From assembly GCA_016866215.1 (NCBI GenBank), contig VGNE01000004.1, forward strand, positions 1 to 64,000: 64,000 nt of DNA, read 5' to 3'. The notes beneath the pieces were generated by a model that saw only the letters and a program-made list of their open reading frames with translations, had not been told where the DNA came from and did no database searches. Of this stretch, positions 1 to 64,000 are shown piece by piece (position 1 is the first letter of the stretch; each line of letters begins with the position of its first letter). This DNA is from Chloroflexota bacterium. GTDB taxonomy: Bacteria > Chloroflexota > Anaerolineae > Anaerolineales > Villigracilaceae. Made by a program: the position numbers and the translations under genes.

Positions 1-93
1 GGCTGGTAGAAGCAAATCAAATTCGTCGGGTGTCAGACTGGTGAACGAAACAAATTTCCTCGGGCTTTCTTTGAGTTCATCGTATGTCAGCAT
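1..93 (-). CDS. Transposase N-terminus (partial, cut by window edge)
   Basis: Thirty-one codons read leftward from an ATG at 93 and run off the window. The peptide begins MLTYDELKESPRKF and continues with a FTSLTPDEFDLLLP stretch. This resembles the N-terminal helix that precedes the helix-turn-helix in DDE-superfamily transposases of the IS4/IS5 type. Only this piece is visible, so the catalytic domain, terminal repeats and intactness cannot be judged. The family call comes from a recognised N-terminal pattern, not from catalytic residues. Confidence 0.55.
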   Translation of the reverse strand, partial: MLTYDELKESPRKFVSFTSLTPDEFDLLLPA

Positions 94-219
94 TCGCCTA
101 TCATAACCCTATTTCCGATAAAGTCTATCAAGGAGTTTGCCGTTTTTCATCTGTCAAGTTTACGCTAAAACTGCGTAAGGTGAGTTAATGATATAGAAGA
201 AAAAACGCCGCACCGTCTC

Positions 220-1314
220 ATGAAACGATACTGGAAAATAGCAGTTCTCGCCAATATAAAAGATGACAACCACCCCAAGCCTGATGGAGTTCCACCGGAT
301 GCTTTTGCCGACTTCGATCATATCGAAACAATAGACTCGCTTCGCGCCGCGCTCGAAACGGATGGCCACACCACATTCTTTATCCAGGCTGACAGAGACC
401 TGCCCTATACCCTCCGCGAAGTGAAGCCGGATATATGCTTCAACATCGCCGAAGGTCTCGGCGGTGACGCCCGCGAAGCGCAGGTGCCGGCCTTGCTGGA
501 AATGCTTGACATTCCATACACTGGCTCACGTGTTTTAACGAACGGCATCTCACTCGATAAAACCCTCACCAAACGCATCTGGCGCGACCGTCGTCTGCCG
601 GTTGCCCCCTTTCAGGAATTCAACATTGGGGATGAGCCTCTGCGCCCCGAACTAAAATTCCCGCTTTTCGTCAAACCAGCGCGCGAAGGTACCGGCATGG
701 GCGTGGATTTGAATGCCATCGTCCACAATGAAAAAGAATTGCGTGAACGCGCGCAGTATATCATCAACATTTATCATCAACCCGCCCTCGTGGAAACATT
801 TTTACCCGGCCGTGAATTTACCGTCGGCATTTTAGGGCGCGCCGATGCAAAACGATATTCACGGCATCCGGAATGGTACGAGAAGGACGGCTTTCACCGC
901 TTCCCCATCCTCGAACTGGATAGCAGCCGCTCGGTCACACCCTGGGTTTATAGCAACGAGGCAAAATCTAAGGATGTCGGCGCAGACGGCGCGCCCGGGT
1001 ATTATTGCCCGGCCGAGATCGAACCCGAACTTGAAAAGAAATTAAAGTATTTCGCCTTGCGCGCCCATCAACTTCTAAATGCGCTCGACGTCTCCCGTAC
1101 AGATATTCGCCTCGATGAAGAAGGCAACCCACGCTTAATCGAGATCAACACTTTGCCAGGCCTGACACCCGACTACAGCGATCTATGCCTGCAAGCCAAA
1201 GCCGAAGGCATATGCTATGAAGACCTAATACTTGATATTTTATATCTAGGCGCAAGCCGCTGGGGAATGTTGGAAACTCGCGAAAATATTCCAGAATTGC
1301 CAAAGAAAAGATAG
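220..1314 (+). CDS. ATP-grasp ligase, D-alanine--D-alanine ligase-like
   Basis: A 364-residue ATP-grasp protein. An N-terminal Rossmann-like part (about 1-100) contains DICFNIAEGLGGDAREAQVP and the YTGS turn typical of Ddl-like enzymes. The central ATP-binding part has FPLFVKPAREGTGMGVD near residues 145-160. The C-terminal metal-binding segment, TDIRLDEEGNPRLIEINTLP, supplies the acidic and Asn ligands. Ddl enzymes join two D-alanines for peptidoglycan in the cytoplasm. This protein is a distant Ddl-like member, as also occurs next to amino-acid or peptide ligation functions, so the substrate is uncertain. It stands alone, with no mur genes beside it, which weakens the cell-wall assignment. 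The ATG at 220 lies at the start of the Rossmann strand. Confidence 0.8.
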   Translation: MKRYWKIAVLANIKDDNHPKPDGVPPDAFADFDHIETIDSLRAALETDGHTTFFIQADRDLPYTLREVKPDICFNIAEGLGGDAREAQVPALLEMLDIPYTGSRVLTNGISLDKTLTKRIWRDRRLPVAPFQEFNIGDEPLRPELKFPLFVKPAREGTGMGVDLNAIVHNEKELRERAQYIINIYHQPALVETFLPGREFTVGILGRADAKRYSRHPEWYEKDGFHRFPILELDSSRSVTPWVYSNEAKSKDVGADGAPGYYCPAEIEPELEKKLKYFALRAHQLLNALDVSRTDIRLDEEGNPRLIEINTLPGLTPDYSDLCLQAKAEGICYEDLILDILYLGASRWGMLETRENIPELPKKR

Positions 1315-1496
1315 AAAAATAATAACTGATGATACCCGCCCTCCCGCAGGATTGCTAATAAATGCAGTTGATTTATTCCAACTTGTGGTTTTTTTACCAA
1401 GACATCAACTACGACTCGTGCTAAGAAAAATTAATTCCCGTTCACTTTTGCCTTACATAGGCATACCGGGCATAATTTCTTGCGTAAATTTACACA

Positions 1497-2150
1497 TCAA
1501 GATTTAATTTTCTTCACTTGGGATGCGTATCTCGAAATCAAATGAACCCACCACGGCGACCACTTCACCCTAAACTTTGCCTGTCGAATAACCTTTCGCA
1601 TCCCATCTGGACCCTCAAACTGATCCAGCACCATAAGTGACCTCCCCACCTCAAAAGCGGCGTGCGCATCCGAGCCGACAGTTCCAGCAATGTTGTGTCT
1701 CTGAGCAAATTTCTGCGCCAGACGATTATAATTCGGCAGCATACACCGTGAGTTATACACCTCGATAGCATCCACACATGGAAGAATTTCGAGCAGGTCA
1801 TCTTCCCTCCAACCACCCGCGCGCATTTTATCGAATGGGTGGGAGACGCTGATAAACGCCCCTTGCTCCTTCAAGAGCAAGATCGTCTTTTCAGGCGAAA
1901 GATAAGGCGGAATATGCTCCGTTACAAACGCCGCGAGAATCTCTCCCTGGGTCGTCATAATCTCCTCGCCGACAATGACCAATTCCGGATCCAGAAGTTG
2001 AGCCGCCCGTGCGCCAGCAATTGTGTTATGGTCAGTGATCACGAGGCGGTCAATTCCTTTACGCCGGCAGGCGGCAATCAAATTTATCGGAGACGTAAGG
2101 GAGTCTTCCGAGGCATTTGTATGGCTGTGATTTTCAAGAAATATCTGCAT
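1497..2150 (-). CDS. PHP-domain metal-dependent phosphoesterase
   Basis: A 217-residue protein with the PHP metal-site motifs in order: ENHSHTNASEDS at the N-terminus (HxH), ITDHNT near residue 40, a conserved Glu in VIVGEE near 60, SHPFD near 100, and GSDAH near 155. PHP proteins hydrolyse phosphoesters with a trinuclear metal centre. Stand-alone members act on small phosphorylated substrates or are uncharacterised. The length fits a single-domain PHP protein of the PolX/YciV-like group, so there is no sign of a polymerase. It is encoded opposite to its neighbours and has no evident operon partner. The specific substrate is unknown. Confidence 0.85.
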   Translation of the reverse strand: MQIFLENHSHTNASEDSLTSPINLIAACRRKGIDRLVITDHNTIAGARAAQLLDPELVIVGEEIMTTQGEILAAFVTEHIPPYLSPEKTILLLKEQGAFISVSHPFDKMRAGGWREDDLLEILPCVDAIEVYNSRCMLPNYNRLAQKFAQRHNIAGTVGSDAHAAFEVGRSLMVLDQFEGPDGMRKVIRQAKFRVKWSPWWVHLISRYASQVKKIKS

Positions 2151-2445
2151 ATTAAAGTGGAGAACGGACCAATTTTAAGGGGTTTATTTGGTATAATCTT
2201 GACAATAACGAGCGCATATCTTGCGACTCAACTTTGAGAATATGAAAGATTTTACATCGGTTCCACATTTTGAAACACTTTGCCTGCTGATGAGACCATA
2301 ATATTTGAATAATTTCACGATCGTCAATTACAATACAGGAAATAAATTGTAATAATTATTGTTGTAATTTCGAGTATAATGGCTTCCACAAATAGTATAA
2401 CAGACACGAGATGACACTTATGCTCATTGGAATTAAGGGAACCAA

Positions 2446-2958
2446 ATGGAAAAGTTGACTCAGGACTTAATAGAGGCACCAGGTTTTTCTTCACTTTTTC
2501 AAACGGATGAAAGAGAAAGTGCAGATTCCAACCAGGACATCGAGCTGGAGGTTGTAAATCCGGATTCTTACAACTTAAGTTATACCTGTTTGTTGATCCC
2601 CCGATTTCCGTCCCATCAACTAAAAGGTGACTTGGCAGATTATTTACACCAATGGCTGCCACAAATCTGCATCTCCTACAGCTGGCGTTTGGAATTTATT
2701 GCCATTCAACCAGATTATTTCCAATGGGCAATTTGCGTTCCCCCCTCTACTATCCGAGGTCATTTTATGCAACAAATTCGTTACGATACGTCTGAAATGA
2801 TCTTTTCCAACTTTGGGCATATAAGATCGGAAAATTTATCCAACGATTTTTGGGCGCCCGGTAATCTGGTAGTATTAGGAACACGGCCCCATCCGGAAGA
2901 AATGATCAGTCAATACATTCACTTAATCCGCATTCAACAAGGGCTAAACAAGCTATAA
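2446..2958 (+). CDS. IS200-type TnpA-like protein with HUH motif lost (probably domesticated)
   Basis: A 170-residue protein whose middle (about 45-165) follows the fold order of the IS200/IS605 Y1 transposase: an opening strand (YTCLLIPRF), a helix (LADYLHQWLPQI), a strand (WRLEFIAIQPD), a segment matching DFWAPGNLVV, and a terminal helix EEMISQYIHLIRIQQG. In active TnpA the third block reads PDHVH and its two His bind metal. Here positions 90-93 read DYFQ, so both His are gone. A Tyr remains at 157 in the helix that normally carries the nucleophile. A roughly 40-residue acidic N-terminal extension is added. No left or right IS ends or TnpB gene are visible. It opens a rightward gene run, 49 bases before the Mrr-like gene. 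DNA binding without strand transfer is the inferred role. Confidence 0.65.
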   Translation: MEKLTQDLIEAPGFSSLFQTDERESADSNQDIELEVVNPDSYNLSYTCLLIPRFPSHQLKGDLADYLHQWLPQICISYSWRLEFIAIQPDYFQWAICVPPSTIRGHFMQQIRYDTSEMIFSNFGHIRSENLSNDFWAPGNLVVLGTRPHPEEMISQYIHLIRIQQGLNKL

Positions 2959-3007
2959 TAATCAGGAACCCCCTAAAGAATGCAATACAACACTCTGGTT
3001 TCTGTAC

Positions 3008-3859
3008 ATGTCAAATATAACCATCCAAAGAGCTGGTGAACTGCTGCGAAGTGTATTTGAAATTCTTTGGGATAAACCCGATGGTTTAACGGCCATGCAG
3101 GTTTTAGCCCTGCTCCCCAAGTTAACCAGCCTAACAGAGTATGAATTAGAACATTCCCCAACACTAAATCTGCGAAAATACGAGAAAATCGTTCGACTCA
3201 CCACTATCCCTCTTGTTCATGCCGGTTGGTTAGTAAAAAATGAAAAGGGACGGTGGTATATTACTGAAGCGGGGTACCGAGCTTGCAATCAATTTGTTAA
3301 TGAACAAGAATTCTATCAAGAAGCCCTTCGTTTGTATAGCGAACACAAACGGATTGAACCTGAAAGCATTATGGCTTTGGAGATTGCCCAGGAATCGGCC
3401 TGGGCACAAATCGAAAAACACCTATTACGCTTGAAAAATACCGAACTTCAAAGCATGTCGGCCGAACTCCTGCGCATGATGGGGTATTTCCCCTCCTGGA
3501 TGGCACCTCCAGAAAAACAGCGAGGCCATATTGATTTGATTGCATTTACTGATCCCCTTGGAGTAAAAGGCCAAAGGATCGTGACTCAAATCATACAGAA
3601 AGGCCAGCCGGTCACGCTGCCAGGACTCAAAGGTTTTCTTTCAATTCTCGGTCCAAAAGACTTTGGCATGATTATTTCGATAAGCGGGTTCACTCATGAT
3701 GCATTGCAGGAATTGAGTTCAGAACTGTTTGGAAAAGTCACCGCTCTTGATGCCAATTCATTTTTTGATCTTTGGAAAAAATACTATGCTGAGTTAAGTC
3801 AGGAGATCCGCCAATTACTGCCTGTCAGGGCCGTGCATTTTTTGTCACACATCGATTAG
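3008..3859 (+). CDS. Mrr-like protein (winged helix plus restriction-endonuclease-like fold), catalytic Lys apparently missing
   Basis: A 283-residue protein. The N-terminal part (about 1-100) looks like the Mrr_N winged helix (GLTAMQVLALLP, then HAGWLVKNEKGRWYITEAGY). The C-terminal part (about 140-275) aligns with the Mrr catalytic domain: LLRMMGY, then GHIDLIAFTDPLG with Asp176, then RIVTQIIQKG, then LKGFLSILGPKDFGMIISISGFT. Mrr endonucleases cut modified DNA using a D...QxK triad. Asp176 and Gln194 are present, but position 196, where Lys is expected, is Ile. The protein may therefore bind rather than cut DNA, or a nearby Lys (198) may substitute. It lies between the TnpA-like gene and the 163-residue gene with short gaps, consistent with one operon. 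Confidence 0.65.
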   Translation: MSNITIQRAGELLRSVFEILWDKPDGLTAMQVLALLPKLTSLTEYELEHSPTLNLRKYEKIVRLTTIPLVHAGWLVKNEKGRWYITEAGYRACNQFVNEQEFYQEALRLYSEHKRIEPESIMALEIAQESAWAQIEKHLLRLKNTELQSMSAELLRMMGYFPSWMAPPEKQRGHIDLIAFTDPLGVKGQRIVTQIIQKGQPVTLPGLKGFLSILGPKDFGMIISISGFTHDALQELSSELFGKVTALDANSFFDLWKKYYAELSQEIRQLLPVRAVHFLSHID

Positions 3860-3871
3860 GGAAGTCATAAA

Positions 3872-4363
3872 ATGAGCAAAAAATTGACCGGCCGGGTAAA
3901 AAATCCGTACAGTAAATCATTCGAGGCTGGAATCGAAAATCTAAGGGATGAAATTCAGCTTGCGCTTCAATGGAACAGACCTAGTATCTTAATCGCAATT
4001 CACAAATCAAAAGCGGGACAAACCAAATCGCAATTAACATTGGAACAACGAATTCTTGATTTCAACAAGAAGGTCGAGCGGATTCGCGCAAACGAAAAAA
4101 ATATTGATTTGATCCGAAAAATAAAGACGACAGCAAATCGGGAGAATATCGTCTTTTTTATCTCAGGCTTTGAAAACACGAATAATAGTTCGAGGGATGA
4201 AGTTTTCAGGCTTTTGAATATGCAGCGTGAATTTTTTATTGAGAATCTAATCCGCGCTGTTTTTTGGCTTACAAAAGCGGAGGCAGAAAAATTGCCTCAT
4301 TCAGCGCCGGATTTTTGGGCCTTTCGACACCGAACAGTGGAATTTGCGCCAACGCGGGATTGA
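3872..4363 (+). CDS. Stand-alone degenerate P-loop-like domain protein
   Basis: A 163-residue protein of unknown function. Its core is clearly the same domain as residues 1-155 of the TPR protein at 10167-12806. Shared blocks are AIEELELAIRWDRPS versus LRDEIQLALQWNRPS, HVFFISGV versus IVFFISGF, RVVFWINP versus RAVFWLTK, and APDFWEYCQRVVEF versus APDFWAFRHRTVEF. The strand-helix pattern suggests a P-loop-type alpha/beta fold in which FFISG sits at the Walker B strand, but no GxxxxGK[ST] is present, so nucleotide binding is doubtful. The gene starts 12 bases after the Mrr-like gene. I see no catalytic residues. An adaptor role pairing with the TPR protein is inference. Confidence 0.6.
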   Translation: MSKKLTGRVKNPYSKSFEAGIENLRDEIQLALQWNRPSILIAIHKSKAGQTKSQLTLEQRILDFNKKVERIRANEKNIDLIRKIKTTANRENIVFFISGFENTNNSSRDEVFRLLNMQREFFIENLIRAVFWLTKAEAEKLPHSAPDFWAFRHRTVEFAPTRD

Positions 4364-4582
4364 AATGATTTCACGGATCAACTGGTATACTACTCCGAAA
4401 GGAAGTATTTCCATGGATCTGAACACAAACTCCATAAAAATATCCGAGCCTTGGAAAAATAATCCTACCAGGCTTTTAAAACGGAAAAAGAATGACAACC
4501 CGTTTTGAAGTTAATATATACAAAATTCGACGTTGCTGTTTCTCTTGAAACCATCAACCATCAATGTATTAATTTAAGAACC

Positions 4583-6718
4583 ATGCAACTTCAATTCGTG
4601 AGTATATTCCTGATCATTCTTGCAATTACCATGGGCGCCATATTATTTGTATTTAAAAAGACTCCCGGCTCGTCAAGTCTGAGTCTGCTCGCATTTCTTA
4701 TTGCCGCCTGGATTAGTGCCTATCACTTATACATGTTTTTGGATATTCCTGATTCATTCCTGGAATTGAGAGCTGTCCATCTTTTCTTCCTTGCCGCTAC
4801 TGCAACTACCTTATTCTACTTCTCGCTCTCTTATACAAATCGAACTCATTGGTTGAATAAATCTACAATTCTATTTTTCCTTATAGAACCGATCGTTATT
4901 CAAATCTTATATTGGACAGAGTCTTCACGAAGAATATTTTTTAACCAAGGAAATGGGCTGGAGGTTGGCGAACAATTTAACCTGTTTTATGTCTTCATCC
5001 TTCTTGCAGGAAGCATCGTGTTGTTTGTAGATACTTTCTTGCACAAGCCTCGCATATATTTCCTGCGTGCTGGCACGATAATACTTGGCGCGCTTTGCCC
5101 TTTGTTCGGCGTCTTGTTTACGATTTTCAACCGACAATTTGAGATCAATTTATTAACATTGGTCGTCTCCTACTGCCTCGCCATCGTAGGGTTTGCCTAT
5201 GGAATATTCAATGGCGCATTAATTGAAACCGCACCCTTGAATCGCGAGATTGTGATTGAAGGTATGGAGGACGGCTGGATGGTTATAGACAATCGTGACA
5301 ATATAATTGATCTAAACTCCTCCGCCGAAAAATTGGTCGGTCTATCGCGTGAAACCAGTTATGGGCAACCGATCACTCGTATCCTGAAAGAATGGCCTAA
5401 AATCTCAAACTCGGCTGAAGGTATTAAGGAAATGGAAATGCGCCGTAGTGTCAAATCGCAAAGTGGCTGGCGTTACTTGAACATTCGAATATCTCAATTA
5501 AGAAACAAACAAGATGAAAAATTCGGGCACTTACTGGTCTGGCGTGACATTACTGGCAGAAAACATGCAGACGAAGCCCACCAAAGAGTTCGGGATGAGT
5601 TGTTTGTGCTTTTAAATTCCATATCCAGCAATGCCAGCCGCTCATTGAATATTGAGGAGTTTTTATCCGAGACGAGTTTTCAAATCCTATATTCCTTTCA
5701 CAGCCAGGCGGTAGCTGTTTTTTTGACCGAGGAAATGAATATCGGAAAACAAACCATTACTCTCAAATCTCATTTTGGGCTGGACCCTAAAAACATACAG
5801 GAATTAAATACGATCGCAAGCGCTGCCAATCTTCAAAAATGGCTGATTCAAAATGTCGAAAATCGGCCTCTGGTAATTGACCATAACAACAAAACGACCT
5901 ATGTTCCAATTAGCATTAAAAACATTGAGGCTGAGTGCGCAATATTAATACCATTAGTCACCTATCCACAACATGAAAATAGCGTTATTGGCTGTTTGTA
6001 TCTCAGTAGAAGGGAAAACATCCCATACAGCCAAGATGAAGTTATTCGCCTGACGACGATCGCGAATCAGATCGCGACATTGATTGACAGCAACCGCAGA
6101 AAACAATTTTCTATCGCCCTTTCTGAAAGACAGCGGTTGTTGCGCGACCTGCACGACTCGGTTAGCCAAAAATTATATGGGCTGGTAGCATTGACAGAAG
6201 CTGCCCAGGCGGGAATCGAGGCAGGATCTGAGATTTCTCCATTACAAGTCTTGGCGCGTATAGGAGAAAATGCCCGTCAAGCTGCCAAGGAAATGCGTCT
6301 ATTTCTTCATGAAATGCAGCCGATTGACTTAAAAGATGGTCTTGTGTCCTCCCTGCACAACCGCCTGGCCGCGGTTGAAGGCCGGGCAGACATCAGGGCC
6401 AGGTTACTTTCAGACGAAAAAATAATACTCTCTAAAGAAAAGGAAACTGCCCTGTATTTCATTGCACAGGAAGCGCTAAATAATATTCTAAGACATGCCC
6501 GCGCAAAAAATGTTGTCGTAAGCATCCATCAAACCCGCCAGAAGGTAAAGCTCGAAATTAAAGACGATGGGCAGGGATTTGACATCGTAAAAGCGGACAA
6601 AGGATTGGGATTACGTAATATGAAGGAACGCGCCATGTTAATAAATGGAACATTTAAGATAACATCTACGATCGGTTCTGGAACCCATATCTCAGTGTCT
6701 GTAAGTAAGAAAAGTTAG
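4583..6718 (+). CDS. Membrane histidine kinase (7TM-PAS-GAF-HisKA_3-HATPase)
   Basis: A 711-residue sensor kinase. The first 210 residues are a run of hydrophobic helices of the histidine-kinase N-terminal 7TM type. A PAS domain (about 225-330) begins GMEDGWMVIDNRDNIIDLNS and ends HLLVWRDITGRK. A GAF domain (about 345-505) follows, then HisKA_3 with LLRDLHDSVSQKL (phosphoacceptor His near 524) and an HATPase domain with EALNNILRHA, DDGQGFD and GLGLRNMKERA. This is the NarX/DesK-type kinase that phosphorylates NarL-family regulators. Such a regulator starts 4 bases downstream. A TTG at 4505 would add 26 residues; I prefer the ATG at 4583 because the first membrane helix starts there. The signal sensed is unknown. 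Confidence 0.88.
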   Translation: MQLQFVSIFLIILAITMGAILFVFKKTPGSSSLSLLAFLIAAWISAYHLYMFLDIPDSFLELRAVHLFFLAATATTLFYFSLSYTNRTHWLNKSTILFFLIEPIVIQILYWTESSRRIFFNQGNGLEVGEQFNLFYVFILLAGSIVLFVDTFLHKPRIYFLRAGTIILGALCPLFGVLFTIFNRQFEINLLTLVVSYCLAIVGFAYGIFNGALIETAPLNREIVIEGMEDGWMVIDNRDNIIDLNSSAEKLVGLSRETSYGQPITRILKEWPKISNSAEGIKEMEMRRSVKSQSGWRYLNIRISQLRNKQDEKFGHLLVWRDITGRKHADEAHQRVRDELFVLLNSISSNASRSLNIEEFLSETSFQILYSFHSQAVAVFLTEEMNIGKQTITLKSHFGLDPKNIQELNTIASAANLQKWLIQNVENRPLVIDHNNKTTYVPISIKNIEAECAILIPLVTYPQHENSVIGCLYLSRRENIPYSQDEVIRLTTIANQIATLIDSNRRKQFSIALSERQRLLRDLHDSVSQKLYGLVALTEAAQAGIEAGSEISPLQVLARIGENARQAAKEMRLFLHEMQPIDLKDGLVSSLHNRLAAVEGRADIRARLLSDEKIILSKEKETALYFIAQEALNNILRHARAKNVVVSIHQTRQKVKLEIKDDGQGFDIVKADKGLGLRNMKERAMLINGTFKITSTIGSGTHISVSVSKKS

Positions 6719-6722
6719 GATC

Positions 6723-7373
6723 ATGAAAGCAATTCGCATACTTGTCGCTGAAGATGAAAATGTGGTGCGCGATGGAGTAGTGGCGATTCTCTCCTACCAG
6801 TCTGATATGAAGGTTGTGGCTGAAGCGGGGGACGGCGCTAAAGCTGTCGAACTTGCCCGCCAGCACAAACCCGATGTTGTTCTACTTGACCTGCAAATGC
6901 CCAAGCTAACAGGACTGGAAGCCATACCAAAATTAATGGCCGCATCCCCTAAATCAAATATATTAGTGCTGACTGGTTTTGCAGAAAGCGACGGGGTGTA
7001 TCAATGCATTAAAGCCGGCGCGCGCGGATTCCTGCTAAAAGATGCTACCAGAACGCAGTTATTGCAAGCCATTCGGGATGTAGCCAATGGGCTTGAATCG
7101 ATTCAACCAGCCATTGCCATGCGAGTTATACATGAGATCGATCACCCCGCTGAAATAATGTACACCGCAAGTCCGCTCGCACCCCGGGAACTGGAGACGC
7201 TAAAATTGATCGCACGAGGGATGAGTAATCAGGAAATTGCAAACAGCATGGGCGTACATGAGAGAACCGTGGCCAAATATGTAAGCGGAATTTTGGAAAA
7301 ACTGCACCTTGCCAACCGTACACAAGCGGCCTTGTATGCGATACAAGAGGGTCTAACCGCTCCTAAAAAATAA
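6723..7373 (+). CDS. NarL/FixJ-family response regulator
   Basis: A 216-residue two-domain regulator. The receiver domain has acidic residues E10/D11, the phosphoacceptor D56 in VVLLDLQMP, and Lys near 106 in GFLLKDAT. The LuxR-type helix-turn-helix at about 150-210 contains LAPRELETLKLIARGMSNQE and ERTVAKYVSGILEKL. It lies 4 bases after the kinase gene and is almost certainly its partner. A strong intrinsic terminator follows the stop codon, so kinase and regulator form the end of a transcript. It is closely similar to the regulator at 8097-8762, which suggests a local duplication. Confidence 0.93.
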   Translation: MKAIRILVAEDENVVRDGVVAILSYQSDMKVVAEAGDGAKAVELARQHKPDVVLLDLQMPKLTGLEAIPKLMAASPKSNILVLTGFAESDGVYQCIKAGARGFLLKDATRTQLLQAIRDVANGLESIQPAIAMRVIHEIDHPAEIMYTASPLAPRELETLKLIARGMSNQEIANSMGVHERTVAKYVSGILEKLHLANRTQAALYAIQEGLTAPKK

Positions 7374-7393
7374 TCATAAGTAGAATAATGTCC

Positions 7394-7424
7394 ACACCCG
7401 CGCTGGATCAGCGCGGGTGTTTTT
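7394..7424 (+). terminator. Rho-independent terminator after kinase/regulator pair
   Basis: A perfect 11-bp stem (7394-7404 with 7410-7420) and a 5-base loop GGATC are followed by TTTTAATTT. It lies 20 bases past the response-regulator stop codon and separates that transcript from the MraZ-like gene. Confidence 0.93.
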
Positions 7425-7551
7425 AATTTAACCTTATCAGTCCAAGGCGTATTCTTCCACATCTTATGCGCAAATATGCATGGTCATTAATGTCCATTTC
7501 CGCGTCCCAAATCATGCAACAAATGGTTCTAAGAGTATCCTGTTTTGTCCA

Positions 7552-7580
7552 TTACTTGAAAAGAGTCAACTTCGTATAAT
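7552..7580 (+). promoter_or_regulatory. Probable sigma70-type promoter of the MraZ-like gene
   Basis: A consensus TATAAT lies at 7575-7580, and a weak TTACTT is spaced 17 bases upstream at 7552-7557. It lies between the terminator at 7394-7424 and the TTG start at 7627, so the MraZ-like and second regulator genes probably have their own promoter. The -35 match is poor, so an activator is plausible. Confidence 0.5.
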
Positions 7581-7626
7581 GCTCTTATCCATTGCCTGGA
7601 CTTGAACGCTTTTTAGGAGACATAAA

Positions 7627-8064
7627 TTGTTCCTTGGACATTATTCTAGCCAGTTGAAAAAATCGAATCACCTCCTTCTCCCCGCAGAATGGAGAAGCCT
7701 TATTTCAGGCGGCATCTATCTCACGCGAGGGTTTGACCAGAATTTACTAATTCTTAGAGCAGATGCATTTAAGGAGATCTATGCACGAATTTCTTCACTA
7801 AATATCGCAGATCCACTGGCAAGATTGCTTTTGCGAATGTTCCTGGGAACAGCAAGTTTTATACAAATTGCCAAAAACGAGTCTTTTCCCATACCACCCA
7901 GCCTGATCAACTATGCAGATCTTAAGAGCGAGGTAGTGATCATCGGGCAAGGGGAATATCTGGAAGTTTGGTCACCAATCCTGTGGAATCAGCAGGAAAT
8001 TCAAATTCAAGATGCCAAGGCTAACGCACAACGATTCTCATCTCTCACCATAGTCACGGGTTAA
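7627..8064 (+). CDS. MraZ-like (SpoVT-AbrB fold) protein lacking DxxxR DNA-binding motifs
   Basis: A 145-residue protein with MraZ architecture: the opening MFLGHYSSQL, a TRGFDQNLLI strand, a helix through FKEIYARISSLNIADPLARL, the second repeat entered by RMFLGTASFIQI, and the ending VVIIGQGEYLEVWSPILWNQQE. The start is TTG. It is chosen because AGGAGA at 7615-7620 is spaced 6 bases before it and because MraZ proteins begin MFxGxY. MraZ normally binds DNA upstream of the dcw cell-division cluster through a DxxxR motif in each half. Here those sites read K11...H15 and A82...S86, so both motifs are lost. No dcw genes are nearby. The stop lies 32 bases before the start of the second response regulator, so they are probably co-transcribed. 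Function is unknown. Confidence 0.72.
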   Translation: MFLGHYSSQLKKSNHLLLPAEWRSLISGGIYLTRGFDQNLLILRADAFKEIYARISSLNIADPLARLLLRMFLGTASFIQIAKNESFPIPPSLINYADLKSEVVIIGQGEYLEVWSPILWNQQEIQIQDAKANAQRFSSLTIVTG

Positions 8065-8096
8065 AAATAACTATGAAATCAGAAATAGGTACCCAC

Positions 8097-8762
8097 ATGA
8101 AAAAAATCCGCATCCTCGTTGTCGAAGATCAAAATGTTGTCCGTGAAGGAATGGTAGCCATTCTCTCACTCCAAAAAGATATGGAAGTTGTAGGTGAAGC
8201 GGTTAATGGGATTGAAGCCGTACAGCTTGCCATCCGAACAAGACCAGATGTCATTCTTTTGGATATGGTCATGCCCCAACAGGATGGGCTCGCTACCATC
8301 CCAAAGCTAAAAGAAATCTCACCGAATTTTCGCATCCTCGTGCTTTCCAGTTTCGCTGAAAGCCACCGCGTTTACCAGGCGATCAAAACCGGCGCCCTGG
8401 GATATCTGCTAAAAGACACACCACGCGCAGAACTCTTACAAGCCATTCGTGAAGTCGCCAATGGACAGGCCTCCCTTCACCCATCCATCGCAATTAAAGT
8501 AATTCAGGATTTCGACCGCCCGGTGACAAGTCACACAATTAACTTCAATGAGCACCTCACTCGCCGCGAGTTGGAAACCCTGCGTTGGATCGCGCGCGGA
8601 TTGAGCAATCAGGAAATTGCCTGCACGCTGGTCGTCCACGAAAGGACGATTGCCAAATATGTCAGCAGTGTTCTCAATAAACTCCACCTCGCCAACCGCA
8701 CCCAGGCCGCCCTATACGCCATTCGAGAAGGATTAACAACGGTCATGGCACAGGCGCAATAA
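8097..8762 (+). CDS. NarL/FixJ-family response regulator (paralogue of 6723-7373)
   Basis: A 221-residue receiver plus LuxR-type helix-turn-helix protein. Phosphoacceptor D56 is in VILLDMVMP, the switch Lys in GYLLKDTP, and the DNA-binding helices in LTRRELETLRWIARGLSNQE and ERTIAKYVSSVLNKL. The ATG at 8097 aligns with its paralogue and has AGGT upstream; an ATG at 8073 would add eight residues with no ribosome site. It follows the MraZ-like gene closely. No dedicated kinase lies next to it, so it may share the kinase at 4583-6718 or be controlled without phosphorylation. Confidence 0.9.
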   Translation: MKKIRILVVEDQNVVREGMVAILSLQKDMEVVGEAVNGIEAVQLAIRTRPDVILLDMVMPQQDGLATIPKLKEISPNFRILVLSSFAESHRVYQAIKTGALGYLLKDTPRAELLQAIREVANGQASLHPSIAIKVIQDFDRPVTSHTINFNEHLTRRELETLRWIARGLSNQEIACTLVVHERTIAKYVSSVLNKLHLANRTQAALYAIREGLTTVMAQAQ

Positions 8763-8793
8763 TGACTCGCTATGGGTATTCCTGCCTGGGCAT

Positions 8794-8828
8794 AATTGAC
8801 CACCTCATCGCCCATCGCATGGTCAATT
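8794..8828. repeat. Inverted repeat between the second regulator and the ATPase gene
   Basis: Nine-base arms AATTGACCA (8794-8802) and TGGTCAATT (8820-8828) enclose 17 bases and are followed by CTTTT. It lies in the 151-base gap before the ATPase gene. It may be a weak terminator of the regulator transcript or an operator for the downstream genes. The sequence does not decide between these. Confidence 0.5.
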
Positions 8829-8913
8829 CTTTTCCACCAAAGAACCATTCTTCTTGGCTACTGGCTCAAGAACGGAAATTGTAAAATGATTTTAAGATTC
8901 GATTTGAGGGCTT

Positions 8914-10170
8914 ATGAAAAGTTTTGAATATCTTAATGCAAAAGATTTTGATAGAGCCTGGTTAAATTTTGAGTTGGACCTGCCCCTTAAACCTGGACCC
9001 AAAGGGCAGTCTAACCCCTTTTATATCAACCGCCCTGGAAATCCGATTAATGAGATGATTGATGCCCTGCTGGCTCCCTTTTACCGGCCTCCCAAGTTCT
9101 TTTTTTCGGGTCATCGTGGATGCGGAAAATCGACAGAGTTACTGCACCTGCTCAGCAACAACGAAATCCAAAAAAAATATTGGCCGATCAATTTCAGCAT
9201 CCGTGAAGAAACCGACATTATTGACCTCGATTTTCGCGATGTTCTGCTTGCAATTGGCAGCCGTCTATTTCGCGAATACCGTAAGCAAGGCGGGGATCTG
9301 CCCGAACAATTACTCAAGGAATTGAACGGTTGGAAGGGAAAAGTGGAAAAGCAAATTTCCACCATCCTGGATGGTCGAGTCTCTGAATACGAACTTGGCG
9401 CATCCATCGATGCGTTCTTTGTCAATGCGGGGCTCAAAATGAAGTTGGAGCCTGCCACGCGAGTGGAGTTGCGGCAGATCGTTGAAACGGACATCACAGG
9501 CTTGATCGCCATCATCAACCACATTGCCGTTGCGATATATAACCAGGAAAAACGCATCCCTTTGATCCTGATCGACGATATGGATAAACCGGATCTCGAT
9601 CGGGCGCGCGCTATTTTCCATGATCGCCGTGAGATCATGATGCAACCCAATTGCGCCATCGTTTACACTGTTTCAAGCGCGCTCTTTTACAGCAAGGAAT
9701 TTGACGCAATCCGTGGCCAGGCGCTCTTCCTTCCGAATATTAACCTGAGATCATCCGCTGATTCGGATCAACATTTAGTGGAAGGTTATCGAATTTTGGA
9801 AAAATTCATCAATGTCAGAATGGACCGTTCCATGATTCACCCATTGGCAATGGAACAGGCGATAACTTACAGCGGCGGTGTCTTCCGTGAACTGGCTCGC
9901 ATCGTACGTACATCCATCGGAAGGGCAAGACGACGAAAAGCGACCCAACTTGAAATAGAGGATGTAGAGTGGGCCGCCATGGAAATCCGAAACGAATACA
10001 GGCGAATTTTGGACAAGGAAGATTTGAAACTGCTGAAAAACGTGAAGGACAGCAAAAAGCTTGAATTTAGTGACCGACTTAGATCGCTCTTGCAAGTGCT
10101 AGCCCTGCTTGAATACAGCGATGAAGAAAACTGGTGCGATGTGCACCCGGTATTAAGGAAGATCGTATGA
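8914..10170 (+). CDS. P-loop (STAND/AAA-type) ATPase
   Basis: A 418-residue P-loop NTPase. Walker A is GHRGCGKST at 66-74 and Walker B is LILIDDMDK at about 217-225. A sensor-like strand, CAIVYTVSSALFYS, follows Walker B. The C-terminal part (from about 290) has a helical section with TYSGGVFRELARIVRTS, which resembles the lid and winged-helix region of ORC/Cdc6- and STAND-like ATPases. No nuclease or protease domain is attached. Its stop codon overlaps the ATG of the TPR gene (ATGA at 10167-10170), which indicates translational coupling and a stoichiometric partnership. It probably acts as the energy-dependent switch of this locus. The target is unknown. Confidence 0.8.
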   Translation: MKSFEYLNAKDFDRAWLNFELDLPLKPGPKGQSNPFYINRPGNPINEMIDALLAPFYRPPKFFFSGHRGCGKSTELLHLLSNNEIQKKYWPINFSIREETDIIDLDFRDVLLAIGSRLFREYRKQGGDLPEQLLKELNGWKGKVEKQISTILDGRVSEYELGASIDAFFVNAGLKMKLEPATRVELRQIVETDITGLIAIINHIAVAIYNQEKRIPLILIDDMDKPDLDRARAIFHDRREIMMQPNCAIVYTVSSALFYSKEFDAIRGQALFLPNINLRSSADSDQHLVEGYRILEKFINVRMDRSMIHPLAMEQAITYSGGVFRELARIVRTSIGRARRRKATQLEIEDVEWAAMEIRNEYRRILDKEDLKLLKNVKDSKKLEFSDRLRSLLQVLALLEYSDEENWCDVHPVLRKIV

Positions 10171-12806
10171 CTGTCCCGGACATCGTTCTGCATCCACAAC
10201 TCAATAAGTTTGAGGAGAGCATAGACATCGCGATTGAGGAACTTGAACTCGCCATCCGATGGGACCGCCCCTCTGCGCTTCTATTTGTGTATGACTCAGA
10301 ATCTGTCCGCGCCAAAGCTGAAAAGGCTCTTAAGAACTACCTGAACGAACATAGGCAAATGATCGTTCATCTTCAAGTGGACGAAATACAGGATTTCGAT
10401 CTGATCACGTTATTGAATGATTGTCCCCGGGCAACTAATCATGTCTTCTTTATCAGTGGTGTGACTACCAACAATAGGAATTTTTTTTCCAAAATCGGAC
10501 ACCACAAAGACATCCTAATAAAAAATAACATCCGCGTAGTATTTTGGATCAATCCAAAAACTTTATCAGAGTTGGCTATCGATGCGCCGGATTTCTGGGA
10601 ATACTGCCAGCGCGTCGTCGAATTTTTGGACATGCCTAATTCTGATCACCTCATTCAAAGTGTGCACGAGTCTGCCTGGCAAGGCCCCGTCGAAAATCCT
10701 GAACTTTTCGAAGAAACAGGCAATACCAAGGAAAACATCACCTCGCGTGAGGCTTTCTTAACAGAACAACTCGTAAATCAAGAATCAACCTCTAAAAGAG
10801 CCAATCTGATGCTCACGCTTGGAATTCTAAACTGGCGCAAAAGTAATTTTGAAAAGGCAAATGAATTTTTACAAATGGCAATCGAATCCGCAAAAAAGCT
10901 GGAGGATAAGCTGCTTGAAGCAGAGTGTTTTAATGCAATTGCCCTCGTAAAATTCAGCCTCGGTAAAAACGATGAAGCCATTGATTCATATAAACAAGCC
11001 ATTGCCATCGCTCCGGACAAAATTTTCATTTGGAACAACCTCGGCAACCTGTGCTTAAAGATCAAGCGAAATGACGAAGCCATGCTGGCTTTCCAAAAAG
11101 CATTACTGCACAATCCAAAGGATTCAATCGCATGGAATGGACTCGGTACGGTTTATTACCAAAACGGACAAATTGAAGATTCCATCAGCGCCTACCGTAA
11201 AGCCATCGAATACTCACCTTCCTTTGCAAGCCCATGGACAGGTCTAGGTGATGCCTACGCGAGTATTGGGCGTGAAATTGACGCCATCATCGGTTACCAA
11301 AATGCGATTGCGTTAAACGAAGACCTCTCGTCACCCTGGTTGGGCCTCGCAGCGATATATCGGAAACAAGGCCGCAATAAAGATGCTATTAACACATATC
11401 AGCGCGCCCTGTTGATCGAACCAAAAAATCATCGGGTCTGGAATGAGCTTGGTTTAATTTTCATGCAAGTCAATTCATTTGAAGAGGCCGAACGTGCATT
11501 CTCAAAAGCCGGCGAATTGGATCAAAATTTTGGCTGGGCAGCCAGCAACCTTGCTCTTGCCTACGCCAACCAGGGCAAATATCAGGAAGCCATCGAAGCG
11601 TGTCAGAGAAGCCTCAAAGCTTTCAAAGATAATACCGACAAGGCTATCGCACTCAATCGTCTCGCAAATTTATACCGAGCCGTCAACGATTACGACAAGG
11701 CCACGCATACATTCCAATTGGCAGATAGCCTCAATGGCTGTGCCGTCCCAGATCAACAGACGGTCGTCTCGGACTCCCGTATTCGTGAGCCTGTCCAATC
11801 ATCAGACTCGGCGCTGGATATTCGCATTCGCGGCGAGGCAGAGCAGGACTCGCAGAATGAAGCGGCGTTCTCTTTTGTAGAAATTAACCAACAAAAGCAG
11901 GAAAAGCCGGAATCATTTACAAGGAAACAAACAGAGGAGTTGACTATGAAAACACAAATAGCACGAAAACCGCTACGCGAATTTGATTCTGCTCCGGGTT
12001 TCTCAAAAAATCTCAACTCAATTGATTTATTAGGTAAAGAAGATGAGATCACGGTAACAAAAAACCCCGAAGTCTGGAATGAAAAAGGAAACATCCATTT
12101 CCAGAATGGGGACTATGACCGGGCCATTGCTGCCTACAACAAAGCCATCGAGCTTGATCGTTCGTTTGGCTGGCCCTATAGTAATTTAGCCCTCACCTAT
12201 CTTACCCAAGGCAAACTCGCCGAGGCTCTTCTGCTTTATCAAAAGAGCGCTACCTTACTGCTCAACCGGGAGGAAAAGGCTGCCTCCTGGAATAGTTTAG
12301 GCAATATCCATCGCCATCTGAACGACTACGAGAAGTCCCTCCAAGCATATCAAAAAGCGGACGAACTCGACCCGCAAAACGCAGGCAAGCGGGAAAAAGT
12401 GGATTTGGGGATCTCTGGTCCTAACTCACAGAACGCTCAAGTCTGGCTCGAGTTGGGCAACCTCTTTTTCAAATCCGCCTCCTATGTCGAAGCTATGAAC
12501 GCATACATCAATGCCATAAAAATCGATCCCTCTTCGGGTTGGGCGCAAAGCAACCTCGCCATGTCACTTGTTTACCAGGGAAAATACAAGGAGGCTGTGC
12601 CGGCTTACCTGAAGAGCATCGAGCTGTTCAGAGACGATAAGGATAAGGCCACATCCTGGAATCGCCTTGGGAATGTGTATCGAAAGTTGAATGACCAAAA
12701 CAGCGCCCAGAAAGCTTATCAAACTGCGGTTGTTTTATCCAAGGAAAAAACAAATTTGCTAACACGCACCCGATTCTCCCTGCTGGGAAACTGTTATACA
12801 AACTAA
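10167..12806 (+). CDS. Large TPR protein with N-terminal degenerate P-loop-like domain
   Basis: An 879-residue protein. Residues 1-155 match the stand-alone protein at 3872-4363 (FFISG, VVFWINP, APDFWEY blocks). Tetratricopeptide repeats begin near 215 and run to about 530. A low-complexity charged linker (about 530-620) precedes two more TPR blocks (about 635-740 and 755-860). Three roughly 100-residue blocks share one plan, with VWNELG-like, FGW..SNLAL-like and WNRLGN.YR-like signatures. The C-terminus ends TRTRFSLLGNCYTN, echoed at the end of the next gene. The ATG at 10167 overlaps the ATPase stop and has AAGGAAGA upstream; a GTG at 10134 is rejected for that reason. TPRs mediate protein contacts, so this is a scaffold candidate. 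Confidence 0.85.
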   Translation: MTVPDIVLHPQLNKFEESIDIAIEELELAIRWDRPSALLFVYDSESVRAKAEKALKNYLNEHRQMIVHLQVDEIQDFDLITLLNDCPRATNHVFFISGVTTNNRNFFSKIGHHKDILIKNNIRVVFWINPKTLSELAIDAPDFWEYCQRVVEFLDMPNSDHLIQSVHESAWQGPVENPELFEETGNTKENITSREAFLTEQLVNQESTSKRANLMLTLGILNWRKSNFEKANEFLQMAIESAKKLEDKLLEAECFNAIALVKFSLGKNDEAIDSYKQAIAIAPDKIFIWNNLGNLCLKIKRNDEAMLAFQKALLHNPKDSIAWNGLGTVYYQNGQIEDSISAYRKAIEYSPSFASPWTGLGDAYASIGREIDAIIGYQNAIALNEDLSSPWLGLAAIYRKQGRNKDAINTYQRALLIEPKNHRVWNELGLIFMQVNSFEEAERAFSKAGELDQNFGWAASNLALAYANQGKYQEAIEACQRSLKAFKDNTDKAIALNRLANLYRAVNDYDKATHTFQLADSLNGCAVPDQQTVVSDSRIREPVQSSDSALDIRIRGEAEQDSQNEAAFSFVEINQQKQEKPESFTRKQTEELTMKTQIARKPLREFDSAPGFSKNLNSIDLLGKEDEITVTKNPEVWNEKGNIHFQNGDYDRAIAAYNKAIELDRSFGWPYSNLALTYLTQGKLAEALLLYQKSATLLLNREEKAASWNSLGNIHRHLNDYEKSLQAYQKADELDPQNAGKREKVDLGISGPNSQNAQVWLELGNLFFKSASYVEAMNAYINAIKIDPSSGWAQSNLAMSLVYQGKYKEAVPAYLKSIELFRDDKDKATSWNRLGNVYRKLNDQNSAQKAYQTAVVLSKEKTNLLTRTRFSLLGNCYTN

Positions 12807-12835
12807 CCAGCATTTGTTTAATATTGGAGGTAAAA

Positions 12836-14548
12836 ATGTCTGACTATGAATTTTGGAATGATCTTGGCACTGTCTTTGACGCGATTCTAAATTACCAGAA
12901 AAAGAATGTTGAATTCAATAAACAATTCATCAACCCGTGGATTCGGCTGGGAAATATCTTCGATCGTCAGAATCAAAATAAAGAGGCTGTCAAAGCCTAT
13001 CAGCACGCTACAGAAATAGACCCCGACACCGCACAGAACTGGCTGGATTTGGGTGACGCTCAATTCAAGAATGATGCCTATCTTGAAGCAATCAGTTCGT
13101 ACGAAAAAGCGATCAGTTTGGACCCGAGCGCTGGCTGGCCGCTTGGCAACCTGGCCCTCACTCTGGTCACTCTGGGCAGGTTGGAAGAAGCCATTCCACT
13201 GTACACCGCAAGTATTGAATTGCTCCCTGAAGACAAGGATAAAGCAGTAATTTGGAATCGGCTTGGAAATGCATATCGTAAACTCGATCAATATGAGGAT
13301 GCATTCATCGCATTCCAAAAGGCCGATGAGCTGGATGCCAAGAACACAGGTTTCAGCGATGACTTGGATGAAAATGTAGATGAATACGAATACAAAGATG
13401 AAACTGGAGATGAGGACCCAGCCGGTGAATCTGTAAGTACTGCTAAAGGGATTCTTGAACAAATAGCCGCGGCACAACCGTTGGAAACGAAAAAGACGCC
13501 TGCTCAGGTTGCTGAAGCAGCTGTGCAAAAAGTACTGGCGGATGAAGTCAAAGTTGAGGCGGCTGCTATTCAAAACAATGTGGAAAGGAAAAAAGATTCC
13601 ATTACTGACAAGTCTTCATACATTCCGGCCTGGTTGATCATCAATGACAGCGGGCAATTAAGAGAAGAGATCGTCAGCGCAGGAAAGGCACACACGATCA
13701 GCGAAGACGAAGGCGCTGATGGCGGCCCGCTCAAGCAAGAGATTCAAATGCGCGCGGATCTGCCGGTTGCGTCTGATAAAAAAAATTCGGATGTAAGGCA
13801 GGAAGTCACATTTAGCGAATTGCCGGTGACGATGGATCATGTCGAAACATTCTCTGCCCCCGTCCGTGCCCAAATGAGCGAAGAAATTGCTGATGTACAA
13901 AAGCTTCAGAATGAAGCGTATTTGAATGCGGAAGAAATATTCGCTCGGGATGAATCAGACCCTTGGACAGGTGAAGATCAATCCATCCTTGACGATGAAG
14001 GAGATTCCAGCGAACTTGCCTACCAAGAATACTTAAAGGATGTGATTGAGCCTTCAACTATTTTGTCTGATCACACGTATGAGGTCCATGGTGATTTACC
14101 GCAAACCAAATTAAGCGCCAGCGGGGAAGTGCGTATTGCCATGGATACAACAAACGCACATGTGTGGAATGAATTGGGTAATGTCTACTTAAATTCCGGC
14201 GCATATGATGATGCAATTGCAGCCTTCAGCAAGGCCATTGAACTGGACCGGCACTTTGCCTGGCCGTATAGCAACCTTGCTTTGGCGTATGTGCAAAAAG
14301 ACCGTATCACGGAAGCGATTTTGTTCTATCAACGCGGGATAGAGTTGTTCACTTCGGACAAGGACAAAGCCGTGACTTGGAACCGCCTGGGAAACGTGTA
14401 TCGCCGAATGAATGATTATGATCATGCTATGGCAGCCTATCAAACTGCAGACGAACTTGACCCCGAAAACACTACACGGTCCCTTCGTTCAAGTTTCGGT
14501 TTGTTGGGAAATATGTTCGCTCAACAAAAACCTCCCGTCATTGCATAG
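12836..14548 (+). CDS. TPR protein with long acidic central linker
   Basis: A 570-residue protein with TPRs at both ends and a long acidic, low-complexity middle (about 180-430). The N-terminal block includes NWLDLGDAQFKNDAYLEAIS and WNRLGNAYRKLDQYEDA. The C-terminal block includes VWNELGNVYLNSGAYDDAIA and WNRLGNVYRRMNDYDHAM. These blocks copy the roughly 100-residue module of the preceding gene, and the tail SSFGLLGNMF matches its C-terminal motif. The ATG at 12836 is preceded by GGAGGT at 12827-12831, so an in-frame TTG at 12824 is rejected. It starts 29 bases after the preceding TPR gene. No enzymatic motif is visible. Confidence 0.85.
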   Translation: MSDYEFWNDLGTVFDAILNYQKKNVEFNKQFINPWIRLGNIFDRQNQNKEAVKAYQHATEIDPDTAQNWLDLGDAQFKNDAYLEAISSYEKAISLDPSAGWPLGNLALTLVTLGRLEEAIPLYTASIELLPEDKDKAVIWNRLGNAYRKLDQYEDAFIAFQKADELDAKNTGFSDDLDENVDEYEYKDETGDEDPAGESVSTAKGILEQIAAAQPLETKKTPAQVAEAAVQKVLADEVKVEAAAIQNNVERKKDSITDKSSYIPAWLIINDSGQLREEIVSAGKAHTISEDEGADGGPLKQEIQMRADLPVASDKKNSDVRQEVTFSELPVTMDHVETFSAPVRAQMSEEIADVQKLQNEAYLNAEEIFARDESDPWTGEDQSILDDEGDSSELAYQEYLKDVIEPSTILSDHTYEVHGDLPQTKLSASGEVRIAMDTTNAHVWNELGNVYLNSGAYDDAIAAFSKAIELDRHFAWPYSNLALAYVQKDRITEAILFYQRGIELFTSDKDKAVTWNRLGNVYRRMNDYDHAMAAYQTADELDPENTTRSLRSSFGLLGNMFAQQKPPVIA

Positions 14549-14560
14549 GAGAGAGGAACC

Positions 14561-16075
14561 ATGAACAACCATGAGTTTTGGAACGAGCTTGGCAATTTAT
14601 ATTTCATGCAGGGAGCATACGAACCTGCGATCCATGCCTATTTACGCTCCATCGAATTGGAGATCAAGTTTGGCAGGTCATATAGCAACCTGGCCATGGC
14701 ATTTGTTCAAATTGGCAAATACAGTGAAGCCATTAAGTTATACCGCCGCAGCATTGCCTTATTGCCTGACGAAAAAGAGCAAGCCATCACCTGGAACAGA
14801 CTCGGAATCCTCTACCGCCAGGTAAAGGATTACAACAGCGCGCTGGAAGCATATCAGCAAGCTGACATTCTGGATCCACAGCAGGAAAGCGATCGTCTCT
14901 CCGAAACAGGGCGTGGAAGTAAAATGCCTCTGACCGTTTCCAAACCTGATATTGATATTGAATCACTCCTATCGGCGGATCAAGATTCGGACGATTCTGA
15001 AAAGATGGATCTTATTGAAATCAATGCAGAGTTGGAAATCGCAGAAGAGCAATCCAATAAATCCTGGTTTGACAGCAAGTTTTTACCATCCGATCCTGAA
15101 GAGCAACTCCTGGTGGAAACCCTTCACGAAACCATGGCAGGTATTCACAGCGAATGGAAACCAGCCACGACCGAAGAGACAGCAATTGTGGAAACATCCG
15201 TTCTGGTTAATTGGGACCTTGAAACCGTTGCTCAGGAAGACTTACCACTTATTATTCCCATTGATCTCGAGACAGTTTCGCAAAAAGATTTGGATGATGG
15301 AAATATGGAAACCAATCTCCTTGATGAAAAGGACGGCAGGCAACCCGCCACATTCGAGATTCAGAATGAATGTGAAATTGGGCATAATCAACCTAAATAC
15401 GAGCTTGCGCTCCTCACTGAACCCATTGGCGCCGCCCCATCATCCGAAACTGAATCCGAGTCAACCATAAGTTTACCGGTGTCAGATCCCGTAATCGAAC
15501 AGTCTGAAACAGACCTGAACTCGTTTGAGCTCGATATAGCAAAGCACAAGCAGGCTGCCCTAAGCAATCCCCGAAACTATGCGCTTTGGGAGGTGCTGGG
15601 TGATGCCTACAAATCCGCAGGCCAGTATAAAGATGCTCTTCTAGCTTACCAAAAGGCAATCTCGGTAAATCCCTATAAACCCTCCTCCTTCTACCGATTA
15701 GGGCTGGTCCATGCCATCGAACGAAATGACACAGAAGCGGTCATGGCTTTTCAAAAAGTCCTGGAATTGGTCCCGGATCACGCCCAGGCACATGCCTCAC
15801 TAGCGAGTCAATATTTAAGAATGGGAATGGAAGAACTGGCCCAATCTCATATTGAAAAGGCTTTGAACTCAAATTTGGAAGATGAAACTGATTATAACCG
15901 CGCCTGTCTCGAAGCAATCTGCGGAAACAATGAACGGGCTCTTGAATTACTTGAAATCGCTCTTCAAACCAAACAGGCTTATATTGATTGGGCTGGTAAG
16001 GATCCAGACCTGGATTCCCTGCGTACTGATCATCGTTTTCAAAATCTCCTCTCCGTCTATGCGACAAGCGCATGA
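14561..16075 (+). CDS. TPR protein, third of the set
   Basis: A 504-residue protein. The N-terminal module (about 1-105) has FWNELGNLYFMQGAYEPAIH and WNRLGILYRQVKDYNSALEA, the same three-repeat plan as the two preceding genes. A long acidic linker (about 110-325) follows, rich in Glu, Asp, Ser and Thr. A second TPR group (about 335-470) has YALWEVLGDAYKSAGQYKDA. The end (NRACLEAICGNNERALELLE, then DWAGKDPDLDSLRTDHRFQN) is a TPR terminus often seen in bacterial TPR proteins. A purine-rich AGGAGAGAGGAA precedes the ATG. It lies 12 bases after the previous gene. It is probably cytoplasmic because no signal peptide is seen. Confidence 0.85.
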   Translation: MNNHEFWNELGNLYFMQGAYEPAIHAYLRSIELEIKFGRSYSNLAMAFVQIGKYSEAIKLYRRSIALLPDEKEQAITWNRLGILYRQVKDYNSALEAYQQADILDPQQESDRLSETGRGSKMPLTVSKPDIDIESLLSADQDSDDSEKMDLIEINAELEIAEEQSNKSWFDSKFLPSDPEEQLLVETLHETMAGIHSEWKPATTEETAIVETSVLVNWDLETVAQEDLPLIIPIDLETVSQKDLDDGNMETNLLDEKDGRQPATFEIQNECEIGHNQPKYELALLTEPIGAAPSSETESESTISLPVSDPVIEQSETDLNSFELDIAKHKQAALSNPRNYALWEVLGDAYKSAGQYKDALLAYQKAISVNPYKPSSFYRLGLVHAIERNDTEAVMAFQKVLELVPDHAQAHASLASQYLRMGMEELAQSHIEKALNSNLEDETDYNRACLEAICGNNERALELLEIALQTKQAYIDWAGKDPDLDSLRTDHRFQNLLSVYATSA

Positions 16076-16115
16076 TTATCACTTCGGCATAATATAAAAA
16101 AACAGGAGTATTAAA

Positions 16116-16397
16116 ATGGCTAAAGTATGGGAATTATTGGATCAGGCATATTATTTTATTGGAAAAAGCTATTATGCGGATGCCCAAAATATTCTTGACC
16201 AGGTTTTGAGCACAGATCCACAAAATGTGGAAGCATGGGATGCATATATTAGCATTTGCACAACCCAAAGCGATCTCGAAGATTTACGAAATCATATTGA
16301 TAACGTCTGGCAGACACAAGTTCGCGACCAGGATTATCTTCAAGCAAAACAACGTTTTGTCCTTCAGCGGCTGGATCAGAAAATTCATAATTTATAA
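16116..16397 (+). CDS. Small TPR-like protein
   Basis: A 93-residue all-helical protein with one clear TPR-like pair: LLDQAYYFIGKSYYADAQNI, then VLSTDPQNVEAWDAYISICT. It resembles the first 85 residues of the next gene product (same order AHQLIKAKQYENAALVLDAV, DPKNVDAWKSYLQI), but lacks the charged and membrane parts. It sits between the large TPR genes and the membrane genes. ACAGGAG lies upstream of the ATG. It may be a minimal adaptor. The function is not recognisable. Confidence 0.7.
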   Translation: MAKVWELLDQAYYFIGKSYYADAQNILDQVLSTDPQNVEAWDAYISICTTQSDLEDLRNHIDNVWQTQVRDQDYLQAKQRFVLQRLDQKIHNL

Positions 16398-16430
16398 ATT
16401 CTAATTCAAGATCAACCTTGGAAGGTTATC

Positions 16431-17171
16431 ATGCCAGTTTCAACACACTTACTTGAAAGAGCCCATCAACTTATTAAAGCAAAGCAATATGAAAATGCCG
16501 CGCTTGTTCTTGACGCGGTTGTGAGAGTTGACCCTAAAAACGTGGATGCCTGGAAATCCTATTTGCAGATCCAAAGTGATGTCTGCGATCTAAACTGGCT
16601 CAAGGAGCGTATATTAAGAACAAATGAGTTATGCGATGCGGATAAAAAAAATATTCTTGATTATCAGAACTACCTTATTCGGCAATGGACTGAAAAAGAA
16701 GATGAGGATGCGGCAGAAAAAAACGAAAATACCCTCTCATATCCAGATGATGATCACGAACAACAGGAATTTGTAACTCTTGAGCTGGTGGATATTTTTG
16801 ATTATCCAGAACTAGTCGTTGAGAAAACCCGCAAAAGAAAACCGAGAAGAAGGTATACACCCCGGGTTTCTGCCGCCAGTGGCCATGCGATCCTATTGTT
16901 CGCCTTATTATTACTAGGCATCCGACTGCTTGCCTTGCAACATTTATTGGGATACGCTTTATTATTAATATTTGTATATGGTGGGGTACTCTGGCTGGAA
17001 AAATACAGCATCCGGCTGCCAGCGACTTTCATCAATGCCAACCGCACTTATGCTCTTGAACATACCAACAAATTAACCATAGTGGATAAGTCGCAAGGCA
17101 AAATAGAAGAGCAAGAACCAAATTATGAAGAGCTTGATAAAGTGAACATTGATTCGATACCTAGAATTTAA
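16431..17171 (+). CDS. TPR-like protein with C-terminal membrane anchor
   Basis: A 246-residue protein. Residues 1-85 are TPR-like and homologous to the preceding 93-residue protein. Residues 85-145 are acidic, then basic (TRKRKPRRRYTPR). Two hydrophobic helices follow at about 150-190 (ILLFALLLLGIRLLAL and GYALLLIFVYGGVLWL), then an acidic tail. The basic stretch before the helices predicts that the TPR part faces the cytoplasm. It would link the soluble TPR proteins to the membrane where the two SPFH-like proteins reside. This linking role is inferred from topology and gene order. Confidence 0.7.
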   Translation: MPVSTHLLERAHQLIKAKQYENAALVLDAVVRVDPKNVDAWKSYLQIQSDVCDLNWLKERILRTNELCDADKKNILDYQNYLIRQWTEKEDEDAAEKNENTLSYPDDDHEQQEFVTLELVDIFDYPELVVEKTRKRKPRRRYTPRVSAASGHAILLFALLLLGIRLLALQHLLGYALLLIFVYGGVLWLEKYSIRLPATFINANRTYALEHTNKLTIVDKSQGKIEEQEPNYEELDKVNIDSIPRI

Positions 17172-17243
17172 TTATTATAGTCATATCTTTTCCCTAAAAC
17201 TCCAATGGCGGTTTGCCTGATTCTGCTTTAGAATCATCCCCAA

Positions 17244-18650
17244 ATGAGAAAAACCTTCATTGGGATCGGCTCCTTTCTTCAAACTCCTGCGGGTGTGGTC
17301 GTCATTACAACGATCATCTGGCTTGGCATACTGTGGGGCTTGAATATTCCTTTTAATCCCTATGTCAGTATCGCTATATTTTTCGCCGATATCGGTATCG
17401 CCCTTTTCCTGTTTGACCGTCTAGTATATTTCTTTTCACAGTTCGTGTTGCCTATTCAAAACCCCAAAGACAGGCGGGAGGTCTATTTGAGGGTAAGAAA
17501 CTTCGAATCAGGCGACCGCGGGCCGACCCTCTTTATCAAGAACGGACATGTAATTGAACATGAGGGGGAAACGGGGAAACGTGGTCCTGGCATTCTTGTT
17601 TTGGACACGGCCAGCGCAGCTGTTTTGCGCACGGATACTGAAATCAGCAGTACAGTGGGGCCTGGGATCAAATTCACACTGCCAGATGAATATATTGCCG
17701 GGTGCGTTGACCTTCGGTCACAGTGGCAGTTCATTGGTCCGCTTTCGAGCGGACAGCCATTTATCAATCCTGCACCGAACGCATCATCAAAAGGCAACGA
17801 ATTACAAAGCCACAGTAAACAAACCAGCGGAATGACTCGCGACGGGTTTGAAATCTCCCCGACGATCAGCATCAAATTTAGCATTAAGCGCCCGGTTGAA
17901 GCAATACCAACAGAAAGCGGCGTGACCTCACGATATGGGTTTGATCCAACATCCGTCCGAAATGCAATCACTCGTGAATTCATACGGCTTGGCGCCCCGG
18001 ATAAAAGCAAGTCCCGCATGGAATGGAATAAACTGCCTGCTCATCTGGTGGTCAACCTCTGGCGCGAATATATTCGTAAATTTAAATTTGAAGAATTATT
18101 CACGACCAAAGAGATCAGTGGCTTGCAAACCATTGAAGAAATGATCAATAAGCGCCTTCGCCAAAGCCATGTGGTTGGACTGGACGATTCAGGCCTGCCC
18201 ACCGGCGAACGGCTTGAAAGTCTGGAATACAAACAATTGCAATTAAGAGGTCTGGAGGTCAGGGAGGTGCGAATCCATAACGTGCTTTTTGAACCATCCA
18301 TAGAAGAGCAAACCATCCAACAATGGAGCGCGGAATGGATGAACCTTGCCAGCCAAGAAGCAAGTTATTTGAATGAAAAAGAGGCTTTGATCGAAACCGC
18401 GGCACGCAATGAGGCTGGCAAAAAATTTGCGTTGATCGTTTCCGCGAAATTTGGCGGCAGAAGTACCACGCCGCAATTAAACCCATTCAAGACACTTCAA
18501 CTTTTGATTCAGCCGCTTAAGGATTTCATCCTGACAAAGAGCCATGCTATGAGCGATATGGAAAAAGAACTAAGGAAATTGGATGAGATCTGGAAATGGC
18601 TTTTGGATCAAAGCGCCAAAAGCCAAGTGAAAGACGAAGAGGCTGGGTAA
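17244..18650 (+). CDS. SPFH (band 7)-like membrane protein 1
   Basis: A 468-residue protein. Two hydrophobic segments lie near the N-terminus (about 16-34 and 42-66, around VVVITTIIWLGILWG and YVSIAIFFADIGIALFLF). The following region resembles an SPFH domain: GPGILVLDTASAAVLRTDTE, GPGIKFTLPDEYIAGCVDLR, then MTRDGFEISPTISIKFSIKR. The C-terminal third is helical and charged, as expected for the coiled part of flotillin or stomatin relatives. SPFH proteins oligomerise in membrane microdomains. Sequence similarity is remote, so the family call is moderate. Its stop codon overlaps the start of the next gene (TAATG), implying coupled production of a hetero-oligomer. Confidence 0.65.
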   Translation: MRKTFIGIGSFLQTPAGVVVITTIIWLGILWGLNIPFNPYVSIAIFFADIGIALFLFDRLVYFFSQFVLPIQNPKDRREVYLRVRNFESGDRGPTLFIKNGHVIEHEGETGKRGPGILVLDTASAAVLRTDTEISSTVGPGIKFTLPDEYIAGCVDLRSQWQFIGPLSSGQPFINPAPNASSKGNELQSHSKQTSGMTRDGFEISPTISIKFSIKRPVEAIPTESGVTSRYGFDPTSVRNAITREFIRLGAPDKSKSRMEWNKLPAHLVVNLWREYIRKFKFEELFTTKEISGLQTIEEMINKRLRQSHVVGLDDSGLPTGERLESLEYKQLQLRGLEVREVRIHNVLFEPSIEEQTIQQWSAEWMNLASQEASYLNEKEALIETAARNEAGKKFALIVSAKFGGRSTTPQLNPFKTLQLLIQPLKDFILTKSHAMSDMEKELRKLDEIWKWLLDQSAKSQVKDEEAG

Positions 18651-20311
18651 TGAAAAGGCAGTCTCATCGCGACGAGGTCAAGTCCCTGCTCTTCGGTCTG
18701 ACAGACGCAAATGTTCGATTCAGAAATAGGTGGCGCAATATTGCCCTTCTGGCTGTATGGTTCCTGTTAAGCGGAATTTCCATGATCCTGCATGCTTTTA
18801 CCGTCATCGAACCGGATCATTTCGCAATCGTAATCGGCTTGAGTTTTTTGAAATATATTCCATTGCTGATCGTTGTCTACAGTCTGTCCAGAAGGAAGGC
18901 GGCAAAATACCTTGACGATATTTATGAATTACATAACCAATCTCTCGCATCTGATTTTCTTGAAGACATTGCATTCGGTTCCGGGCGCGAACAGATCACC
19001 ATCAAAGATGGCAGAATTCCCGAAATGTATGAAAGCTCTCCCATCGTCCTGATCGGCGGGCCGGGCAGGGTCCAGGTCAACCTGGATAGTGTGGCTTTGT
19101 CTGAAAAAGTAGATGGCGAACCAAAAGTCATCTACCCGCGCAGTGAACCCTGGAAACTCGGCAGATTCGAACGAATCCGCGAAATTGGTAAATTTGATCA
19201 GATTGGCAAACGCGAATACGCCGTTATTAATCTGCGTGATCAATTTATAAGCGGTCTCTCGCTAAAATCACGCACCAAAGATGGTATACCTTTGGAAGCC
19301 CAGGGGATCAAAGCGATATTCAGCATCCTGCGCAGACAACATTCAGATAACGACCATGCTGAAAACGATGCTTATCTGTTTGATGAACGCGCAGTACAAG
19401 CACTGGTCTATAACCAGGTGATCATCACGCCAGAGCCAGCCAGCCCGTCTGGAATCAACTTTCCGTGGGATACCACCGTTGTGCCGCTCATCATTTCGGA
19501 ATTGGAAAAACTGATCACCTCTCACACATTAAGTGAATTACTTGCCAGTATCGGTCAAAAGGAAGTGGACCAATCCTCGACCAATGAACAAACCATTGCT
19601 CAAATGCGCGAAGAAATGACGGGCGAACAAACCAGTATGAACGAAGGAAATGATACCCGCTCGCCCAATTTTATATCACGCTCCAAGATCACCGCTCAGT
19701 TCTTCAGCAACCCATTCAAAGAGAAGGCGGCCAAACTTGGGGTCGCTCTGGACTGGATAGACATAGGAACCTGGCAACTTCCCTCCAGCCTGATCCTCGA
19801 TAAACATAAAGAAGCATGGAACCAGTCACGCGAAAATGAAAAAAAACGCAATGTCTTGGCGCTTGCAGGGCAACAATTTGAACTGACCGAACTCATCAGG
19901 TTAATTAACCGCGTGGTTATTTCAAATTACGATAAATTGAATGCATCAGATGCTGCCTTCTCTAGGGAAAATGAAATTTCAGACGAGGACGTCTTAAAGG
20001 AACTGGATGATTTGATCCAACAAAGACCCGAGTTTAGAAAACATATCCGCCTGGATGAAGACACAGCAGAATCTAGAAATTTATTATCTTCAAGGCCAAA
20101 ACTCAAGAACCAGGCTGTTCAGCAGGAAATCAACACAAAAGATGCGAGCCTGATTGCGCTGGAAATGTTAAGGGCGTTTAGGATAGAACTGCTCGCAGGA
20201 AAAATGCTGATTGAAAACGAGAGTGATTCATCAGGAAAAAATAATAATGACTTGATAAGAATTGAAAAGGCATTACACGACATATCCCAGCTTATTCTTC
20301 ATTATCAATAA
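18650..20311 (+). CDS. SPFH (band 7)-like membrane protein 2
   Basis: A 553-residue protein from the ATG at 18650 inside TAATG. Two membrane segments lie at about 27-45 and 55-75 (IALLAVWFLLSGISMIL, then a hydrophobic stretch ending VVYSLSRRKA). The SPFH-like part has IVLIGGPGRVQVNLDSVALS, EYAVINLRDQFISGL, and SRTKDGIPLEAQGIKAIFSI. The C-terminal half is long, polar and helical. It is a diverged partner of the preceding gene: both share the order of a glycine turn, the TxDGIxxE strand and a helical tail. It closes the locus; the next gene (psuG) starts 14 bases later but is an ordinary metabolic enzyme. Confidence 0.62.
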   Translation: MKRQSHRDEVKSLLFGLTDANVRFRNRWRNIALLAVWFLLSGISMILHAFTVIEPDHFAIVIGLSFLKYIPLLIVVYSLSRRKAAKYLDDIYELHNQSLASDFLEDIAFGSGREQITIKDGRIPEMYESSPIVLIGGPGRVQVNLDSVALSEKVDGEPKVIYPRSEPWKLGRFERIREIGKFDQIGKREYAVINLRDQFISGLSLKSRTKDGIPLEAQGIKAIFSILRRQHSDNDHAENDAYLFDERAVQALVYNQVIITPEPASPSGINFPWDTTVVPLIISELEKLITSHTLSELLASIGQKEVDQSSTNEQTIAQMREEMTGEQTSMNEGNDTRSPNFISRSKITAQFFSNPFKEKAAKLGVALDWIDIGTWQLPSSLILDKHKEAWNQSRENEKKRNVLALAGQQFELTELIRLINRVVISNYDKLNASDAAFSRENEISDEDVLKELDDLIQQRPEFRKHIRLDEDTAESRNLLSSRPKLKNQAVQQEINTKDASLIALEMLRAFRIELLAGKMLIENESDSSGKNNNDLIRIEKALHDISQLILHYQ

Positions 20312-20325
20312 CAATAAGATGCCAA

Positions 20326-21258
20326 ATGAAACATCCAAATATTCTCATCTCCCCGAAGATCACGACCGCGCTTGATTTGGGCGCGCCCATCGTTGCACTC
20401 GAATCGACCGTCATCACCCATGGACTTCCCCACCCGCAAAACCTGGAATTGGCGCGCGATATGGAAAAACAAGTCCACGACTTTGGTGCAACGCCCGCAA
20501 CTGTTGCTCTGCTGGATGGAAAGATCCGCATCGGTCTATCAGACAAGGAACTGGTTCGGCTTTCTGACGCAGAAGCGGACTCGATCCTAAAGGTGAGTCA
20601 TCGTGATTTTGCCACAGCCATCCTCAAAAAAAAGAACGGCGGCACCACTGTGGCCGGGACGATGTTCGTGGCGCACATGGCGGGCATCAAAGTCCTTGCC
20701 ACGGGCGGCATCGGCGGCGTGCACAAGGAATCGCCTTTCGATATATCAACGGACTTGCGGGCACTCGCAGAAATACCTGTGATTATTGTCTGTGCTGGCG
20801 CGAAAGCAATTTTAGACTTACCGGCGACGCTCGAATATCTTGAATCGATGGGTGTGCCGGTTGTCGGCTATCAAACTGATGAATTTCCCGCGTTTTACTC
20901 CCGTGAGAGCGGACTGGGCGTAAGCGTAAGATTAGACTCCCCCAAAGAAATTGCAGACTTCGCCAAAGCGCATTGGGAGCTTGGAATGAAAAGCGCAATC
21001 CTCGTGACGAATCCTGTCCCGGAAAATAATGCAATTCCAAAGTCCGAAATGGACCCGATCATTTCAAAAGCGTCGGCAGAAGCCATCGAGAAGGGAATCC
21101 ACGGACAGGTGCTCACTCCATTTTTGCTAGGTCGCATCAGCGAATTGACTCAAGGAAAATCTCTGCGTACCAATTTGGCATTATTGCTAAACAATGCACG
21201 TCTCGCCGCGCAAATCGCGGGAGAAATGAAGACAAGCAAGCGAGTTAAGGCTATTTAA
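20326..21258 (+). CDS. psuG: Pseudouridine-5'-phosphate glycosidase
   Basis: A 310-residue PsuG family enzyme, which cleaves pseudouridine 5'-phosphate to uracil and ribose 5-phosphate in the cytoplasm. Recognised blocks are APIVALESTVITHGLPHPQN, GGTTVAGTMFVAHMAGIKVL, TGGIGGVHK, and PVVGYQTDEFPAFYSRESGL, plus the C-terminal NPVPENNAI. The length is normal for the family. No pseudouridine kinase (psuK) lies beside it, so the partner must be elsewhere. Uracil phosphoribosyltransferase at 37228 could salvage the released uracil. Confidence 0.95.
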   Translation: MKHPNILISPKITTALDLGAPIVALESTVITHGLPHPQNLELARDMEKQVHDFGATPATVALLDGKIRIGLSDKELVRLSDAEADSILKVSHRDFATAILKKKNGGTTVAGTMFVAHMAGIKVLATGGIGGVHKESPFDISTDLRALAEIPVIIVCAGAKAILDLPATLEYLESMGVPVVGYQTDEFPAFYSRESGLGVSVRLDSPKEIADFAKAHWELGMKSAILVTNPVPENNAIPKSEMDPIISKASAEAIEKGIHGQVLTPFLLGRISELTQGKSLRTNLALLLNNARLAAQIAGEMKTSKRVKAI

Positions 21259-21412
21259 CCGTCATTGCGAGGCGATGTACTTTCGCCGAAGCGTCGCCGT
21301 GGCGCCGTGGCGACACAATCTCCATTAATTTGTGAGAGATTGCTTCGCCGCCACACCTTCCCTGGCGGGCGGTGCCGGGGAAGTACAAGAGCGGCAGCTC
21401 GCAATGACATGA
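21259..21412. repeat. Intergenic palindromic repeat, GCAATCTC/GAGATTGC family
   Basis: The element opens CGTCATTGCGAG and closes CTCGCAATGACAT, giving inverted ends. Inside are a GC-rich stretch and AGAGATTGCTTCGCC, which recurs at about 41367-41381. The same layout (gcaatctc to gagattgcttc between cattgc ends) is seen at 41190-41400, so this is a dispersed non-coding family. It lies between psuG and the AHSA1-like gene. Confidence 0.7.
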
Positions 21413-21420
21413 GAGGCAAA

Positions 21421-21843
21421 ATGAAAAACGAATTTACGCTTACCGTTACGATCCACGCCAAAGCAGAGACGATCTACAAAGCATGGCTTTCCACAGACGG
21501 GCATAGCGCCATTACGGGCAGTCCCGCAAAAGTGGACGGCACTGTGAACGGCGACTTCACCGCATGGGATGGTTACATCTGGGGAACGTTCTTGGAATTG
21601 GAAGGGAATAAAAGAATCTTGCAAGCCTGGCGCACGGGTGAGTTTCCTTCGGAAGCAGAAGATTCGATCGTGGAAATTTTGCTCGAAGAAGAACATGGTA
21701 AAACGAAACTAACGCTCAAGCATTCCAATATCCCCGAAGGCCAAGCGGATGGGTATAAATCAGGCTGGGAGGATTTTTATTTCAAGCCAATGAGGGAATA
21801 TGGTTTTGAGGGGAAGCAAATAGGTAGACAGGTAAACAAGTAA
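21421..21843 (+). CDS. SRPBCC/AHSA1-like protein
   Basis: A 140-residue protein of the START-like (Bet v1) fold, AHSA1 branch. It begins with FTLTVTIHAKAETIYKAWL, has DGYIWGTFLELEGNKRILQA in the middle strands, and ends with a helix starting GYKSGWEDFYFKPMREY. These proteins form a hydrophobic cavity and bind lipophilic ligands; most bacterial members are uncharacterised. The ATG at 21421 is preceded by GAGAGG; an upstream extension into the repeat is not credible. Confidence 0.82.
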   Translation: MKNEFTLTVTIHAKAETIYKAWLSTDGHSAITGSPAKVDGTVNGDFTAWDGYIWGTFLELEGNKRILQAWRTGEFPSEAEDSIVEILLEEEHGKTKLTLKHSNIPEGQADGYKSGWEDFYFKPMREYGFEGKQIGRQVNK

Positions 21844-21901
21844 ACAGGTTGGAAAGGAATCTCTCGCATGGACGGTTGCCCCTTTTTTGAATTACGAAGG
21901 T

Positions 21902-22120
21902 TTATTTAACTTCCTTGAAGAATTTTTCGATCTCAATACTCGCATCGCGCAACGCGCCTTTTAATGTATAACGATCAACTTCGTCGTGAAACGGAAAAAC
22001 AATAACCCTGCCGTCAGGGTGTTTCATTTTTACATGACTGCCTTTTCGATGAATCTCAACAAAGCCCAAACGCATTAATGCCGTTAAGATTTGCCGCCCA
22101 GATATTAAAGGCAATTTCAT
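21902..22120 (-). CDS. hicA: HicA-type toxin (mRNA interferase)
   Basis: A 72-residue double-stranded-RNA-binding-fold protein of the HicA/YcfA family. It contains SGRQILTALMRLGFVEIHRK, followed by GSH (the catalytic His) and HPDGRVIVFPFH. HicA cleaves mRNA and is neutralised by HicB. It overlaps the 3' end of hicB by four bases, so the order is antitoxin first. The length is typical. Confidence 0.92.
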   Translation of the reverse strand: MKLPLISGRQILTALMRLGFVEIHRKGSHVKMKHPDGRVIVFPFHDEVDRYTLKGALRDASIEIEKFFKEVK

Positions 22121-22314
22121 ATCGTTAACTCAACGATTTCTTGATTTTCCGTTAATTCTGCGGGTTCCGGCTCTAAATACAAATCTATCGCTTCACGAAT
22201 ATTTTCAAGGGCTTCCTCTTTTGTCTTGCCCTGCGACCAACAACTTTGGAGAGCAGGGACGTGCGCCACAAAATACCCGTCTTCGCCGCGCTCCATGATT
22301 ACTTGAATGTTCAT
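22117..22314 (-). CDS. hicB: HicB-type antitoxin
   Basis: A 65-residue partial RNase-H-fold antitoxin. It begins with QVIMERGEDGYFVAHVPALQ, then SCWSQGKTKEEALENIREAI, the classic HicB signature. The C-terminus is short (ELTENQEIVELTI), with no separate ribbon-helix-helix or HTH domain, so transcriptional autoregulation may depend on another factor. GGAGTAA lies upstream of the ATG on the minus strand. Confidence 0.92.
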   Translation of the reverse strand: MNIQVIMERGEDGYFVAHVPALQSCWSQGKTKEEALENIREAIDLYLEPEPAELTENQEIVELTI

Positions 22315-22480
22315 AAATTACTCCTTTACTTTCGTTTCTAGTTCTGCGCTCATATTTACCTTTTGTGAATAACAGACCCGTTGATTTTAGTTAAAACTTA
22401 AGCGCTGTGCGGATTATACCCGTAAGCGTCAATCCGCTATTGCTTATTTAACTTCCTTATTCAATGGTCAGTACAAGAAG

Positions 22481-22579
22481 ACGTCTCGCATGGACGGTTG
22501 CCAGAGATGGTTACTGGAATCCTTCGGCACGGTGAGCCGCGAAGCGAGTCGAACCGTCAGGACAACGCATACGAGACGT
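22481..22579. repeat. Small palindromic (MITE-like) repeat, TTCG..CGGTGAGCC family
   Basis: A 99-base element flanked by ACGTCTCG (22481-22488) and CGAGACGT (22572-22579). Its core, cggtgagccgcgaagcgag, recurs near 30370 and twice around 58300-58430 in opposite orientations. The sequence TCTCGCATGGACGGTTGCC inside it (22484-22502) also occurs at 21862-21880, on the far side of hicBA. It is non-coding and too short to encode a transposase. Confidence 0.65.
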
Positions 22580-22599
22580 TTTATTTCTTCTTTCATCTT

Positions 22600-23085
22600 T
22601 CATCCTTTCCCCAAAAGCTCTTTCACCAACTGCTCCGGCACATGTACAGCCACCACCTCCCCCTTGACAGTAATTATCCCATTAACCCTAATCCACTCTT
22701 TTATCACAACTTTACGCCCTTTTACTTCTTTCACCTTTGCGCGGACTTCCAACACGGGACCCAGCGGCGTGGGCTTGAGATAATCTATATGCAATGAAGC
22801 GGTCAGATAACGTAAAGGCGGCTCGGTATCCATGGCGCGGTTTTCGGCGCGGTAGCTTGCCGCGGCGGCTGTGCCTGTACCGTGACAATCCACCAGCGAG
22901 GCGAGCAAGCCACCATACACATATCCGGGAATAGCTGTGTGATATGCTTTTGGCATGAAGTAACAAACGGATTCATCGCCATCCCAAAAACTTTTAATTT
23001 GATGTCCGAGTTCGTTCATACTTCCGCAGCCGTAACAATGAGCGAAGTATTCGGGGTAGTAATCTTGAAAAGCTTTATCGGTCAT
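22600..23085 (-). CDS. Hotdog-fold thioesterase (PaaI/4HBT-like)
   Basis: A 161-residue hotdog protein. The hotdog helix is IPGYVYGGLLASLVDCHGTG, followed by strands with RYLTASLHIDYLKPTPLG and VLEVRAKVKEVKGRKVVIKE. An N-terminal CYGCGSMNELG precedes the fold. Such enzymes hydrolyse acyl-CoA or aryl-CoA thioesters. The substrate cannot be read from sequence. It lies on the minus strand, 89 bases from the next minus-strand gene upstream. Confidence 0.85.
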   Translation of the reverse strand: MTDKAFQDYYPEYFAHCYGCGSMNELGHQIKSFWDGDESVCYFMPKAYHTAIPGYVYGGLLASLVDCHGTGTAAAASYRAENRAMDTEPPLRYLTASLHIDYLKPTPLGPVLEVRAKVKEVKGRKVVIKEWIRVNGIITVKGEVVAVHVPEQLVKELLGKG

Positions 23086-23173
23086 TGGCTGTTTCCTTGA
23101 AGGTTTCAGGAGTTCGTCTTAATTCGCCCAACTCTGGGTGTCTTCTGGAAGACTTCCGAAATCCGGATGTGAA

Positions 23174-23992
23174 TTACGGTGTTGCTGTAGAGGTTACAGC
23201 TGGTGTACGCGATGGCGGGAGCGGTGTAAGACTATCAAACACCACAAAACGCCCAACTACTTTCCACTCAAGGCCCATGAAGATCTGTACTTCATAAGAT
23301 CCTGCAGTCCAGCCGCCGCTTGGGCCTGTGTTTTCAACTTTGCCACCAATGCCGCCCGTACTCCACTCTTCCTTCCACGGTTCGGTTTGAAAATCAAACA
23401 GTTTACCATCGCGGTACCAAAGCGCGCTCCACTGCACACCGGGGATCGTGTTGTTGTAATCGAAACCACCATACATTGTTGTTATGGGAAGTTCAAAAAC
23501 AGTTTTCGGGTTGACCGGATTCACGCCATCAAACTCTGTTGAAAATTGAATGGACGTAAATACAGCATCTGGATTCGGCGTAACGGGTCCTGCAAATAAG
23601 GCTTCGATGGCAAGAGGCAAAAAAGGCGTGAGCGTTAATGTGGGTGTATCAGAAACAGAGGGAGTCAATGTAAGGGTTGACGGGACTGTGATAGTTGGGG
23701 TCAATGTGATGGTTGGGGTCAGTGTAATGGTGGGAGTCAGCGATGGCGTGGGAGAAGGCGGAAAATAGACATAGATCATCGGCTCGCCGTAAAATGGAAG
23801 CCAATAGCCAAATCCGGCCAGGAGCACGCCCAGGAAAAACAATCTCCAAGTAGTGATACTCTGGCGCCTTCGCAAACTATAAAACGATAACTTGCGTGCG
23901 GTCTGCATGGATTTGATGGCGGCGCGGATCGAATAATATGCCGCCACAACTGCCAAAAGTGCAAGAGCAATAACGCCTGCGCGAATATCCAT
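23174..23992 (-). CDS. Membrane-anchored protein with Thr/Pro linker and surface domain
   Basis: A 272-residue protein of unknown function. Two hydrophobic segments lie at about 5-25 and 50-68. A Thr/Pro-rich linker (about 78-125) consists of LTPTITLTPT-type repeats. A beta-rich extracytoplasmic domain (about 130-255) follows, with GVQWSALWYRDGKLFDFQ and SYEVQIFMGLEWKVVGRFVV, resembling domains placed on the Chloroflexota cell surface. The tail is again Thr/Pro rich. The linker repeats are also visible as imperfect DNA repeats at about 23640-23760. Confidence 0.75.
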   Translation of the reverse strand: MDIRAGVIALALLAVVAAYYSIRAAIKSMQTARKLSFYSLRRRQSITTWRLFFLGVLLAGFGYWLPFYGEPMIYVYFPPSPTPSLTPTITLTPTITLTPTITVPSTLTLTPSVSDTPTLTLTPFLPLAIEALFAGPVTPNPDAVFTSIQFSTEFDGVNPVNPKTVFELPITTMYGGFDYNNTIPGVQWSALWYRDGKLFDFQTEPWKEEWSTGGIGGKVENTGPSGGWTAGSYEVQIFMGLEWKVVGRFVVFDSLTPLPPSRTPAVTSTATP

Positions 23993-24055
23993 ATCGTGAT
24001 TATAGCATGGGCAAAGTGCCTGTCACTTTTTTATGTTTTTGAGTAAACTTGCAGT

Positions 24056-24898
24056 ATGTCAAAAGAAATTGTGCTGCTCAAATTGGGTGGATCGCTCATC
24101 ACTGATAAAGATATTCCCTATACCCCAAGGCTCGACAAACTGACAGATCTCGCTCAGGAAATTAAGACGGTTCTGGATTCAAGCCCGGACCTGCTCCTGA
24201 TCCTCGGGCATGGTTCTGGCTCGTTCGGACATGTCGCCGCCAAGAAATATGGCACGCGCGACGGGCTTCCTGCTCAAGGCGGCATCCTCGCCGCCGAGGA
24301 CGGCGACGAGAACAAGGAGTATTGGAAGGGATTCGCCGAAGTCCGCTTTCAGGCAGCGGAGTTGAACCGCTATGTAATTCAATCCCTATTGGCTGTCGGC
24401 GTACCTGCCATTTCATTTCCGCCATCCGCTTCGATGGTTTCAATGGATCGAAAAGTCATCCATCACAATATATTGGCTATACGCAAAGCCTTAGATGTTC
24501 ATTTGCTGCCCGCCGTTTATGGCGATGTGGCATTTGACGAAAACCTGGGCGGCACCATCCTTTCAACCGAAGATGTCTTTACATTTCTCGTTGAGCAGTT
24601 CTCCCCCTCCCGAATATTACTGGCAGGCATCGAGACCGGTGTGTGGCAGGATTTCCCAGCCAGGACAAGGCTGGTGAAACAGATCCAACTATCAGATTAT
24701 GAAAAGATGCGGGCTGGCATCGGCAGCTCGGCTAGTACAGATGTCACAGGCGGGATGAAAGCTAAAGTGGAGGAAATGCTTGCATTGATCCAAAAAAATA
24801 AAGGTTTGACTGTACAAATTTTCTCGGCTGAGGAAAGTGGGCACCTGACACGCGCCTTGAAAGGCGAAAATGTAGGGACTTTGTTAACTTCGCGCTGA
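24056..24898 (+). CDS. Isopentenyl phosphate kinase
   Basis: A 280-residue amino-acid-kinase-fold enzyme. It has LLKLGGSLITDK at the N-terminus, LGHGSGSFGH (the final His is the catalytic one in this family) near 50-59, and GIGSSASTDVTGGMKAKVEE near the C-terminus. The kinase phosphorylates isopentenyl phosphate to isopentenyl diphosphate in the alternative mevalonate route. That route, with IPK and a phosphomevalonate decarboxylase, is established for some archaea and for Roseiflexus in Chloroflexota. No other isoprenoid gene is next to it here. The length is normal. Confidence 0.9.
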   Translation: MSKEIVLLKLGGSLITDKDIPYTPRLDKLTDLAQEIKTVLDSSPDLLLILGHGSGSFGHVAAKKYGTRDGLPAQGGILAAEDGDENKEYWKGFAEVRFQAAELNRYVIQSLLAVGVPAISFPPSASMVSMDRKVIHHNILAIRKALDVHLLPAVYGDVAFDENLGGTILSTEDVFTFLVEQFSPSRILLAGIETGVWQDFPARTRLVKQIQLSDYEKMRAGIGSSASTDVTGGMKAKVEEMLALIQKNKGLTVQIFSAEESGHLTRALKGENVGTLLTSR

Positions 24899-24992
24899 GC
24901 GGAGCAGAGCGAAGTCGAAGCGCATAGGATTGTCTACGTTCTGTCCTTCGACTGCGCCGCGAAACCAGCGGCTCCGCTCAGGACGGAGGGTA
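24890..24992. repeat. Palindromic repeat, CTGAGCGGAG..TCCTTCGAC family
   Basis: GCTGAGCGGAGCAGAGCGAA appears in one orientation, and CCTTCGACTGCGCC followed by GCTCCGCTCAGGACGG in the other, so the region can fold into a long hairpin. Close relatives occur at 60290-60405. It starts at the end of the isopentenyl phosphate kinase gene and could act as its terminator or mRNA end. Confidence 0.6.
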
Positions 24993-25083
24993 TCAAAAAG
25001 AAGTGACGAATAACTCTTGCTTTTTTTGTGAAAAATTGGATAATTGAGATTGCCGAATTATATATAATCAACAAGGAGATAGT

Positions 25084-27141
25084 ATGGCAACCAAAGCAAG
25101 ACCCACAAAGAAAAGTACGAAAGTAAGAGCCAAGACCATGTCATCCCAGAAACGGAAATCGTCCGTAAAAGGGAATAAAAGAACGGTCAAGAAATTGCCG
25201 GCAAAAAAGGCTGTGATTAAGAGAGCCGCGCCCGCTGGGGCAAAAGTGACTTTCAAGCCGACCAAACTAAAACTCGTCCGCCCTGTGCCTTCCGATATTG
25301 ACATCGCGCAGGCTTCTGACATCAAGCCAATTATGCAGATCGCCGCTGAACTTGGCATCCGCGAAAATGAACTTGAGTTGTACGGGCCGTATAAAGCCAA
25401 GGTAAAACTTGAGATCCTGGAACGCCTCAAGAATCGCCCAAACGGAAAATATGTTGACGTGACCGCCATCACCCCCACCCCGCTCGGCGAAGGGAAAAGC
25501 ACCACGATGGTGGGGTTGAGTCAGGCATTGGGCGCGCATTTGGGCAAGCGGGTCTTCACGTGCATCCGCCAGCCTTCGCAAGGCCCAACTTTCGGAATCA
25601 AGGGCGGCGCAGCCGGCGGCGGGTATTCGCAGGTCATCCCCATGGAAGACTTCAACCTGCATTTGACGGGCGACATTCATGCCATCACTGCGGCGCATAA
25701 TCTCACGGCCGCTGCGTTGGATACGCGCGTGATGCACGAAAAAACACAGGATGATGAGAAGTTATTCAATGCGCTTTGCCCGCTTGATAAGAGAGGCAAT
25801 CGCAGGTTCTCCCCCACCATGCTGCGCCGATTAAAGAAACTCGGCATCAACAAAACCAATCCCAACGATCTGACACCCGAAGAGCGCTCGCTTTTTGCGC
25901 GGCTCGATATTGACGAATCCACCATCACCTGGCGCCGCGTTGTGGACATTAATGACCGCATGCTGCGTGAAGTACAAGTCGGCTTGGGAAAAGATGAAGC
26001 AGGCTTCGAGCATCGCTCTGGTTATGACATCACCGTCGCTTCCGAGATCATGGCTGTGCTGGCTCTCACCACAGACCTTGAAGATATGCGCGAACGTTTT
26101 GGAAGAATGGTCGTTGCCACCAACAAACGCGGCGAAGCTGTAACTGCCGAAGACCTCGGCGTGGCTGGCGCAGTGACGGTTTTGATGAAGGACGCCATCA
26201 AACCAAACCTGATGCAAACCCTCGAAGGGACGCCTGCCTTCGTTCATGCAGGACCGTTCGCCAATATCGCGCACGGCCAATCTTCCATCATTGCAGATAA
26301 GATCGCCCTCAAACTTGCGGATTATGTCATCACCGAATCTGGATTTGGCGCAGACATCGGCATGGAAAAATTCTTTAATATCAAATGCCGTTATTCTGGC
26401 TTGATCCCGCAGGTGGTTGTATTGGTTGCAACTGTGCGCGCGCTTAAGATGCACGGCGGAGGACCGAAAGTTGTGGCTGGCAAACCGCTTGCCCCAGAAT
26501 ACACAGATGAGAATTTGGATTTGCTCCGCGCGGGTCTCCCAAACCTAGAACGCCACATTCAGAATGCACTTAAGTTCGGCGTAAATGTTGTCGTAGCCGT
26601 GAATTCCTTTGCGACAGATACTCCCGCCGAAGTGGAACTCATCCGCGAAGCCGCGCTCAAGATGGGCGCGATAGATGCAGTCGTCTCCACTCACTGGTCG
26701 GATGGCGGTTCGGGCGCAAAGAAATTAGCTGAGGCTGTTGTGAAAGCCGCAGAGATGCCCACCAACTTCAAGTTCCTGTATCCGCTGGAAATTTCCATCA
26801 AAGAAAAGATCGATACCATTGCACGCGAAATCTATCGCGCCGACGGCGTGGATTATTCCCCCGAAGCCGAAGAACAGATCGCGCGCTACACTCGTCTCGG
26901 GTTCGATAAACTCCCAATCTGCATGGCGAAGACCCACCTTTCGTTCACAACCGACGCGTCGAAGAAAGGCGCGCCCACGGGCTTCCGCATTGCTGTACGT
27001 GAGATTCGCGCGAGCGTTGGCGCTGGCTTCCTCTACCCGATCCTTGGCGATATGAGGACGATGCCCGGCTTGCCTACTCGTCCTGTGTTCTATGATGTTG
27101 ATTTGGATTTGAAAACTGGTAAAGTGGTTGGGTTGTTCTAA
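25084..27141 (+). CDS. fhs: Formate--tetrahydrofolate ligase with Lys-rich N-terminal extension
   Basis: A 685-residue enzyme that makes 10-formyl-THF from formate, THF and ATP in one-carbon metabolism. The P-loop is [19 protein letters not shown] (about 135-155), followed by [20 protein letters not shown] and LTGDIHAI. The C-terminus has [20 protein letters not shown]. About 60 Lys/Arg/Thr-rich residues precede the catalytic domain and are not part of the fold. AAGGAG upstream of the ATG at 25084 supports this start, so the extension is probably translated. No folD or other one-carbon gene is adjacent. A clear terminator follows at 27169. Confidence 0.95.
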
Positions 27142-27168
27142 ATCAACCAACAGAAATGTAAACCATTT

Positions 27169-27210
27169 ATGCGCTATCAGGGCTCAGCCCCTCTGATAGC
27201 GCATTTTTTA
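27169..27210 (+). terminator. Rho-independent terminator after fhs
   Basis: A 12-bp stem, ATGCGCTATCAG (27169-27180) with CTGATAGCGCAT (27193-27204), encloses a 12-base loop and is followed by TTTTTA. It ends the fhs transcript 27 bases past the stop codon. Confidence 0.93.
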
Positions 27211-27262
27211 TCAGTACTGACAGGTTATGGGATTAATAGCTCTTTGGATATAATTGCACAAT

Positions 27263-28627
27263 ATGAACATTGAATCCTTATCATTGACTGACCTGGTAAA
27301 TAGCAGGGAGGTAAACGCATCAGATCTCGCATCGGCCTGCTACCGTCAAATAGAGCGCCTCAACCCCACGCTGAATGCTTTTATAACGGTGATTCCTCCG
27401 GATATGGATGCGCCTCCTCCAGCGGGAACGCGAAGCGAGTCGCTTTACGGTCTTCCCATCGCCGTGAAGGACCTCTACGATACAAAGGGCATCCGCACTA
27501 CCAGCGGCTCAAAATTCTTCGCAGACAATATCCCAATAGAGGATGCCTTCGTAATCCAAAAGATCAAAAAAGCGGGGGCGCAGATCATCGGCAAAACCAA
27601 TACCCATGAGATCGCGCTCGGCGTTACGAATAACAATCCGCATTTTGGGGCATGTAGAAATCCCTGGGATGTGACCCGGATTCCCGGTGGTTCCTCCGGC
27701 GGAAGTGCAGTTGCCGTTGCGACGGACATGGCTCTCGCTGCTCTTGGCACGGATACCGGTGGCTCGATTCGCATCCCGGCTGCATTGTGTGGCGTGGTCG
27801 GATTGAAACCCACCTACGGACGAGTGAGCCTGCGCGGCATCCTTCCGCTTTCGTGGAATCTGGACCACGCGGGACCGATCACGCGCAAGGTCGAGGATGC
27901 GGCGATAATGCTTGAAGTGATGGGCGGATACGATGAGTTGGATCCGGCTTCAGTTAAGACATTACCTGGCGATTACACCAGTAATCTAAAGCATGGAATT
28001 AGAGGATCTAAGATCGCACTGGCAGTTGGAAATTATGTGGAAGAGTCAGACCCGGAAATATTGGCGGCGGTTCGTACATCTGGGCTGGTTTTACTGGAGC
28101 AGGGTGTGAGCATTACAGAGGTAAATATGGATTTTCTGCGCGAAGGCGCGCTTGCAAATGGACTCATGACCCAGACTGATGGCGCGTCATTTCACCGTGA
28201 AAGGCTGATGGCGCACCCCGATTGGTTTGGCACGGACGTACGTCAGCGGCTGGAAGCGGGAGCCGCAGTCACTTCCAGCGAGTATGCACTGGCAAGGCGT
28301 ACGCAGGTTGAGGTCAAGAGAAAGTGCGATCTATTATTCGAACAATATGATCTGCTCATGCTCCCCACTACGCCCATCCCCGCGCCTTTTTTGGCGGGAG
28401 AAAATGCCATCGAACGCGCCCGTCAGTTGACTCGCTTCACGGCGCCCTTTAATCTGACAGGTCTGCCCGCGCTTTCCGTGCCGTGCGGGTTCACAAAAGA
28501 AGTCCTGCCCATCGGTTTGCAGATCGTTTCGCGCTCATGGAACGAAGTGGGCGTGCTAAGGGCTGGTTATGCCTTTCAGGAAGTGACCGAGTGGCACATG
28601 ATGAAACCGAAACTGGCTGTGCTTTAA
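27263..28627 (+). CDS. Amidase (amidase signature family)
   Basis: A 454-residue amidase with the Ser-cisSer-Lys triad. The Lys is in IAVKDLYDTKGIRT, the middle Ser in GGSSGGSAVAVA, and the nucleophile Ser region in [16 protein letters not shown]. It hydrolyses amide bonds and resembles GatA, but no gatB or gatC is adjacent, so a catabolic amidase is more likely than a tRNA amidotransferase subunit. A TATAAT at 27249-27254 lies only eight bases before the ATG and no ribosome site is visible, which suggests a leaderless transcript. The following gene begins 4 bases after the stop. Confidence 0.88.
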   Translation: MNIESLSLTDLVNSREVNASDLASACYRQIERLNPTLNAFITVIPPDMDAPPPAGTRSESLYGLPIAVKDLYDTKGIRTTSGSKFFADNIPIEDAFVIQKIKKAGAQIIGKTNTHEIALGVTNNNPHFGACRNPWDVTRIPGGSSGGSAVAVATDMALAALGTDTGGSIRIPAALCGVVGLKPTYGRVSLRGILPLSWNLDHAGPITRKVEDAAIMLEVMGGYDELDPASVKTLPGDYTSNLKHGIRGSKIALAVGNYVEESDPEILAAVRTSGLVLLEQGVSITEVNMDFLREGALANGLMTQTDGASFHRERLMAHPDWFGTDVRQRLEAGAAVTSSEYALARRTQVEVKRKCDLLFEQYDLLMLPTTPIPAPFLAGENAIERARQLTRFTAPFNLTGLPALSVPCGFTKEVLPIGLQIVSRSWNEVGVLRAGYAFQEVTEWHMMKPKLAVL

Positions 28628-28631
28628 ATTT

Positions 28632-30170
28632 ATGAAGAAATCAGGGCTGACAATCTGGGTCTTATTGCGCCTGCCGATTCTTGCAGCAGGAATGTATTTG
28701 TTCCGCTTTCAAATCGCCACGTTCGTTGACGACGCGTTTGGCTCGGGGACAGCCATAGATTTTGCTGTATTCTCCGCGAGCACATTTTGGACTCGCTTTC
28801 TTATATATCTCACCTGTGTTATCGCGCTAGTTTCAGGAGCCTGGCTTGTAAAAAAATGGGTGGCTTCCGATTTTTGGGGTTATACCCTGATACTGGTCGG
28901 TGCATTCAGTGTCATTTATTTTTCTTTCGCTTTTTTATTGTTAACAACCAACCCCCTGCTAAAAACATCCCTTGTTACTTTAATTCTGGCGGCCAACACC
29001 CTACCGATGAAATGGCTTACGAAGTGGGCGCTCAAAAGTAAGTTAATGAATATTTTTTTTCTGACATGTGTCGGGTGGTGTGAGGCGTTTTTTTCGCAGG
29101 CTTATATTTTCTGGCTGTTGGAAAAATTCCAGGCAGGATGTTCCATCAAAAAATGGTCATGGCTCAGCGGCGTGCTGATCGCCCCGCTCTTCTGGTTGTT
29201 TTTGCTGACGCCCTACGACAACCAAAGAATTATTACTCTTGGTGAAAAACTGCACGTCAGCTCGGAAGTGGAAATATTTGCGCAGGGGGAATTCAACTGG
29301 ATCGAGTTCAACACCGAACACAAACTTCTTTATGCGGTTGGGCGCGGAACCAATTTTTTGCTGGCCTTTGACACAGAACATCTCGACCAACCGCCGCGCA
29401 GGTCAAAAACAGATATTGGGAAAACCCAAAGTTTTGCTTTCAACCCGGACCTTCAAGAGTTGTACATTTATAAAGCCGACGCACGCGAACTGCTTTATCT
29501 TGATGCTTTGACTTTGGAGGGTTTCCGGTCTGTGCCAATCCCTGAACTCTCTCCGGGCGATGTGTGGGTGAACTGGCAACGCGGCACAGACAGCATTACC
29601 ATCGCCTCTGAAGCGGACCTGGAAACTGGCACACCTTTCGTGATGATTGACCGCGCGAACGGCGACATCATCGCCACCCTGCCCTTGCCGCTGATCCCCA
29701 CCAACGTCGCCTTCCACCCTGAACAGGATATTTTATATTTCAACTCGTTTCGAGATACATATTTGGTCTCATGGGAAAAGAACTCGCATGAAGTGCTTCA
29801 AAATATTGAAACCAGCCCTCGCACAGACAGGTTGATCTTCTCCGCCAGCACATCGGAAGTGTTGGTCGCTTCGCCGCTGGAGGGCGTCATCCTGCGTTAT
29901 GATGCGCAGAGCCTGGAATTCAAAGGCAAAATCAAAACCAGCCTAGGCGACCGAACGTTAACGATTGACCCGCAAAGAAATTTGCTCCTGGTTGGAAATT
30001 TTGTTAACAATCGGATGCAGGTGATTGACTTGAACACCTACGAGCCGGTTGCAAGTTTTTACATCGGAGCGTGGATCCGCACAATCGCACTGGACGTGGA
30101 GCGGGGAGTTGCATACGTTTCTTCAGTGCGAAATTTATTCAAGGTCAAGTATGTTTCTGATGGAACTTAA
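28632..30170 (+). CDS. Multi-pass membrane protein with beta-propeller-like C-terminal domain
   Basis: A 512-residue protein. Several membrane helices occupy about 1-195. From about 210 a repeated beta pattern, typical of a YVTN/WD-type propeller, runs to the end: NTEHKLLYAVGRGTNFLLAF, NPDLQELYIYKADARELLYL, DPQRNLLLVGNFVNNRMQVI. The propeller would lie outside the cell if it follows a last outward crossing. The function is not recognisable. It is probably co-transcribed with the preceding amidase because only 4 bases separate them. Confidence 0.75.
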   Translation: MKKSGLTIWVLLRLPILAAGMYLFRFQIATFVDDAFGSGTAIDFAVFSASTFWTRFLIYLTCVIALVSGAWLVKKWVASDFWGYTLILVGAFSVIYFSFAFLLLTTNPLLKTSLVTLILAANTLPMKWLTKWALKSKLMNIFFLTCVGWCEAFFSQAYIFWLLEKFQAGCSIKKWSWLSGVLIAPLFWLFLLTPYDNQRIITLGEKLHVSSEVEIFAQGEFNWIEFNTEHKLLYAVGRGTNFLLAFDTEHLDQPPRRSKTDIGKTQSFAFNPDLQELYIYKADARELLYLDALTLEGFRSVPIPELSPGDVWVNWQRGTDSITIASEADLETGTPFVMIDRANGDIIATLPLPLIPTNVAFHPEQDILYFNSFRDTYLVSWEKNSHEVLQNIETSPRTDRLIFSASTSEVLVASPLEGVILRYDAQSLEFKGKIKTSLGDRTLTIDPQRNLLLVGNFVNNRMQVIDLNTYEPVASFYIGAWIRTIALDVERGVAYVSSVRNLFKVKYVSDGT

Positions 30171-30355
30171 ATTAGCAAAACGCTTCATCTCCTTCTCTTT
30201 CAAACATTACATTTTTTCAATCTTCAAAAATCAATTCCCTGCACCTTATCTTTTTAGTGTGTTGCATTTCTGTTCAAACAACCATCTCGCAAGCGTTACA
30301 CTGACTGACGAAGCTGTATCGAAGGGTGTAGAAAGATGCTAAACTGGCTCAACTC

Positions 30356-30412
30356 AACCCTTCGACACAATGAGCCGCAAAACAAAGCGAACCGTCAAAA
30401 CAACGTCTGCGG
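30356..30412. repeat. Copy of the TTCGAC..GTGAGCC repeat family
   Basis: CCCTTCGACACAATGAGCCG, followed by a GCGAACCGTCAAAACAACG segment, is a diverged copy of the element at 22481-22579 and 58300-58432. The remainder of the 281-base gap 30171-30451 is AT-rich and I see no gene in it. Confidence 0.6.
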
Positions 30413-30451
30413 GAGGTGGTTTCACAACTAATTTTAATCACACCATTTGAT

Positions 30452-32239
30452 TTACGGTTTTCTCAATTCGCAAACGCCCATTTTTTCATTCCAGTTACAG
30501 GCCAGATCCCCAACACATCGGGATTCGCTATCATTGTATTGTCCGCAAGTGTCTATGGGATCACTGCATTTCAATGTATTCACACGCACGGTGATACAAC
30601 CCTCGCCGCCGAGTTGCACCTCCGCAGGCGTGCAAGCTCCAATATCCGGGCTGAAAGTGTAACCGGGCGCGCAGCCAGGATACGTCCCGCCGGTGGCAGC
30701 CTGACAACACTGGAAGTTCTCGTTGTAGTTATATCCTGCTGCGCATCCTGCATAGGTTTGGGAGGCAAGAGCAGCATTGTCAATGCCATAAGGCGCAGAG
30801 GTCTCTCCGTTCGGAGGCACGCATATCCCAGCGAGTTCATCAAAATATAAACCAGCCGGACATAAACCGTTCGCATCTTTTCCAACCACACAGGTTTGCT
30901 GGCCACCTCTTTCCTTCATGATGTAACCAACGGGGCATCCAGCCGCATTTGCCTGTGAAAGTATGGGCGTGTAATTACAGTTACCCGTGGCTGGGTCGAG
31001 GGTATAGCCGGAGTCGCATGTGGGGCTGACACCAGTAGTGGTGGGTGTGTTGGTGCAGGATGGATTGCAAACTGTGATCTCATTCGTGGATTCAATCGCC
31101 CGCGGTCCAAGACAGGTCAATTGCCTGATTCCGTCAATGACCGCCTCGGTACATTGGATGCGGGTTCCGCGTGGTTCCCAAACCGAGCCAAAGGAAAGTT
31201 GAACCTTTGCATAACCATCGCCTGCTGAACAATACTGGCTGATCACCTCGCCTTCCGGCAAAACGCATCCATTAGAAATAATAGATCCTCTGGGAACAAA
31301 AGCCGATAACTGGCAATAAGGCGCGATCGGCTGAGGTTCCGACACAGCACAGCGGAAACCAATATCGCGTCCGCTGTCGCCCTGTTCATTAAAGCGGCGA
31401 ATTGCAGAGGCTGTCTGGCTGGCAGAGGTCTCAAAAGAACTACCACGCACCACACGGTACTCACCGCTTTGGGGGCCTGTCGGGTTGGAGGCCGGTGATT
31501 CAGTGTAAAAGTTCTCACTGTACCAATCGCTGACCCATTCATACACATTGCCGGCCATGTCGAATAAGCCATATGGGCTGACGCCATTCGGAAAAATATC
31601 CACATCTGAGGTGCGCCGAACACAATAGCCGAAATTCAACAAGTTACAAGATGGTTCAGCATTGCCCCATGGATAAACATTCTCATTGATCCCGCGCGCG
31701 GCTTTTTCCCACTGTGCCTCGGTTGGCAGACTGCCCTGCGTCCAGGCGCAATATGCCTGAGCCTGATCCCATGTTACACCAACGACAGGGTGGTTGGCAA
31801 ATTGCGGATTGCCAAATACGGGGCCGCCCAATTCCGGTTTGGGTGTTGTACATGAGCCAACTTTTACACATTGCTCATACATACGGTTGGTCACTTTTGT
31901 CTCCTGAATCCAATACTCATCCAGTGTGACATTATGCGCGAACGCATTAATACCGTCGCCCATGGCAAAGTCCCCGGCGGGGATGTAAATCAAAGTGCTG
32001 CCATCCACCCACTTCATCTTCGCGCCGCTTTGTGGACCTGCAAGCGCCACCGGTTCCAACGTAAAAGTCGGTTGCACGGTAGACGCTTGCATAGCAGTCG
32101 GCGGCAACGGTGTGGCTGTCACCACGATCACCTGCGGGGTCGGCCGCGCGCCGCAAGCAGATAATATCAATGTGAGCAATAGTGTGCATGCAAACATCAC
32201 ATAACGAAGTGTATCCTGTGGATATCGAGCGTTTTTCAT
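30452..32239 (-). CDS. Lipoprotein with formylglycine-generating-enzyme-like (SUMF1) domain and Cys-rich tail
   Basis: A 595-residue lipoprotein. A signal peptide ends in the lipobox LILSAC (about 25-30), followed by a Thr/Pro linker. The sulfatase-modifying-factor domain runs about 70-310, with AGDFAMGDGINAF, VTWDQAQAYCAWTQGSLPTE, AQWEKAARG, YGLFDMAGNVYEWVSDWYSE and RVVRGSSF, ending GFRCA. The active-site Cys pair of true formylglycine enzymes is not evident, so it is probably a ligand-binding or structural relative. The C-terminal 280 residues hold repeated Cys-rich segments (such as CPAGLYFDELAGICVPPNG). AAGGAG precedes the ATG on the minus strand. It is exported and lipid-anchored. Confidence 0.82.
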   Translation of the reverse strand: MKNARYPQDTLRYVMFACTLLLTLILSACGARPTPQVIVVTATPLPPTAMQASTVQPTFTLEPVALAGPQSGAKMKWVDGSTLIYIPAGDFAMGDGINAFAHNVTLDEYWIQETKVTNRMYEQCVKVGSCTTPKPELGGPVFGNPQFANHPVVGVTWDQAQAYCAWTQGSLPTEAQWEKAARGINENVYPWGNAEPSCNLLNFGYCVRRTSDVDIFPNGVSPYGLFDMAGNVYEWVSDWYSENFYTESPASNPTGPQSGEYRVVRGSSFETSASQTASAIRRFNEQGDSGRDIGFRCAVSEPQPIAPYCQLSAFVPRGSIISNGCVLPEGEVISQYCSAGDGYAKVQLSFGSVWEPRGTRIQCTEAVIDGIRQLTCLGPRAIESTNEITVCNPSCTNTPTTTGVSPTCDSGYTLDPATGNCNYTPILSQANAAGCPVGYIMKERGGQQTCVVGKDANGLCPAGLYFDELAGICVPPNGETSAPYGIDNAALASQTYAGCAAGYNYNENFQCCQAATGGTYPGCAPGYTFSPDIGACTPAEVQLGGEGCITVRVNTLKCSDPIDTCGQYNDSESRCVGDLACNWNEKMGVCELRKP

Positions 32240-32356
32240 TCAATCTCCTTTTCTCATGCGTTTCACGAGACGCTCACTATTATAATGCAGAGAAAAAATA
32301 AGACTGATAGTCTTATATCAGTCTTATTTTCCACACGCCTGTTTTCAACACGCCAT

Positions 32357-33421
32357 TTACGGCTGGCGGCAGACGCATACTAAATTTCGATAGTTATCGT
32401 AATAACAGAAAAGATACTGCGGCGGACAACTGCTAGGGGGCAGCGGGTCTTCTCCCGGAGGTCCCGGCGGCAGGGGACATAAGCCTGGTTCATTCCCAGA
32501 CGGCTGAAAACCAATCGCCATGCGGCAGGCATTATCCAACTCGGATAACTCCTTGATCGGATAGAAAAATTCAAGTTCCTTCAAGGAAGCGCCCGCCTGT
32601 TCATGCGTGAGAGTATCGTTCACATCAAAGAGAGCGGGGCTAAAGTCCTCGCCGCCAGCCCACATGCCAACCATAAAGGTCTTATCCCCTTCCAGGATGG
32701 ACAATTTCGCGACGATCTGTACAGTATTTGAATCTGCCGGTGAAACACGCACCCACGCCAGATCAGGATCATCTTCCTGACCATTGCCAAAGATCAGGGT
32801 CTCGTATCCATTCCCACCGGGCAATACTTCATCTGCAATGACTTTGACAATGCCGCCTACATCGTCATTCTCGTCAAACCAGACCTGCACGCCGTCCGTG
32901 CTCCATTCGGTGGAGGAAGGCTGCGCAGCCATGATCAACCAATCGCCGCCGCCATCCACATTCAGGTCAATTTCAAAACCATATTTTCCAGCAAGGCTCT
33001 GGCTTGACTCATCGCCCTTCAATGTGATGACGGCATAGATCCAGGTATCATCCAGGTAGAACTCTGTAGTTTGAATATCAAGATATGGATAATATACATC
33101 CATCGCCTCGCTGTTAAAAGGCCGTTCGTAACGACCAAAGGTAAAACGATCGCCGCCTGGCGCACGGTTTTCGTCCGCCGTGGTCGAAGAATCATGATCT
33201 CCTGCAAGGCCGCTCTGCTCAGCAGGCAAATCCCCCGGTATTAGCACATGTTGAATAACAGCCTCGGTGGGTGCAGAAGTTGGGGTATCTGCAGGCAAAG
33301 CAGCAGCCTCAGTCACAGGCGCCTGTGTTGCCGAAGGCGCTGCTTTACCTAAATTACAGGCAGACAAAACGAGGAAAACAAACAAACTTAAAGATATAAA
33401 TTTATTAATGTTTTTCTTCAT
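32357..33421 (-). CDS. Lipoprotein of unknown function
   Basis: A 354-residue lipoprotein. The signal peptide ends FLVLSAC (about 15-22), followed by a Thr/Pro/Ala linker. The domain (about 85-320) is beta-rich and acidic, with YFLDDT-like and FEIDLNVDGGGDWLIM segments that resemble the carbohydrate-binding or DOMON-like beta sandwiches found after such anchors; this is a weak similarity. The tail is Pro/Cys-rich (PPSSCPPQYLFCYYDNYRN). GGAAGG precedes the ATG. It lies 117 bases from the preceding minus-strand lipoprotein gene and may share a transcript with it. Confidence 0.75.
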   Translation of the reverse strand: MKKNINKFISLSLFVFLVLSACNLGKAAPSATQAPVTEAAALPADTPTSAPTEAVIQHVLIPGDLPAEQSGLAGDHDSSTTADENRAPGGDRFTFGRYERPFNSEAMDVYYPYLDIQTTEFYLDDTWIYAVITLKGDESSQSLAGKYGFEIDLNVDGGGDWLIMAAQPSSTEWSTDGVQVWFDENDDVGGIVKVIADEVLPGGNGYETLIFGNGQEDDPDLAWVRVSPADSNTVQIVAKLSILEGDKTFMVGMWAGGEDFSPALFDVNDTLTHEQAGASLKELEFFYPIKELSELDNACRMAIGFQPSGNEPGLCPLPPGPPGEDPLPPSSCPPQYLFCYYDNYRNLVCVCRQP

Positions 33422-33499
33422 GACACACCTTCCTTATATGTTAGTATGACAAGTATAAATTATTAACTTTTTAGGAGCAATGGCGCATTTGTCATGGAT

Positions 33500-35494
33500 T
33501 CAGATTGTCCGCTTTATCTCCTCCACCGCCTGTGGATTCATCAACGACGATGTGTCACCCAAATCCAAACCCAAATATGCGGCGCGGATCATTCTGCGCA
33601 TCACTTTGGCATTGCGCGTCTTCGGCAAATCCGAAACAAACAGGATCGCCTTCGGCGCGAGCGGCTTGCCCATTTCAGCAACGACCATCTTATATAATTC
33701 CTGACGAAGCGCATCGGTCGGAACCAACCCGGGCCTGGTTACTGCGAAAAGAATCAGTTCACTCCCTTTGACATCATGCGGCACCCCAATCGCCGCCGCT
33801 TCCATAATTGACTCATGCCTCACAAGGATCGACTCCACCTCGGCAGGCCCCAATCGTTTCCCCGCGATCTTGATGGTGTCATCCGAGCGCCCGAGGATGT
33901 ACCAAAGTCCATCGTTATCAATGGCGGCGAAATCACCATGCACCCACACATTCTCCCACCGTGACCAATAAGTATCCAGATAGCGCTGCTTGTCGTTCCA
34001 AAATCCGCGCGTCATGCCAATCCACGGCGCTTTTATGACCAACTCTCCGACAGCATTGCGGATTGATAACCCATTTTCATCGAACACATCCGCATCCATG
34101 CCGGGGCATGCCGCAGAGAACGCGCACGGTTTCAACGGCAACAACGGATTGCCCATCACAATGCCGCCTGATATTTCCGTGCCGCCTGAATAATTAATGA
34201 TCGGTCGTTTGCCTTCACCCACTTTTTCAAACAACCACATCCACGGGTCTGGATTCCACGGCTCGCCAGTTGACGCAAAACATTTGATGGAAGAAAGATC
34301 ATGCTTCTTGAAATGTTCATCCCCCTGCGGAATCAACGAGCGGATCAGAGTGGGCGAGACTCCCATCTGATTGATCTTATGCTTTTCTACCAACTCCCAC
34401 AAACGATCAGGCTCGGGAAAATCCGGCGCGCCATCGTAGATGAACATCGTCGCCCCGAGCAATAAGCTGCCGAATACCTGCCAGGGACCCATCATCCAAC
34501 CCATATCGGTCATCCAATAGATGACATCTGGGTGGCGCAAGTTGGCAACTTGCGCCACAGAAGCGCCATGCACATCCGTCCCAAACGCCATATCCTGCGC
34601 AGCCTTGACAGGGAATCCGCAATGCGTGTGGACTGCGCCTTTCGGCTTGCCTGTTGTCCCCGAAGTATAGATGATCATCAACGGGTCTTCAGCGTCTGTC
34701 TTTTCTGTTTCTGCCTGATCGCTTTGCTTATCCATTAATTCATGCCACCAATGATCTCTTTCTTCTTTCATTTTTATATCCTGCCCCGTTCTCTTCAAAA
34801 CAATCATATGCTTCAACGTGTCAACTTGTTCCGCCGCCTCATCTGCAATGGACTTCATCTCCACAGCCTTGCCGCGCCGAAACGCGCCATCCGACGCAAA
34901 GAGCGCCTTCGCATTTGCATCTGCAAGACGGGAAACGATTGCGCCCGCGCCATACCCCGAGAACAATGGCAAAATAATGCCGCCGATCTTCGCAACGGCA
35001 AGCAACGCAATCACAATCTCGGGAGTCATCGGCATGAAAATACCGATTGCATCTCCCTTGCCTAATCCAAGAGACCGCAACGCGTTCGCGGCTTTATTTA
35101 CTTCTTTATATAGCTCTTTATAAGTGAAAGTTTTCGTCGCACCTTCCTCCCCCTCCCAAACCACTGACCGCTTCGCGTGATCACTGACTACTGATGACTG
35201 GTACTTATCCACGCAATTGTGGACAATGTTCATCCTCCCATCCACGCACCATTTTGGAAACCGAATCCCTCCAGATAAATCAACCGCTTTTGAATACGGC
35301 TCATAAAATTGAATATCAAGAAATTTCAGGACCGCATCCGTGAACCACGCCACATCACTCGTGGATCTCTGCATAAGTTCCCCAAAATCCTTGATGTCAT
35401 GCGCGCGCATAAATGTTGTTAAGTTCGCGCGCTCAATATGCTCAGGCGTTGGCTTCCAAACGATCTCACCGCCGAAGGAAAATTGTTCCGTCAT
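33500..35494 (-). CDS. Acetyl-CoA synthetase-like acyl-CoA ligase with in-frame palindrome insertion
   Basis: A 664-residue ANL-family adenylating enzyme that activates a carboxylate to its CoA thioester. AMP-binding motifs are [20 protein letters not shown] (about 275-295) and [12 protein letters not shown], then the hinge at [19 protein letters not shown] and the C-terminal catalytic Lys region [12 protein letters not shown]. The N-terminal ACAS extension (about 1-100) is present. The substrate could be acetate, propionate or a larger acid. Between GTDVH and VIYWMTD the family normally has a short turn, but here [12 protein letters not shown] is added. The DNA there is a perfect palindrome (see 34532-34558). 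It is a single gene on the minus strand. Confidence 0.9.
34532..34558. repeat. In-frame palindromic element inside the acyl-CoA ligase gene
   Basis: GTGGCGCAAGTT (34532-34543) and AACTTGCGCCAC (34547-34558) are perfect 12-base arms around GGC. On the minus strand it encodes part of a loop absent from relatives of this ligase. The open frame is kept. Confidence 0.8.
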
Positions 35495-35621
35495 GAATAG
35501 GCTCCTCTTTGGTTGGTTGGGTTGATTTTAATCCAGGAATAAATAAACTGAAGGAGCAATAGCCATGATGGTATATTATTGGGTTATCAATTTATGCAGG
35601 ATTCTGTAAAATCATTCCTAT

Positions 35622-36515
35622 TCAATCCATCACACCATACATTTGATCGGGATTAAGATATTGCGGGAAGCGCTCCCTCAGCGTAATCCGCGCTTCGTAG
35701 CACAGGTGACAGGCGTCGGCGTAGGAGGAGGCGTGCGGAAGGTTGTACTCAGTCACCAGCGCGGTAGGTCCGCCTTCGAGCAGAGGTCCGCAGATCGGGT
35801 GGGCATCCGCATTATATTTTTCGCAGATTTCCTTGAGCGGGGTCTCAAACACATTGCCAATTGTGATGCCCTGGCAAATATGAATATTGCCTAGCGGATC
35901 AAGATGGACGCGACCCGGCTCGCGCAGATCTTCATGCGGACATGAATCGAATCTTTCCCAGCGGCGCTGGCTGGCTGCTTTTTCAACAAGCATTTTCGCC
36001 GCCCGACCGCGAAACATGACCGCACCCTCATCTTCAATTTGACCATGCGTCTGTTTCGCATCTGCGTCGGGTTGTGCGATGCTGATCATGCCTGTTGGGA
36101 TATTCAACCACTTTGCCGCGGTAAGCGCGTTCTGCGGATGCTCGCCCAGAGTTTCATTGCAATGGAACAAGTCACTGCTCACAGTGAAATCCGCGAGACG
36201 CCCCGCAAAGGGACGCAGCCATTCCTCGGCATCGGCCACAGAGTTTGCCCAATACGCATTGGAAACAATGCCAACCGAGAAACCCATATCCGCCGCTTTG
36301 CGAACAGCTTTTACCAAAATAGCGTAATACAAAAACGGCTCGCCGCCTTCAAAATAAATCGAAGTGATGCCCGCTTCTTTTGCCTGTTCAAGGATTTGCT
36401 CGATCTGTTCGAATGTAAGTGTTCCCTTTTGCCACGGACTGCCCCACACAAAACAATGATCGCACTCGTAAGTGCATTGATAGGTAAGCAGGATATGAAG
36501 ACCAGAGAGTTTCAT
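35622..36515 (-). CDS. Radical SAM protein
   Basis: A 297-residue radical SAM enzyme. The [4Fe-4S] site is CTYECDHC (about 14-21), followed by the GGEP-type motif YFEGGEPFLYY and a partial TIM barrel with GIVSNAYW. The C-terminal part has additional Cys (SCPHED, NIHICQG, ADACHLCYEA) that suggest a SPASM-like auxiliary cluster. Such enzymes often modify peptides, but no precursor peptide gene is visible nearby, so the substrate is unknown. AAAGGAG precedes the ATG. It is separated from its neighbours and transcribed leftward. Confidence 0.88.
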   Translation of the reverse strand: MKLSGLHILLTYQCTYECDHCFVWGSPWQKGTLTFEQIEQILEQAKEAGITSIYFEGGEPFLYYAILVKAVRKAADMGFSVGIVSNAYWANSVADAEEWLRPFAGRLADFTVSSDLFHCNETLGEHPQNALTAAKWLNIPTGMISIAQPDADAKQTHGQIEDEGAVMFRGRAAKMLVEKAASQRRWERFDSCPHEDLREPGRVHLDPLGNIHICQGITIGNVFETPLKEICEKYNADAHPICGPLLEGGPTALVTEYNLPHASSYADACHLCYEARITLRERFPQYLNPDQMYGVMD

Positions 36516-36611
36516 CGAATTCTCCTTTATACAAATTCATTGTATATCAAAGAGAATTGGGAGTCATGGGTCGAAAATCACAAAAATATCACGAAGGCGT
36601 CAAAGTATACG

Positions 36612-37034
36612 TCATGACAAATCAATTCTTACTATCACCATTTTTTGCGCGGCGCGTTCGCAATCTGAAGAGACGGGTAGTCCCGCCGTGTCCAGACCGA
36701 TCTGGACGTACTTCGCATATTGTGGGATTTTTCGATAATAGTCGAACAGACTCTGCGTGACCGCCCTTTCTTCTTCGATGACCTGCCCGCGTCCTTCCAC
36801 GCTTCGGTTTGCCAGCAGGACCCGAACATTCGCGCCGCCTCGAAGATTTTTCCACCACGTCCGCTCGCGCCAACTAATCACACACAATGTATCTCCATCA
36901 CGGAGATAATTTGTCGGAATCGAAATTGCTCTTCCGCTTTTGCAGCCTGTGACCGTGACCAACATCATGCCCCTGCTGATCATTCCATGCAACGGTGATT
37001 TTAATAACCAGATCATCATCGGGTTGTACCACAT
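36612..37034 (-). CDS. Deazaflavin (F420)-dependent nitroreductase-type oxidoreductase
   Basis: A 140-residue split-barrel protein of the Ddn family. Characteristic blocks are LLKSPLHGMISRGMMLVTVT, GCKSGRAISIPTNYLRDGDT and WWKNLRGGANVRVLL. Ddn-type proteins bind deazaflavin F420 or sometimes other flavins and reduce diverse compounds. The ATG at 37034 is chosen because AAGGAGG lies immediately upstream and the fold starts there; a longer in-frame extension to 37166 is not credible. The substrate is unknown. Confidence 0.82.
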   Translation of the reverse strand: MWYNPMMIWLLKSPLHGMISRGMMLVTVTGCKSGRAISIPTNYLRDGDTLCVISWRERTWWKNLRGGANVRVLLANRSVEGRGQVIEEERAVTQSLFDYYRKIPQYAKYVQIGLDTAGLPVSSDCERAAQKMVIVRIDLS

Positions 37035-37227
37035 GGCAACCTCCTTGAATAATTTGACACATACTTTGCGATCACCCGCTTGTTCAAAACAGGGTATCGA
37101 AATAATTATGGCATTTTTGACAGGCATAGGCAATTGACGTTTGTCATCATTTTCGGGCAAGCACATCGCACATTCTCAAATTTAAAGGCTATAATTTATT
37201 CAAATCAAAGTTCCCCTGGAGCCTGCC

Positions 37228-37854
37228 ATGTCAAACGTCTTTGCATCCCCCCACCCGCTTGTTGCTCATAAACTATCACGTCTGCGTGATAAAAATACAG
37301 AACCCAAGAAATTCCGCGAACTGGTCCGCGAGATCGCCGCGCTTTTGGCATACGAAGCCACTGCCGACCTCCTCACGATTCCGCGCGAACTTGAGACCCC
37401 TCTCGAAAAAATGACGGGGGCGGAACTCAAGGAGAAGATTGGACTCGTCCCTATTCTGCGCGCGGGGCTTGGCATGGTCGAAGGTATTTGGGGTTTGATG
37501 CCAAGCGCGGAAGTCTGGCACATCGGTTTGTATCGCGATGAGCACACCCTGCGCCCTGTAGAATATTACAATAAGCTTCCTCTTGAACCCACTGTTTCAG
37601 TTTGTTTGATCCTCGATCCCATGCTGGCAACGGGAGGCTCCGCCATTGCCACAGCAGATGTTCTCAAACGCTGGGGCGTTAAGAAAATCAAGTTTGTCGG
37701 ACTGATCGGCGCACCCGAGGGGATTAAAGCCATGCAAACCGCTCACCCTGACATTGATATTTATCTCGCCGCAATTGACGATCACCTAAATGAACGCGCT
37801 TACATTGTGCCCGGTCTGGGTGACGCTGGCGACCGTCAGTTTGGTACGGGATAA
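37228..37854 (+). CDS. upp: Uracil phosphoribosyltransferase
   Basis: A 208-residue UPRT that converts uracil and PRPP to UMP in salvage. The PRPP-binding loop is [11 protein letters not shown], the uracil site lies in [17 protein letters not shown] at the C-terminus, and [13 protein letters not shown] is typical. The length matches the family. GGAG lies before the ATG. It could use uracil released by PsuG (20326). It starts a rightward run with a small gap to the next gene. Confidence 0.96.
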
Positions 37855-37891
37855 GCCAGCGATCAGTGATCAGTAATCAGTGAGGTGAAAG

Positions 37892-38443
37892 ATGTGGAAC
37901 TGGATTGTCTTTAGCTTACTCACTTTATTTCTGATTTATATCTCGCGCGCATCGTTGCGCGCGCCGCGCTCGCATGGTTTTTATCGTTTCTTCGCCTGGG
38001 AATTCATGCTAGCCCTGTTTCTGGTCAATGTAAAATTTTGGTTTCAGAATCCATTTGCATGGAATCAACTCATCGCATGGACTCTGCTCTTCGCATCGCT
38101 GATCCCGCTGGCATTCGGAGTAAGTGCGTTAAAGTCACGCGGAAAACCCACCGCGGACCGGGAGGGCGACCCATCATTGCTTGCATTTGAAAAGACCACA
38201 CAACTGGTCACAAGCGGCGTTTACAAATACATTCGTCATCCGCTTTACAGTTCGTTGTTTTTACTAACGTGGGGCATGTTTTTCAAACTCCCATCCATCA
38301 CAGGCGGCACGCTAACCGCCGTTGCAACTTTGTTTCTGGTTTTAACCGCGAAAGCAGATGAGGCAGAGTGTATTCAATTTTTTGGCCCTGCTTACAACGA
38401 TTATATGAAGAAGACAAAGATGTTCATTCCGTATCTCTTTTAG
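37892..38443 (+). CDS. Isoprenylcysteine-methyltransferase-like membrane protein
   Basis: A 183-residue integral membrane protein with four or five hydrophobic helices. Near the C-terminus it has GVYKYIRHPLYSSLFLLTWG, then DEAECIQFFGPAYNDYMKKT. The RHP...E...Y pattern is that of ICMT/phospholipid methyltransferase proteins, which use S-adenosylmethionine at the membrane. The bacterial substrate is unknown. The next gene starts 2 bases after the stop, so they are co-transcribed. A related gene is at 41872-42558. Confidence 0.8.
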   Translation: MWNWIVFSLLTLFLIYISRASLRAPRSHGFYRFFAWEFMLALFLVNVKFWFQNPFAWNQLIAWTLLFASLIPLAFGVSALKSRGKPTADREGDPSLLAFEKTTQLVTSGVYKYIRHPLYSSLFLLTWGMFFKLPSITGGTLTAVATLFLVLTAKADEAECIQFFGPAYNDYMKKTKMFIPYLF

Positions 38444-38445
38444 AT

Positions 38446-39489
38446 ATGAAGGCCATGCTCCTGCGCGAGACTGCGCTATTCTCACAAAATCCAACTCCCC
38501 TTTCGTTTAAGGATTTGCCTGAGCCGAAAATTGACACGGGCGAAGTATTAATCCGTGTTACAGCTTGCGGAGTCTGCCACACCGAGCTTGATGAAATCGA
38601 AGGCCGCATCATGCCGCGCCTGCCGATCGTGCTCGGACATCAAGTGGTGGGAAATATTCTGGAGTCCGACAACTTGCTGTTGGATACGCAGGAGCAAGCT
38701 CCTGCCCTCCAAATCGGACAACGCGTTGGCGTGGCATGGATCGCATCCGCCTGTGGGGCATGTCCGCATTGTTTATCTGGCAATGAAAATCTATGTGCTG
38801 AATTCAAAGCCACAGGCCGCGACATGGACGGCGGCTATGCCGAATATATGAAAGTCCGCGCGGACTTTGTTCACCCAATTCCAGAATCATTTTCCGATTC
38901 TGAAGCCGCACCATTATTGTGCGCAGGCGCAATTGGTTATCGTTCTTTGCGATTAAGTAATTTACAAGATGGACAGTCGCTTGGCTTGATGGGCTTTGGC
39001 GGGTCAAATCATTTGGTGTTGAAACTTGCAAAACATAAATTTCCGAAATCGAATATTTTTGTGTTCAGCAGAAATCCCGAAGAACTCGAGTTCGCCTTAT
39101 CGCTGGGAGCGGACTGGGCGGGGACGATTGAGCAGAATCCGCTTGAGGCGCTGGATTCTGTGATAGACACCACACCAGTTTGGGGTCCAGTCACTGAAGC
39201 GCTGAAACGGATCAAGCCTGGGGGTAGAGTCGTCGTCAATGCCATCCGCAAAGAAGAATCCGATAAAGCTGTCCTGATGAAGTTGGATTACCTGTCACAG
39301 TTATGGATGGAGAAGGAAGTTAAATCGGTTGCGAATGTAACGCGCGCGGATGTGCGCGAATTTTTGCAGATCGCGGCGGAGGCGAACATCAAACCTGAGT
39401 TTCAAGAATATGAATTGAAAGACGCCAATCAGGCGTTGGTTGAGATGAAGCAGGGTAAAATTCGTGGATCAAAAGTGTTGAGGATGTGA
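38446..39489 (+). CDS. Zinc-dependent alcohol dehydrogenase with in-frame palindrome insertion
   Basis: A 347-residue MDR-family dehydrogenase. Catalytic zinc ligands are in CGVCHTELDEIEG and GHQVVG. The structural zinc site is CGACPHCLSGNENLC, and the NAD(P) fold is at GLMGFGGSNHLVLKLA. Between GHQVVGNI and IGQRVGVAW the protein has about seven more residues than expected (LLLDTQEQAPAL), and the DNA there is a hairpin (38688-38705). The ATG at 38446 follows the preceding stop by 2 bases and opens the GroES-like domain. The substrate is unknown. Confidence 0.9.
   Translation: MKAMLLRETALFSQNPTPLSFKDLPEPKIDTGEVLIRVTACGVCHTELDEIEGRIMPRLPIVLGHQVVGNILESDNLLLDTQEQAPALQIGQRVGVAWIASACGACPHCLSGNENLCAEFKATGRDMDGGYAEYMKVRADFVHPIPESFSDSEAAPLLCAGAIGYRSLRLSNLQDGQSLGLMGFGGSNHLVLKLAKHKFPKSNIFVFSRNPEELEFALSLGADWAGTIEQNPLEALDSVIDTTPVWGPVTEALKRIKPGGRVVVNAIRKEESDKAVLMKLDYLSQLWMEKEVKSVANVTRADVREFLQIAAEANIKPEFQEYELKDANQALVEMKQGKIRGSKVLRM
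38688..38705. repeat. In-frame palindromic element inside the alcohol dehydrogenase gene
   Basis: GCAGGAG and CTCCTGC arms enclose CAAG. It encodes part of a loop that is longer than in related dehydrogenases, and the frame is intact. Confidence 0.65.
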
Positions 39490-39495
39490 GGAAAA

Positions 39496-41187
39496 ATGGA
39501 AAATAAAAATGTGTACGACCTGAAGTCTGTCAAACTGCCCTATCTCGCGGGCGGACTGTTGCGCCTGTTCGTTTCACTCGTTGAAGGTCCGCTCGGCGGG
39601 TTGGTGATTCCCAGCCTGTTGCAAAACGCGGGCATTGAATGGCTGAGAAAACAAGTCATTGACGAGGCGCCGACCTATCATCCGATCCATTTCACAGGCG
39701 CACTTGCACTGAAAGATTCAGCCGTGCCAGAAAAAGAATGGCCGCAATCCTCGGCTGTTGATTCACGCGGATTTCATTTTGTAACCGTATTCGATTACGC
39801 CAAAGTCTATCGCGACGGCAAGACTACGCCCGAAGAAGTCGCGAAAAAATTATTGGACGCCATCGAAGCCAGTAATTCATCCACCCCGCCTTTGCGCGCA
39901 GTGATCGCCGTCAATTCTGAGAATGTGATGAAGCAGGCGGGTAAATCCACGCAACGCATCAAGACTGGCAAGCCGCTCAGTATTTTTGATGGCGTGCCTG
40001 TTGCAGTCAAAGATGAAGTGGATATGCTTCCCTATCCCACAACCGTTGGCACATCTTTCCTCGGCAAGTCCCCTGCAAAAGAAGATGCCGCTGTGGTGGC
40101 GCGCATGCGAGCCGCGGGTGCATTGATGATCGGCAAAACCAACATGCACGAGATCGGCATCAACGTGACGGGATTGAATCCACATCATGGAACAACGCGT
40201 AACCCATACAACACCGATCATTTCACCGGCGGAAGTTCCAGTGGTTCTGGCACAGCCGTCGCGGCGGGACTTGTCCCCGTTGCCATCGGCGCAGACGGCG
40301 GCGGCTCGATCCGCATCCCAGCTTCGTTTTGCGGAGTCTTCGGATTGAAACCCACATATGGACGAGTCAGCGAACAAGGCGCCGCGCCTTTATGCTGGAG
40401 CCTCGCTCATCTCGGACCGATAGCTGGCACTGCCAGCGATACAGCATTAGCCTATGCCGTCATGGCCGGCCCCGACCTGCGCGACCCGAATTCATTACAT
40501 CAATCTATGCCAACACTTGAAAATTGGAACCAGCTTAACTTACGAGGCATAAAACTCGGCGTGTACAAACCATGGTTCCAGCACGCTGACCCGGAAGTAG
40601 TCGCGGCTTGCGAAACCATGCTCAAACGGTTTACAGATATGGGCGCAGAAATTCGCGAGATCGTTATCCCCGACCTCGAATTAAACCGCATCGCACAAAC
40701 CGTCATCATTGTGAGTGAAATGGTGCAAGCCATGAGCTACACCTACGCAGAGCATCATCGCGAGCATGGATTGGACGTGCGCCTCAACCTTGCGCTGGGC
40801 CGCGCCTTCAACGCGCAGGATTATGTGCTGTCACAACGCGCTCGTACACGCATCATCAATAATTTCAATCGCGCCCTCGAAGAAGTGGATATGATCCTCA
40901 CGCCTACGACAGCCAACGCCGCGCCAGAAATCAAAAAAGGCGCATTGCCCATTGGCGAATCCGACCTATCCACCACCATCGAAATCATGCGCTTCGTCAC
41001 CGCCGCCAACATGACAGGCCTGCCCGCGATCTCCTTCCCGGTTGGCTATACCAAAAGCGGATTGCCCATCGGTATGCAAGCCATGGCGCGCGCCTGGGAA
41101 GAAAATTTATTATTGCGTCTCGCAGTCAATGCAGAACAAGCCATCGAACGCAAAGAGCCGCAGGTGCATTACAAGATTTTGGACTAA
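39496..41187 (+). CDS. Amidase (FAAH-like, with long N-terminal region)
   Basis: A 563-residue amidase. The triad is present: Lys in [11 protein letters not shown], Ser in [13 protein letters not shown], and Ser in [16 protein letters not shown]. About 130 residues precede the catalytic domain, as in fatty-acid-amide-hydrolase-like amidases, and include a hydrophobic stretch near 20-45 that may associate with membrane. It acts on amides; the substrate is unknown. It follows the dehydrogenase by 6 bases and ends the run that started at 37228. Confidence 0.88.
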
Positions 41188-41189
41188 TA

Positions 41190-41430
41190 CATGTCATTGC
41201 AAGTATTACCATAGCGGGCAAGCGCCGCTATTCTATGCGAAATGACACTCTGTGTCATTAGTAGGAGGGTGCTTTTCCCGAAGCCTGTCCTGAGCGAAGC
41301 CGAAGGGAAGCAATCTCTCTGTTAATTGATAAATACTCACCTATGAGATTTTCCTGTTTAACTGGAGATTGCTTCGCCAATGAACGGCTCGCAACACTTG
41401 CACCGCACGCAAGTGCAGGTGTGACATATA
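41190..41430. repeat. Composite repeat region
   Basis: A GAAGCAATCTC...GAGATTGCTTC inverted pair lies around 41306-41378, and CCTGAGCGAAGCCGAAGGGA near 41288-41308. Both motifs occur in other gaps of the window. TAGCGGGCAAGCGCCGCTA (about 41212-41230) is an independent short hairpin that could terminate the amidase transcript. I see no gene in this 258-base gap. Confidence 0.6.
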
Positions 41431-41445
41431 AAAAAGGAGACACCC

Positions 41446-41859
41446 ATGGCAGAATTAAAAACAAAACTAAACGATGCCAACGTTGAAGACTTTTTGAACA
41501 CAATCGAAGATGACCAAAAACGCAAGGATTGTTTCGAGATTTTAAAGTTAATGAAACAGGTTACAAAATTAGAGCCTAAGATGTGGGGAGCCAGCATCAT
41601 CGGATTCGGAAGTTATCACTACAAATACGCCAGCGGACGCGAAGGCGATTGGATGTTGACCGGCTTCTCCCCGCGCAAGCAAAACCTGACCCTCTACATC
41701 ATGTCGGGTTTCGACCGCTACGATGAACTGCTGAAAAAATTGGGCAAGCACTCCATTGGCAAAGGCTGTCTCTACATCAAGCGCCTGAGCGACGTGGATA
41801 AAAAAGTTCTCAAGAAACTGATCACACAATCCGTCAAGGCCATGTCGGTAAACAAATAG
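41446..41859 (+). CDS. DUF1801-family protein
   Basis: A 137-residue protein of the DUF1801 (YdhG-like) type. It has an N-terminal helical part with LNTIEDDQKRKDCFEILKLM, a middle WGASIIGFGSYHYKYASGRE, and LGKHSIGKGCLYIKRLSDVD at the C-terminal strand-helix. The biochemical role of this family is unknown. AAGGAGA precedes the ATG. It begins a short run with the next membrane methyltransferase-like gene. Confidence 0.85.
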   Translation: MAELKTKLNDANVEDFLNTIEDDQKRKDCFEILKLMKQVTKLEPKMWGASIIGFGSYHYKYASGREGDWMLTGFSPRKQNLTLYIMSGFDRYDELLKKLGKHSIGKGCLYIKRLSDVDKKVLKKLITQSVKAMSVNK

Positions 41860-41871
41860 AAAGAAGGAAAC

Positions 41872-42558
41872 ATGTCCGAAAACACTCGAACGGCCAAATC
41901 AGTTGCGGCCTCCATCGTCCGGCTGGTGGCGAGCATGCCCATCATCGGGGCATTGTTCTTCCTGCCTGCGGGTACGCTGGATTACTGGCAGGCATGGATG
42001 TGGCTGGGTACACTTTTCATTCCCATGATCTTCGTGCTGATCTATCTCGCCAAAAATGATCCCGCCCTGCTCGAACGTCGGTCACGCTTGCGCGAAACGC
42101 GCTCCGAGCAGAAACTCATCATCGTCGCCTCGACCCTCTACTACCTGATCACCTTCCTTCTGCCAGGTTTTGATAAACGCTTTGGCTGGTCGTCCACGCC
42201 CGCCTGGATGTCCATTGCCGCGGACGCGGTGGTACTCGCAGGGTACGCGCTCTTCTTCCTCGTGCTGAAAACCAACAGTTACGCCTCACGCGTTGTCGAA
42301 GTGCAACAAGGCCAACTGGTCATCAGCACCGGTCCCTACGCGCTCGTCCGCCATCCTATGTACCTCGCAATGATCCTCATGATGGTAGCGTCTCCCCTCG
42401 CGCTGGGATCGTCCTGGGCGATTATCCCCTCCGCTGCCCTCATCTTCCTGCTCGCCGCCCGCATCAAGAATGAAGAAGAACTTCTGATGAAAGATCTGGC
42501 TGGCTATCCCGAGTACACAAAAAAAACGTGCTACCGACTGTTCCCTGGAATCTGGTAA
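41872..42558 (+). CDS. Isoprenylcysteine-methyltransferase-like membrane protein
   Basis: A 228-residue multi-pass membrane protein with about five hydrophobic helices. Near the C-terminus it has GPYALVRHPMYLAMILMMVA and later EEELLMKDLAGYPEYTKKT, the RHP...EE...Y signature of ICMT-like membrane methyltransferases. It is longer than the relative at 37892. Its stop codon overlaps the next start (TAATG at 42556-42560), so translation of a soluble methyltransferase gene is coupled to it. Confidence 0.83.
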   Translation: MSENTRTAKSVAASIVRLVASMPIIGALFFLPAGTLDYWQAWMWLGTLFIPMIFVLIYLAKNDPALLERRSRLRETRSEQKLIIVASTLYYLITFLLPGFDKRFGWSSTPAWMSIAADAVVLAGYALFFLVLKTNSYASRVVEVQQGQLVISTGPYALVRHPMYLAMILMMVASPLALGSSWAIIPSAALIFLLAARIKNEEELLMKDLAGYPEYTKKTCYRLFPGIW

Positions 42559-43295
42559 TGGCAAAACCACAAAAAGACCCCGAAGGATCTGAACGCAAGG
42601 TCATCCACAAATATGCAGACTTCGAAAATAAACTCGTGTTGGAAATCGGATGCGGCGAAGGCCGCCTGACGTGGAAATACGCCACTGCATCCAACCTGAC
42701 CATCGGGTTTGACCCTGATCTAGACGCCTTACGCATCGCCCGAGCAGACCCTTCATCAGACTCAGGCGGACATGCTCACTTTGCACAAGCCAGTGCAAGC
42801 AATATCCCGTTCTCCAAAGAAACATTTAACATTGCCATCCTCGCCTGGTCACTCTGATGAATGGAACACGAGAGCATGGTTCATGCTCTGGATGAAATTA
42901 GAAGAACACTCAAACCAAATGGACTCTTAATTGACTTGCGCCCCGTGGAAGATCACTGGTCAGTTGAAGTCACGTCAGGACAGGAAGTTCAAGTTGCAGG
43001 TCAGTTAACAGACATGCCCATCGGCAAAGCGGATGATGAAGCCGCGTTTAAAGCCATGAGGGAAGTCGAATCCCGCAGATGGTTCATCAAAGAAAAAGAA
43101 GGAGAGTTTGCCTTTTTCTATTATTGGGATACACCCTCTGAAATGAAGGAATTCATGGAAGATGAATGGCAGGATTTTGAAAAACTGGAGGAGGCTGTTT
43201 ATCAAAGAACAAAGTCGCTTTGGGCTTCGGCTAATGCGGATGCGCGCGTTCGAGTCCATGTAAAAATGCTGATCACACGCTGGAAGAAACTCTGA
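42558..43295 (+). CDS. Class I SAM-dependent methyltransferase with two adjacent in-frame TGA codons
   Basis: A 246-codon frame starting at the ATG inside TAATG. The SAM-binding motif I is LVLEIGCGEGRLTWKYA (about 26-42) and the acidic loop is IGFDPDLDA. The post-motif strand, NIAILAWSL, ends at residue 99. The next two codons (42855-42860) are TGA TGA, after which the same frame continues with MEHESMVHALDEIRRTLKPN and LIDLRPVEDHWSVEV, the normal continuation of a methyltransferase. TGA is the ordinary stop for other genes here. Options are tandem selenocysteine, a split gene with reinitiation at the ATG at 42861, or a recently inactivated gene. The family is certain; the status is not. Confidence 0.7.
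42871..42889 (+). promoter_or_regulatory. Hairpin just downstream of tandem TGA (SECIS candidate)
   Basis: AGAGCATG (42871-42878) pairs perfectly with CATGCTCT (42882-42889) around a 3-base apex. The apical GG (42878-42879) lies 17 bases after the second TGA, a spacing compatible with bacterial SECIS elements. The hairpin also lies within coding sequence, so a chance origin is possible. Confidence 0.4.
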
Positions 43296-43520
43296 GTTCA
43301 CAATTGTTCAAGCCGTCTGAGAGAAGTTGATATTGAATAATGAATCAACTTTCCAATTTTCATGCAGGAAGGGCGATCGATGTGAAGAAGGTTCTTCACC
43401 ACCGTCAGCCAACCTGTGGGGCATTTTAGCCGTGTCACCCTTCGCTATCGCTCAGGGAATCACGCTTGGCTGCGTAAGGTCACTTAGTAATATATCCACT
43501 GATCAAACCGTCCACATCAC

Positions 43521-44372
43521 ATGAAAAACAGAACCATCTCACACATCATTGAACCACAACTCGTAATCGAAGGTGCGGGGGTTTTATTACGGCGCTCCAT
43601 CGCCCCGCGCGCGAGCAACGAATATGATCCCTTCCTGCTCTTCGATCACTTCGCATTCAACAATCCACTCGAAGGACCCATTCGCGGATTCCCCACCCAC
43701 CCACATCGCGGAATTGAAACCGTCACCTACATGCTCGAAGGGTCGGTGAACCACCGTGACAGCCTCGGCAACGCCGGCAAGATCGGTTCAGGCGATGTGC
43801 AATGGATGACCTCCGGGCGCGGCATCCTGCATGAAGAAATACCCCGCCGAAGTGAAAATGGAAACATCTACGGTTTTCAACTTTGGGTCAACCTGCCGGC
43901 CGTCAAAAAAATGGGACAACCGCGCTATCAGGAAGTCAACTCGGGAGATATCCCAGTCATTGAAAAAGATGGAGTTACTATCCGCCTCGTGGCAGGAGAA
44001 TGGAATGGGACTCGCGGTCCTGTGACGGAGATCGCCGCCTCGCCTCTTTACATGGACGTGAAGCTGGCACCTGCTTCGAGTTTCATTTACTCCATCCCAA
44101 GCGGACATACCGTGCTCGCGTATGTCTTCGAAGGCACAGGCGAATTCTCAGGCGAGGTCGTAGAATCCGTCAGCATGGCAGTCTTCAACGATGACGGTCA
44201 CCAGATTGAGGTCAAAAGTGACGCCGCAGGCAGGGGTGTGCAATTTATGCTCATTGCAGGCGCACCATTTAAAGAAGTAATTGTCCCTTACGGACCCTTC
44301 GTCATGAACACCGTTGAAGAAATTCAGCAAACGATCCAGGAACTCCGCAACGGCACATTTATTAAACAATAG
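43521..44372 (+). CDS. Pirin family protein
   Basis: A 283-residue bicupin of the pirin family. The N-terminal cupin contains the metal ligand set in FPTHPHRGIETVTYMLEGSV and, further on, GDVQWMTSGRGILHEEIP. The C-terminal cupin has SGHTVLAYVFEGTGEFSG. Some pirins have quercetin 2,3-dioxygenase activity and others act as redox or transcription cofactors, so the role is open. The length is normal. No strong ribosome site precedes the ATG. The 225-base gap upstream (43296-43520) contains short repeat fragments but no supported gene. Confidence 0.92.
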   Translation: MKNRTISHIIEPQLVIEGAGVLLRRSIAPRASNEYDPFLLFDHFAFNNPLEGPIRGFPTHPHRGIETVTYMLEGSVNHRDSLGNAGKIGSGDVQWMTSGRGILHEEIPRRSENGNIYGFQLWVNLPAVKKMGQPRYQEVNSGDIPVIEKDGVTIRLVAGEWNGTRGPVTEIAASPLYMDVKLAPASSFIYSIPSGHTVLAYVFEGTGEFSGEVVESVSMAVFNDDGHQIEVKSDAAGRGVQFMLIAGAPFKEVIVPYGPFVMNTVEEIQQTIQELRNGTFIKQ

Positions 44373-44418
44373 GAGAAAAACCTCCGGTTCCTTGCAGACT
44401 CGCAGGTTTAGTATTTTT

Positions 44419-44883
44419 ATGTCACAAGTTTTATTTGGCCCACGCCTGGGCAAGGAAGGTCAATTAAGAATTGGGTGCAGCGCGACCATCTTTGACAAGG
44501 CGCGGGAGAAAGTACTGCTTACCCAACGCGCTGACAACGGACGCTGGTGCCTGCCCGGCGGCGCAATGGAAGCAGGCGAAAGCGCAGCAGAAGCCTGCGC
44601 GAGGGAAGTTTGGGAGGAAACAGGTTTAGAAGTGCGCGTAAAACGCTTGATCGGGGTATACAGCAATCCAGATCAATTGGTCATGTATCCCAATGGCGAC
44701 AAAATCTTCATGGTCGTGCTCAGTTTTGAGGCAGAGATCATCGCAGGTGAATTAGGTTTGAGCCATGAGACCACCGCCTTCGGATATTTTTCACCACAGG
44801 AAATGGAAAAGATGCCCATGCACGGCGAACACAAAAGCCGCGTGCAAGATGCCCTGCTCGGCGGCGAACTATTCATGAAATAA
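44419..44883 (+). CDS. Nudix hydrolase
   Basis: A 154-residue protein with a complete Nudix box, GAMEAGESAAEACAREVWEE followed by TGL (about 50-72), which binds the divalent metal for pyrophosphate hydrolysis of nucleoside-diphosphate-linked substrates. It begins FGPRLGKEGQLRIGCSATIF. The start at 44419 is chosen because the fold begins there. The in-frame extension upstream runs into an imperfect hairpin (AAACCTCCG...CGCAGGTTT, about 44379-44410) between pirin and this gene. No clear ribosome site is seen. The substrate is unknown. Confidence 0.9.
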   Translation: MSQVLFGPRLGKEGQLRIGCSATIFDKAREKVLLTQRADNGRWCLPGGAMEAGESAAEACAREVWEETGLEVRVKRLIGVYSNPDQLVMYPNGDKIFMVVLSFEAEIIAGELGLSHETTAFGYFSPQEMEKMPMHGEHKSRVQDALLGGELFMK

Positions 44884-44968
44884 AAAACAACCTCAGTAAG
44901 GGGGTAAGCACGCCACGAAATTAATTTACCAGTTTTCACATAATTAATTTTATTAATGAGGAGGTAAT

Positions 44969-45529
44969 ATGTTCAGCACCCTATCAGATCGGTTTTACAA
45001 GTGGACAAAAGGCTGGCTCATTTTTGCCTTTTTTATCCTGTATGGCTTCCTGGCGGGTTTTCTATTTCCGCTCATCCAGCGCATGATGCAGGGTGGATCT
45101 GACGGGATTCAACCGCTGGACGTGATGCTCTTTTCAAACCCTGAAAAAATCTTCAGTATGATCGAAAGATACGGTCCGTATAACCGCCTGTTTTATCGCA
45201 ACGTGGAACTCACGATGGATCTTGTTTACCCGATAGTGTATTTATTCTTCCTGGGCTTGCTGATCTCGTGGTTGTTCCAACGCGGCTTTGCATCGGACAG
45301 CCCAATGCGAAAATACAACATCATGCCATTTGGCGCATGGTTCTTCGATTTGCTCGAAAACACAGTAATCGTAAACTTACTCTCAGTCTATCCTGCGCAA
45401 CCCGTTGCACTCGCATGGATTCTCGTGGTCCTGATCGCTGTCAAATGGCTGTTTGCAGGCGCAAGTATTTTGTTAATCTTGACAGGTCTTGTCATGGCAA
45501 TCAGAAACGGTTTCAAGAAACAAGAATAA
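44969..45529 (+). CDS. Four-helix membrane protein of unknown function
   Basis: A 186-residue integral membrane protein with four hydrophobic segments, at about 16-36, 85-105, 118-140 and 150-176. Between the first two helices is a roughly 45-residue extramembrane loop with NPEKIFSMIERYGPYNR. It is not a family I can name with certainty. GAGGAGG lies just before the ATG, a strong ribosome site. A good terminator follows at 45541, so it is a monocistronic gene. Confidence 0.8.
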   Translation: MFSTLSDRFYKWTKGWLIFAFFILYGFLAGFLFPLIQRMMQGGSDGIQPLDVMLFSNPEKIFSMIERYGPYNRLFYRNVELTMDLVYPIVYLFFLGLLISWLFQRGFASDSPMRKYNIMPFGAWFFDLLENTVIVNLLSVYPAQPVALAWILVVLIAVKWLFAGASILLILTGLVMAIRNGFKKQE

Positions 45530-45540
45530 CCCATCCAAAA

Positions 45541-45568
45541 AGATCGTCTCCCGAGGCGGTCTTTTTTT
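45541..45568 (+). terminator. Rho-independent terminator
   Basis: A nine-pair stem (45541-45549 with 45554-45562, including G-U pairs) closes a four-base loop CCCG and is followed by seven T. An A-run on the left side would allow some function on the other strand for the convergent methyltransferase gene. Confidence 0.88.
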
Positions 45569-45600
45569 CACGCGAAGCGTTCATCCTTCATCTTTCATCC

Positions 45601-46293
45601 TTATATTCGTTTCCACCACACGCCTGTGCATTCTGGCAGGATCACCCAATTATTATCCTTCACTTTATCGCCCAATTCATCGCCGAAAAAAAAGCGTGAA
45701 AGATACTCCGCTTCTTCAAGGGAATCAAATTTATAATCCGTGCGAATCCATTTATTTTGGAAACCCGCTTCATCCAGCCAGGGATAAAAATCCTTGAGAT
45801 GCTCCAGCTTGATCGGAGACTCGTTCCCCGTCCCAAGTGATTCAAACAGGACGATGTAACCACCAGCCCTTAAGACTCGTTTCATTTCGCCCAGCCATTT
45901 TTCCAATTCAATCCGCGCCGAATTAGGATTCCAAACGGCCAGATAACTCAAACTCCAACCAGAGAGGACGAGGTCGGCAGATTGATCATACACGGGCAGT
46001 TGGCGATGATCGGCCACGTCCACCTGCCAGTTGGTTAATTCGCTGGCTGATAATTTCCCACGGCAGACTCGCAGCATCTCTTCAGATATATCGAAGGCGC
46101 GCACATGGGAAACATGCGGAGCGAGCATACATGCCAAGCGCCCCGTACCCGCGCCGAGGTCATAAACCACACGGTTTTCTAAAGAAATAATTTCCCGCAA
46201 GGCGCGCAGAATATTTCCCTGATAATCCTCACGAGAAATTAAAGCCTCGTATTTATCTCCTTCAGTTTTATATATTTCTGCCTGTGTAGGCAC
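45601..46293 (-). CDS. Class I SAM-dependent methyltransferase
   Basis: A 230-residue methyltransferase. Motif I is VVYDLGAGTGRLACMLAP, the acidic loop is VRAFDISEEML, and post-motifs include ADLVLSGWSLSYL and MKRVLRAGGYIVLFESLG. The GTG at 46293 is preferred because the protein then begins VPTQAEIYKTEGDKYEAL, as relatives do. A TATAAT on the minus strand (46305-46300) lies six bases upstream, giving a leaderless message. An in-frame ATG at 46323 would overlap the divergent gene. The substrate is unknown. Confidence 0.85.
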   Translation of the reverse strand: MPTQAEIYKTEGDKYEALISREDYQGNILRALREIISLENRVVYDLGAGTGRLACMLAPHVSHVRAFDISEEMLRVCRGKLSASELTNWQVDVADHRQLPVYDQSADLVLSGWSLSYLAVWNPNSARIELEKWLGEMKRVLRAGGYIVLFESLGTGNESPIKLEHLKDFYPWLDEAGFQNKWIRTDYKFDSLEEAEYLSRFFFGDELGDKVKDNNWVILPECTGVWWKRI

Positions 46294-46314
46294 ACAACAA
46301 TTATAATATGCCTC
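46294..46314. promoter_or_regulatory. Divergent, apparently leaderless promoter
   Basis: An eight-base core at 46300-46307 reads TATAAT on both strands (46302-46307 on plus, 46305-46300 on minus). Start codons lie 7 bases downstream on plus (ATG 46315) and 6 bases downstream on minus (GTG 46293). No ribosome sites fit in between. Confidence 0.65.
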
Positions 46315-46791
46315 ATGATTCAACTCTCCCCCTCCGCAAAAAAGATACAGGATTTACTTAACTCGCTCGGGTACAACTACACCGTGATCGAACATGCCGA
46401 GTCCACGCGCACAGCGCAGGAAGCGGCGGATCGCGCCGGCTGTGAGCTGGGACAAATCGTCAAATCGCTCATCTTTCGCGGAAAGACCAGCGGCAAGTCC
46501 ATTTTGGTTTTAACCAGCGGCGCGAATCGCGTGGACGAAAAACGCATCAGCGAATATGCGGGCGAATCCATCAGCCGCGCAGACGCCGATTTCGTGCGAA
46601 CCGTGACCGGCTTCGCAATTGGCGGCGTGCCTCCCATCGGGCATAACCAAAAAATGGAAACTTATCTGGATGAGGATTTCCTTCAATATCAAGTCATCTG
46701 GGCGGCGGCCGGCACACCCAATGCCATCTTTGAATTGAAAACAGGAGACCTGCAAAAAATGACGGGCGGGAAAATTGTTTGCGTGAAATAA
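46315..46791 (+). CDS. YbaK/aminoacyl-tRNA editing domain protein
   Basis: A 158-residue single-domain protein of the YbaK/EbsC/ProX group, which hydrolyses mischarged aminoacyl-tRNAs such as Cys- or Ala-tRNA(Pro). Recognised blocks are YTVIEHAESTRTAQEAADRA, QIVKSLIFRG, and TGFAIGGVPPIGH, with the late AAGTPNAIFELKTGDL. The length is typical. It is transcribed divergently from the methyltransferase with the shared -10 region. The amino acid edited cannot be read from sequence. Confidence 0.93.
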   Translation: MIQLSPSAKKIQDLLNSLGYNYTVIEHAESTRTAQEAADRAGCELGQIVKSLIFRGKTSGKSILVLTSGANRVDEKRISEYAGESISRADADFVRTVTGFAIGGVPPIGHNQKMETYLDEDFLQYQVIWAAAGTPNAIFELKTGDLQKMTGGKIVCVK

Positions 46792-47005
46792 TATTCGAGC
46801 AAAATTATTAATTTCTTCGCTACCGTACATTTAAACCGCGAAGCCCGCAAAGTGAGCTACGCCTACCCTCCCAAAAAAGCACTGGGCGGGCAGGCGCTAA
46901 AAATAATATCGTATACGATAGAGAAAAAAATCTGCATTCCGCTTTGCGTCGGCTTCCTAAAGGATTTTGTTGTGGTTTATCCCGAAGTGACGTTATACTA
47001 AGCCC

Positions 47006-47278
47006 ATGAGCGCATTATTTTCCGACACTCATCACTTCATTCCAGCCACCCTGGCGCCCTTCTTTCAGGAATATGATTTTGCACGTCTAAAAACGCAGAG
47101 CGATTCAGCCACTATCATTGAGCGTACTCTGCAATTTGGAAACCGCGCCGAATTGCGCTGGTTATTCACAGAATATGCCCGCGCACAAATCGCCGACTGG
47201 TTCAGGAGATACGCAAAAGAGCGCCTGCCGGACCCGCACATCACTTTCTGGCGAATCGTTTTGGAAATCAAGGAATGA
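47006..47278 (+). CDS. Probable antitoxin of an AbiEii-type pair (DUF6922-like)
   Basis: A 90-residue helical protein with AELRWLFTEYARAQIADWFR and ERLPDPHITFWRIVLEIKE. Such small proteins commonly precede nucleotidyltransferase AbiEii-like toxins and are annotated as antitoxins or DUF6922. Its stop overlaps the start of the toxin gene by four bases (ATGA). A TATACT at 46994-46999 lies 6 bases before the ATG, so the message may be leaderless. Confidence 0.75.
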   Translation: MSALFSDTHHFIPATLAPFFQEYDFARLKTQSDSATIIERTLQFGNRAELRWLFTEYARAQIADWFRRYAKERLPDPHITFWRIVLEIKE

Positions 47279-47919
47279 ATCCGTTATTCTGGGATACCGT
47301 TACAGAAAACATGCGCGTTGTCCTGAATCATTTCTCGCGGACAAACATTGGCGCAAGCTTCTATCTGGCAGGCGGAACAGCGCTTTCCCTGCAACTCGGT
47401 CATCGCCGCTCCATTGATCTTGACTTCTTCTCGCCCACGGAAGATATTCCCATGCTGCGTCCCGTACTGGAAGAAGCTCTTGCTCCACTCCATCCCACCC
47501 TGGCAGACTCTGCATGGGGCAACCTTGTTTATCTGGTAAAAGATGTGCGGGTCGGATTTTATGGATATGGCTTTCCATTGGTCGCCTCACTTGTGGAAAC
47601 TGAAGACGTAAGGCTTTGTTCTATTGAAGATATTGGCTTAATGAAATTGGACACCTTGCTCTCTCGCGCGGCTCGCAAGGATTTTTACGATCTTTATTAC
47701 ATCTGCCAGAAAATCCCTTTACGCGAGTTGTTGAATTTAGCCCCGCAGAAATACGCAAATATCCGTGATATTGAATCGCAAGCGGTGAAGCGACTCGTTT
47801 ACTTTGAAAATGCAGAAGCAGATATTGACCCTGTTATACTTCGGCCCATTTCCTGGCAGGCCGTAAAGGAATTTTTCGTTCAACAAGCAAAAGTGATTGG
47901 ACGAAGTTGGTTGGAATAA
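47275..47919 (+). CDS. Nucleotidyltransferase AbiEii/AbiGii-type toxin
   Basis: A 214-residue nucleotidyltransferase-fold protein. The signature is FYLAGGTALSLQLGHRRSID, then LDFF, giving the GG...D.D metal-binding pattern. It also has KLDTLLSRAARKDFYDLYYI, typical of the family. AbiEii toxins modify tRNA or other targets and abort infection or arrest growth. With the preceding small gene it forms a bicistronic toxin-antitoxin unit ending in a terminator. Confidence 0.9.
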   Translation: MNPLFWDTVTENMRVVLNHFSRTNIGASFYLAGGTALSLQLGHRRSIDLDFFSPTEDIPMLRPVLEEALAPLHPTLADSAWGNLVYLVKDVRVGFYGYGFPLVASLVETEDVRLCSIEDIGLMKLDTLLSRAARKDFYDLYYICQKIPLRELLNLAPQKYANIRDIESQAVKRLVYFENAEADIDPVILRPISWQAVKEFFVQQAKVIGRSWLE

Positions 47920-47953
47920 AAGGACTGACGATAATTTGTCAGCCCTTTTTATT
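47918..47953 (+). terminator. Rho-independent terminator after the AbiEii-type gene
   Basis: CTGAC (47925-47929) pairs with GTCAG (47938-47942), and after one mismatch GG/CC and AAAA/TTTT extend the stem. The tail is TTTTTATTTT. It overlaps the stop codon region of the toxin gene. Confidence 0.85.
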
Positions 47954-47972
47954 TTGTCTCCCACTAAGCGAA

Positions 47973-48299
47973 CTTTCCACATCTGGAACTATAAACTATA
48001 TCCATTACGGCGATACTCATACAAAATGGAAAACCATTCTTGATTGCGACAAAGAGGTCATGTCGTTCATTGACAAGGAAAGACTACAAAATATTCCATT
48101 TTTGCAGGATGGCGACTTGGCCATGGCAGACGCTTCCGAAGATTACAGCGGACTTGGTGTAAGCGTTGAAGTCAAGAATGTGGGCGGAGGAAAACGCCTT
48201 CAGGGATTTACAAAAAATATGGAATCCTGCCGAATACCCCATCTGGCAAAAATTTATCGAAAAAAGCCTAAGGGCACAGTCCTGACCGGGACAACCTGA
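47973..48299 (+). pseudogene. Remnant of a type I restriction specificity subunit (hsdS)
   Basis: An open stretch without its own start. It contains INYIHYGDTHTKWKTILDCD, then FIDKERLQNIPFLQDGDLAM, then ADASEDYSGLGVSVEVKN, the pattern of a target-recognition domain of HsdS. It then ends in an unrelated-looking tail and a stop. A full HsdS has about 400 residues, so this is a fragment. No hsdR or hsdM lies nearby. It sits just after a toxin-antitoxin pair, suggesting a former defence island. Confidence 0.6.
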
Positions 48300-48336
48300 T
48301 GACTTCACAAAAGCCACATTCAAGGAGTAGCGCAAC

Positions 48337-49083
48337 ATGGAAAAATATTTTGCCTTGATTTATGACGGAATCCCTTTTATCCTCTTCGGCACAGCGCACC
48401 TGACCGCGCTCGCAATCATCACGCTCTTTTGTTTTTCATTTTTATACTTTCGCAAAGTATGGGGTGAAAAGGAAAGGAAAACTGTCCGCTGGATATTTGC
48501 CATTGCAATCGTGGCAAACGAAACGGCACTGCACGTCTGGTCGGTATATTGGGGAATCTGGAACATTCAAACGATGCTGCCGCTTCATATGTGCAGTGTC
48601 ATGATATGGGCGTCTGCCTATATGCTCGTGACCAAAAATTACGGTATTTATGAAATGGTGTACTTCCTCGGGCTTGGCGGAGCCATGCAAGCCGTGCTCA
48701 CCCCAGCCGATGCCGCCGCATATAATTTCCCGCATTTCCGTTTGATGCAGACCTTCATCGCACACGGGTTGTTAATTAACATCGCCATCTACATGACCCT
48801 TGTGGAAGGATTCCGCCCCACCCTGCAATCCTTCAAACGCGTCTTTATTTGGACGAATATCTACATGATCGTCATCTTCTTCCTCAACCTTGCCATCGGC
48901 AGCAATTATCTTTTTGTTGCATACAAACCCGATTTCCCCACCCTGCTGGATATGCTGTCTCCCTGGCCCTGGTATATTCTGGAACTTGAAGCGGTGGGTT
49001 TTGCCATTCTTTTTATTCTTTACATTCCATTCCTCATCAAAGACTGGCGCACAAGACGACACCCCGTAACCGATTCGTCCTGA
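48337..49083 (+). CDS. TIGR02206-family (YwaF-like) integral membrane protein
   Basis: A 248-residue protein with about seven hydrophobic helices. Family landmarks are FGTAHLTALAIITLFCFSFL at the N-terminus, LPLHMCSVMIWASAYML in the middle, YFLGLGGAMQAVLTP, and the LDMLSPWPWYILELEAVGFA block near the C-terminus. It is an inner-membrane protein of unknown function. AAGGAG lies upstream of the ATG. A repeat of the CTGAGCG family follows directly after its stop. Confidence 0.88.
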   Translation: MEKYFALIYDGIPFILFGTAHLTALAIITLFCFSFLYFRKVWGEKERKTVRWIFAIAIVANETALHVWSVYWGIWNIQTMLPLHMCSVMIWASAYMLVTKNYGIYEMVYFLGLGGAMQAVLTPADAAAYNFPHFRLMQTFIAHGLLINIAIYMTLVEGFRPTLQSFKRVFIWTNIYMIVIFFLNLAIGSNYLFVAYKPDFPTLLDMLSPWPWYILELEAVGFAILFILYIPFLIKDWRTRRHPVTDSS

Positions 49084-49185
49084 GCGGTGGTGGTCGAGTA
49101 GCGTTCTTTGCGTACCGAGACTCAAGACGAGTGCTCTTCGAGGAACGCAGCGTTGCCCTGAGCGTGTCGAAGAATCGGACTTGGC
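49079..49185. repeat. Palindromic repeat, CCTGAGCG..TCGAAGAATCG family
   Basis: CGTCCTGAGCGGTGGTGGTC begins right at the stop codon of the membrane protein. AGCAACGCAGCGTT-like and GCCCTGAGCGTGTCGAAGAA sequences follow. Similar CCTGAGCG/TCGAAG pairs occur at 24890, 41288 and 60290. Confidence 0.55.
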
Positions 49186-49358
49186 GAAGGAAATCTGAGC
49201 AGGGTGCGATACTCTCACAGCTGGGGAGGAATTGCAGGCGTTGAAAGAATTACCAAATACATTTGATCTGTAATTACGCGAAACCTTGCTTCGGGGTATT
49301 TTTTGCATTGCAAGCAAACTCCCTTTATCGTAAAATCGTCTCAACCAAAGGAGATTTT

Positions 49359-50489
49359 ATGAATACAGAGACTAAAATCGAGCCCCGACTCATGACCGAG
49401 GAGGCTGACTTCCTGCAGATCAAATCCGTTGACCACGTGCATTTCTATGTGGGCAATGCCAAACACGCCATGTATTACTGGTGGAAGGCTTTCGGCTTCA
49501 AACCAGCGGCTTACTCGGGCCTCGAAACTGGCAACCGCGACTTTGCTTCGTATGTACTCGAATCCGGGCAGGCGCGCTTTGTTATTTCTGCGGCGTACAC
49601 GCCAGGCAACGCCCTCGCCGCGCATCACATGATACATGGTGATGGCGTCAAAGTCATTGCACTGGAAGTAGATGATGTGGAGAAAGCCTGGCAAGCCACC
49701 ACCTCGCGCGGAGGCAAGTCTGGCTGGGCGCCGCGCGAAGAGAAGGATGATTTCGGCATTTATCGCACATCCGCAATTTACACCTATGGCGAAACCCTGC
49801 ACGTCTTTGTGGATCGCGCTGATTACAAAGGCGTATTTGCCCCCACATATACCCCCATCAAAAATAAAGAAGCACAATCCACAGGACTTGCCGCAATTGA
49901 CCACATCGTTGGAAATGTACAGCTTGGCAAAATGAATCACTGGGTCAATTTTTACCATCAGGTGATGGGCTTCCGCCAACTTATGCACTTTGACGATAAA
50001 GACATCTCCACCGAATATTCCGCGCTCATGTCCAAGGTGATGCAAAACGGGAACGGTCGCGTCAAGTTCCCGATCAACGAGCCCGCCGAGGGAAAGCGCA
50101 AAAGCCAGATCGAAGAATATCTCGATTACTACCTCACCCCCGGCGCCCAGCACGTTGCCATCCTCACCGGGGACATCCTCGAGACTGTTGAAAAACTCCG
50201 CAGGAACGGCGTCGAATTCCTGCGCGTGCCGGACACCTATTATGAAATGCTCCCCGACCGCATCGGCAAGATCAAGGAAGATTACAAAACCATCCAGGAA
50301 CTCGGCATTCTCGTGGACAAGGATGACGAAGGCTACCTCCTGCAAATCTTCACCCGCCCCATCCAGGACCGCCCCACCATGTTCGTGGAGGTCATTCAAA
50401 GACATGGCGCGCAAGGGTTTGGAAAAGGAAATTTCAAAGCCTTGTTCGAATCTCTTGAATTGGAACAGGATCGCCGCGGCAATTTATGA
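49359..50489 (+). CDS. hppD: 4-Hydroxyphenylpyruvate dioxygenase
   Basis: A 376-residue iron dioxygenase that converts 4-hydroxyphenylpyruvate to homogentisate in tyrosine breakdown. Two vicinal-oxygen-chelate domains are present. Fe ligands are His in IDHIVGNV (about 187-194), His in AQHVAILTGD, and Glu in RPTMFVEVIQRHG near the C-terminus. Plant- and bacterial-type C-terminal GNFKALFESLE is present. AAGGAG precedes the ATG at 49359; an upstream extension is rejected. hmgA, the next pathway enzyme, lies 1.1 kb downstream. Confidence 0.97.
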   Translation: MNTETKIEPRLMTEEADFLQIKSVDHVHFYVGNAKHAMYYWWKAFGFKPAAYSGLETGNRDFASYVLESGQARFVISAAYTPGNALAAHHMIHGDGVKVIALEVDDVEKAWQATTSRGGKSGWAPREEKDDFGIYRTSAIYTYGETLHVFVDRADYKGVFAPTYTPIKNKEAQSTGLAAIDHIVGNVQLGKMNHWVNFYHQVMGFRQLMHFDDKDISTEYSALMSKVMQNGNGRVKFPINEPAEGKRKSQIEEYLDYYLTPGAQHVAILTGDILETVEKLRRNGVEFLRVPDTYYEMLPDRIGKIKEDYKTIQELGILVDKDDEGYLLQIFTRPIQDRPTMFVEVIQRHGAQGFGKGNFKALFESLELEQDRRGNL

Positions 50490-50662
50490 TCTTTACCGCC
50501 AACAGAACGATTCACGTTTCGCGCGCGCCGAGGCTTGCTCGGGATTCAATTGGCAGGGGCTTAGCCTTTGCGTTTTGCTAACATGCCCGCTATCATTGCG
50601 ACAGGTGCAATGAAAGCGGCTGGTCAACATTTGTAACAGACGAAGACTCAAGGAAGAAAAAA

Positions 50663-51532
50663 ATGAAAAGAAAGTTTTTGAGTTTGGCTGGCATGATACT
50701 TGCATCCCTGGCTTGCGGATTAAGCAACCCTGCAACGTCAGCACAACCGGCGGTAGAAACGATTGTCGCCGCAACCATGCTGGCTTTGACCACAAGCGTA
50801 ACAAGCGCACCGCCTGCGCCAACTTTACAAAGCGGTGTCCCCGTTTCTGTTTCGGGTATAAATTTAGTGATTCCCTCCGCGCTTGGCAGCGGCGTAAATT
50901 CAGAAACGATTTCCGAAATAACTGAAGAATCAGGCGCACCATGGGAAGTTGCTCCAGCACACACCAAACTCCATTTGGTAGGTTACCCTTTACAGGCAAA
51001 ATTTTTTGAACCGATCATCATGGTTTATCCCGCCGCAGAGTTTGAAGCCGTTAGCGCTGGTGCCGTACAAAGTTTGGCAAAACTGCGTGCCATCCTCGCC
51101 AGTCCATCAGCGCTGCTAACTGATAATTCCATACCGGCTGTTCCAACCTTCAATGCCGGGCAACTCTTTGTATCGAATATGCAGATGATTTCCTTCCAGG
51201 ACGGTTCGGGCGTTCGGGCGCTGACTCAATACGCGCAATATCTCGCGACAGCAAATAATTTTGAATTGAGCTATCAGTATCAGGGATTAACCAGTGATGG
51301 AAAATATTATGTGATCGCCATTCTGCCTGTGAACATCGCCTTCCTTGCCGCAGACGATAAACCAGATGCCGCCGTTCCAACAGATGGCATACCGATCCCC
51401 GCAAGCGGACCCGACGAGAGCTATTACACTGCTGTATTGCAAAAACTTAACGGAACATCACCCGACGCATTCTCACCCTCCCTGCTTCAATTGGATGCAT
51501 TAATTCAATCCATCAATATAATTTCACAATAG
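50663..51532 (+). CDS. Lipoprotein of unknown function between hppD and hmgA
   Basis: A 289-residue lipoprotein. The signal peptide ends ILASLAC (about 12-18). A Ser/Thr/Ala/Pro region (about 20-65) precedes a mixed alpha/beta domain with VSGINLVIPSALGSGVNSET, HLVGYPLQAKFFEPIIMVYP and YVIAILPVNIAFLAADD. This domain recurs in Chloroflexota lipoproteins but I cannot name it. AAGGAAG precedes the ATG. It is placed between the tyrosine catabolism genes without a visible functional tie. Confidence 0.75.
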   Translation: MKRKFLSLAGMILASLACGLSNPATSAQPAVETIVAATMLALTTSVTSAPPAPTLQSGVPVSVSGINLVIPSALGSGVNSETISEITEESGAPWEVAPAHTKLHLVGYPLQAKFFEPIIMVYPAAEFEAVSAGAVQSLAKLRAILASPSALLTDNSIPAVPTFNAGQLFVSNMQMISFQDGSGVRALTQYAQYLATANNFELSYQYQGLTSDGKYYVIAILPVNIAFLAADDKPDAAVPTDGIPIPASGPDESYYTAVLQKLNGTSPDAFSPSLLQLDALIQSINIISQ

Positions 51533-51615
51533 AATCTACTGCAATAATATTTTAGTACGACCTACACAATACCTAATAATTCCTAAATCTCAAGCAGCCT
51601 AGAAAGAGAATTAAC

Positions 51616-52779
51616 ATGCCTTTTTATCATAAGCTCGGCAACATTCCCCATAAACGCCATACTCAATTCAAAAAAGCGGATGGCAAACTGTATCGCGAAG
51701 AACTGATGGGATTGGAAGGCTTCTCCTCCATCCAATCGATTCTTTACCATCATTTCCTGCCGCCGCGCGTAAAGAAGACGGAGGATCTGGGATCGGCAAA
51801 ACCTGAATATGTGGACTTCGGCCCCATCCGCCACCGCGCCTTCAAAACGGCTCAGACTCCGCTTGGGCCTGATCCTGTCACCGCGCGGATTCCACTGCTC
51901 GGCAACAACGATATCATCCTCGGCGTATCGCGCTCCAAATCAAGTATGGACTATTTTTATCGTAACTCACAAGCCTACGAGACCTGGTGGGTTCACGATG
52001 GCGGCGGCACGCTCAAAAGCCAGTTTGGTAATCTTCCATTTCGCAAAGGCGACTACATCGTGATTCCCTTCGGCGTCACATGGCAAATGCAACTTAATGA
52101 AGAAAGCAAGTTTTTTACGATTGAAAATCCAAGTCAGATCGAACCCCCAAAACGCTACCGAAATCAATACGGTCAATTGCTTGAACACTCCCCTTATTGC
52201 GAACGCGACATCAGAGTCCCCGATGAGCTGGAAATACATACCGAGCGCGGCGAATTTGAAGTGCGCGTAAAGGTGCGCGACAGATTATCCCGCCATGTGC
52301 TCGATTATCATCCCTTTGATGTGATCGGCTGGGACGGCTATCTCTATCCCTGGATATTTAACATCGAAGACTTTGAACCGATTACTGGTCGCATCCACCA
52401 GCCGCCGCCAGTCCACCAAACTTTTGACGGACACAATTTTGTTGTTTGTTCATTCGTACCTCGTCTGTTTGATTACCATCCAGATGCAATCCCCGTGCCA
52501 TATAATCACTCCAACATTCAATCTGACGAAATCATTTACTACGCCGAGGGCAACTTCATGAGCCGCAAAGGTATCGATCGGTCTGACATCAGTATGCATC
52601 CATTTGGACTGCCCCACGGTCCACAACCCGGCACGACGGAGTCCAGCATCGGTAAAAAAGAAACGCAGGAACTCGCAGTCATGGTGGATACCTTCCACCC
52701 GTTACAGATCACCAGACAAGCGCTTAAAATGGAAAAGCCTGAATACATGGATTCGTGGCTCGAAGGTGACGGAGAATAA
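51616..52779 (+). CDS. hmgA: Homogentisate 1,2-dioxygenase
   Basis: A 387-residue cupin-type iron dioxygenase that opens the homogentisate ring to maleylacetoacetate. Matching blocks are MPFYHKLGNIPHKRHTQF at the start, GWDGYLYPWIFNIEDFEP, then RIHQPPPVHQTF (iron His), and VPYNHSNIQSDEIIYYAEG (further His/Glu region), ending HPFGLPHGPQPG. It is shorter than the human enzyme, as in other bacterial members. With hppD it gives two successive steps; fahA and maiA are not in the window. Confidence 0.95.
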   Translation: MPFYHKLGNIPHKRHTQFKKADGKLYREELMGLEGFSSIQSILYHHFLPPRVKKTEDLGSAKPEYVDFGPIRHRAFKTAQTPLGPDPVTARIPLLGNNDIILGVSRSKSSMDYFYRNSQAYETWWVHDGGGTLKSQFGNLPFRKGDYIVIPFGVTWQMQLNEESKFFTIENPSQIEPPKRYRNQYGQLLEHSPYCERDIRVPDELEIHTERGEFEVRVKVRDRLSRHVLDYHPFDVIGWDGYLYPWIFNIEDFEPITGRIHQPPPVHQTFDGHNFVVCSFVPRLFDYHPDAIPVPYNHSNIQSDEIIYYAEGNFMSRKGIDRSDISMHPFGLPHGPQPGTTESSIGKKETQELAVMVDTFHPLQITRQALKMEKPEYMDSWLEGDGE

Positions 52780-52817
52780 TCAATTATGCAATATCGTCAG
52801 GAACGGATGGGAAGTTC

Positions 52818-53534
52818 ATGAAAAGGATTATTAGTCTGGCGCTTGCAACAGGTTTGTTAATTTCATCCTGTAATTTACCTAATTCGAATGCACCTGCTCC
52901 ACATATTGCAACAGCCGCCACGCTGACCGTGGAAGCCGCCCTGAATGCAATTCCGCTTGCCAGCTCAACGAAAAGCGATTCAGGAGTGACAGCAGAAGCC
53001 ACATCAACTTTTTCGCAACCGATGGCAAGCGTTGGCGATGTGGTCAACTGCCGAACGGGACCCGGCATAAACTACAACCGCGTCGCCCAAATCCTCCCCG
53101 AACAGCCGGTCAGGATCATTGGATTCTTTCCTCCCAATTATTGGATCGTTTCAACTATTAACGGTGATTGCTGGTTATCTGGAGAATTCACAACCCCCTC
53201 GGGTGATTTCACTGCAGTGTCAACAGTCCCCGCGCCCCCCACAAAGCAAGGTGGAATGCCGAAAGCGCCAAGTTTCACCACAAACGGCTGGTCGTGGTTC
53301 TGCTACGGCACAGGTCAAACCGATGTTTCCTTGAACTGGAAAGATAACGCGAGCGACGAAAAAGGATACCGCATCTACCGCAATGGCGAGCTGGTCATCG
53401 AACTCCCTGTGGATTCGACCTTCTTCAAGGAATCGGTTCTTTACCCGGGAGGTCAAGGTCTGCTATACAAAGTGGAGGCGTTCAACGAAGTCGGTGCTGT
53501 CAGCGCCTCGACAAATCCAATGTTTTGTCAATAA
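52818..53534 (+). CDS. Lipoprotein with SH3b-like and fibronectin-like parts
   Basis: A 238-residue lipoprotein. The signal peptide ends LLISSC (about 13-18). A Thr/Ala-rich linker precedes an SH3b-like domain (about 70-130: VVNCRTGPGINYNRVAQIL, then GDCWLSGEF). A fibronectin-III-like sandwich follows (about 160-235: VSLNWKDNASDEKGYRIYRN, VEAFNEVGAVSAS). Such domains bind cell-wall or sugar ligands. It is exported and lipid-anchored. It starts 38 bases after hmgA. Confidence 0.8.
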   Translation: MKRIISLALATGLLISSCNLPNSNAPAPHIATAATLTVEAALNAIPLASSTKSDSGVTAEATSTFSQPMASVGDVVNCRTGPGINYNRVAQILPEQPVRIIGFFPPNYWIVSTINGDCWLSGEFTTPSGDFTAVSTVPAPPTKQGGMPKAPSFTTNGWSWFCYGTGQTDVSLNWKDNASDEKGYRIYRNGELVIELPVDSTFFKESVLYPGGQGLLYKVEAFNEVGAVSASTNPMFCQ

Positions 53535-53596
53535 AATGACCTTATATGATAGTCGAGCAGGCGGCGGGTTTTGAAACCCATTTTGCAAATTGCAGA

Positions 53597-55456
53597 TTAC
53601 GCTTCCCCCATTTGTTCCTTCACCTTCTTGGTTTGTTTGCCGCGTTCATCTGTTGTCAGAATGCGCTTGCGAATGCGATAGTTTTCAGGCGTTATTTCCA
53701 GTAATTCATCGTCCGAAAGATATTCAATTGCTTCGTCCAAACTCATGGCTCGCGGCGGTGTCAGGCGGATTTCCATATCGCCGCCTGATGCGCGCATATT
53801 GGTCAGATGTTTCTTTTTGCACACATTGATCGGAATATCCTGTCCGCGCGCATTTTCGCCGACCACCATGCCTTCATAAACACTGACTCCCGGTCCCACG
53901 AATAACTGCCCGCGTTCTTCCGCGCTCTTAAGAGAGTAAGCTGTGGTCACGCCTGCTTCCCAGGCCACAATGGAACCTCTCGGACGTGAAGCCATCGGGC
54001 CGGCTAATTCATCATATCCATGAAAGATCGTGTGCATGACGCCTTCGCCGCGTGTGGATGTGAGAAACTGATAACGGAAACCAAGCAAGCCGCGAGTCGG
54101 GACGATATACACAATGCGCGTCATCCCCTGACCTGCATCATGCATCTCGGTCATTTTGCCGCGCCTGCTCCCCAGCATTTCCACGACAACGCCGACAGTT
54201 TCATTGCTGGTCTCGACATGCACTTCTTCATACGGCTCAAGCAAAGCGCCGTCTTCGGCCTTGTGATATATCACCTCAGGTCGCGATACTTGAAATTCAT
54301 ACCCTTCGCGGCGCATGGTTTCGATGAGGATACCCAAATGCAATTCACCGCGGCCTGAGACTAAAAAGTTTTCCGCTGAATCAGTTTCTTCCACGCGCAA
54401 GGAAACATTCGTGCGCAGTTCTTCAAATAATCGTTCACGCAGTTTACGGGATGTACCCCATGTGCCTTCCCTACCGGTAAACGGGGATGTATTTACACCA
54501 AAGGTCATGCGCACCGTTGGTTCTTCGACTTTAATGGTCGGCAACGCAACGGGGTTTGCTGGATCGGCAAGGGTTTCACCGATCGCAATCCCTTCGAGAC
54601 CAGCCAGCGAAACAATATCGCCTGCTTTGACTTCGTCTATTTCGATCTTGTTCAAACCTTTGAAAGTATAAAGATAACGCGCGCTTTCAGGCAGGATCGT
54701 TCCGTCCAATTTCATGCGCGCCATCTTTTGCCCGGCCTTGATCGTACCCGCGAAGACGCGGCCAATGGCCGTCACGCCGCGATAATCGTCATAGCCAAGC
54801 ATGGTGACGAGCAACTGCAGAGGCGCATCAGGATCCACTTTGGGAGCGGGGATATGCTTGAGGATCACATCAAACAAAGGCTGCAGATCAGGCCCGAGGT
54901 CCGGAGAAAGACCCGCCTTTCCAGCAGTCGCCTGAGCATAGATGACGGGAAAATCCGCCTGATCTTCAGTAGCGCCAAGTTCGATGAATAAGTCAAAGGT
55001 TTCGTTGAGCACGCGCGCTGGCTCTGCATCTTTACGATCCACTTTGTTAATTACAACTACAGCTTTATGCCCCATATCAAGGGCTTTCTTTAACACAAAA
55101 CGGGTTTGGGGCATGGGGCCTTCCGCCGCGTCAACGAGCAAAAGAACGCCATCCACCATGTTCATCACGCGTTCCACTTCGCCGCCGAAATCGGCATGGC
55201 CGGGCGTATCCACGATGTTGATCTTAATGGGTTGATTGGTGACAGGATCAATTAGGGAGATGGCGGTGTTCTTGGCGAGGATGGTAATGCCGCGCTCGCG
55301 TTCGAGGTCATTGGAATCCATGACGCGCTCTTCAACATGTTGATGTTCGCGGAACGTGTGCGATTGACCGAGCAATCCATCCACGAGGGTGGTCTTGCCG
55401 TGGTCAACGTGCGCGATAATGGCGATATTACGGAGATCAGTTCTTTCGATTTGCAT
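53597..55456 (-). CDS. typA: Translational GTPase TypA/BipA
   Basis: A 619-residue ribosome-associated GTPase used in ribosome assembly and stress growth. The G1 motif is [16 protein letters not shown], switch II/G3 is [17 protein letters not shown]4 is INKVDR, and domain V and the C-terminal BipA-specific domain ([20 protein letters not shown], then [20 protein letters not shown]) are present. The length is normal. The 377-base region upstream holds a terminator-like hairpin in its leader and the divergent tRNA promoter. Confidence 0.97.
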
Positions 55457-55555
55457 TTGTTAGTCCAGTGGTTTGGTAGTTGAATGGTTTTGTAGTTTGG
55501 TGGTTGAGTACAGCAGTTCGATAGTTGAGAAGTGTTTGACGTGTCACTCATAAGA

Positions 55556-55590
55556 CACACAAAAACCCCCGCCGGGAAAAGGCCGAGGGC
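55556..55590 (-). terminator. Terminator-like hairpin in the typA leader (possible attenuator)
   Basis: Read on the minus strand, CCCTCGGCC, a pyrimidine loop and GGCGGGGG (paired over six bases with one G-U, then interrupted) are followed by TTTTTGTGTG. It lies about 100 bases before the typA ATG. No upstream minus-strand gene would need a terminator here, so attenuation of typA is possible. Confidence 0.5.
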
Positions 55591-55771
55591 TTGAAGTCAG
55601 TAATTCGGCGTGCGGGATGTATATTATCAGATTGTGATGGATTTGGGTAGGGCAGGAGACGCGAGTTGTGGTTTTAGGTCAAAATGACTCCTGCTGTGAA
55701 CGCATGTAGTTTTGTTGGCGTTTTGGTAATAGTCAAGCATGACGTATTCTTCATATTGACCATATAACTTG

Positions 55772-55800
55772 TTGACGCTCCCCTTTCCCTGCTTTATAAT
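55772..55800 (+). promoter_or_regulatory. Promoter of tRNA-Leu (and probably tig)
   Basis: TTGACG (55772-55777), a 17-base spacer, then TATAAT (55795-55800). Transcription would start near 55807, 27 bases before the tRNA. No terminator separates the tRNA from trigger factor, so read-through is likely. Confidence 0.85.
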
Positions 55801-55833
55801 TCCGCCGCTCATTGGATACAAAATCACGGTACC

Positions 55834-55915
55834 GGGGATGTGCTGGAACTGGCAGACAGGTGGCGCTTAGGACGCCATGCCGCAAGGCGTGTGGGTTCGA
55901 CTCCCACCATCCTCA
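55834..55915 (+). tRNA. tRNA-Leu (anticodon TAG)
   Basis: An 82-base tRNA. The acceptor stem GGGGATG/CATCCTC has one G-U pair and discriminator A. The anticodon stem TGGCG/CGCCA encloses loop CTTAGGA, so the anticodon is TAG. A variable arm with GCC/GGC around GCAA identifies a class II tRNA, and the T arm is GTGGG TTCGACT CCCAC. The 3' CCA is not encoded. It lies between its promoter and tig. Confidence 0.97.
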
Positions 55916-55969
55916 CTGTAAATAAACCAAAAGAACCCGAAGAACCCGGGTTTGAAAAAAAGAGGAACA

Positions 55970-57361
55970 TTGAAAATCGAAAAACAAATCCAGGAAGACC
56001 ACACCATCAAATTGATCGTGGAAGTGGAACCGGAAAAAATGATCGCCTACAAACGCCGGGCGGCGACGAAAATAGCATCACGTGGCAATATTCCCGGTTT
56101 TCGACCCGGCAAAGCGCCCTACGAAGTCGTCATCCGCACTTACGGAGAAGGGGCAATCACGGAACAGGCTGTTGACCTTTTCATAGATACAGAATATTCC
56201 AATATTCTCAAAGAAGCTGAAATCAATCCCGGCGCAGCTGGTTCACTCGAAACAATAGACAGCCTCGAACCGCCCAAATTCACATTCAAAGTGCCGCTCG
56301 CGCCCGAAGTGGATTTAGGCAATTATCATGCGGTCCGATTGCCTTATGAATGGAAAGTCCCGGAACAAAAAGAAGTTGATGCGGCTCTTGAAGATTTACG
56401 TCAAATGTACGCAACCACAGAAACCGTAGACCGAGCGATTGAATTCGGTGATTATGTTTTAGTAGACCTGAAATCTGAAACTACAGAACTCAACCGCACA
56501 GGTTTCGCAACCTTCGTCCGCAAGGAAGACCGCGACACTGAGTGGCCCTATAACGGCTTCGCAAAGGAACTTGTTGGGTTGAAGGCTGGCGAGAGTAAAA
56601 CGATCAACCATAAATTTCCCAAAGATTGGGAAGTGGAGGAGTTGAAAGGCAAAAGCGTTGAGATCGAAGTCACAGCCCGGACCGTGCGCGGCGTGACCCT
56701 GCCCGACCTGGATGACGAGCTCGCCAAAATGGCTGGAGCAGGCGATACACTGGAGTCCCTGATGGAAGCGGTCAAAAAAGATGTGGAAAAACGTTCACAG
56801 GCTGATTATGACGACAAGTATTTCGTCGAGTTGATCGAAAAGATCAAAGCAGGCGCAACCATTAAATATCACCAGCACACCGTTGAACACGAAGGCGAGC
56901 ATGTGCTTTCGGATTTGTCCAACCGCCTGGCGCAGAATAACTTGGATTTGGAGGCCTACTTCAAACTCCGTAATACCACCCGTGAGAAATTCATCGAAGA
57001 CGAAGTCCATCCCGTTGCAAAGAAACGCCTTGAACGCGGCTTGATCCTGGATGAGATCGTCCTCAGGGAAAAGATCCAACTGGATAATGAAACATTGGAT
57101 GCGGAATATAACACCACGATTAATAATCTTGTCCAGCAGGGATTGGACTTAAACAAGGTTCGCGGCGGACGCAAAGGACAGAAACAATTAAGCCAAGCCA
57201 TCGCCACAGAATCTGCCAGCCGTGTGATAACCCGCAAGGCGCTTGAGATGATCAAGTCCATTGCCATCGGCGAATATAAACCTGTTGAAGAGACGAAAGA
57301 AGAAGAGATGAAAGAAGAATTCACACCTGTGGAAGACGGGCAGGGAAAAGTTTTAGAGTAG
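55970..57361 (+). CDS. tig: Trigger factor (ribosome-associated chaperone)
   Basis: A 463-residue chaperone and peptidyl-prolyl isomerase. The ribosome-binding domain includes RGNIPGFRPGKAPYEVV (about 38-54), an FKBP-like domain lies at about 150-235 (FGDYVLVDLKS, PYNGFAKELVGLKAGESKTI), and the helical C-terminal chaperone arms follow. The TTG at 55970 is chosen because AGAGGA sits just before it and the protein then begins with MKIEKQIQEDH like other trigger factors; a TTG at 55952 would add six Lys/Arg-rich residues. clpP follows, the common Clp-trigger factor neighbourhood. Confidence 0.95.
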   Translation: MKIEKQIQEDHTIKLIVEVEPEKMIAYKRRAATKIASRGNIPGFRPGKAPYEVVIRTYGEGAITEQAVDLFIDTEYSNILKEAEINPGAAGSLETIDSLEPPKFTFKVPLAPEVDLGNYHAVRLPYEWKVPEQKEVDAALEDLRQMYATTETVDRAIEFGDYVLVDLKSETTELNRTGFATFVRKEDRDTEWPYNGFAKELVGLKAGESKTINHKFPKDWEVEELKGKSVEIEVTARTVRGVTLPDLDDELAKMAGAGDTLESLMEAVKKDVEKRSQADYDDKYFVELIEKIKAGATIKYHQHTVEHEGEHVLSDLSNRLAQNNLDLEAYFKLRNTTREKFIEDEVHPVAKKRLERGLILDEIVLREKIQLDNETLDAEYNTTINNLVQQGLDLNKVRGGRKGQKQLSQAIATESASRVITRKALEMIKSIAIGEYKPVEETKEEEMKEEFTPVEDGQGKVLE

Positions 57362-57568
57362 GCAATGTCGGAGGATGGCAGGCAGGTTTGGCCTCGACGC
57401 CTGCACTTGTATGCTGGTGCAAGTGTACGACCCGCAAAAAAACCAAGCAGGTCTATATCTCGACAAGCTCGACAACCGCCCGACCTTCATACAATGACAA
57501 CGTCTATCAATCTTTAATATAAATCCAACACAAATTGTGTAATATAGTCCCAACTTAAGGAGACAAAT

Positions 57569-58204
57569 ATGACCCCTGATTTCAAGAATGCCCGCATTGA
57601 GCAAAGTCGAAATGTAGTTCCAATGGTGGTAGAAAATACAGGCCGCGGTGAGCGCGCTTATGATATTTATTCGCTTCTGCTGCGCAATAACATTATCTTC
57701 CTCGGTACCCCCATTGATGACCAGGTCGCAAACGTGATCGTGGCGCAGTTACTTTTCCTGAACCACGAAGATCCTGAAAAGGAAATTCGCATTTACATCA
57801 ATTCACCCGGCGGACAAATTTACGCGGGACTCGCGATCTATGACACGATGCAGATCATCTCGAACCCGATCTGCACAGTGGCCGTGGGTGTGACCGCATC
57901 CTTCGGGACCGTGTTGCTGACTGCCGGAACGAAGGGCAGACGCTACGCCCTGCCACATGCCACTGTGCACATGCACCAGCCTCTCGGAGGCACACAGGGA
58001 CAGGCCACGGATATTGAAATTCAAGCCAGACAGATCTTACGGTTAAAGAGTTTGATAACTGGCATTCTTGCCAAACACACGGGTCAACCGCTTGAAGTGA
58101 TCGAGCGTGATGCTGATCGCGATTTCTACCTCGAAGCCCAACAGGCCGTGGATTATGGCTTGGTGGATCTGATCATCGAGACGCCTGAAAAAGTTGCAAA
58201 GTAG
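57569..58204 (+). CDS. clpP: ATP-dependent Clp protease proteolytic subunit
   Basis: A 211-residue ClpP. The catalytic Ser lies in [20 protein letters not shown], the His in [13 protein letters not shown], and the Asp in the segment [11 protein letters not shown] (or nearby DRDF). [19 protein letters not shown] is typical. The serine motif, ASFG instead of the usual ASMGA, is slightly divergent. AAGGAG precedes the ATG. It is probably co-regulated with tig; clpX is not in the window. Confidence 0.95.
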
Positions 58205-58232
58205 GTCAATTATCGGTAATCAGTGAGCAATG

Positions 58233-58262
58233 AAGACCTCGAGGAGAAATCTTCGAGGTCTT
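58233..58262 (+). terminator. Terminator-like hairpin after clpP
   Basis: A perfect ten-base stem AAGACCTCGA / TCGAGGTCTT encloses ten bases. The tail GCGTTTAT is only weakly T-rich, so termination may be partial or Rho-assisted. Confidence 0.6.
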
Positions 58263-58299
58263 GCGTTTATAATGAGGTCTCGATCCGATCTCGAAGGGC

Positions 58300-58432
58300 A
58301 TTCGATCTACCCTTCGACACGGTGAGCGAAAGTCGAACCGTCAGGACATCGCTCGACCATCGTAAATCGTAAATCCAAAACTTGTGTTGACGGTTCGTCT
58401 CGCTTCGCGGCTCACCGTATCGAAACATCGGA
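58300..58432. repeat. Two facing copies of the CGGTGAGC repeat family
   Basis: CCCTTCGACACGGTGAGCGA around 58310-58330 and the inverted GCTTCGCGGCTCACCGTATC at about 58401-58420 face each other, so the region can form a long imperfect hairpin. The same family is seen at 22481 and 30356. It lies between the clpP hairpin and the HAD gene. Confidence 0.65.
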
Positions 58433-58439
58433 AATAAAA

Positions 58440-59225
58440 ATGATTCCTGCAAACATAAAAGCCCTCATCCTTGATATGGACGGCGTGATCTGGAAAAGTG
58501 ATGCGCCAATTGGTGACCTCCCTGAAATTTTCGCGCGCATCCGTGAGCGCGGATTGAAATTTGTCTTTGCCACAAACAATGGGACAAAGACTCCCGAAGA
58601 ATATCAGCAGAAATTAGCTGATCTTGGCGTGGATATCGAACCATGGCAAGTCGTGACCTCTGCCATGGGAATTGCTTTCATGCTTGCCCAGAAATATCCC
58701 AAAGGTACGAAGATCTTCATGATCGGTGAGGACGGCATCCGTGTGGCACTCGAGGAAAAAGGCTTTGAGATCCTTTCAGTCGAAAATGCACCGGAGGCAA
58801 AAGCCGTCGTCATGGGCATTGATCGAGGCATTAATTTCCAAAAAGTTGCCGAAGCCACCTTGCTGGTGAGAGCGGGTATCCCGTTTTACACAACCAACAC
58901 GGATAGAACCTTCCCCACCCCGCGCGGAGAGATCCCGGGCTCAGGCGCGTGGCTCTCGGTCATCATAACCGCAACGGGTGTGGAACCGATCGTGGCGGGA
59001 AAACCGTTTCCGTATTTAATGGAACTGGCACTTGAAAAACTTGGGAAAAAGAAAGAAGATACCCTGGTCATTGGTGATAGACTTGAAACGGATATTGCGG
59101 CTGGTCAAAATGTAGGGTGTCCGACTGCATTGGTATTGAGCGGCGTTAGCAGGAAAGAACAAGCCGATCAGTGGATGCCACAACCTGATATGATCATGGA
59201 CAGCCTTTCGGTGTTGGTTTTATGA
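58440..59225 (+). CDS. HAD-superfamily hydrolase, subfamily IIA
   Basis: A 261-residue NagD/phosphoglycolate-phosphatase-like enzyme. Motif I is LILDMDGVIWKSDAPIGDLP, motif II is FATNNGTKTPEEY, and the C-terminal motifs are VAGKPFPYLMELAL and VIGDRLETDIAAGQNVGCPT, with the C2a cap between. It dephosphorylates small phosphate esters. Its stop overlaps the rlmN start (ATGA), so they are translated together, although their functions are not obviously linked. Confidence 0.93.
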   Translation: MIPANIKALILDMDGVIWKSDAPIGDLPEIFARIRERGLKFVFATNNGTKTPEEYQQKLADLGVDIEPWQVVTSAMGIAFMLAQKYPKGTKIFMIGEDGIRVALEEKGFEILSVENAPEAKAVVMGIDRGINFQKVAEATLLVRAGIPFYTTNTDRTFPTPRGEIPGSGAWLSVIITATGVEPIVAGKPFPYLMELALEKLGKKKEDTLVIGDRLETDIAAGQNVGCPTALVLSGVSRKEQADQWMPQPDMIMDSLSVLVL

Positions 59226-60292
59226 CCATGCAATTTATTTACGATCTTACGTTTTCTGAATTATCCAATGTTCTTAAAGAATGGGACCAACCCGCCTACC
59301 GCGCAAAACAGATCTGGCAGGGACTGTATCAACATTTATATAGCTCGCCAGCGCAATTTACGAATTTATCCAAATCCCTGCGCGAGAAGATGGCAGAGAA
59401 TTTGACCTTTATGCCTTTTACCGTGAAGGTCATTCAAGATTCTTCGGATGGTCACACCCGCAAGACCTTGTTTGAACTGCCTGATAAGAATTTGATCGAA
59501 GCGGTGTTGATGCATTACGAACAAACGTTTAACGTTGAACGTTCAACGTCCCCTCGAAGAACCCTCTGCATCTCCACACAGGCAGGCTGCGCAATGGGAT
59601 GTGTTTTTTGCGCCACAGGTCAGATGGGATTCAAACGCCATCTATCAAGCGGGGAGATCGTGGCACAAGTCATATTTTACGCGCAATTGTTGAAGGCTCA
59701 AAACGAAACAGTCAGCAATATTGTTTTTATGGGCATGGGCGAACCCTTTCATAATTACGAAAACACCATGTCTGCCATTGACAGGTTGAATGATTCCGAA
59801 GGCTGCAACTTCGGCGCAAGGCGCTTCACGATCTCAACGGTTGGGCTGGTGCCTCAAATCAGACGATTCGCGGATGAGCAAAGACAGGTCAACCTGGCCA
59901 TCTCCTTACATGCCGCCGATAATGACTCGCGCGTCGAAATGATGCCGATCAACAAGCGCTATAAAATTGATGAGTTACTGGAAGCCTGTAAATATTACGT
60001 CATGAAAACCAGCCGCCGAGTCTCATTTGAATGGGCATTGATCAACGGCATCAACGACACACCCGAAGTTGCAAAAAAACTGGCCGCCAAATTACGCGGA
60101 CTCATGTGCCATGTCAACGCCATCCCGCTAAATCCAACCGCAGGATACAACGGCAAAGCAACAAACCGTCAGCGGGCGATCCTTTTCAAAGAAACGCTGG
60201 AGCAGGCTGGAATTCCATGCACGATCCGCTTGCGGCGCGGCATTGATATCAACGCGGGATGTGGACAGTTGGCAGGAGCAAACTCGTCCTGA
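59222..60292 (+). CDS. rlmN: 23S rRNA (adenine-2503-C2)-methyltransferase RlmN, with in-frame palindrome insertion
   Basis: A 356-residue radical SAM methyltransferase that methylates A2503 of 23S rRNA and A37 of some tRNAs. The [4Fe-4S] motif is CAMGCVFCATGQMGF (about 122-136), MGMGEPF is present, and the C-terminal second catalytic Cys is in GIDINAGCGQLAG. Between VLMHYE and RTLCISTQ, where relatives have a short turn, there is an extra QTFNVERSTSPR stretch; its DNA is a palindrome at 59532-59549. It overlaps the HAD gene start to stop. The frame is intact. Confidence 0.95.
   Translation: MTMQFIYDLTFSELSNVLKEWDQPAYRAKQIWQGLYQHLYSSPAQFTNLSKSLREKMAENLTFMPFTVKVIQDSSDGHTRKTLFELPDKNLIEAVLMHYEQTFNVERSTSPRRTLCISTQAGCAMGCVFCATGQMGFKRHLSSGEIVAQVIFYAQLLKAQNETVSNIVFMGMGEPFHNYENTMSAIDRLNDSEGCNFGARRFTISTVGLVPQIRRFADEQRQVNLAISLHAADNDSRVEMMPINKRYKIDELLEACKYYVMKTSRRVSFEWALINGINDTPEVAKKLAAKLRGLMCHVNAIPLNPTAGYNGKATNRQRAILFKETLEQAGIPCTIRLRRGIDINAGCGQLAGANSS
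59532..59549. repeat. In-frame palindrome inside rlmN
   Basis: ACGTTGAACGTTCAACGT is a perfect 18-base palindrome. It encodes the middle of a loop before the iron-sulfur motif that is longer than expected for RlmN. Confidence 0.7.
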
Positions 60293-60405
60293 GCGGAGCC
60301 GCACGATCTTCGCGGCGCAGTCGAAGGACAGGATATATAAAAAGTTAAAGTCTCCAAATCACCCACCCTTCGACTGCGCTCCGCTTTGCTCAGGGCGAAG
60401 AGTAT
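60293..60405. repeat. Palindromic repeat, CTGAGCGGAG..CTTCGACTGCG family
   Basis: GTCCTGAGCGGAGCCG (about 60286-60301) and GCAGTCGAAGGACAGG are followed after 30 bases by CCCTTCGACTGCGCTCCGCT and GCTCAGGGCGAAG. The arms pair with each other, so a long hairpin follows rlmN. It is a close relative of 24890-24992. Confidence 0.6.
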
Positions 60406-60497
60406 TACTCTCACTTCCTATTAAACTTTTGCGACTATCATTGCACGAAAAAATTGATTGAAGTATGGTTAGTTAAATTTATCAAAGGTGAAACTCA

Positions 60498-63400
60498 ATG
60501 GATCAAAAACGAAACTGGCTCGAACGCCCCGTTCACTCGTCGCTCCCCGCGCTAACCAATGAGATTGTGATCTTCGCGGTCGTGATTTTGTTGGCATTTG
60601 TGACCCGCTTTTACGACCTTGGATCGCGCGTCATGAGTCACGATGAAGGTTTGCACACCTATTTTTCATGGCTGCTGTATCGTGGACAAGGCTACCAGCA
60701 TTCGCCGATGATGCATGGGCCTTTTCAATTTCACATCATCGCGCTGGCTTACTTTTTGTTTGGCGCATCTGATTTCACAGCGCGCATCCCTGTTGCTCTT
60801 TTTAGTATTGCAACTGTCTGGATGGTCTGGCATTGGCGCCGCTACCTCGGCAAATGGGGCGCGTTGATCGCCGGCTTTTTACTGGTCATTTCGCCCTTCA
60901 TGCTTTATTACGGACGTTATGTCCGCAACGAATCGTATGTCGGCTTCTCTGGCATTGTGATGTTATACGCCATCCTGCGTCACCTTGAGATTGGCGGTAA
61001 AAAATATCTCTTCATGCTGGCCGCCGCGCTCGCGCTTCACTTTACATCAAAAGAAACTTCGTTCATTTTTTCCGCCCAGGCGCTAATCTTTCTTGCAATA
61101 TATTTTATCGTGCAGGTTACGCGCCGTCCATGGATAAACGCAGAACGCGAATATCGCACCTTCATCATCGCACTTGCTGTCGCAGTCCTGCTCGCAGGCA
61201 GCGCAGCGGGATACGGACTCTACACCCGCGATGAGACCACGCTTTCAGGCAATGAGACTGCCGCCCCAAGCGATCCAACCGAGATGACATCGCCTCTGAC
61301 CCCGCCTGAGCCTGCTTCTCTTTCCCTGACAATGATCCTGGGTCTGGCCGCTTTTTCTGCGTTCATCGTCACCGCCTTCCTCCTCATTCGAGGCTACTCC
61401 TGGGAACGCATCCGTAACGAACGGTCCTTTGACCTGCTCATTGTCACAGGGACAATCGTCCTGCCGCAGTTAGCGGCCTTCCCCATAAAATTTTTGGAAA
61501 ATACGCTAAAAGTTACCCTGCCAACCACTGCCCCGGAGGTACAAGCCTTAAGTGCAGACCTGCGCTCCATTCTGATTATCGCCGGTTTCCTGCTCGGTAT
61601 GTTTATCATCTCTGCAATTATAGGTTTATTGTGGAACAAAGAAAAATGGTGGCAGACCGCCTTGATCTTCTGGGTTCCTTTCACCATTTTATATACCACT
61701 GTCTTCACCAACAGCGACGGTTTTTTCACAGGCACGATCGGCTCGCTCGGATACTGGATCGTTCAACAGGATGTAGAGCGCGGCAGCCAGCCCTGGTATT
61801 ACTATCTGCTGGTACAAATACCCATCTATGAATTCCTGCCTGCACTCGGCTTCATGCTTGCGCTCGCGCTTGGATATAAAAGAAAACCCGCAGTGTTGGT
61901 TGAAGCTGACGATGGAAAGGATGAAATCATTCATCGGTTCGAAGACCAGCATCAGGAAGAATCAAACTTCCCGAACACATTTAGTCTCCTGGTCTGGTGG
62001 TGCGTAATCAGTATCTTCGCATTCTCGTATGCTGGTGAGAGAATGCCCTGGCTGACCTACCATATAGCATGGCCGATGATCTTACTAACAGGCTGGGCAT
62101 TAGGGCGAGTGATTGACACAACCGACTGGCAAAAATTAAGCGAACAACGCTTCCCGCTCGCACTTGCAGCGCTTCCAGTATTTATTGCCAGCATAGCGGG
62201 AATGGCGCTCGCGATTAACGGGCCAACCCCGCCCTTTCAAGGAAAGGAACTGGCACATCTACAAGCAAGCGCGGCCTTCCTGCTGCCATTAATTACCACA
62301 GTCCTGAGCGTCGCCGGTATCATCTATTTCTTAAAAGAGTGGAACTTCAGGGAGATCAGGAACGCATTCGTTTTAATCTTCTTTGCTTTTTTAGCATTGC
62401 TCACTACCAGAGCTTCATTCCGCGCTTCATACATTACATACGACCAGGCCACTGAGTTCCTTGTTTATGCTCACGGTGCAACGGGTATCAAAGATATCAT
62501 CGAACAGGCGAAAGAAATCTCTGAGCGGACCACAGGCGGCATGGGAGTTGCCATCGCCTACGATGCCAGCGCTCCAGATACTGGCGTCTCATGGCCCTTC
62601 GTTTGGTATCTGCGCGATTTCACCAATCAGCGATCTTTCGACCAACCCACCCGCTCCTTACGCGATTCGGTCGTCATCATTGTGGACGAAAAGAATTTTG
62701 ACAAGATCGAACCAGCCATCGGCCCCGGTTATTACCGGGTGGATTACATCCGCATGTGGTGGCCGATGCAGGATTATTTTGGACTGGTTTATGACCGCGA
62801 TCCAAATACCTCATTCCCTGAAGATTACGCCTGTAACGGGTTGATGAGTTTTCTGAAATTACGAAAATCAAAAGATTATTCAAAGTTTTGCGAAGGATTC
62901 ACAAACCCTGATATTCGAGCAGGACTGGTGCAGATCTGGCTCAACCGTGACTACACTCTCTATGCGCAAGCCAAAGGACGCTCTGACCTGACCCTCTCTA
63001 CATGGTCGCCAGCCGATCGAATGCGCCTTTACATCCGCCAGGATGTTGCATCGCAAATTTGGAACTATGGTGTCGCACCTGCGGCCCTTGAAACAATAAT
63101 AGACCCGACCGAGGGGAAATACATTCTTCTCCCTGCTGACTTGATATTAGATTCAACACAAGCAAATCCAGTCGTATTAAATGGGCCGCGTTCGCTCGCC
63201 TTTGCCAAAGATGGCACAGTGTTTGTTGCCGACTCTCGCAACCACCGGATTTTGCATCTTGATATGACGGGGAAAACCATTCACGAATGGGGTACTTTTG
63301 CAGACGGGGTGAACACCCCCGCAGGGCCCGGGACATTCAACGAACCCTGGGGTGTCGCCATTGGACTAGATGGTTCGGTCTATGTGACCGATACATGGAA

Positions 63401-64000
63401 TCACCGTGTCCAAAAATTTACAGCACAGGGTAAATTCATCACATCCTGGGGAATTTTCGGTCAGGGTGAAACACCGCAGTCCTTCTACGGGCCGCGCGGA
63501 CTGGCAGTGGATGCCAAAGGGAGAGTCTACGTCACGGATACCGGCAACAAACGCATCGTCGTGTTTGATGCGAACGGGAATTTCATCACGCAATTTGGAA
63601 GCGCAGGCTTTGATCCGGGTCAATTCGACGAGCCTGTCGGAATCGCGGTTGACAGGAATGGAACTGTCTATGTCGTTGATACATGGAACCAACGAGTGCA
63701 AACTTTTACACCTCTTGAGACTGAAGGATTCCTTAACTTCGCCCCGGAACGTCAATGGGATATCTACGGCTGGTTTGGTCAGTCTCTGGATAACAAACCA
63801 TTCATTGCAGTTAATGACGACTTGCATGTGTTCATCACAGATCCCGAGGGTTATCGGGTGATGGAGTTCGAGCCGAATGGAAACCTCCTACGCACCTGGG
63901 GTGATTTCGGAAACACTGGCTCAAGCTTTGGTCTCGCTTCAGGCATCGCAATGGATCCCGCTGGACATGTTTGGGTTACAGACGGCTTATATAACCGCAT
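60498..64000 (+). CDS. GT39-like (Agl23/TIGR03663-type) membrane protein with NHL repeats, partial
   Basis: An open frame of more than 1,167 codons that runs off the window. It starts at the ATG at 60498 (AAAGGTGA upstream). The N-terminal half is a multi-pass membrane protein with the GT-C signature VMSHDEGLHTY after the first helix (Asp49-Glu50), as in dolichyl-phosphate-mannose mannosyltransferase-like and Agl23-like proteins. From about residue 890 NHL repeats follow: VFVADSRNHRILHLD, VYVTDTWNHRVQKF, VYVTDTGNKRIVVFD, VYVVDTWNQRVQTF. Such proteins act in surface glycan assembly. The donor and acceptor are unknown, and the C-terminus is missing. Confidence 0.88.
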   Translation, partial: MDQKRNWLERPVHSSLPALTNEIVIFAVVILLAFVTRFYDLGSRVMSHDEGLHTYFSWLLYRGQGYQHSPMMHGPFQFHIIALAYFLFGASDFTARIPVALFSIATVWMVWHWRRYLGKWGALIAGFLLVISPFMLYYGRYVRNESYVGFSGIVMLYAILRHLEIGGKKYLFMLAAALALHFTSKETSFIFSAQALIFLAIYFIVQVTRRPWINAEREYRTFIIALAVAVLLAGSAAGYGLYTRDETTLSGNETAAPSDPTEMTSPLTPPEPASLSLTMILGLAAFSAFIVTAFLLIRGYSWERIRNERSFDLLIVTGTIVLPQLAAFPIKFLENTLKVTLPTTAPEVQALSADLRSILIIAGFLLGMFIISAIIGLLWNKEKWWQTALIFWVPFTILYTTVFTNSDGFFTGTIGSLGYWIVQQDVERGSQPWYYYLLVQIPIYEFLPALGFMLALALGYKRKPAVLVEADDGKDEIIHRFEDQHQEESNFPNTFSLLVWWCVISIFAFSYAGERMPWLTYHIAWPMILLTGWALGRVIDTTDWQKLSEQRFPLALAALPVFIASIAGMALAINGPTPPFQGKELAHLQASAAFLLPLITTVLSVAGIIYFLKEWNFREIRNAFVLIFFAFLALLTTRASFRASYITYDQATEFLVYAHGATGIKDIIEQAKEISERTTGGMGVAIAYDASAPDTGVSWPFVWYLRDFTNQRSFDQPTRSLRDSVVIIVDEKNFDKIEPAIGPGYYRVDYIRMWWPMQDYFGLVYDRDPNTSFPEDYACNGLMSFLKLRKSKDYSKFCEGFTNPDIRAGLVQIWLNRDYTLYAQAKGRSDLTLSTWSPADRMRLYIRQDVASQIWNYGVAPAALETIIDPTEGKYILLPADLILDSTQANPVVLNGPRSLAFAKDGTVFVADSRNHRILHLDMTGKTIHEWGTFADGVNTPAGPGTFNEPWGVAIGLDGSVYVTDTWNHRVQKFTAQGKFITSWGIFGQGETPQSFYGPRGLAVDAKGRVYVTDTGNKRIVVFDANGNFITQFGSAGFDPGQFDEPVGIAVDRNGTVYVVDTWNQRVQTFTPLETEGFLNFAPERQWDIYGWFGQSLDNKPFIAVNDDLHVFITDPEGYRVMEFEPNGNLLRTWGDFGNTGSSFGLASGIAMDPAGHVWVTDGLYNR

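Follow-up and report, generated by a model that had tools for sequence, protein, structure and literature searches.

Do the genes at the left end of this stretch of DNA, which combine relatives of a transposase and a nuclease, a two-component pair, an ATPase and a row of TPR proteins, form one system, and if so, of what kind? The window analysed here is a 64,000-nucleotide stretch of a Chloroflexota genome. Every open reading frame that an earlier sequence-only reading had listed between 2446 and 20,311 is present there at its listed position, on the + strand and nearly end to end (Table 1). That reading proposed a single locus of this full length, serving as a sensing complex anchored in the membrane by a pair of SPFH-like proteins and controlled by the two-component pair.

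Table 1. Features of the locus in the window (resident neighbours included)
Feature	Position	Strand	Remarks
Y1 (IS200-like TnpA) relative without HUH, accessory part	2446..2958	+	Pfam Y1_Tnp 4e-11
Mrr-like PD-(D/E)xK protein	3008..3859	+	Mrr_cat 2.5e-8
Pd domain alone	3872..4363	+	predicted AAA+ fold without Walker motifs
7TM-PAS-GAF histidine kinase	4505..6718	+	HisKA_7TM, PAS, HisKA_3, HATPase; GAF match weak
NarL/LuxR-type response regulator RR1	6723..7373	+	Response_reg, GerE
Intrinsic terminator-like hairpin after RR1	7394..7425	+	similar hairpin and T run in 11/12 genomes, by eye
Palindrome ATGGTCATTAATGTCCAT, proposed operator	7480..7497		147 bp before MraZ-like start; TATAAT at 7575
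MraZ-like protein without DxxxR	7627..8064	+	MraZ 1.7e-17
NarL/LuxR-type response regulator RR2	8073..8762	+	Response_reg, GerE
Second proposed operator site CTGGGCATAATTGACCAC	8786..8803		upstream of ATPase; half site at 8819
AAA+ ATPase, core	8914..10170	+	Walker A GHRGCGKST, Walker B LILIDDMDK, GGxFRE
TPR1, N-terminal Pd and TPRs, core partner	10167..12806	+	ATGA overlap with ATPase
TPR2	12824..14548	+	TPR matches
TPR3, right end of block	14561..16075	+	TPR matches
sT1, small TPR-like	16116..16397	+	present solely in ATPase-bearing genomes
sT2, TPR-like, homologous to sT1	16431..17171	+	hydrophobic stretch, by eye probably membrane
SP1, resident neighbour outside the system	17244..18650	+	Band_7 2e-3, under cut-off
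SP2, resident neighbour outside the system	18596..20311	+	no convincing family

Extent and conservation of the locus

The conserved block is shorter than proposed, spanning 2446-16075 in the order Y1-like, Mrr-like, Pd, histidine kinase, NarL regulator, MraZ-like, NarL regulator, ATPase and TPR1 to TPR3, with the SPFH pair outside it. The ATPase is present in 17 of 57 genomes of the same genus, where the block order is preserved, contigs permitting, give or take one gene; the Mrr-like gene and the ATPase occur together in 16 of the 57, each without the other in 1, and neither in 39 (Fisher 5e-12). The gene order is also retained outside the genus, and dN/dS against the closest relative ranges from 0.05 to 0.31 over 16 genes (one genome pair, dS up to 1.5). 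The recurring order and the dN/dS values both point to more than coincidence. The gene set is linked beyond chance, and to this extent the sequence-only reading was right. Presence across the class is patchy (ATPase in 86 of 396 genomes), and among relatives the block occupies several chromosomal locations, its site holding different cargo in some of them. The GC content is 0.38-0.48 over 2-22 kb and mostly 0.46-0.55 beyond, and Rfam gave no match within the window. Gene mapping relied on a simple longest-ORF caller, which overlooked several genes, including MraZ in G008, G011 and G006 (recovered by tblastn) and the ATPase in L044, L080, L091, L092, L098, L141 and L150. The counts include contigs that bear the labels Gallionella, Gammaproteobacteria, Deltaproteobacteria and Bacteroidia; their ATPases are 66-77% identical, and they are probably mis-binned.

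A live ATPase beside an inactive AAA+ partner

The protein encoded at 8914-10170 is, on sequence and predicted structure, an active-type ORC/TnsC/STAND-like AAA+ ATPase. A Pfam scan returned a weak AAA match only; the Walker A pattern is found in 61/61 aligned rows, residues D221, D222 and D224 are invariant, and the C-terminal part resembles AAA+ chains bearing a winged helix. The model (pLDDT 89) has ORC/Cdc6, TnsC, CED-4 and NRC4 as fold neighbours, with Z scores of 16.4 for ORC (rmsd 3.2, 242 aligned), 16.1 for TnsC (rmsd 4.2, 289 aligned), 15.1 for NRC4 (rmsd 4.4, 276 aligned) and 13.9 for CED-4 (rmsd 4.3, 280 aligned). A GxP motif in the winged-helix region is a hallmark of STAND NTPases, whose classes were reportedly set out by Leipe in 2004; by eye it is absent from the ATPase, the aligned columns reading SGGVFRE with no P. 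The earlier designation "STAND-type" captures the presence of STAND proteins among the fold matches and is otherwise a loose label, because ORC/Cdc6 and TnsC fit at least as well and GxP is absent.

The gene directly 3' of the ATPase encodes a Pd domain in 69 of the 74 loci with room for one, archaea included, and in the window the two overlap by ATGA, as had been noted. Pd belongs to no Pfam family, and a PDB sequence search with either Pd or the ATPase gave no convincing match. With the Pd model (pLDDT 92.5), all ten Foldseek rows at E<=0.001 were AAA+ proteins (best 2.9e-4, TMq ~0.5); VIA Z was ~12, and comparison with NSF gave Z 12.7 (144 aligned, rmsd 3.0). A correctly placed Walker A is found in none of 102 Pd rows, the sole pattern match (1/102, L081) lying in the wrong place and being put down to chance. 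Pd is, by alignment and model, an AAA+ fold without Walker motifs. Its position 152, which would take the arginine-finger place, holds arginine (R152) in 93 of 102 rows; the TPR1 of the window has a cysteine there, and four distant Pd proteins have a lysine. The Pd copies at 3872-4363 and 10185-10628 share 33% identity (E 5e-21, search within the genome), so the shared domain said to tie the two halves of the locus together is real and supports that link. Among the first 11 relatives mapped, 7 have a Pd-TPR protein in the position of the lone Pd.

The core pair of ATPase and Pd-TPR protein is also found in methane-cycling archaea (Methanosarcinales, Methanoperedens, ANME-1) and, at greater distance, in cyanobacteria. 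Beside the same ATPase, four NACHT-TPR-cNMP-binding proteins, three of them with a cyclase-like end, carry distant Pd domains, and a Nostoc WD40 protein has a weak Pd match (3e-4). Phage records and viral contigs yielded no relative. PADLOC was run without a control set on two groups of neighbours, 77 from archaea and 70 from divergent or plasmid loci. The matches were few, to methyltransferase, SNF2, TnpB-type, Csx1 and DolB families (for the archaeal neighbours, among the matches listed, the best 25 of 86 families), and the divergent pairs showed no consistent defence-island setting.

A two-component layer and a shared palindrome

At 4505-7373 the kinase has intact H, N and G boxes (RDLHDSV, NILRH, DDGQG, DKGLG) and the regulator a receiver domain (Response_reg 1.9e-27). 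MraZ proteins carry two DxxxR DNA-binding motifs, and descent from MraZ suggests cell-wall or division control. The window's MraZ-like protein (91.8 bits against TIGR00242, cut-off 98.35) lacks both motifs, in line with the initial description, and a canonical paralogue on another contig of the genome (G000:C6) retains them as DDKGR and DKIGR.

An 18-bp palindrome precedes MraZ in 12/12 genomes. A matrix built from the MraZ-upstream sites alone ranked the ATPase-upstream site first or second in the fetched DNA in 8/8 genomes, these being the ones with an ATPase-upstream gap of ~100 bp or more; the window's own ATPase-upstream site, taken alone, scores barely above shuffles. In relatives the palindrome is weaker before the sT1-sT2 unit, no site precedes sT1 in the window, and of the 43 named loci that have an MraZ-like gene, 16 lack an upstream site scoring at least 15. 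Across the window's own genome the pattern with at most one mismatch gave 17 strand-matches at 15 places (7481 and 8787 among them) and its reversed control 5. This common palindrome suggests that the MraZ-RR2, ATPase and sT1-sT2 units belong to one putative regulon, and because they share it, the proposed control of the block by the two-component pair is plausible. None of 16 ATPases from more distant relatives has a kinase, regulator or MraZ around it, which suggests that the Anaerolineae acquired the control layer later; in one locus outside that set (L140), a regulator and a kinase lie 4-5 kb from the ATPase.

Transposase- and nuclease-like proteins

HUH (H-hydrophobic-H) occurs in 0/17 rows of the Y1-like family, three of which have HxH with another middle residue, so its reported loss extends to every row; the tyrosine column is F in G025, G031 and L094. 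In the Mrr-like protein of the window the D is kept (HID) and QxK is replaced by QII. The loss of the catalytic Lys thus stands for the window and not for the family, 6 of 16 readable rows retaining both catalytic residues, and nuclease activity may persist in some relatives. dN/dS is 0.26 for the Y1-like gene and 0.18 for the Mrr-like gene. Because the window's Y1 and Mrr proteins lack catalytic residues, the block has no certain effector. Among 10 window proteins scanned with PADLOC, the sole match was the Mrr-like protein (candidate family PDC-S02, 1e-20), and none matched genes of a known defence system.

Comparison with known systems

An operon whose two genes encode one active and one inactive STAND NTPase, predicted to form a toroidal heteromer and described as mobile, has been reported (PMC8195603, eLife 2021); GT4 and HEPN effectors are the commonest fusion partners of its dead module. 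The likeness is one of architecture, in that here, too, a live STAND/AAA+ module and an eroded one are encoded by adjacent genes, but here the dead module sits on TPR proteins, or distantly on NACHT-TPR or WD40 proteins, and there is a two-component/MraZ/palindrome layer; scans of the partner proteins gave no GT4 or HEPN among the matches listed. The iSTAND/VMAP MoxR-vWA ternary systems, in which an inactive STAND is the third component, are reported from chloroflexi and multicellular forms (PMC7159879, eLife 2020), whereas no MoxR or vWA domain was found in the block genes scanned. NLR/STAND receptors (CED-4, NRC4, bacterial NACHT proteins) have repeat arrays, as here, and an AAA+ switch that may belong to one structural branch with the present ATPase, but here ATPase and repeats are separate polypeptides and GxP is absent. 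Rings that combine live with dead AAA+ subunits are formed by ORC/Cdc6 and clamp loaders, which rank among the best fold neighbours; unlike in those, no replication link is seen here and the dead subunit bears TPRs. MraZ, Mrr and IS200/IS605 TnpA match by profile, but the window's proteins lack the defining residues.

Possible function of the block

The reading that we prefer, with a confidence somewhat short of even, is that the block encodes a two-component-controlled, split NLR-like hetero-AAA+ switch, most likely for a regulated conflict or self-protection response; the purpose, conflict or stress response, is what we infer. By analogy with ORC and clamp loaders, the ATPase and Pd-TPR subunits would form a mixed AAA+ ring that assembles on ATP binding, its TPR arms sensing or recruiting a ligand. 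The membrane kinase would phosphorylate the NarL regulators, which would bind the palindrome and raise the levels of ring and adaptor, and the MraZ-, Y1- and Mrr-like proteins may act as DNA-binding regulators or effectors. We entertain more doubtfully that these proteins represent an undescribed ancient class, in which a dedicated AAA+ switch would join in a mixed ring with a dead, sensor-bearing Pd protein; the sensor would consist of TPRs in the Anaerolineae and archaeal members and of WD40 or NACHT-TPR-cyclase parts in distant ones, the Anaerolineae version being under a two-component/MraZ-like palindrome regulon and the window's kin having added domesticated transposase and nuclease parts. 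If the split-switch reading is true, an NLR-like nucleotide switch and its sensing arm are separable into two proteins that meet at a live/dead AAA+ interface, and inactivated enzymes (transposase, nuclease, AAA+) under purifying selection would have a possible use. Such an interface is predicted for another conflict system, with no experimental demonstration in the part of that paper used here (PMC8195603). The family ranges over Chloroflexota and archaea and brings with it a candidate operator sequence, and so lends itself directly to reporter, binding and reconstitution tests.

It is also quite possible, if well below even, that this hetero-AAA+ TPR machine is there for ordinary two-component signalling in stress or development, concerning for instance envelope state or filament behaviour, and has no part in countering invaders. 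The intact 7TM kinase with its two NarL regulators and the purifying selection are consistent with such a role, as are the MraZ ancestry, the GH25-SH3 cell-wall enzyme genes immediately 5' of the ATPase in five relatives and the mostly non-defence neighbours of the divergent pairs. On the other hand, conflict genes typically show such patchy presence, a site with other cargo in relatives and distant partners of NACHT/WD40 architecture.

The small TPR genes and the SPFH-like pair

That the block and the SPFH pair form a single complex, with the pair as membrane anchor, was the original proposal and is now unlikely and largely refuted. Contiguity in the window and several relatives speaks for it, and sT1-sT2 precede SP1-SP2 even in G018, on a different contig from the ATPase. 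However, SP2 is present in 54/57 genomes whether or not they have the ATPase (p 1.0), PHP adjoins SP1-SP2 without the block in G031, G006 and G017, none of the best four palindrome sites lies between PHP and SP1 in five scanned loci without sT1, and G021 has sT1-sT2 and lacks SP2. The pair is thus no part of the set, which makes anchoring by it doubtful; anchoring through the 7TM kinase or sT2 is possible. sT1, on the other hand, occurs in 13/17 ATPase-positive and 0/40 ATPase-negative genomes (p 1e-9), and sT1-sT2 track the ATPase even when located elsewhere. Three SP1 homologues match Band_7 at 1e-4 to 3e-3, likewise below cut-off, and SP2 of the window and two homologues gave no Band_7 match; the profile comparison of SP1 with SP2 was not significant and did not bear them out as mutual paralogues.

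A decaying mobile element, its leftover transposase, restriction gene and regulators together by accident, would account for the degenerate Y1 and Mrr, the lower GC and the varied locations, but is very improbable and, unless its presence in relatives reflects recent transfer, largely refuted by the low dN/dS, the order preserved in the genus and beyond, and the conserved palindrome.

Results

All ORFs of the sequence-only reading were found in the window with the families it stated, and, as far as TPR3, its gene set is linked across 57 same-genus genomes, both in co-occurrence of the Mrr-like and ATPase genes and in gene order. The ATPase gene is present in 17 of these genomes (own genome included) and strong Mrr-like matches likewise occur in 17 (19 at E <= 0.001, with weak matches in G028 and G029 left out of the count); 16 genomes carry both (Fisher p = 4.9e-12), the ATPase being without a Mrr-like gene in G018 alone and the reverse holding in G023 alone, whose contig stops inside the block. 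As far as contigs reach, the order Y1-Mrr-Pd-HK-RR1-MraZ-RR2-ATPase-TPR1-TPR2-TPR3 (HK, histidine kinase; RR1 and RR2, NarL regulators) is conserved in the 11 relatives mapped first and in G077, G068, G073, and G074; exceptions are G018 without Mrr, G022 without Y1, and G025 and G031 with one additional gene between Y1 and Mrr. The G006 block runs on into a second contig, and a single G063 contig covers ATPase to TPR3 only. Among the 11 relatives, the counterpart of the stand-alone Pd gene is a Pd-TPR protein of 433-449 aa in seven and Pd alone, as in the window, in four. A very close relative, the Anaerolineales MAG L039, encodes an ATPase 92% identical to that of the window. The G006 block is preceded by another Y1-like gene and one more LuxR-type regulator. 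Also recurring near the block is a protein with hydrophobic stretches, usually about 440 aa long (L094; similar genes in L061, L063, L070, L074, L090-L092, G025, and G031); the single member scanned has no Pfam match.

Coordinates of the features discussed (window positions unless a locus is named)
Feature	Position	Strand
Block, Y1-like to TPR3	2446-16075	+
Pd, stand-alone	3872-4363	+
ATPase	8914-10170	+
TPR1 (N-terminal Pd)	10167-12806	+
sT1, small TPR-like	16116-16397	
sT2, small TPR-like	16431-17171	
SP1, SPFH-like	17244-18650	
SP2, SPFH-like	18596-20311	
PHP-SP1 interval	1497-2446 / 17244	
HicA/HicB-like ORFs	21902-22314	-
Third-best palindrome match	25942-25959	
Second Y1-like and LuxR-type genes	L030 (G006), about 1686-4179	
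Recurrent ~440-aa protein	L094:2146-3447	
GH25 muramidase-SH3 genes	L061:8832-9986; L063:3-977; L069:8457-9920; L070:8457-9920; L074:8833-9984	

The right-hand boundary needs redrawing. The SPFH-like pair had been taken as part of the system; SP2 is in 54 of the 57 genomes, independently of the ATPase (p 1.0). In G031, G006, and G017, PHP (the left neighbor gene of the block) adjoins SP1-SP2-PsiG at a site without the block, which lies elsewhere in G031 and G006, the ATPase being absent from G017; the block adjoins PHP in the window, G077, G015, G008, and G007, so it was inserted beside resident PHP and SP genes. On the PHP side, G020 has a different pair with Band_7 over the cut-off, and G021 and G065 have SP1/SP2-like genes, with a KAP NTPase too in G065. 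The PHP-SP1 interval is variable between genomes (L120, L122, L123, L124, L128), empty in some and in others holding different SPFH or SPFH-like pairs accompanied by TPR genes or a KAP NTPase. Strong sT1 matches occur in 13 genomes, all ATPase-positive, and in 0 of 40 ATPase-negative ones (p 9.7e-10; 16 matches at E <= 0.001, weak partial ones in G029, G061, and G078 being left out of the count); the ATPase-positive G022, G025, G031, and G074 are without it, and G018 and G021 carry sT1-sT2 on a separate contig amid other genes. Because sT1 occurs only in ATPase-positive genomes whereas SP2 occurs regardless, sT1-sT2 are assigned to the system and SP1-SP2 are not.

Scanning named genomes with the ATPase alignment yielded 93 confirmed relatives; the best 80, forming 78 loci, are mostly from Anaerolineae, with Methanosarcinales, ANME-1, Methanoperedens, Syntrophoarchaeum, and one Brocadiaceae. 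Apart from four loci that are too short, 74 have 400 bp or more of room, and in 69 of them a Pd gene lies immediately 3' of the ATPase; the exceptions are L054, L083, L091, L092, and L096. Where the ATPase is 60% or more identical and 7 kb of upstream sequence is available (32 loci), HK was found in 28, RR in 29, and MraZ in 28, gene-caller errors accounting for three of the four MraZ misses; 29 of the loci also have an upstream Pd gene, 13 have Y1, and 14 have Mrr. HK, RR, and MraZ occur in 0 of 16 more distant ATPase loci. Across the class, 86 of 396 genomes encode the ATPase (E <= 1e-20). Among 17 further mapped class loci (L140-L156; L156 repeats L086), a Pd gene stands beside the ATPase in ten, L150 has an uncalled ATPase ORF and a Pd gene, and L140, L141, L143, L147, L151, and L155 show no Pd gene. 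Eight partner proteins were scanned: four are Pd-NACHT/nSTAND-TPR-cNMP-binding proteins (L142, L145, L146, L152), three with cyclase-like ends, two are Pd-TPR proteins (L144, L149), and the remaining two, from cyanobacterial plasmids, are WD40 proteins 3' of a distant ATPase (24-27% identity), Pd being weak in the Nostoc protein (3e-4) and not found in that of Acaryochloris. Phage records and viral contigs gave no matches. An ANME-1 contig (L112) carries a tandem pair of ATPase genes, then a Pd gene. Anaerolineae-like copies on contigs of MAGs labeled Proteobacteria or Bacteroidia (L050, L062, L064, L076) are probably binning errors. By eye, genes resembling those for 2-oxoacid:ferredoxin oxidoreductase subunits lie near the ATPase/Pd pair in L057 and L072 and in L103, L107, L111, and L116, in Anaerolineae and archaea alike, possibly by coincidence.

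The domain reported as common to the stand-alone protein (163 aa) and the TPR1 N terminus is borne out (33% identity, E 5e-21). Its model (pLDDT 92.5, pTM 0.86) is alpha/beta with five strands; every one of the ten Foldseek rows at E <= 0.001 belongs to an AAA+ protein (best E 2.9e-4, TMq about 0.5), and VIA gave NSF (Z 12.7, rmsd 3.0, 144 aligned) and Cdc6/Orc1 (Z 12.3, rmsd 5.2, 150 aligned). Pd has no Walker motif, and Pfam on 102 Pd rows gave stray hits alone, in one or two rows. R152, immediately N-terminal to the last strand, is Arg in 93 of the 102 rows, Cys in the TPR1 of the window, and Lys in L142, L145, L146, and L153; its position makes it a possible arginine finger. The ATPase model (pLDDT 89) has ORC/Cdc6 (Z 16.4), TnsC (16.1), NRC4 (15.1), and CED-4 (13.9) as fold neighbors, several aligning through to the C terminus. 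The STAND motif is GxP, and because GGxFRE replaces it in the sensor-2 region, the ATPase falls outside STAND in the strict sense and the earlier STAND-type label is loose.

The Y1 (TnpA-like) protein is without HUH, as had been noted, in all 17 rows (0/17). The claim that the Mrr-like protein is without its catalytic Lys is right for the window and does not extend to its relatives: in 17 rows, one truncated, six keep both catalytic residues (G006, G007, G015, G021, L056, L087), one K only, five D only (window included), and four neither, so the loss is patchy. Comparison of the window with its closest relative, each with a broken copy, shows purifying selection on the gene (dN/dS 0.18). The own genome has a canonical MraZ paralogue with both DxxxR motifs kept.

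All 12 genomes examined have a palindrome similar to ATGGTCATTnnTGnCCAT at 128-152 bp upstream of the start of the MraZ-like gene, the pattern having been composed after inspection of the alignment. A matrix trained on the MraZ-upstream sites alone, then scanned over the fetched DNA, placed its rank 1 or 2 site in the RR2-ATPase gap in 8 of 8 genomes with a gap of about 100 bp or longer and none in that of the other four (21-66 bp); in the window alone, the site upstream of the ATPase scores 18.6, barely exceeding the top value from ten single-base shuffles (18.0). In the interval from 400 bp 5' of a called MraZ-like gene to 60 bp within it, a site scoring at least 15 occurs in 27 of 43 named loci, six of them training genomes, which leaves 21 of 37; among these, L075 has a perfect palindrome, and in L077 and L079 the kinase and regulator genes point away. 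Such a site is missing from this interval in, e.g., L053, L055, L059, L061, L066, L068-L070, L074, and L090, and the top score in L099-L116 (17 archaeal loci, one Brocadiaceae) is 12.9. Upstream of sT1, scanned in 12 of 13 genomes with G077 left out, a weaker palindrome scores at least 12.8 in six, including the unlinked operons of G018 and G021 (reached by 0-3 of 300 shuffles); five regions score 6.4-9.4 (equalled in 5-18 of 300), and in the window, where sT1 begins 40 bp after TPR3, there is none. By eye, 11 of the 12 genomes have a terminator-like hairpin after RR1. The third-best match in the window (16.5) is at chance level versus shuffles.

Discussion

The simplest model using the conserved features is a hetero-AAA+ switch, in which the live ATPase would combine with dead Pd-TPR subunits and a membrane kinase would raise the switch via NarL regulators at a proposed common operator; "NLR-like" may describe this mode of working, with no claim of family membership. 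A possible role of the proposed hetero-AAA+ system in conflict rests on its patchy presence, variable insertion site, NACHT/WD40 relatives, and neighboring nuclease or muramidase genes. A possible role in stress signaling rests on the two-component core, the MraZ ancestry, and the absence of a defence-island signal in a PADLOC scan of neighbors made without a control set. A GH25 muramidase-SH3 gene, assigned by Pfam on two of five genes, stands directly 5' of the ATPase in five loci, as a possible alternative effector or cell-wall link. No description of the present locus was found in titles and abstracts of the searched literature, subscription papers lying outside its coverage; the nearest printed ideas found are a two-gene operon with an active and an inactive STAND (PMC8195603) and the iSTAND/ternary systems (PMC7159879). 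Further right in the window, two small ORFs resemble, by eye, a HicA/HicB toxin-antitoxin pair.
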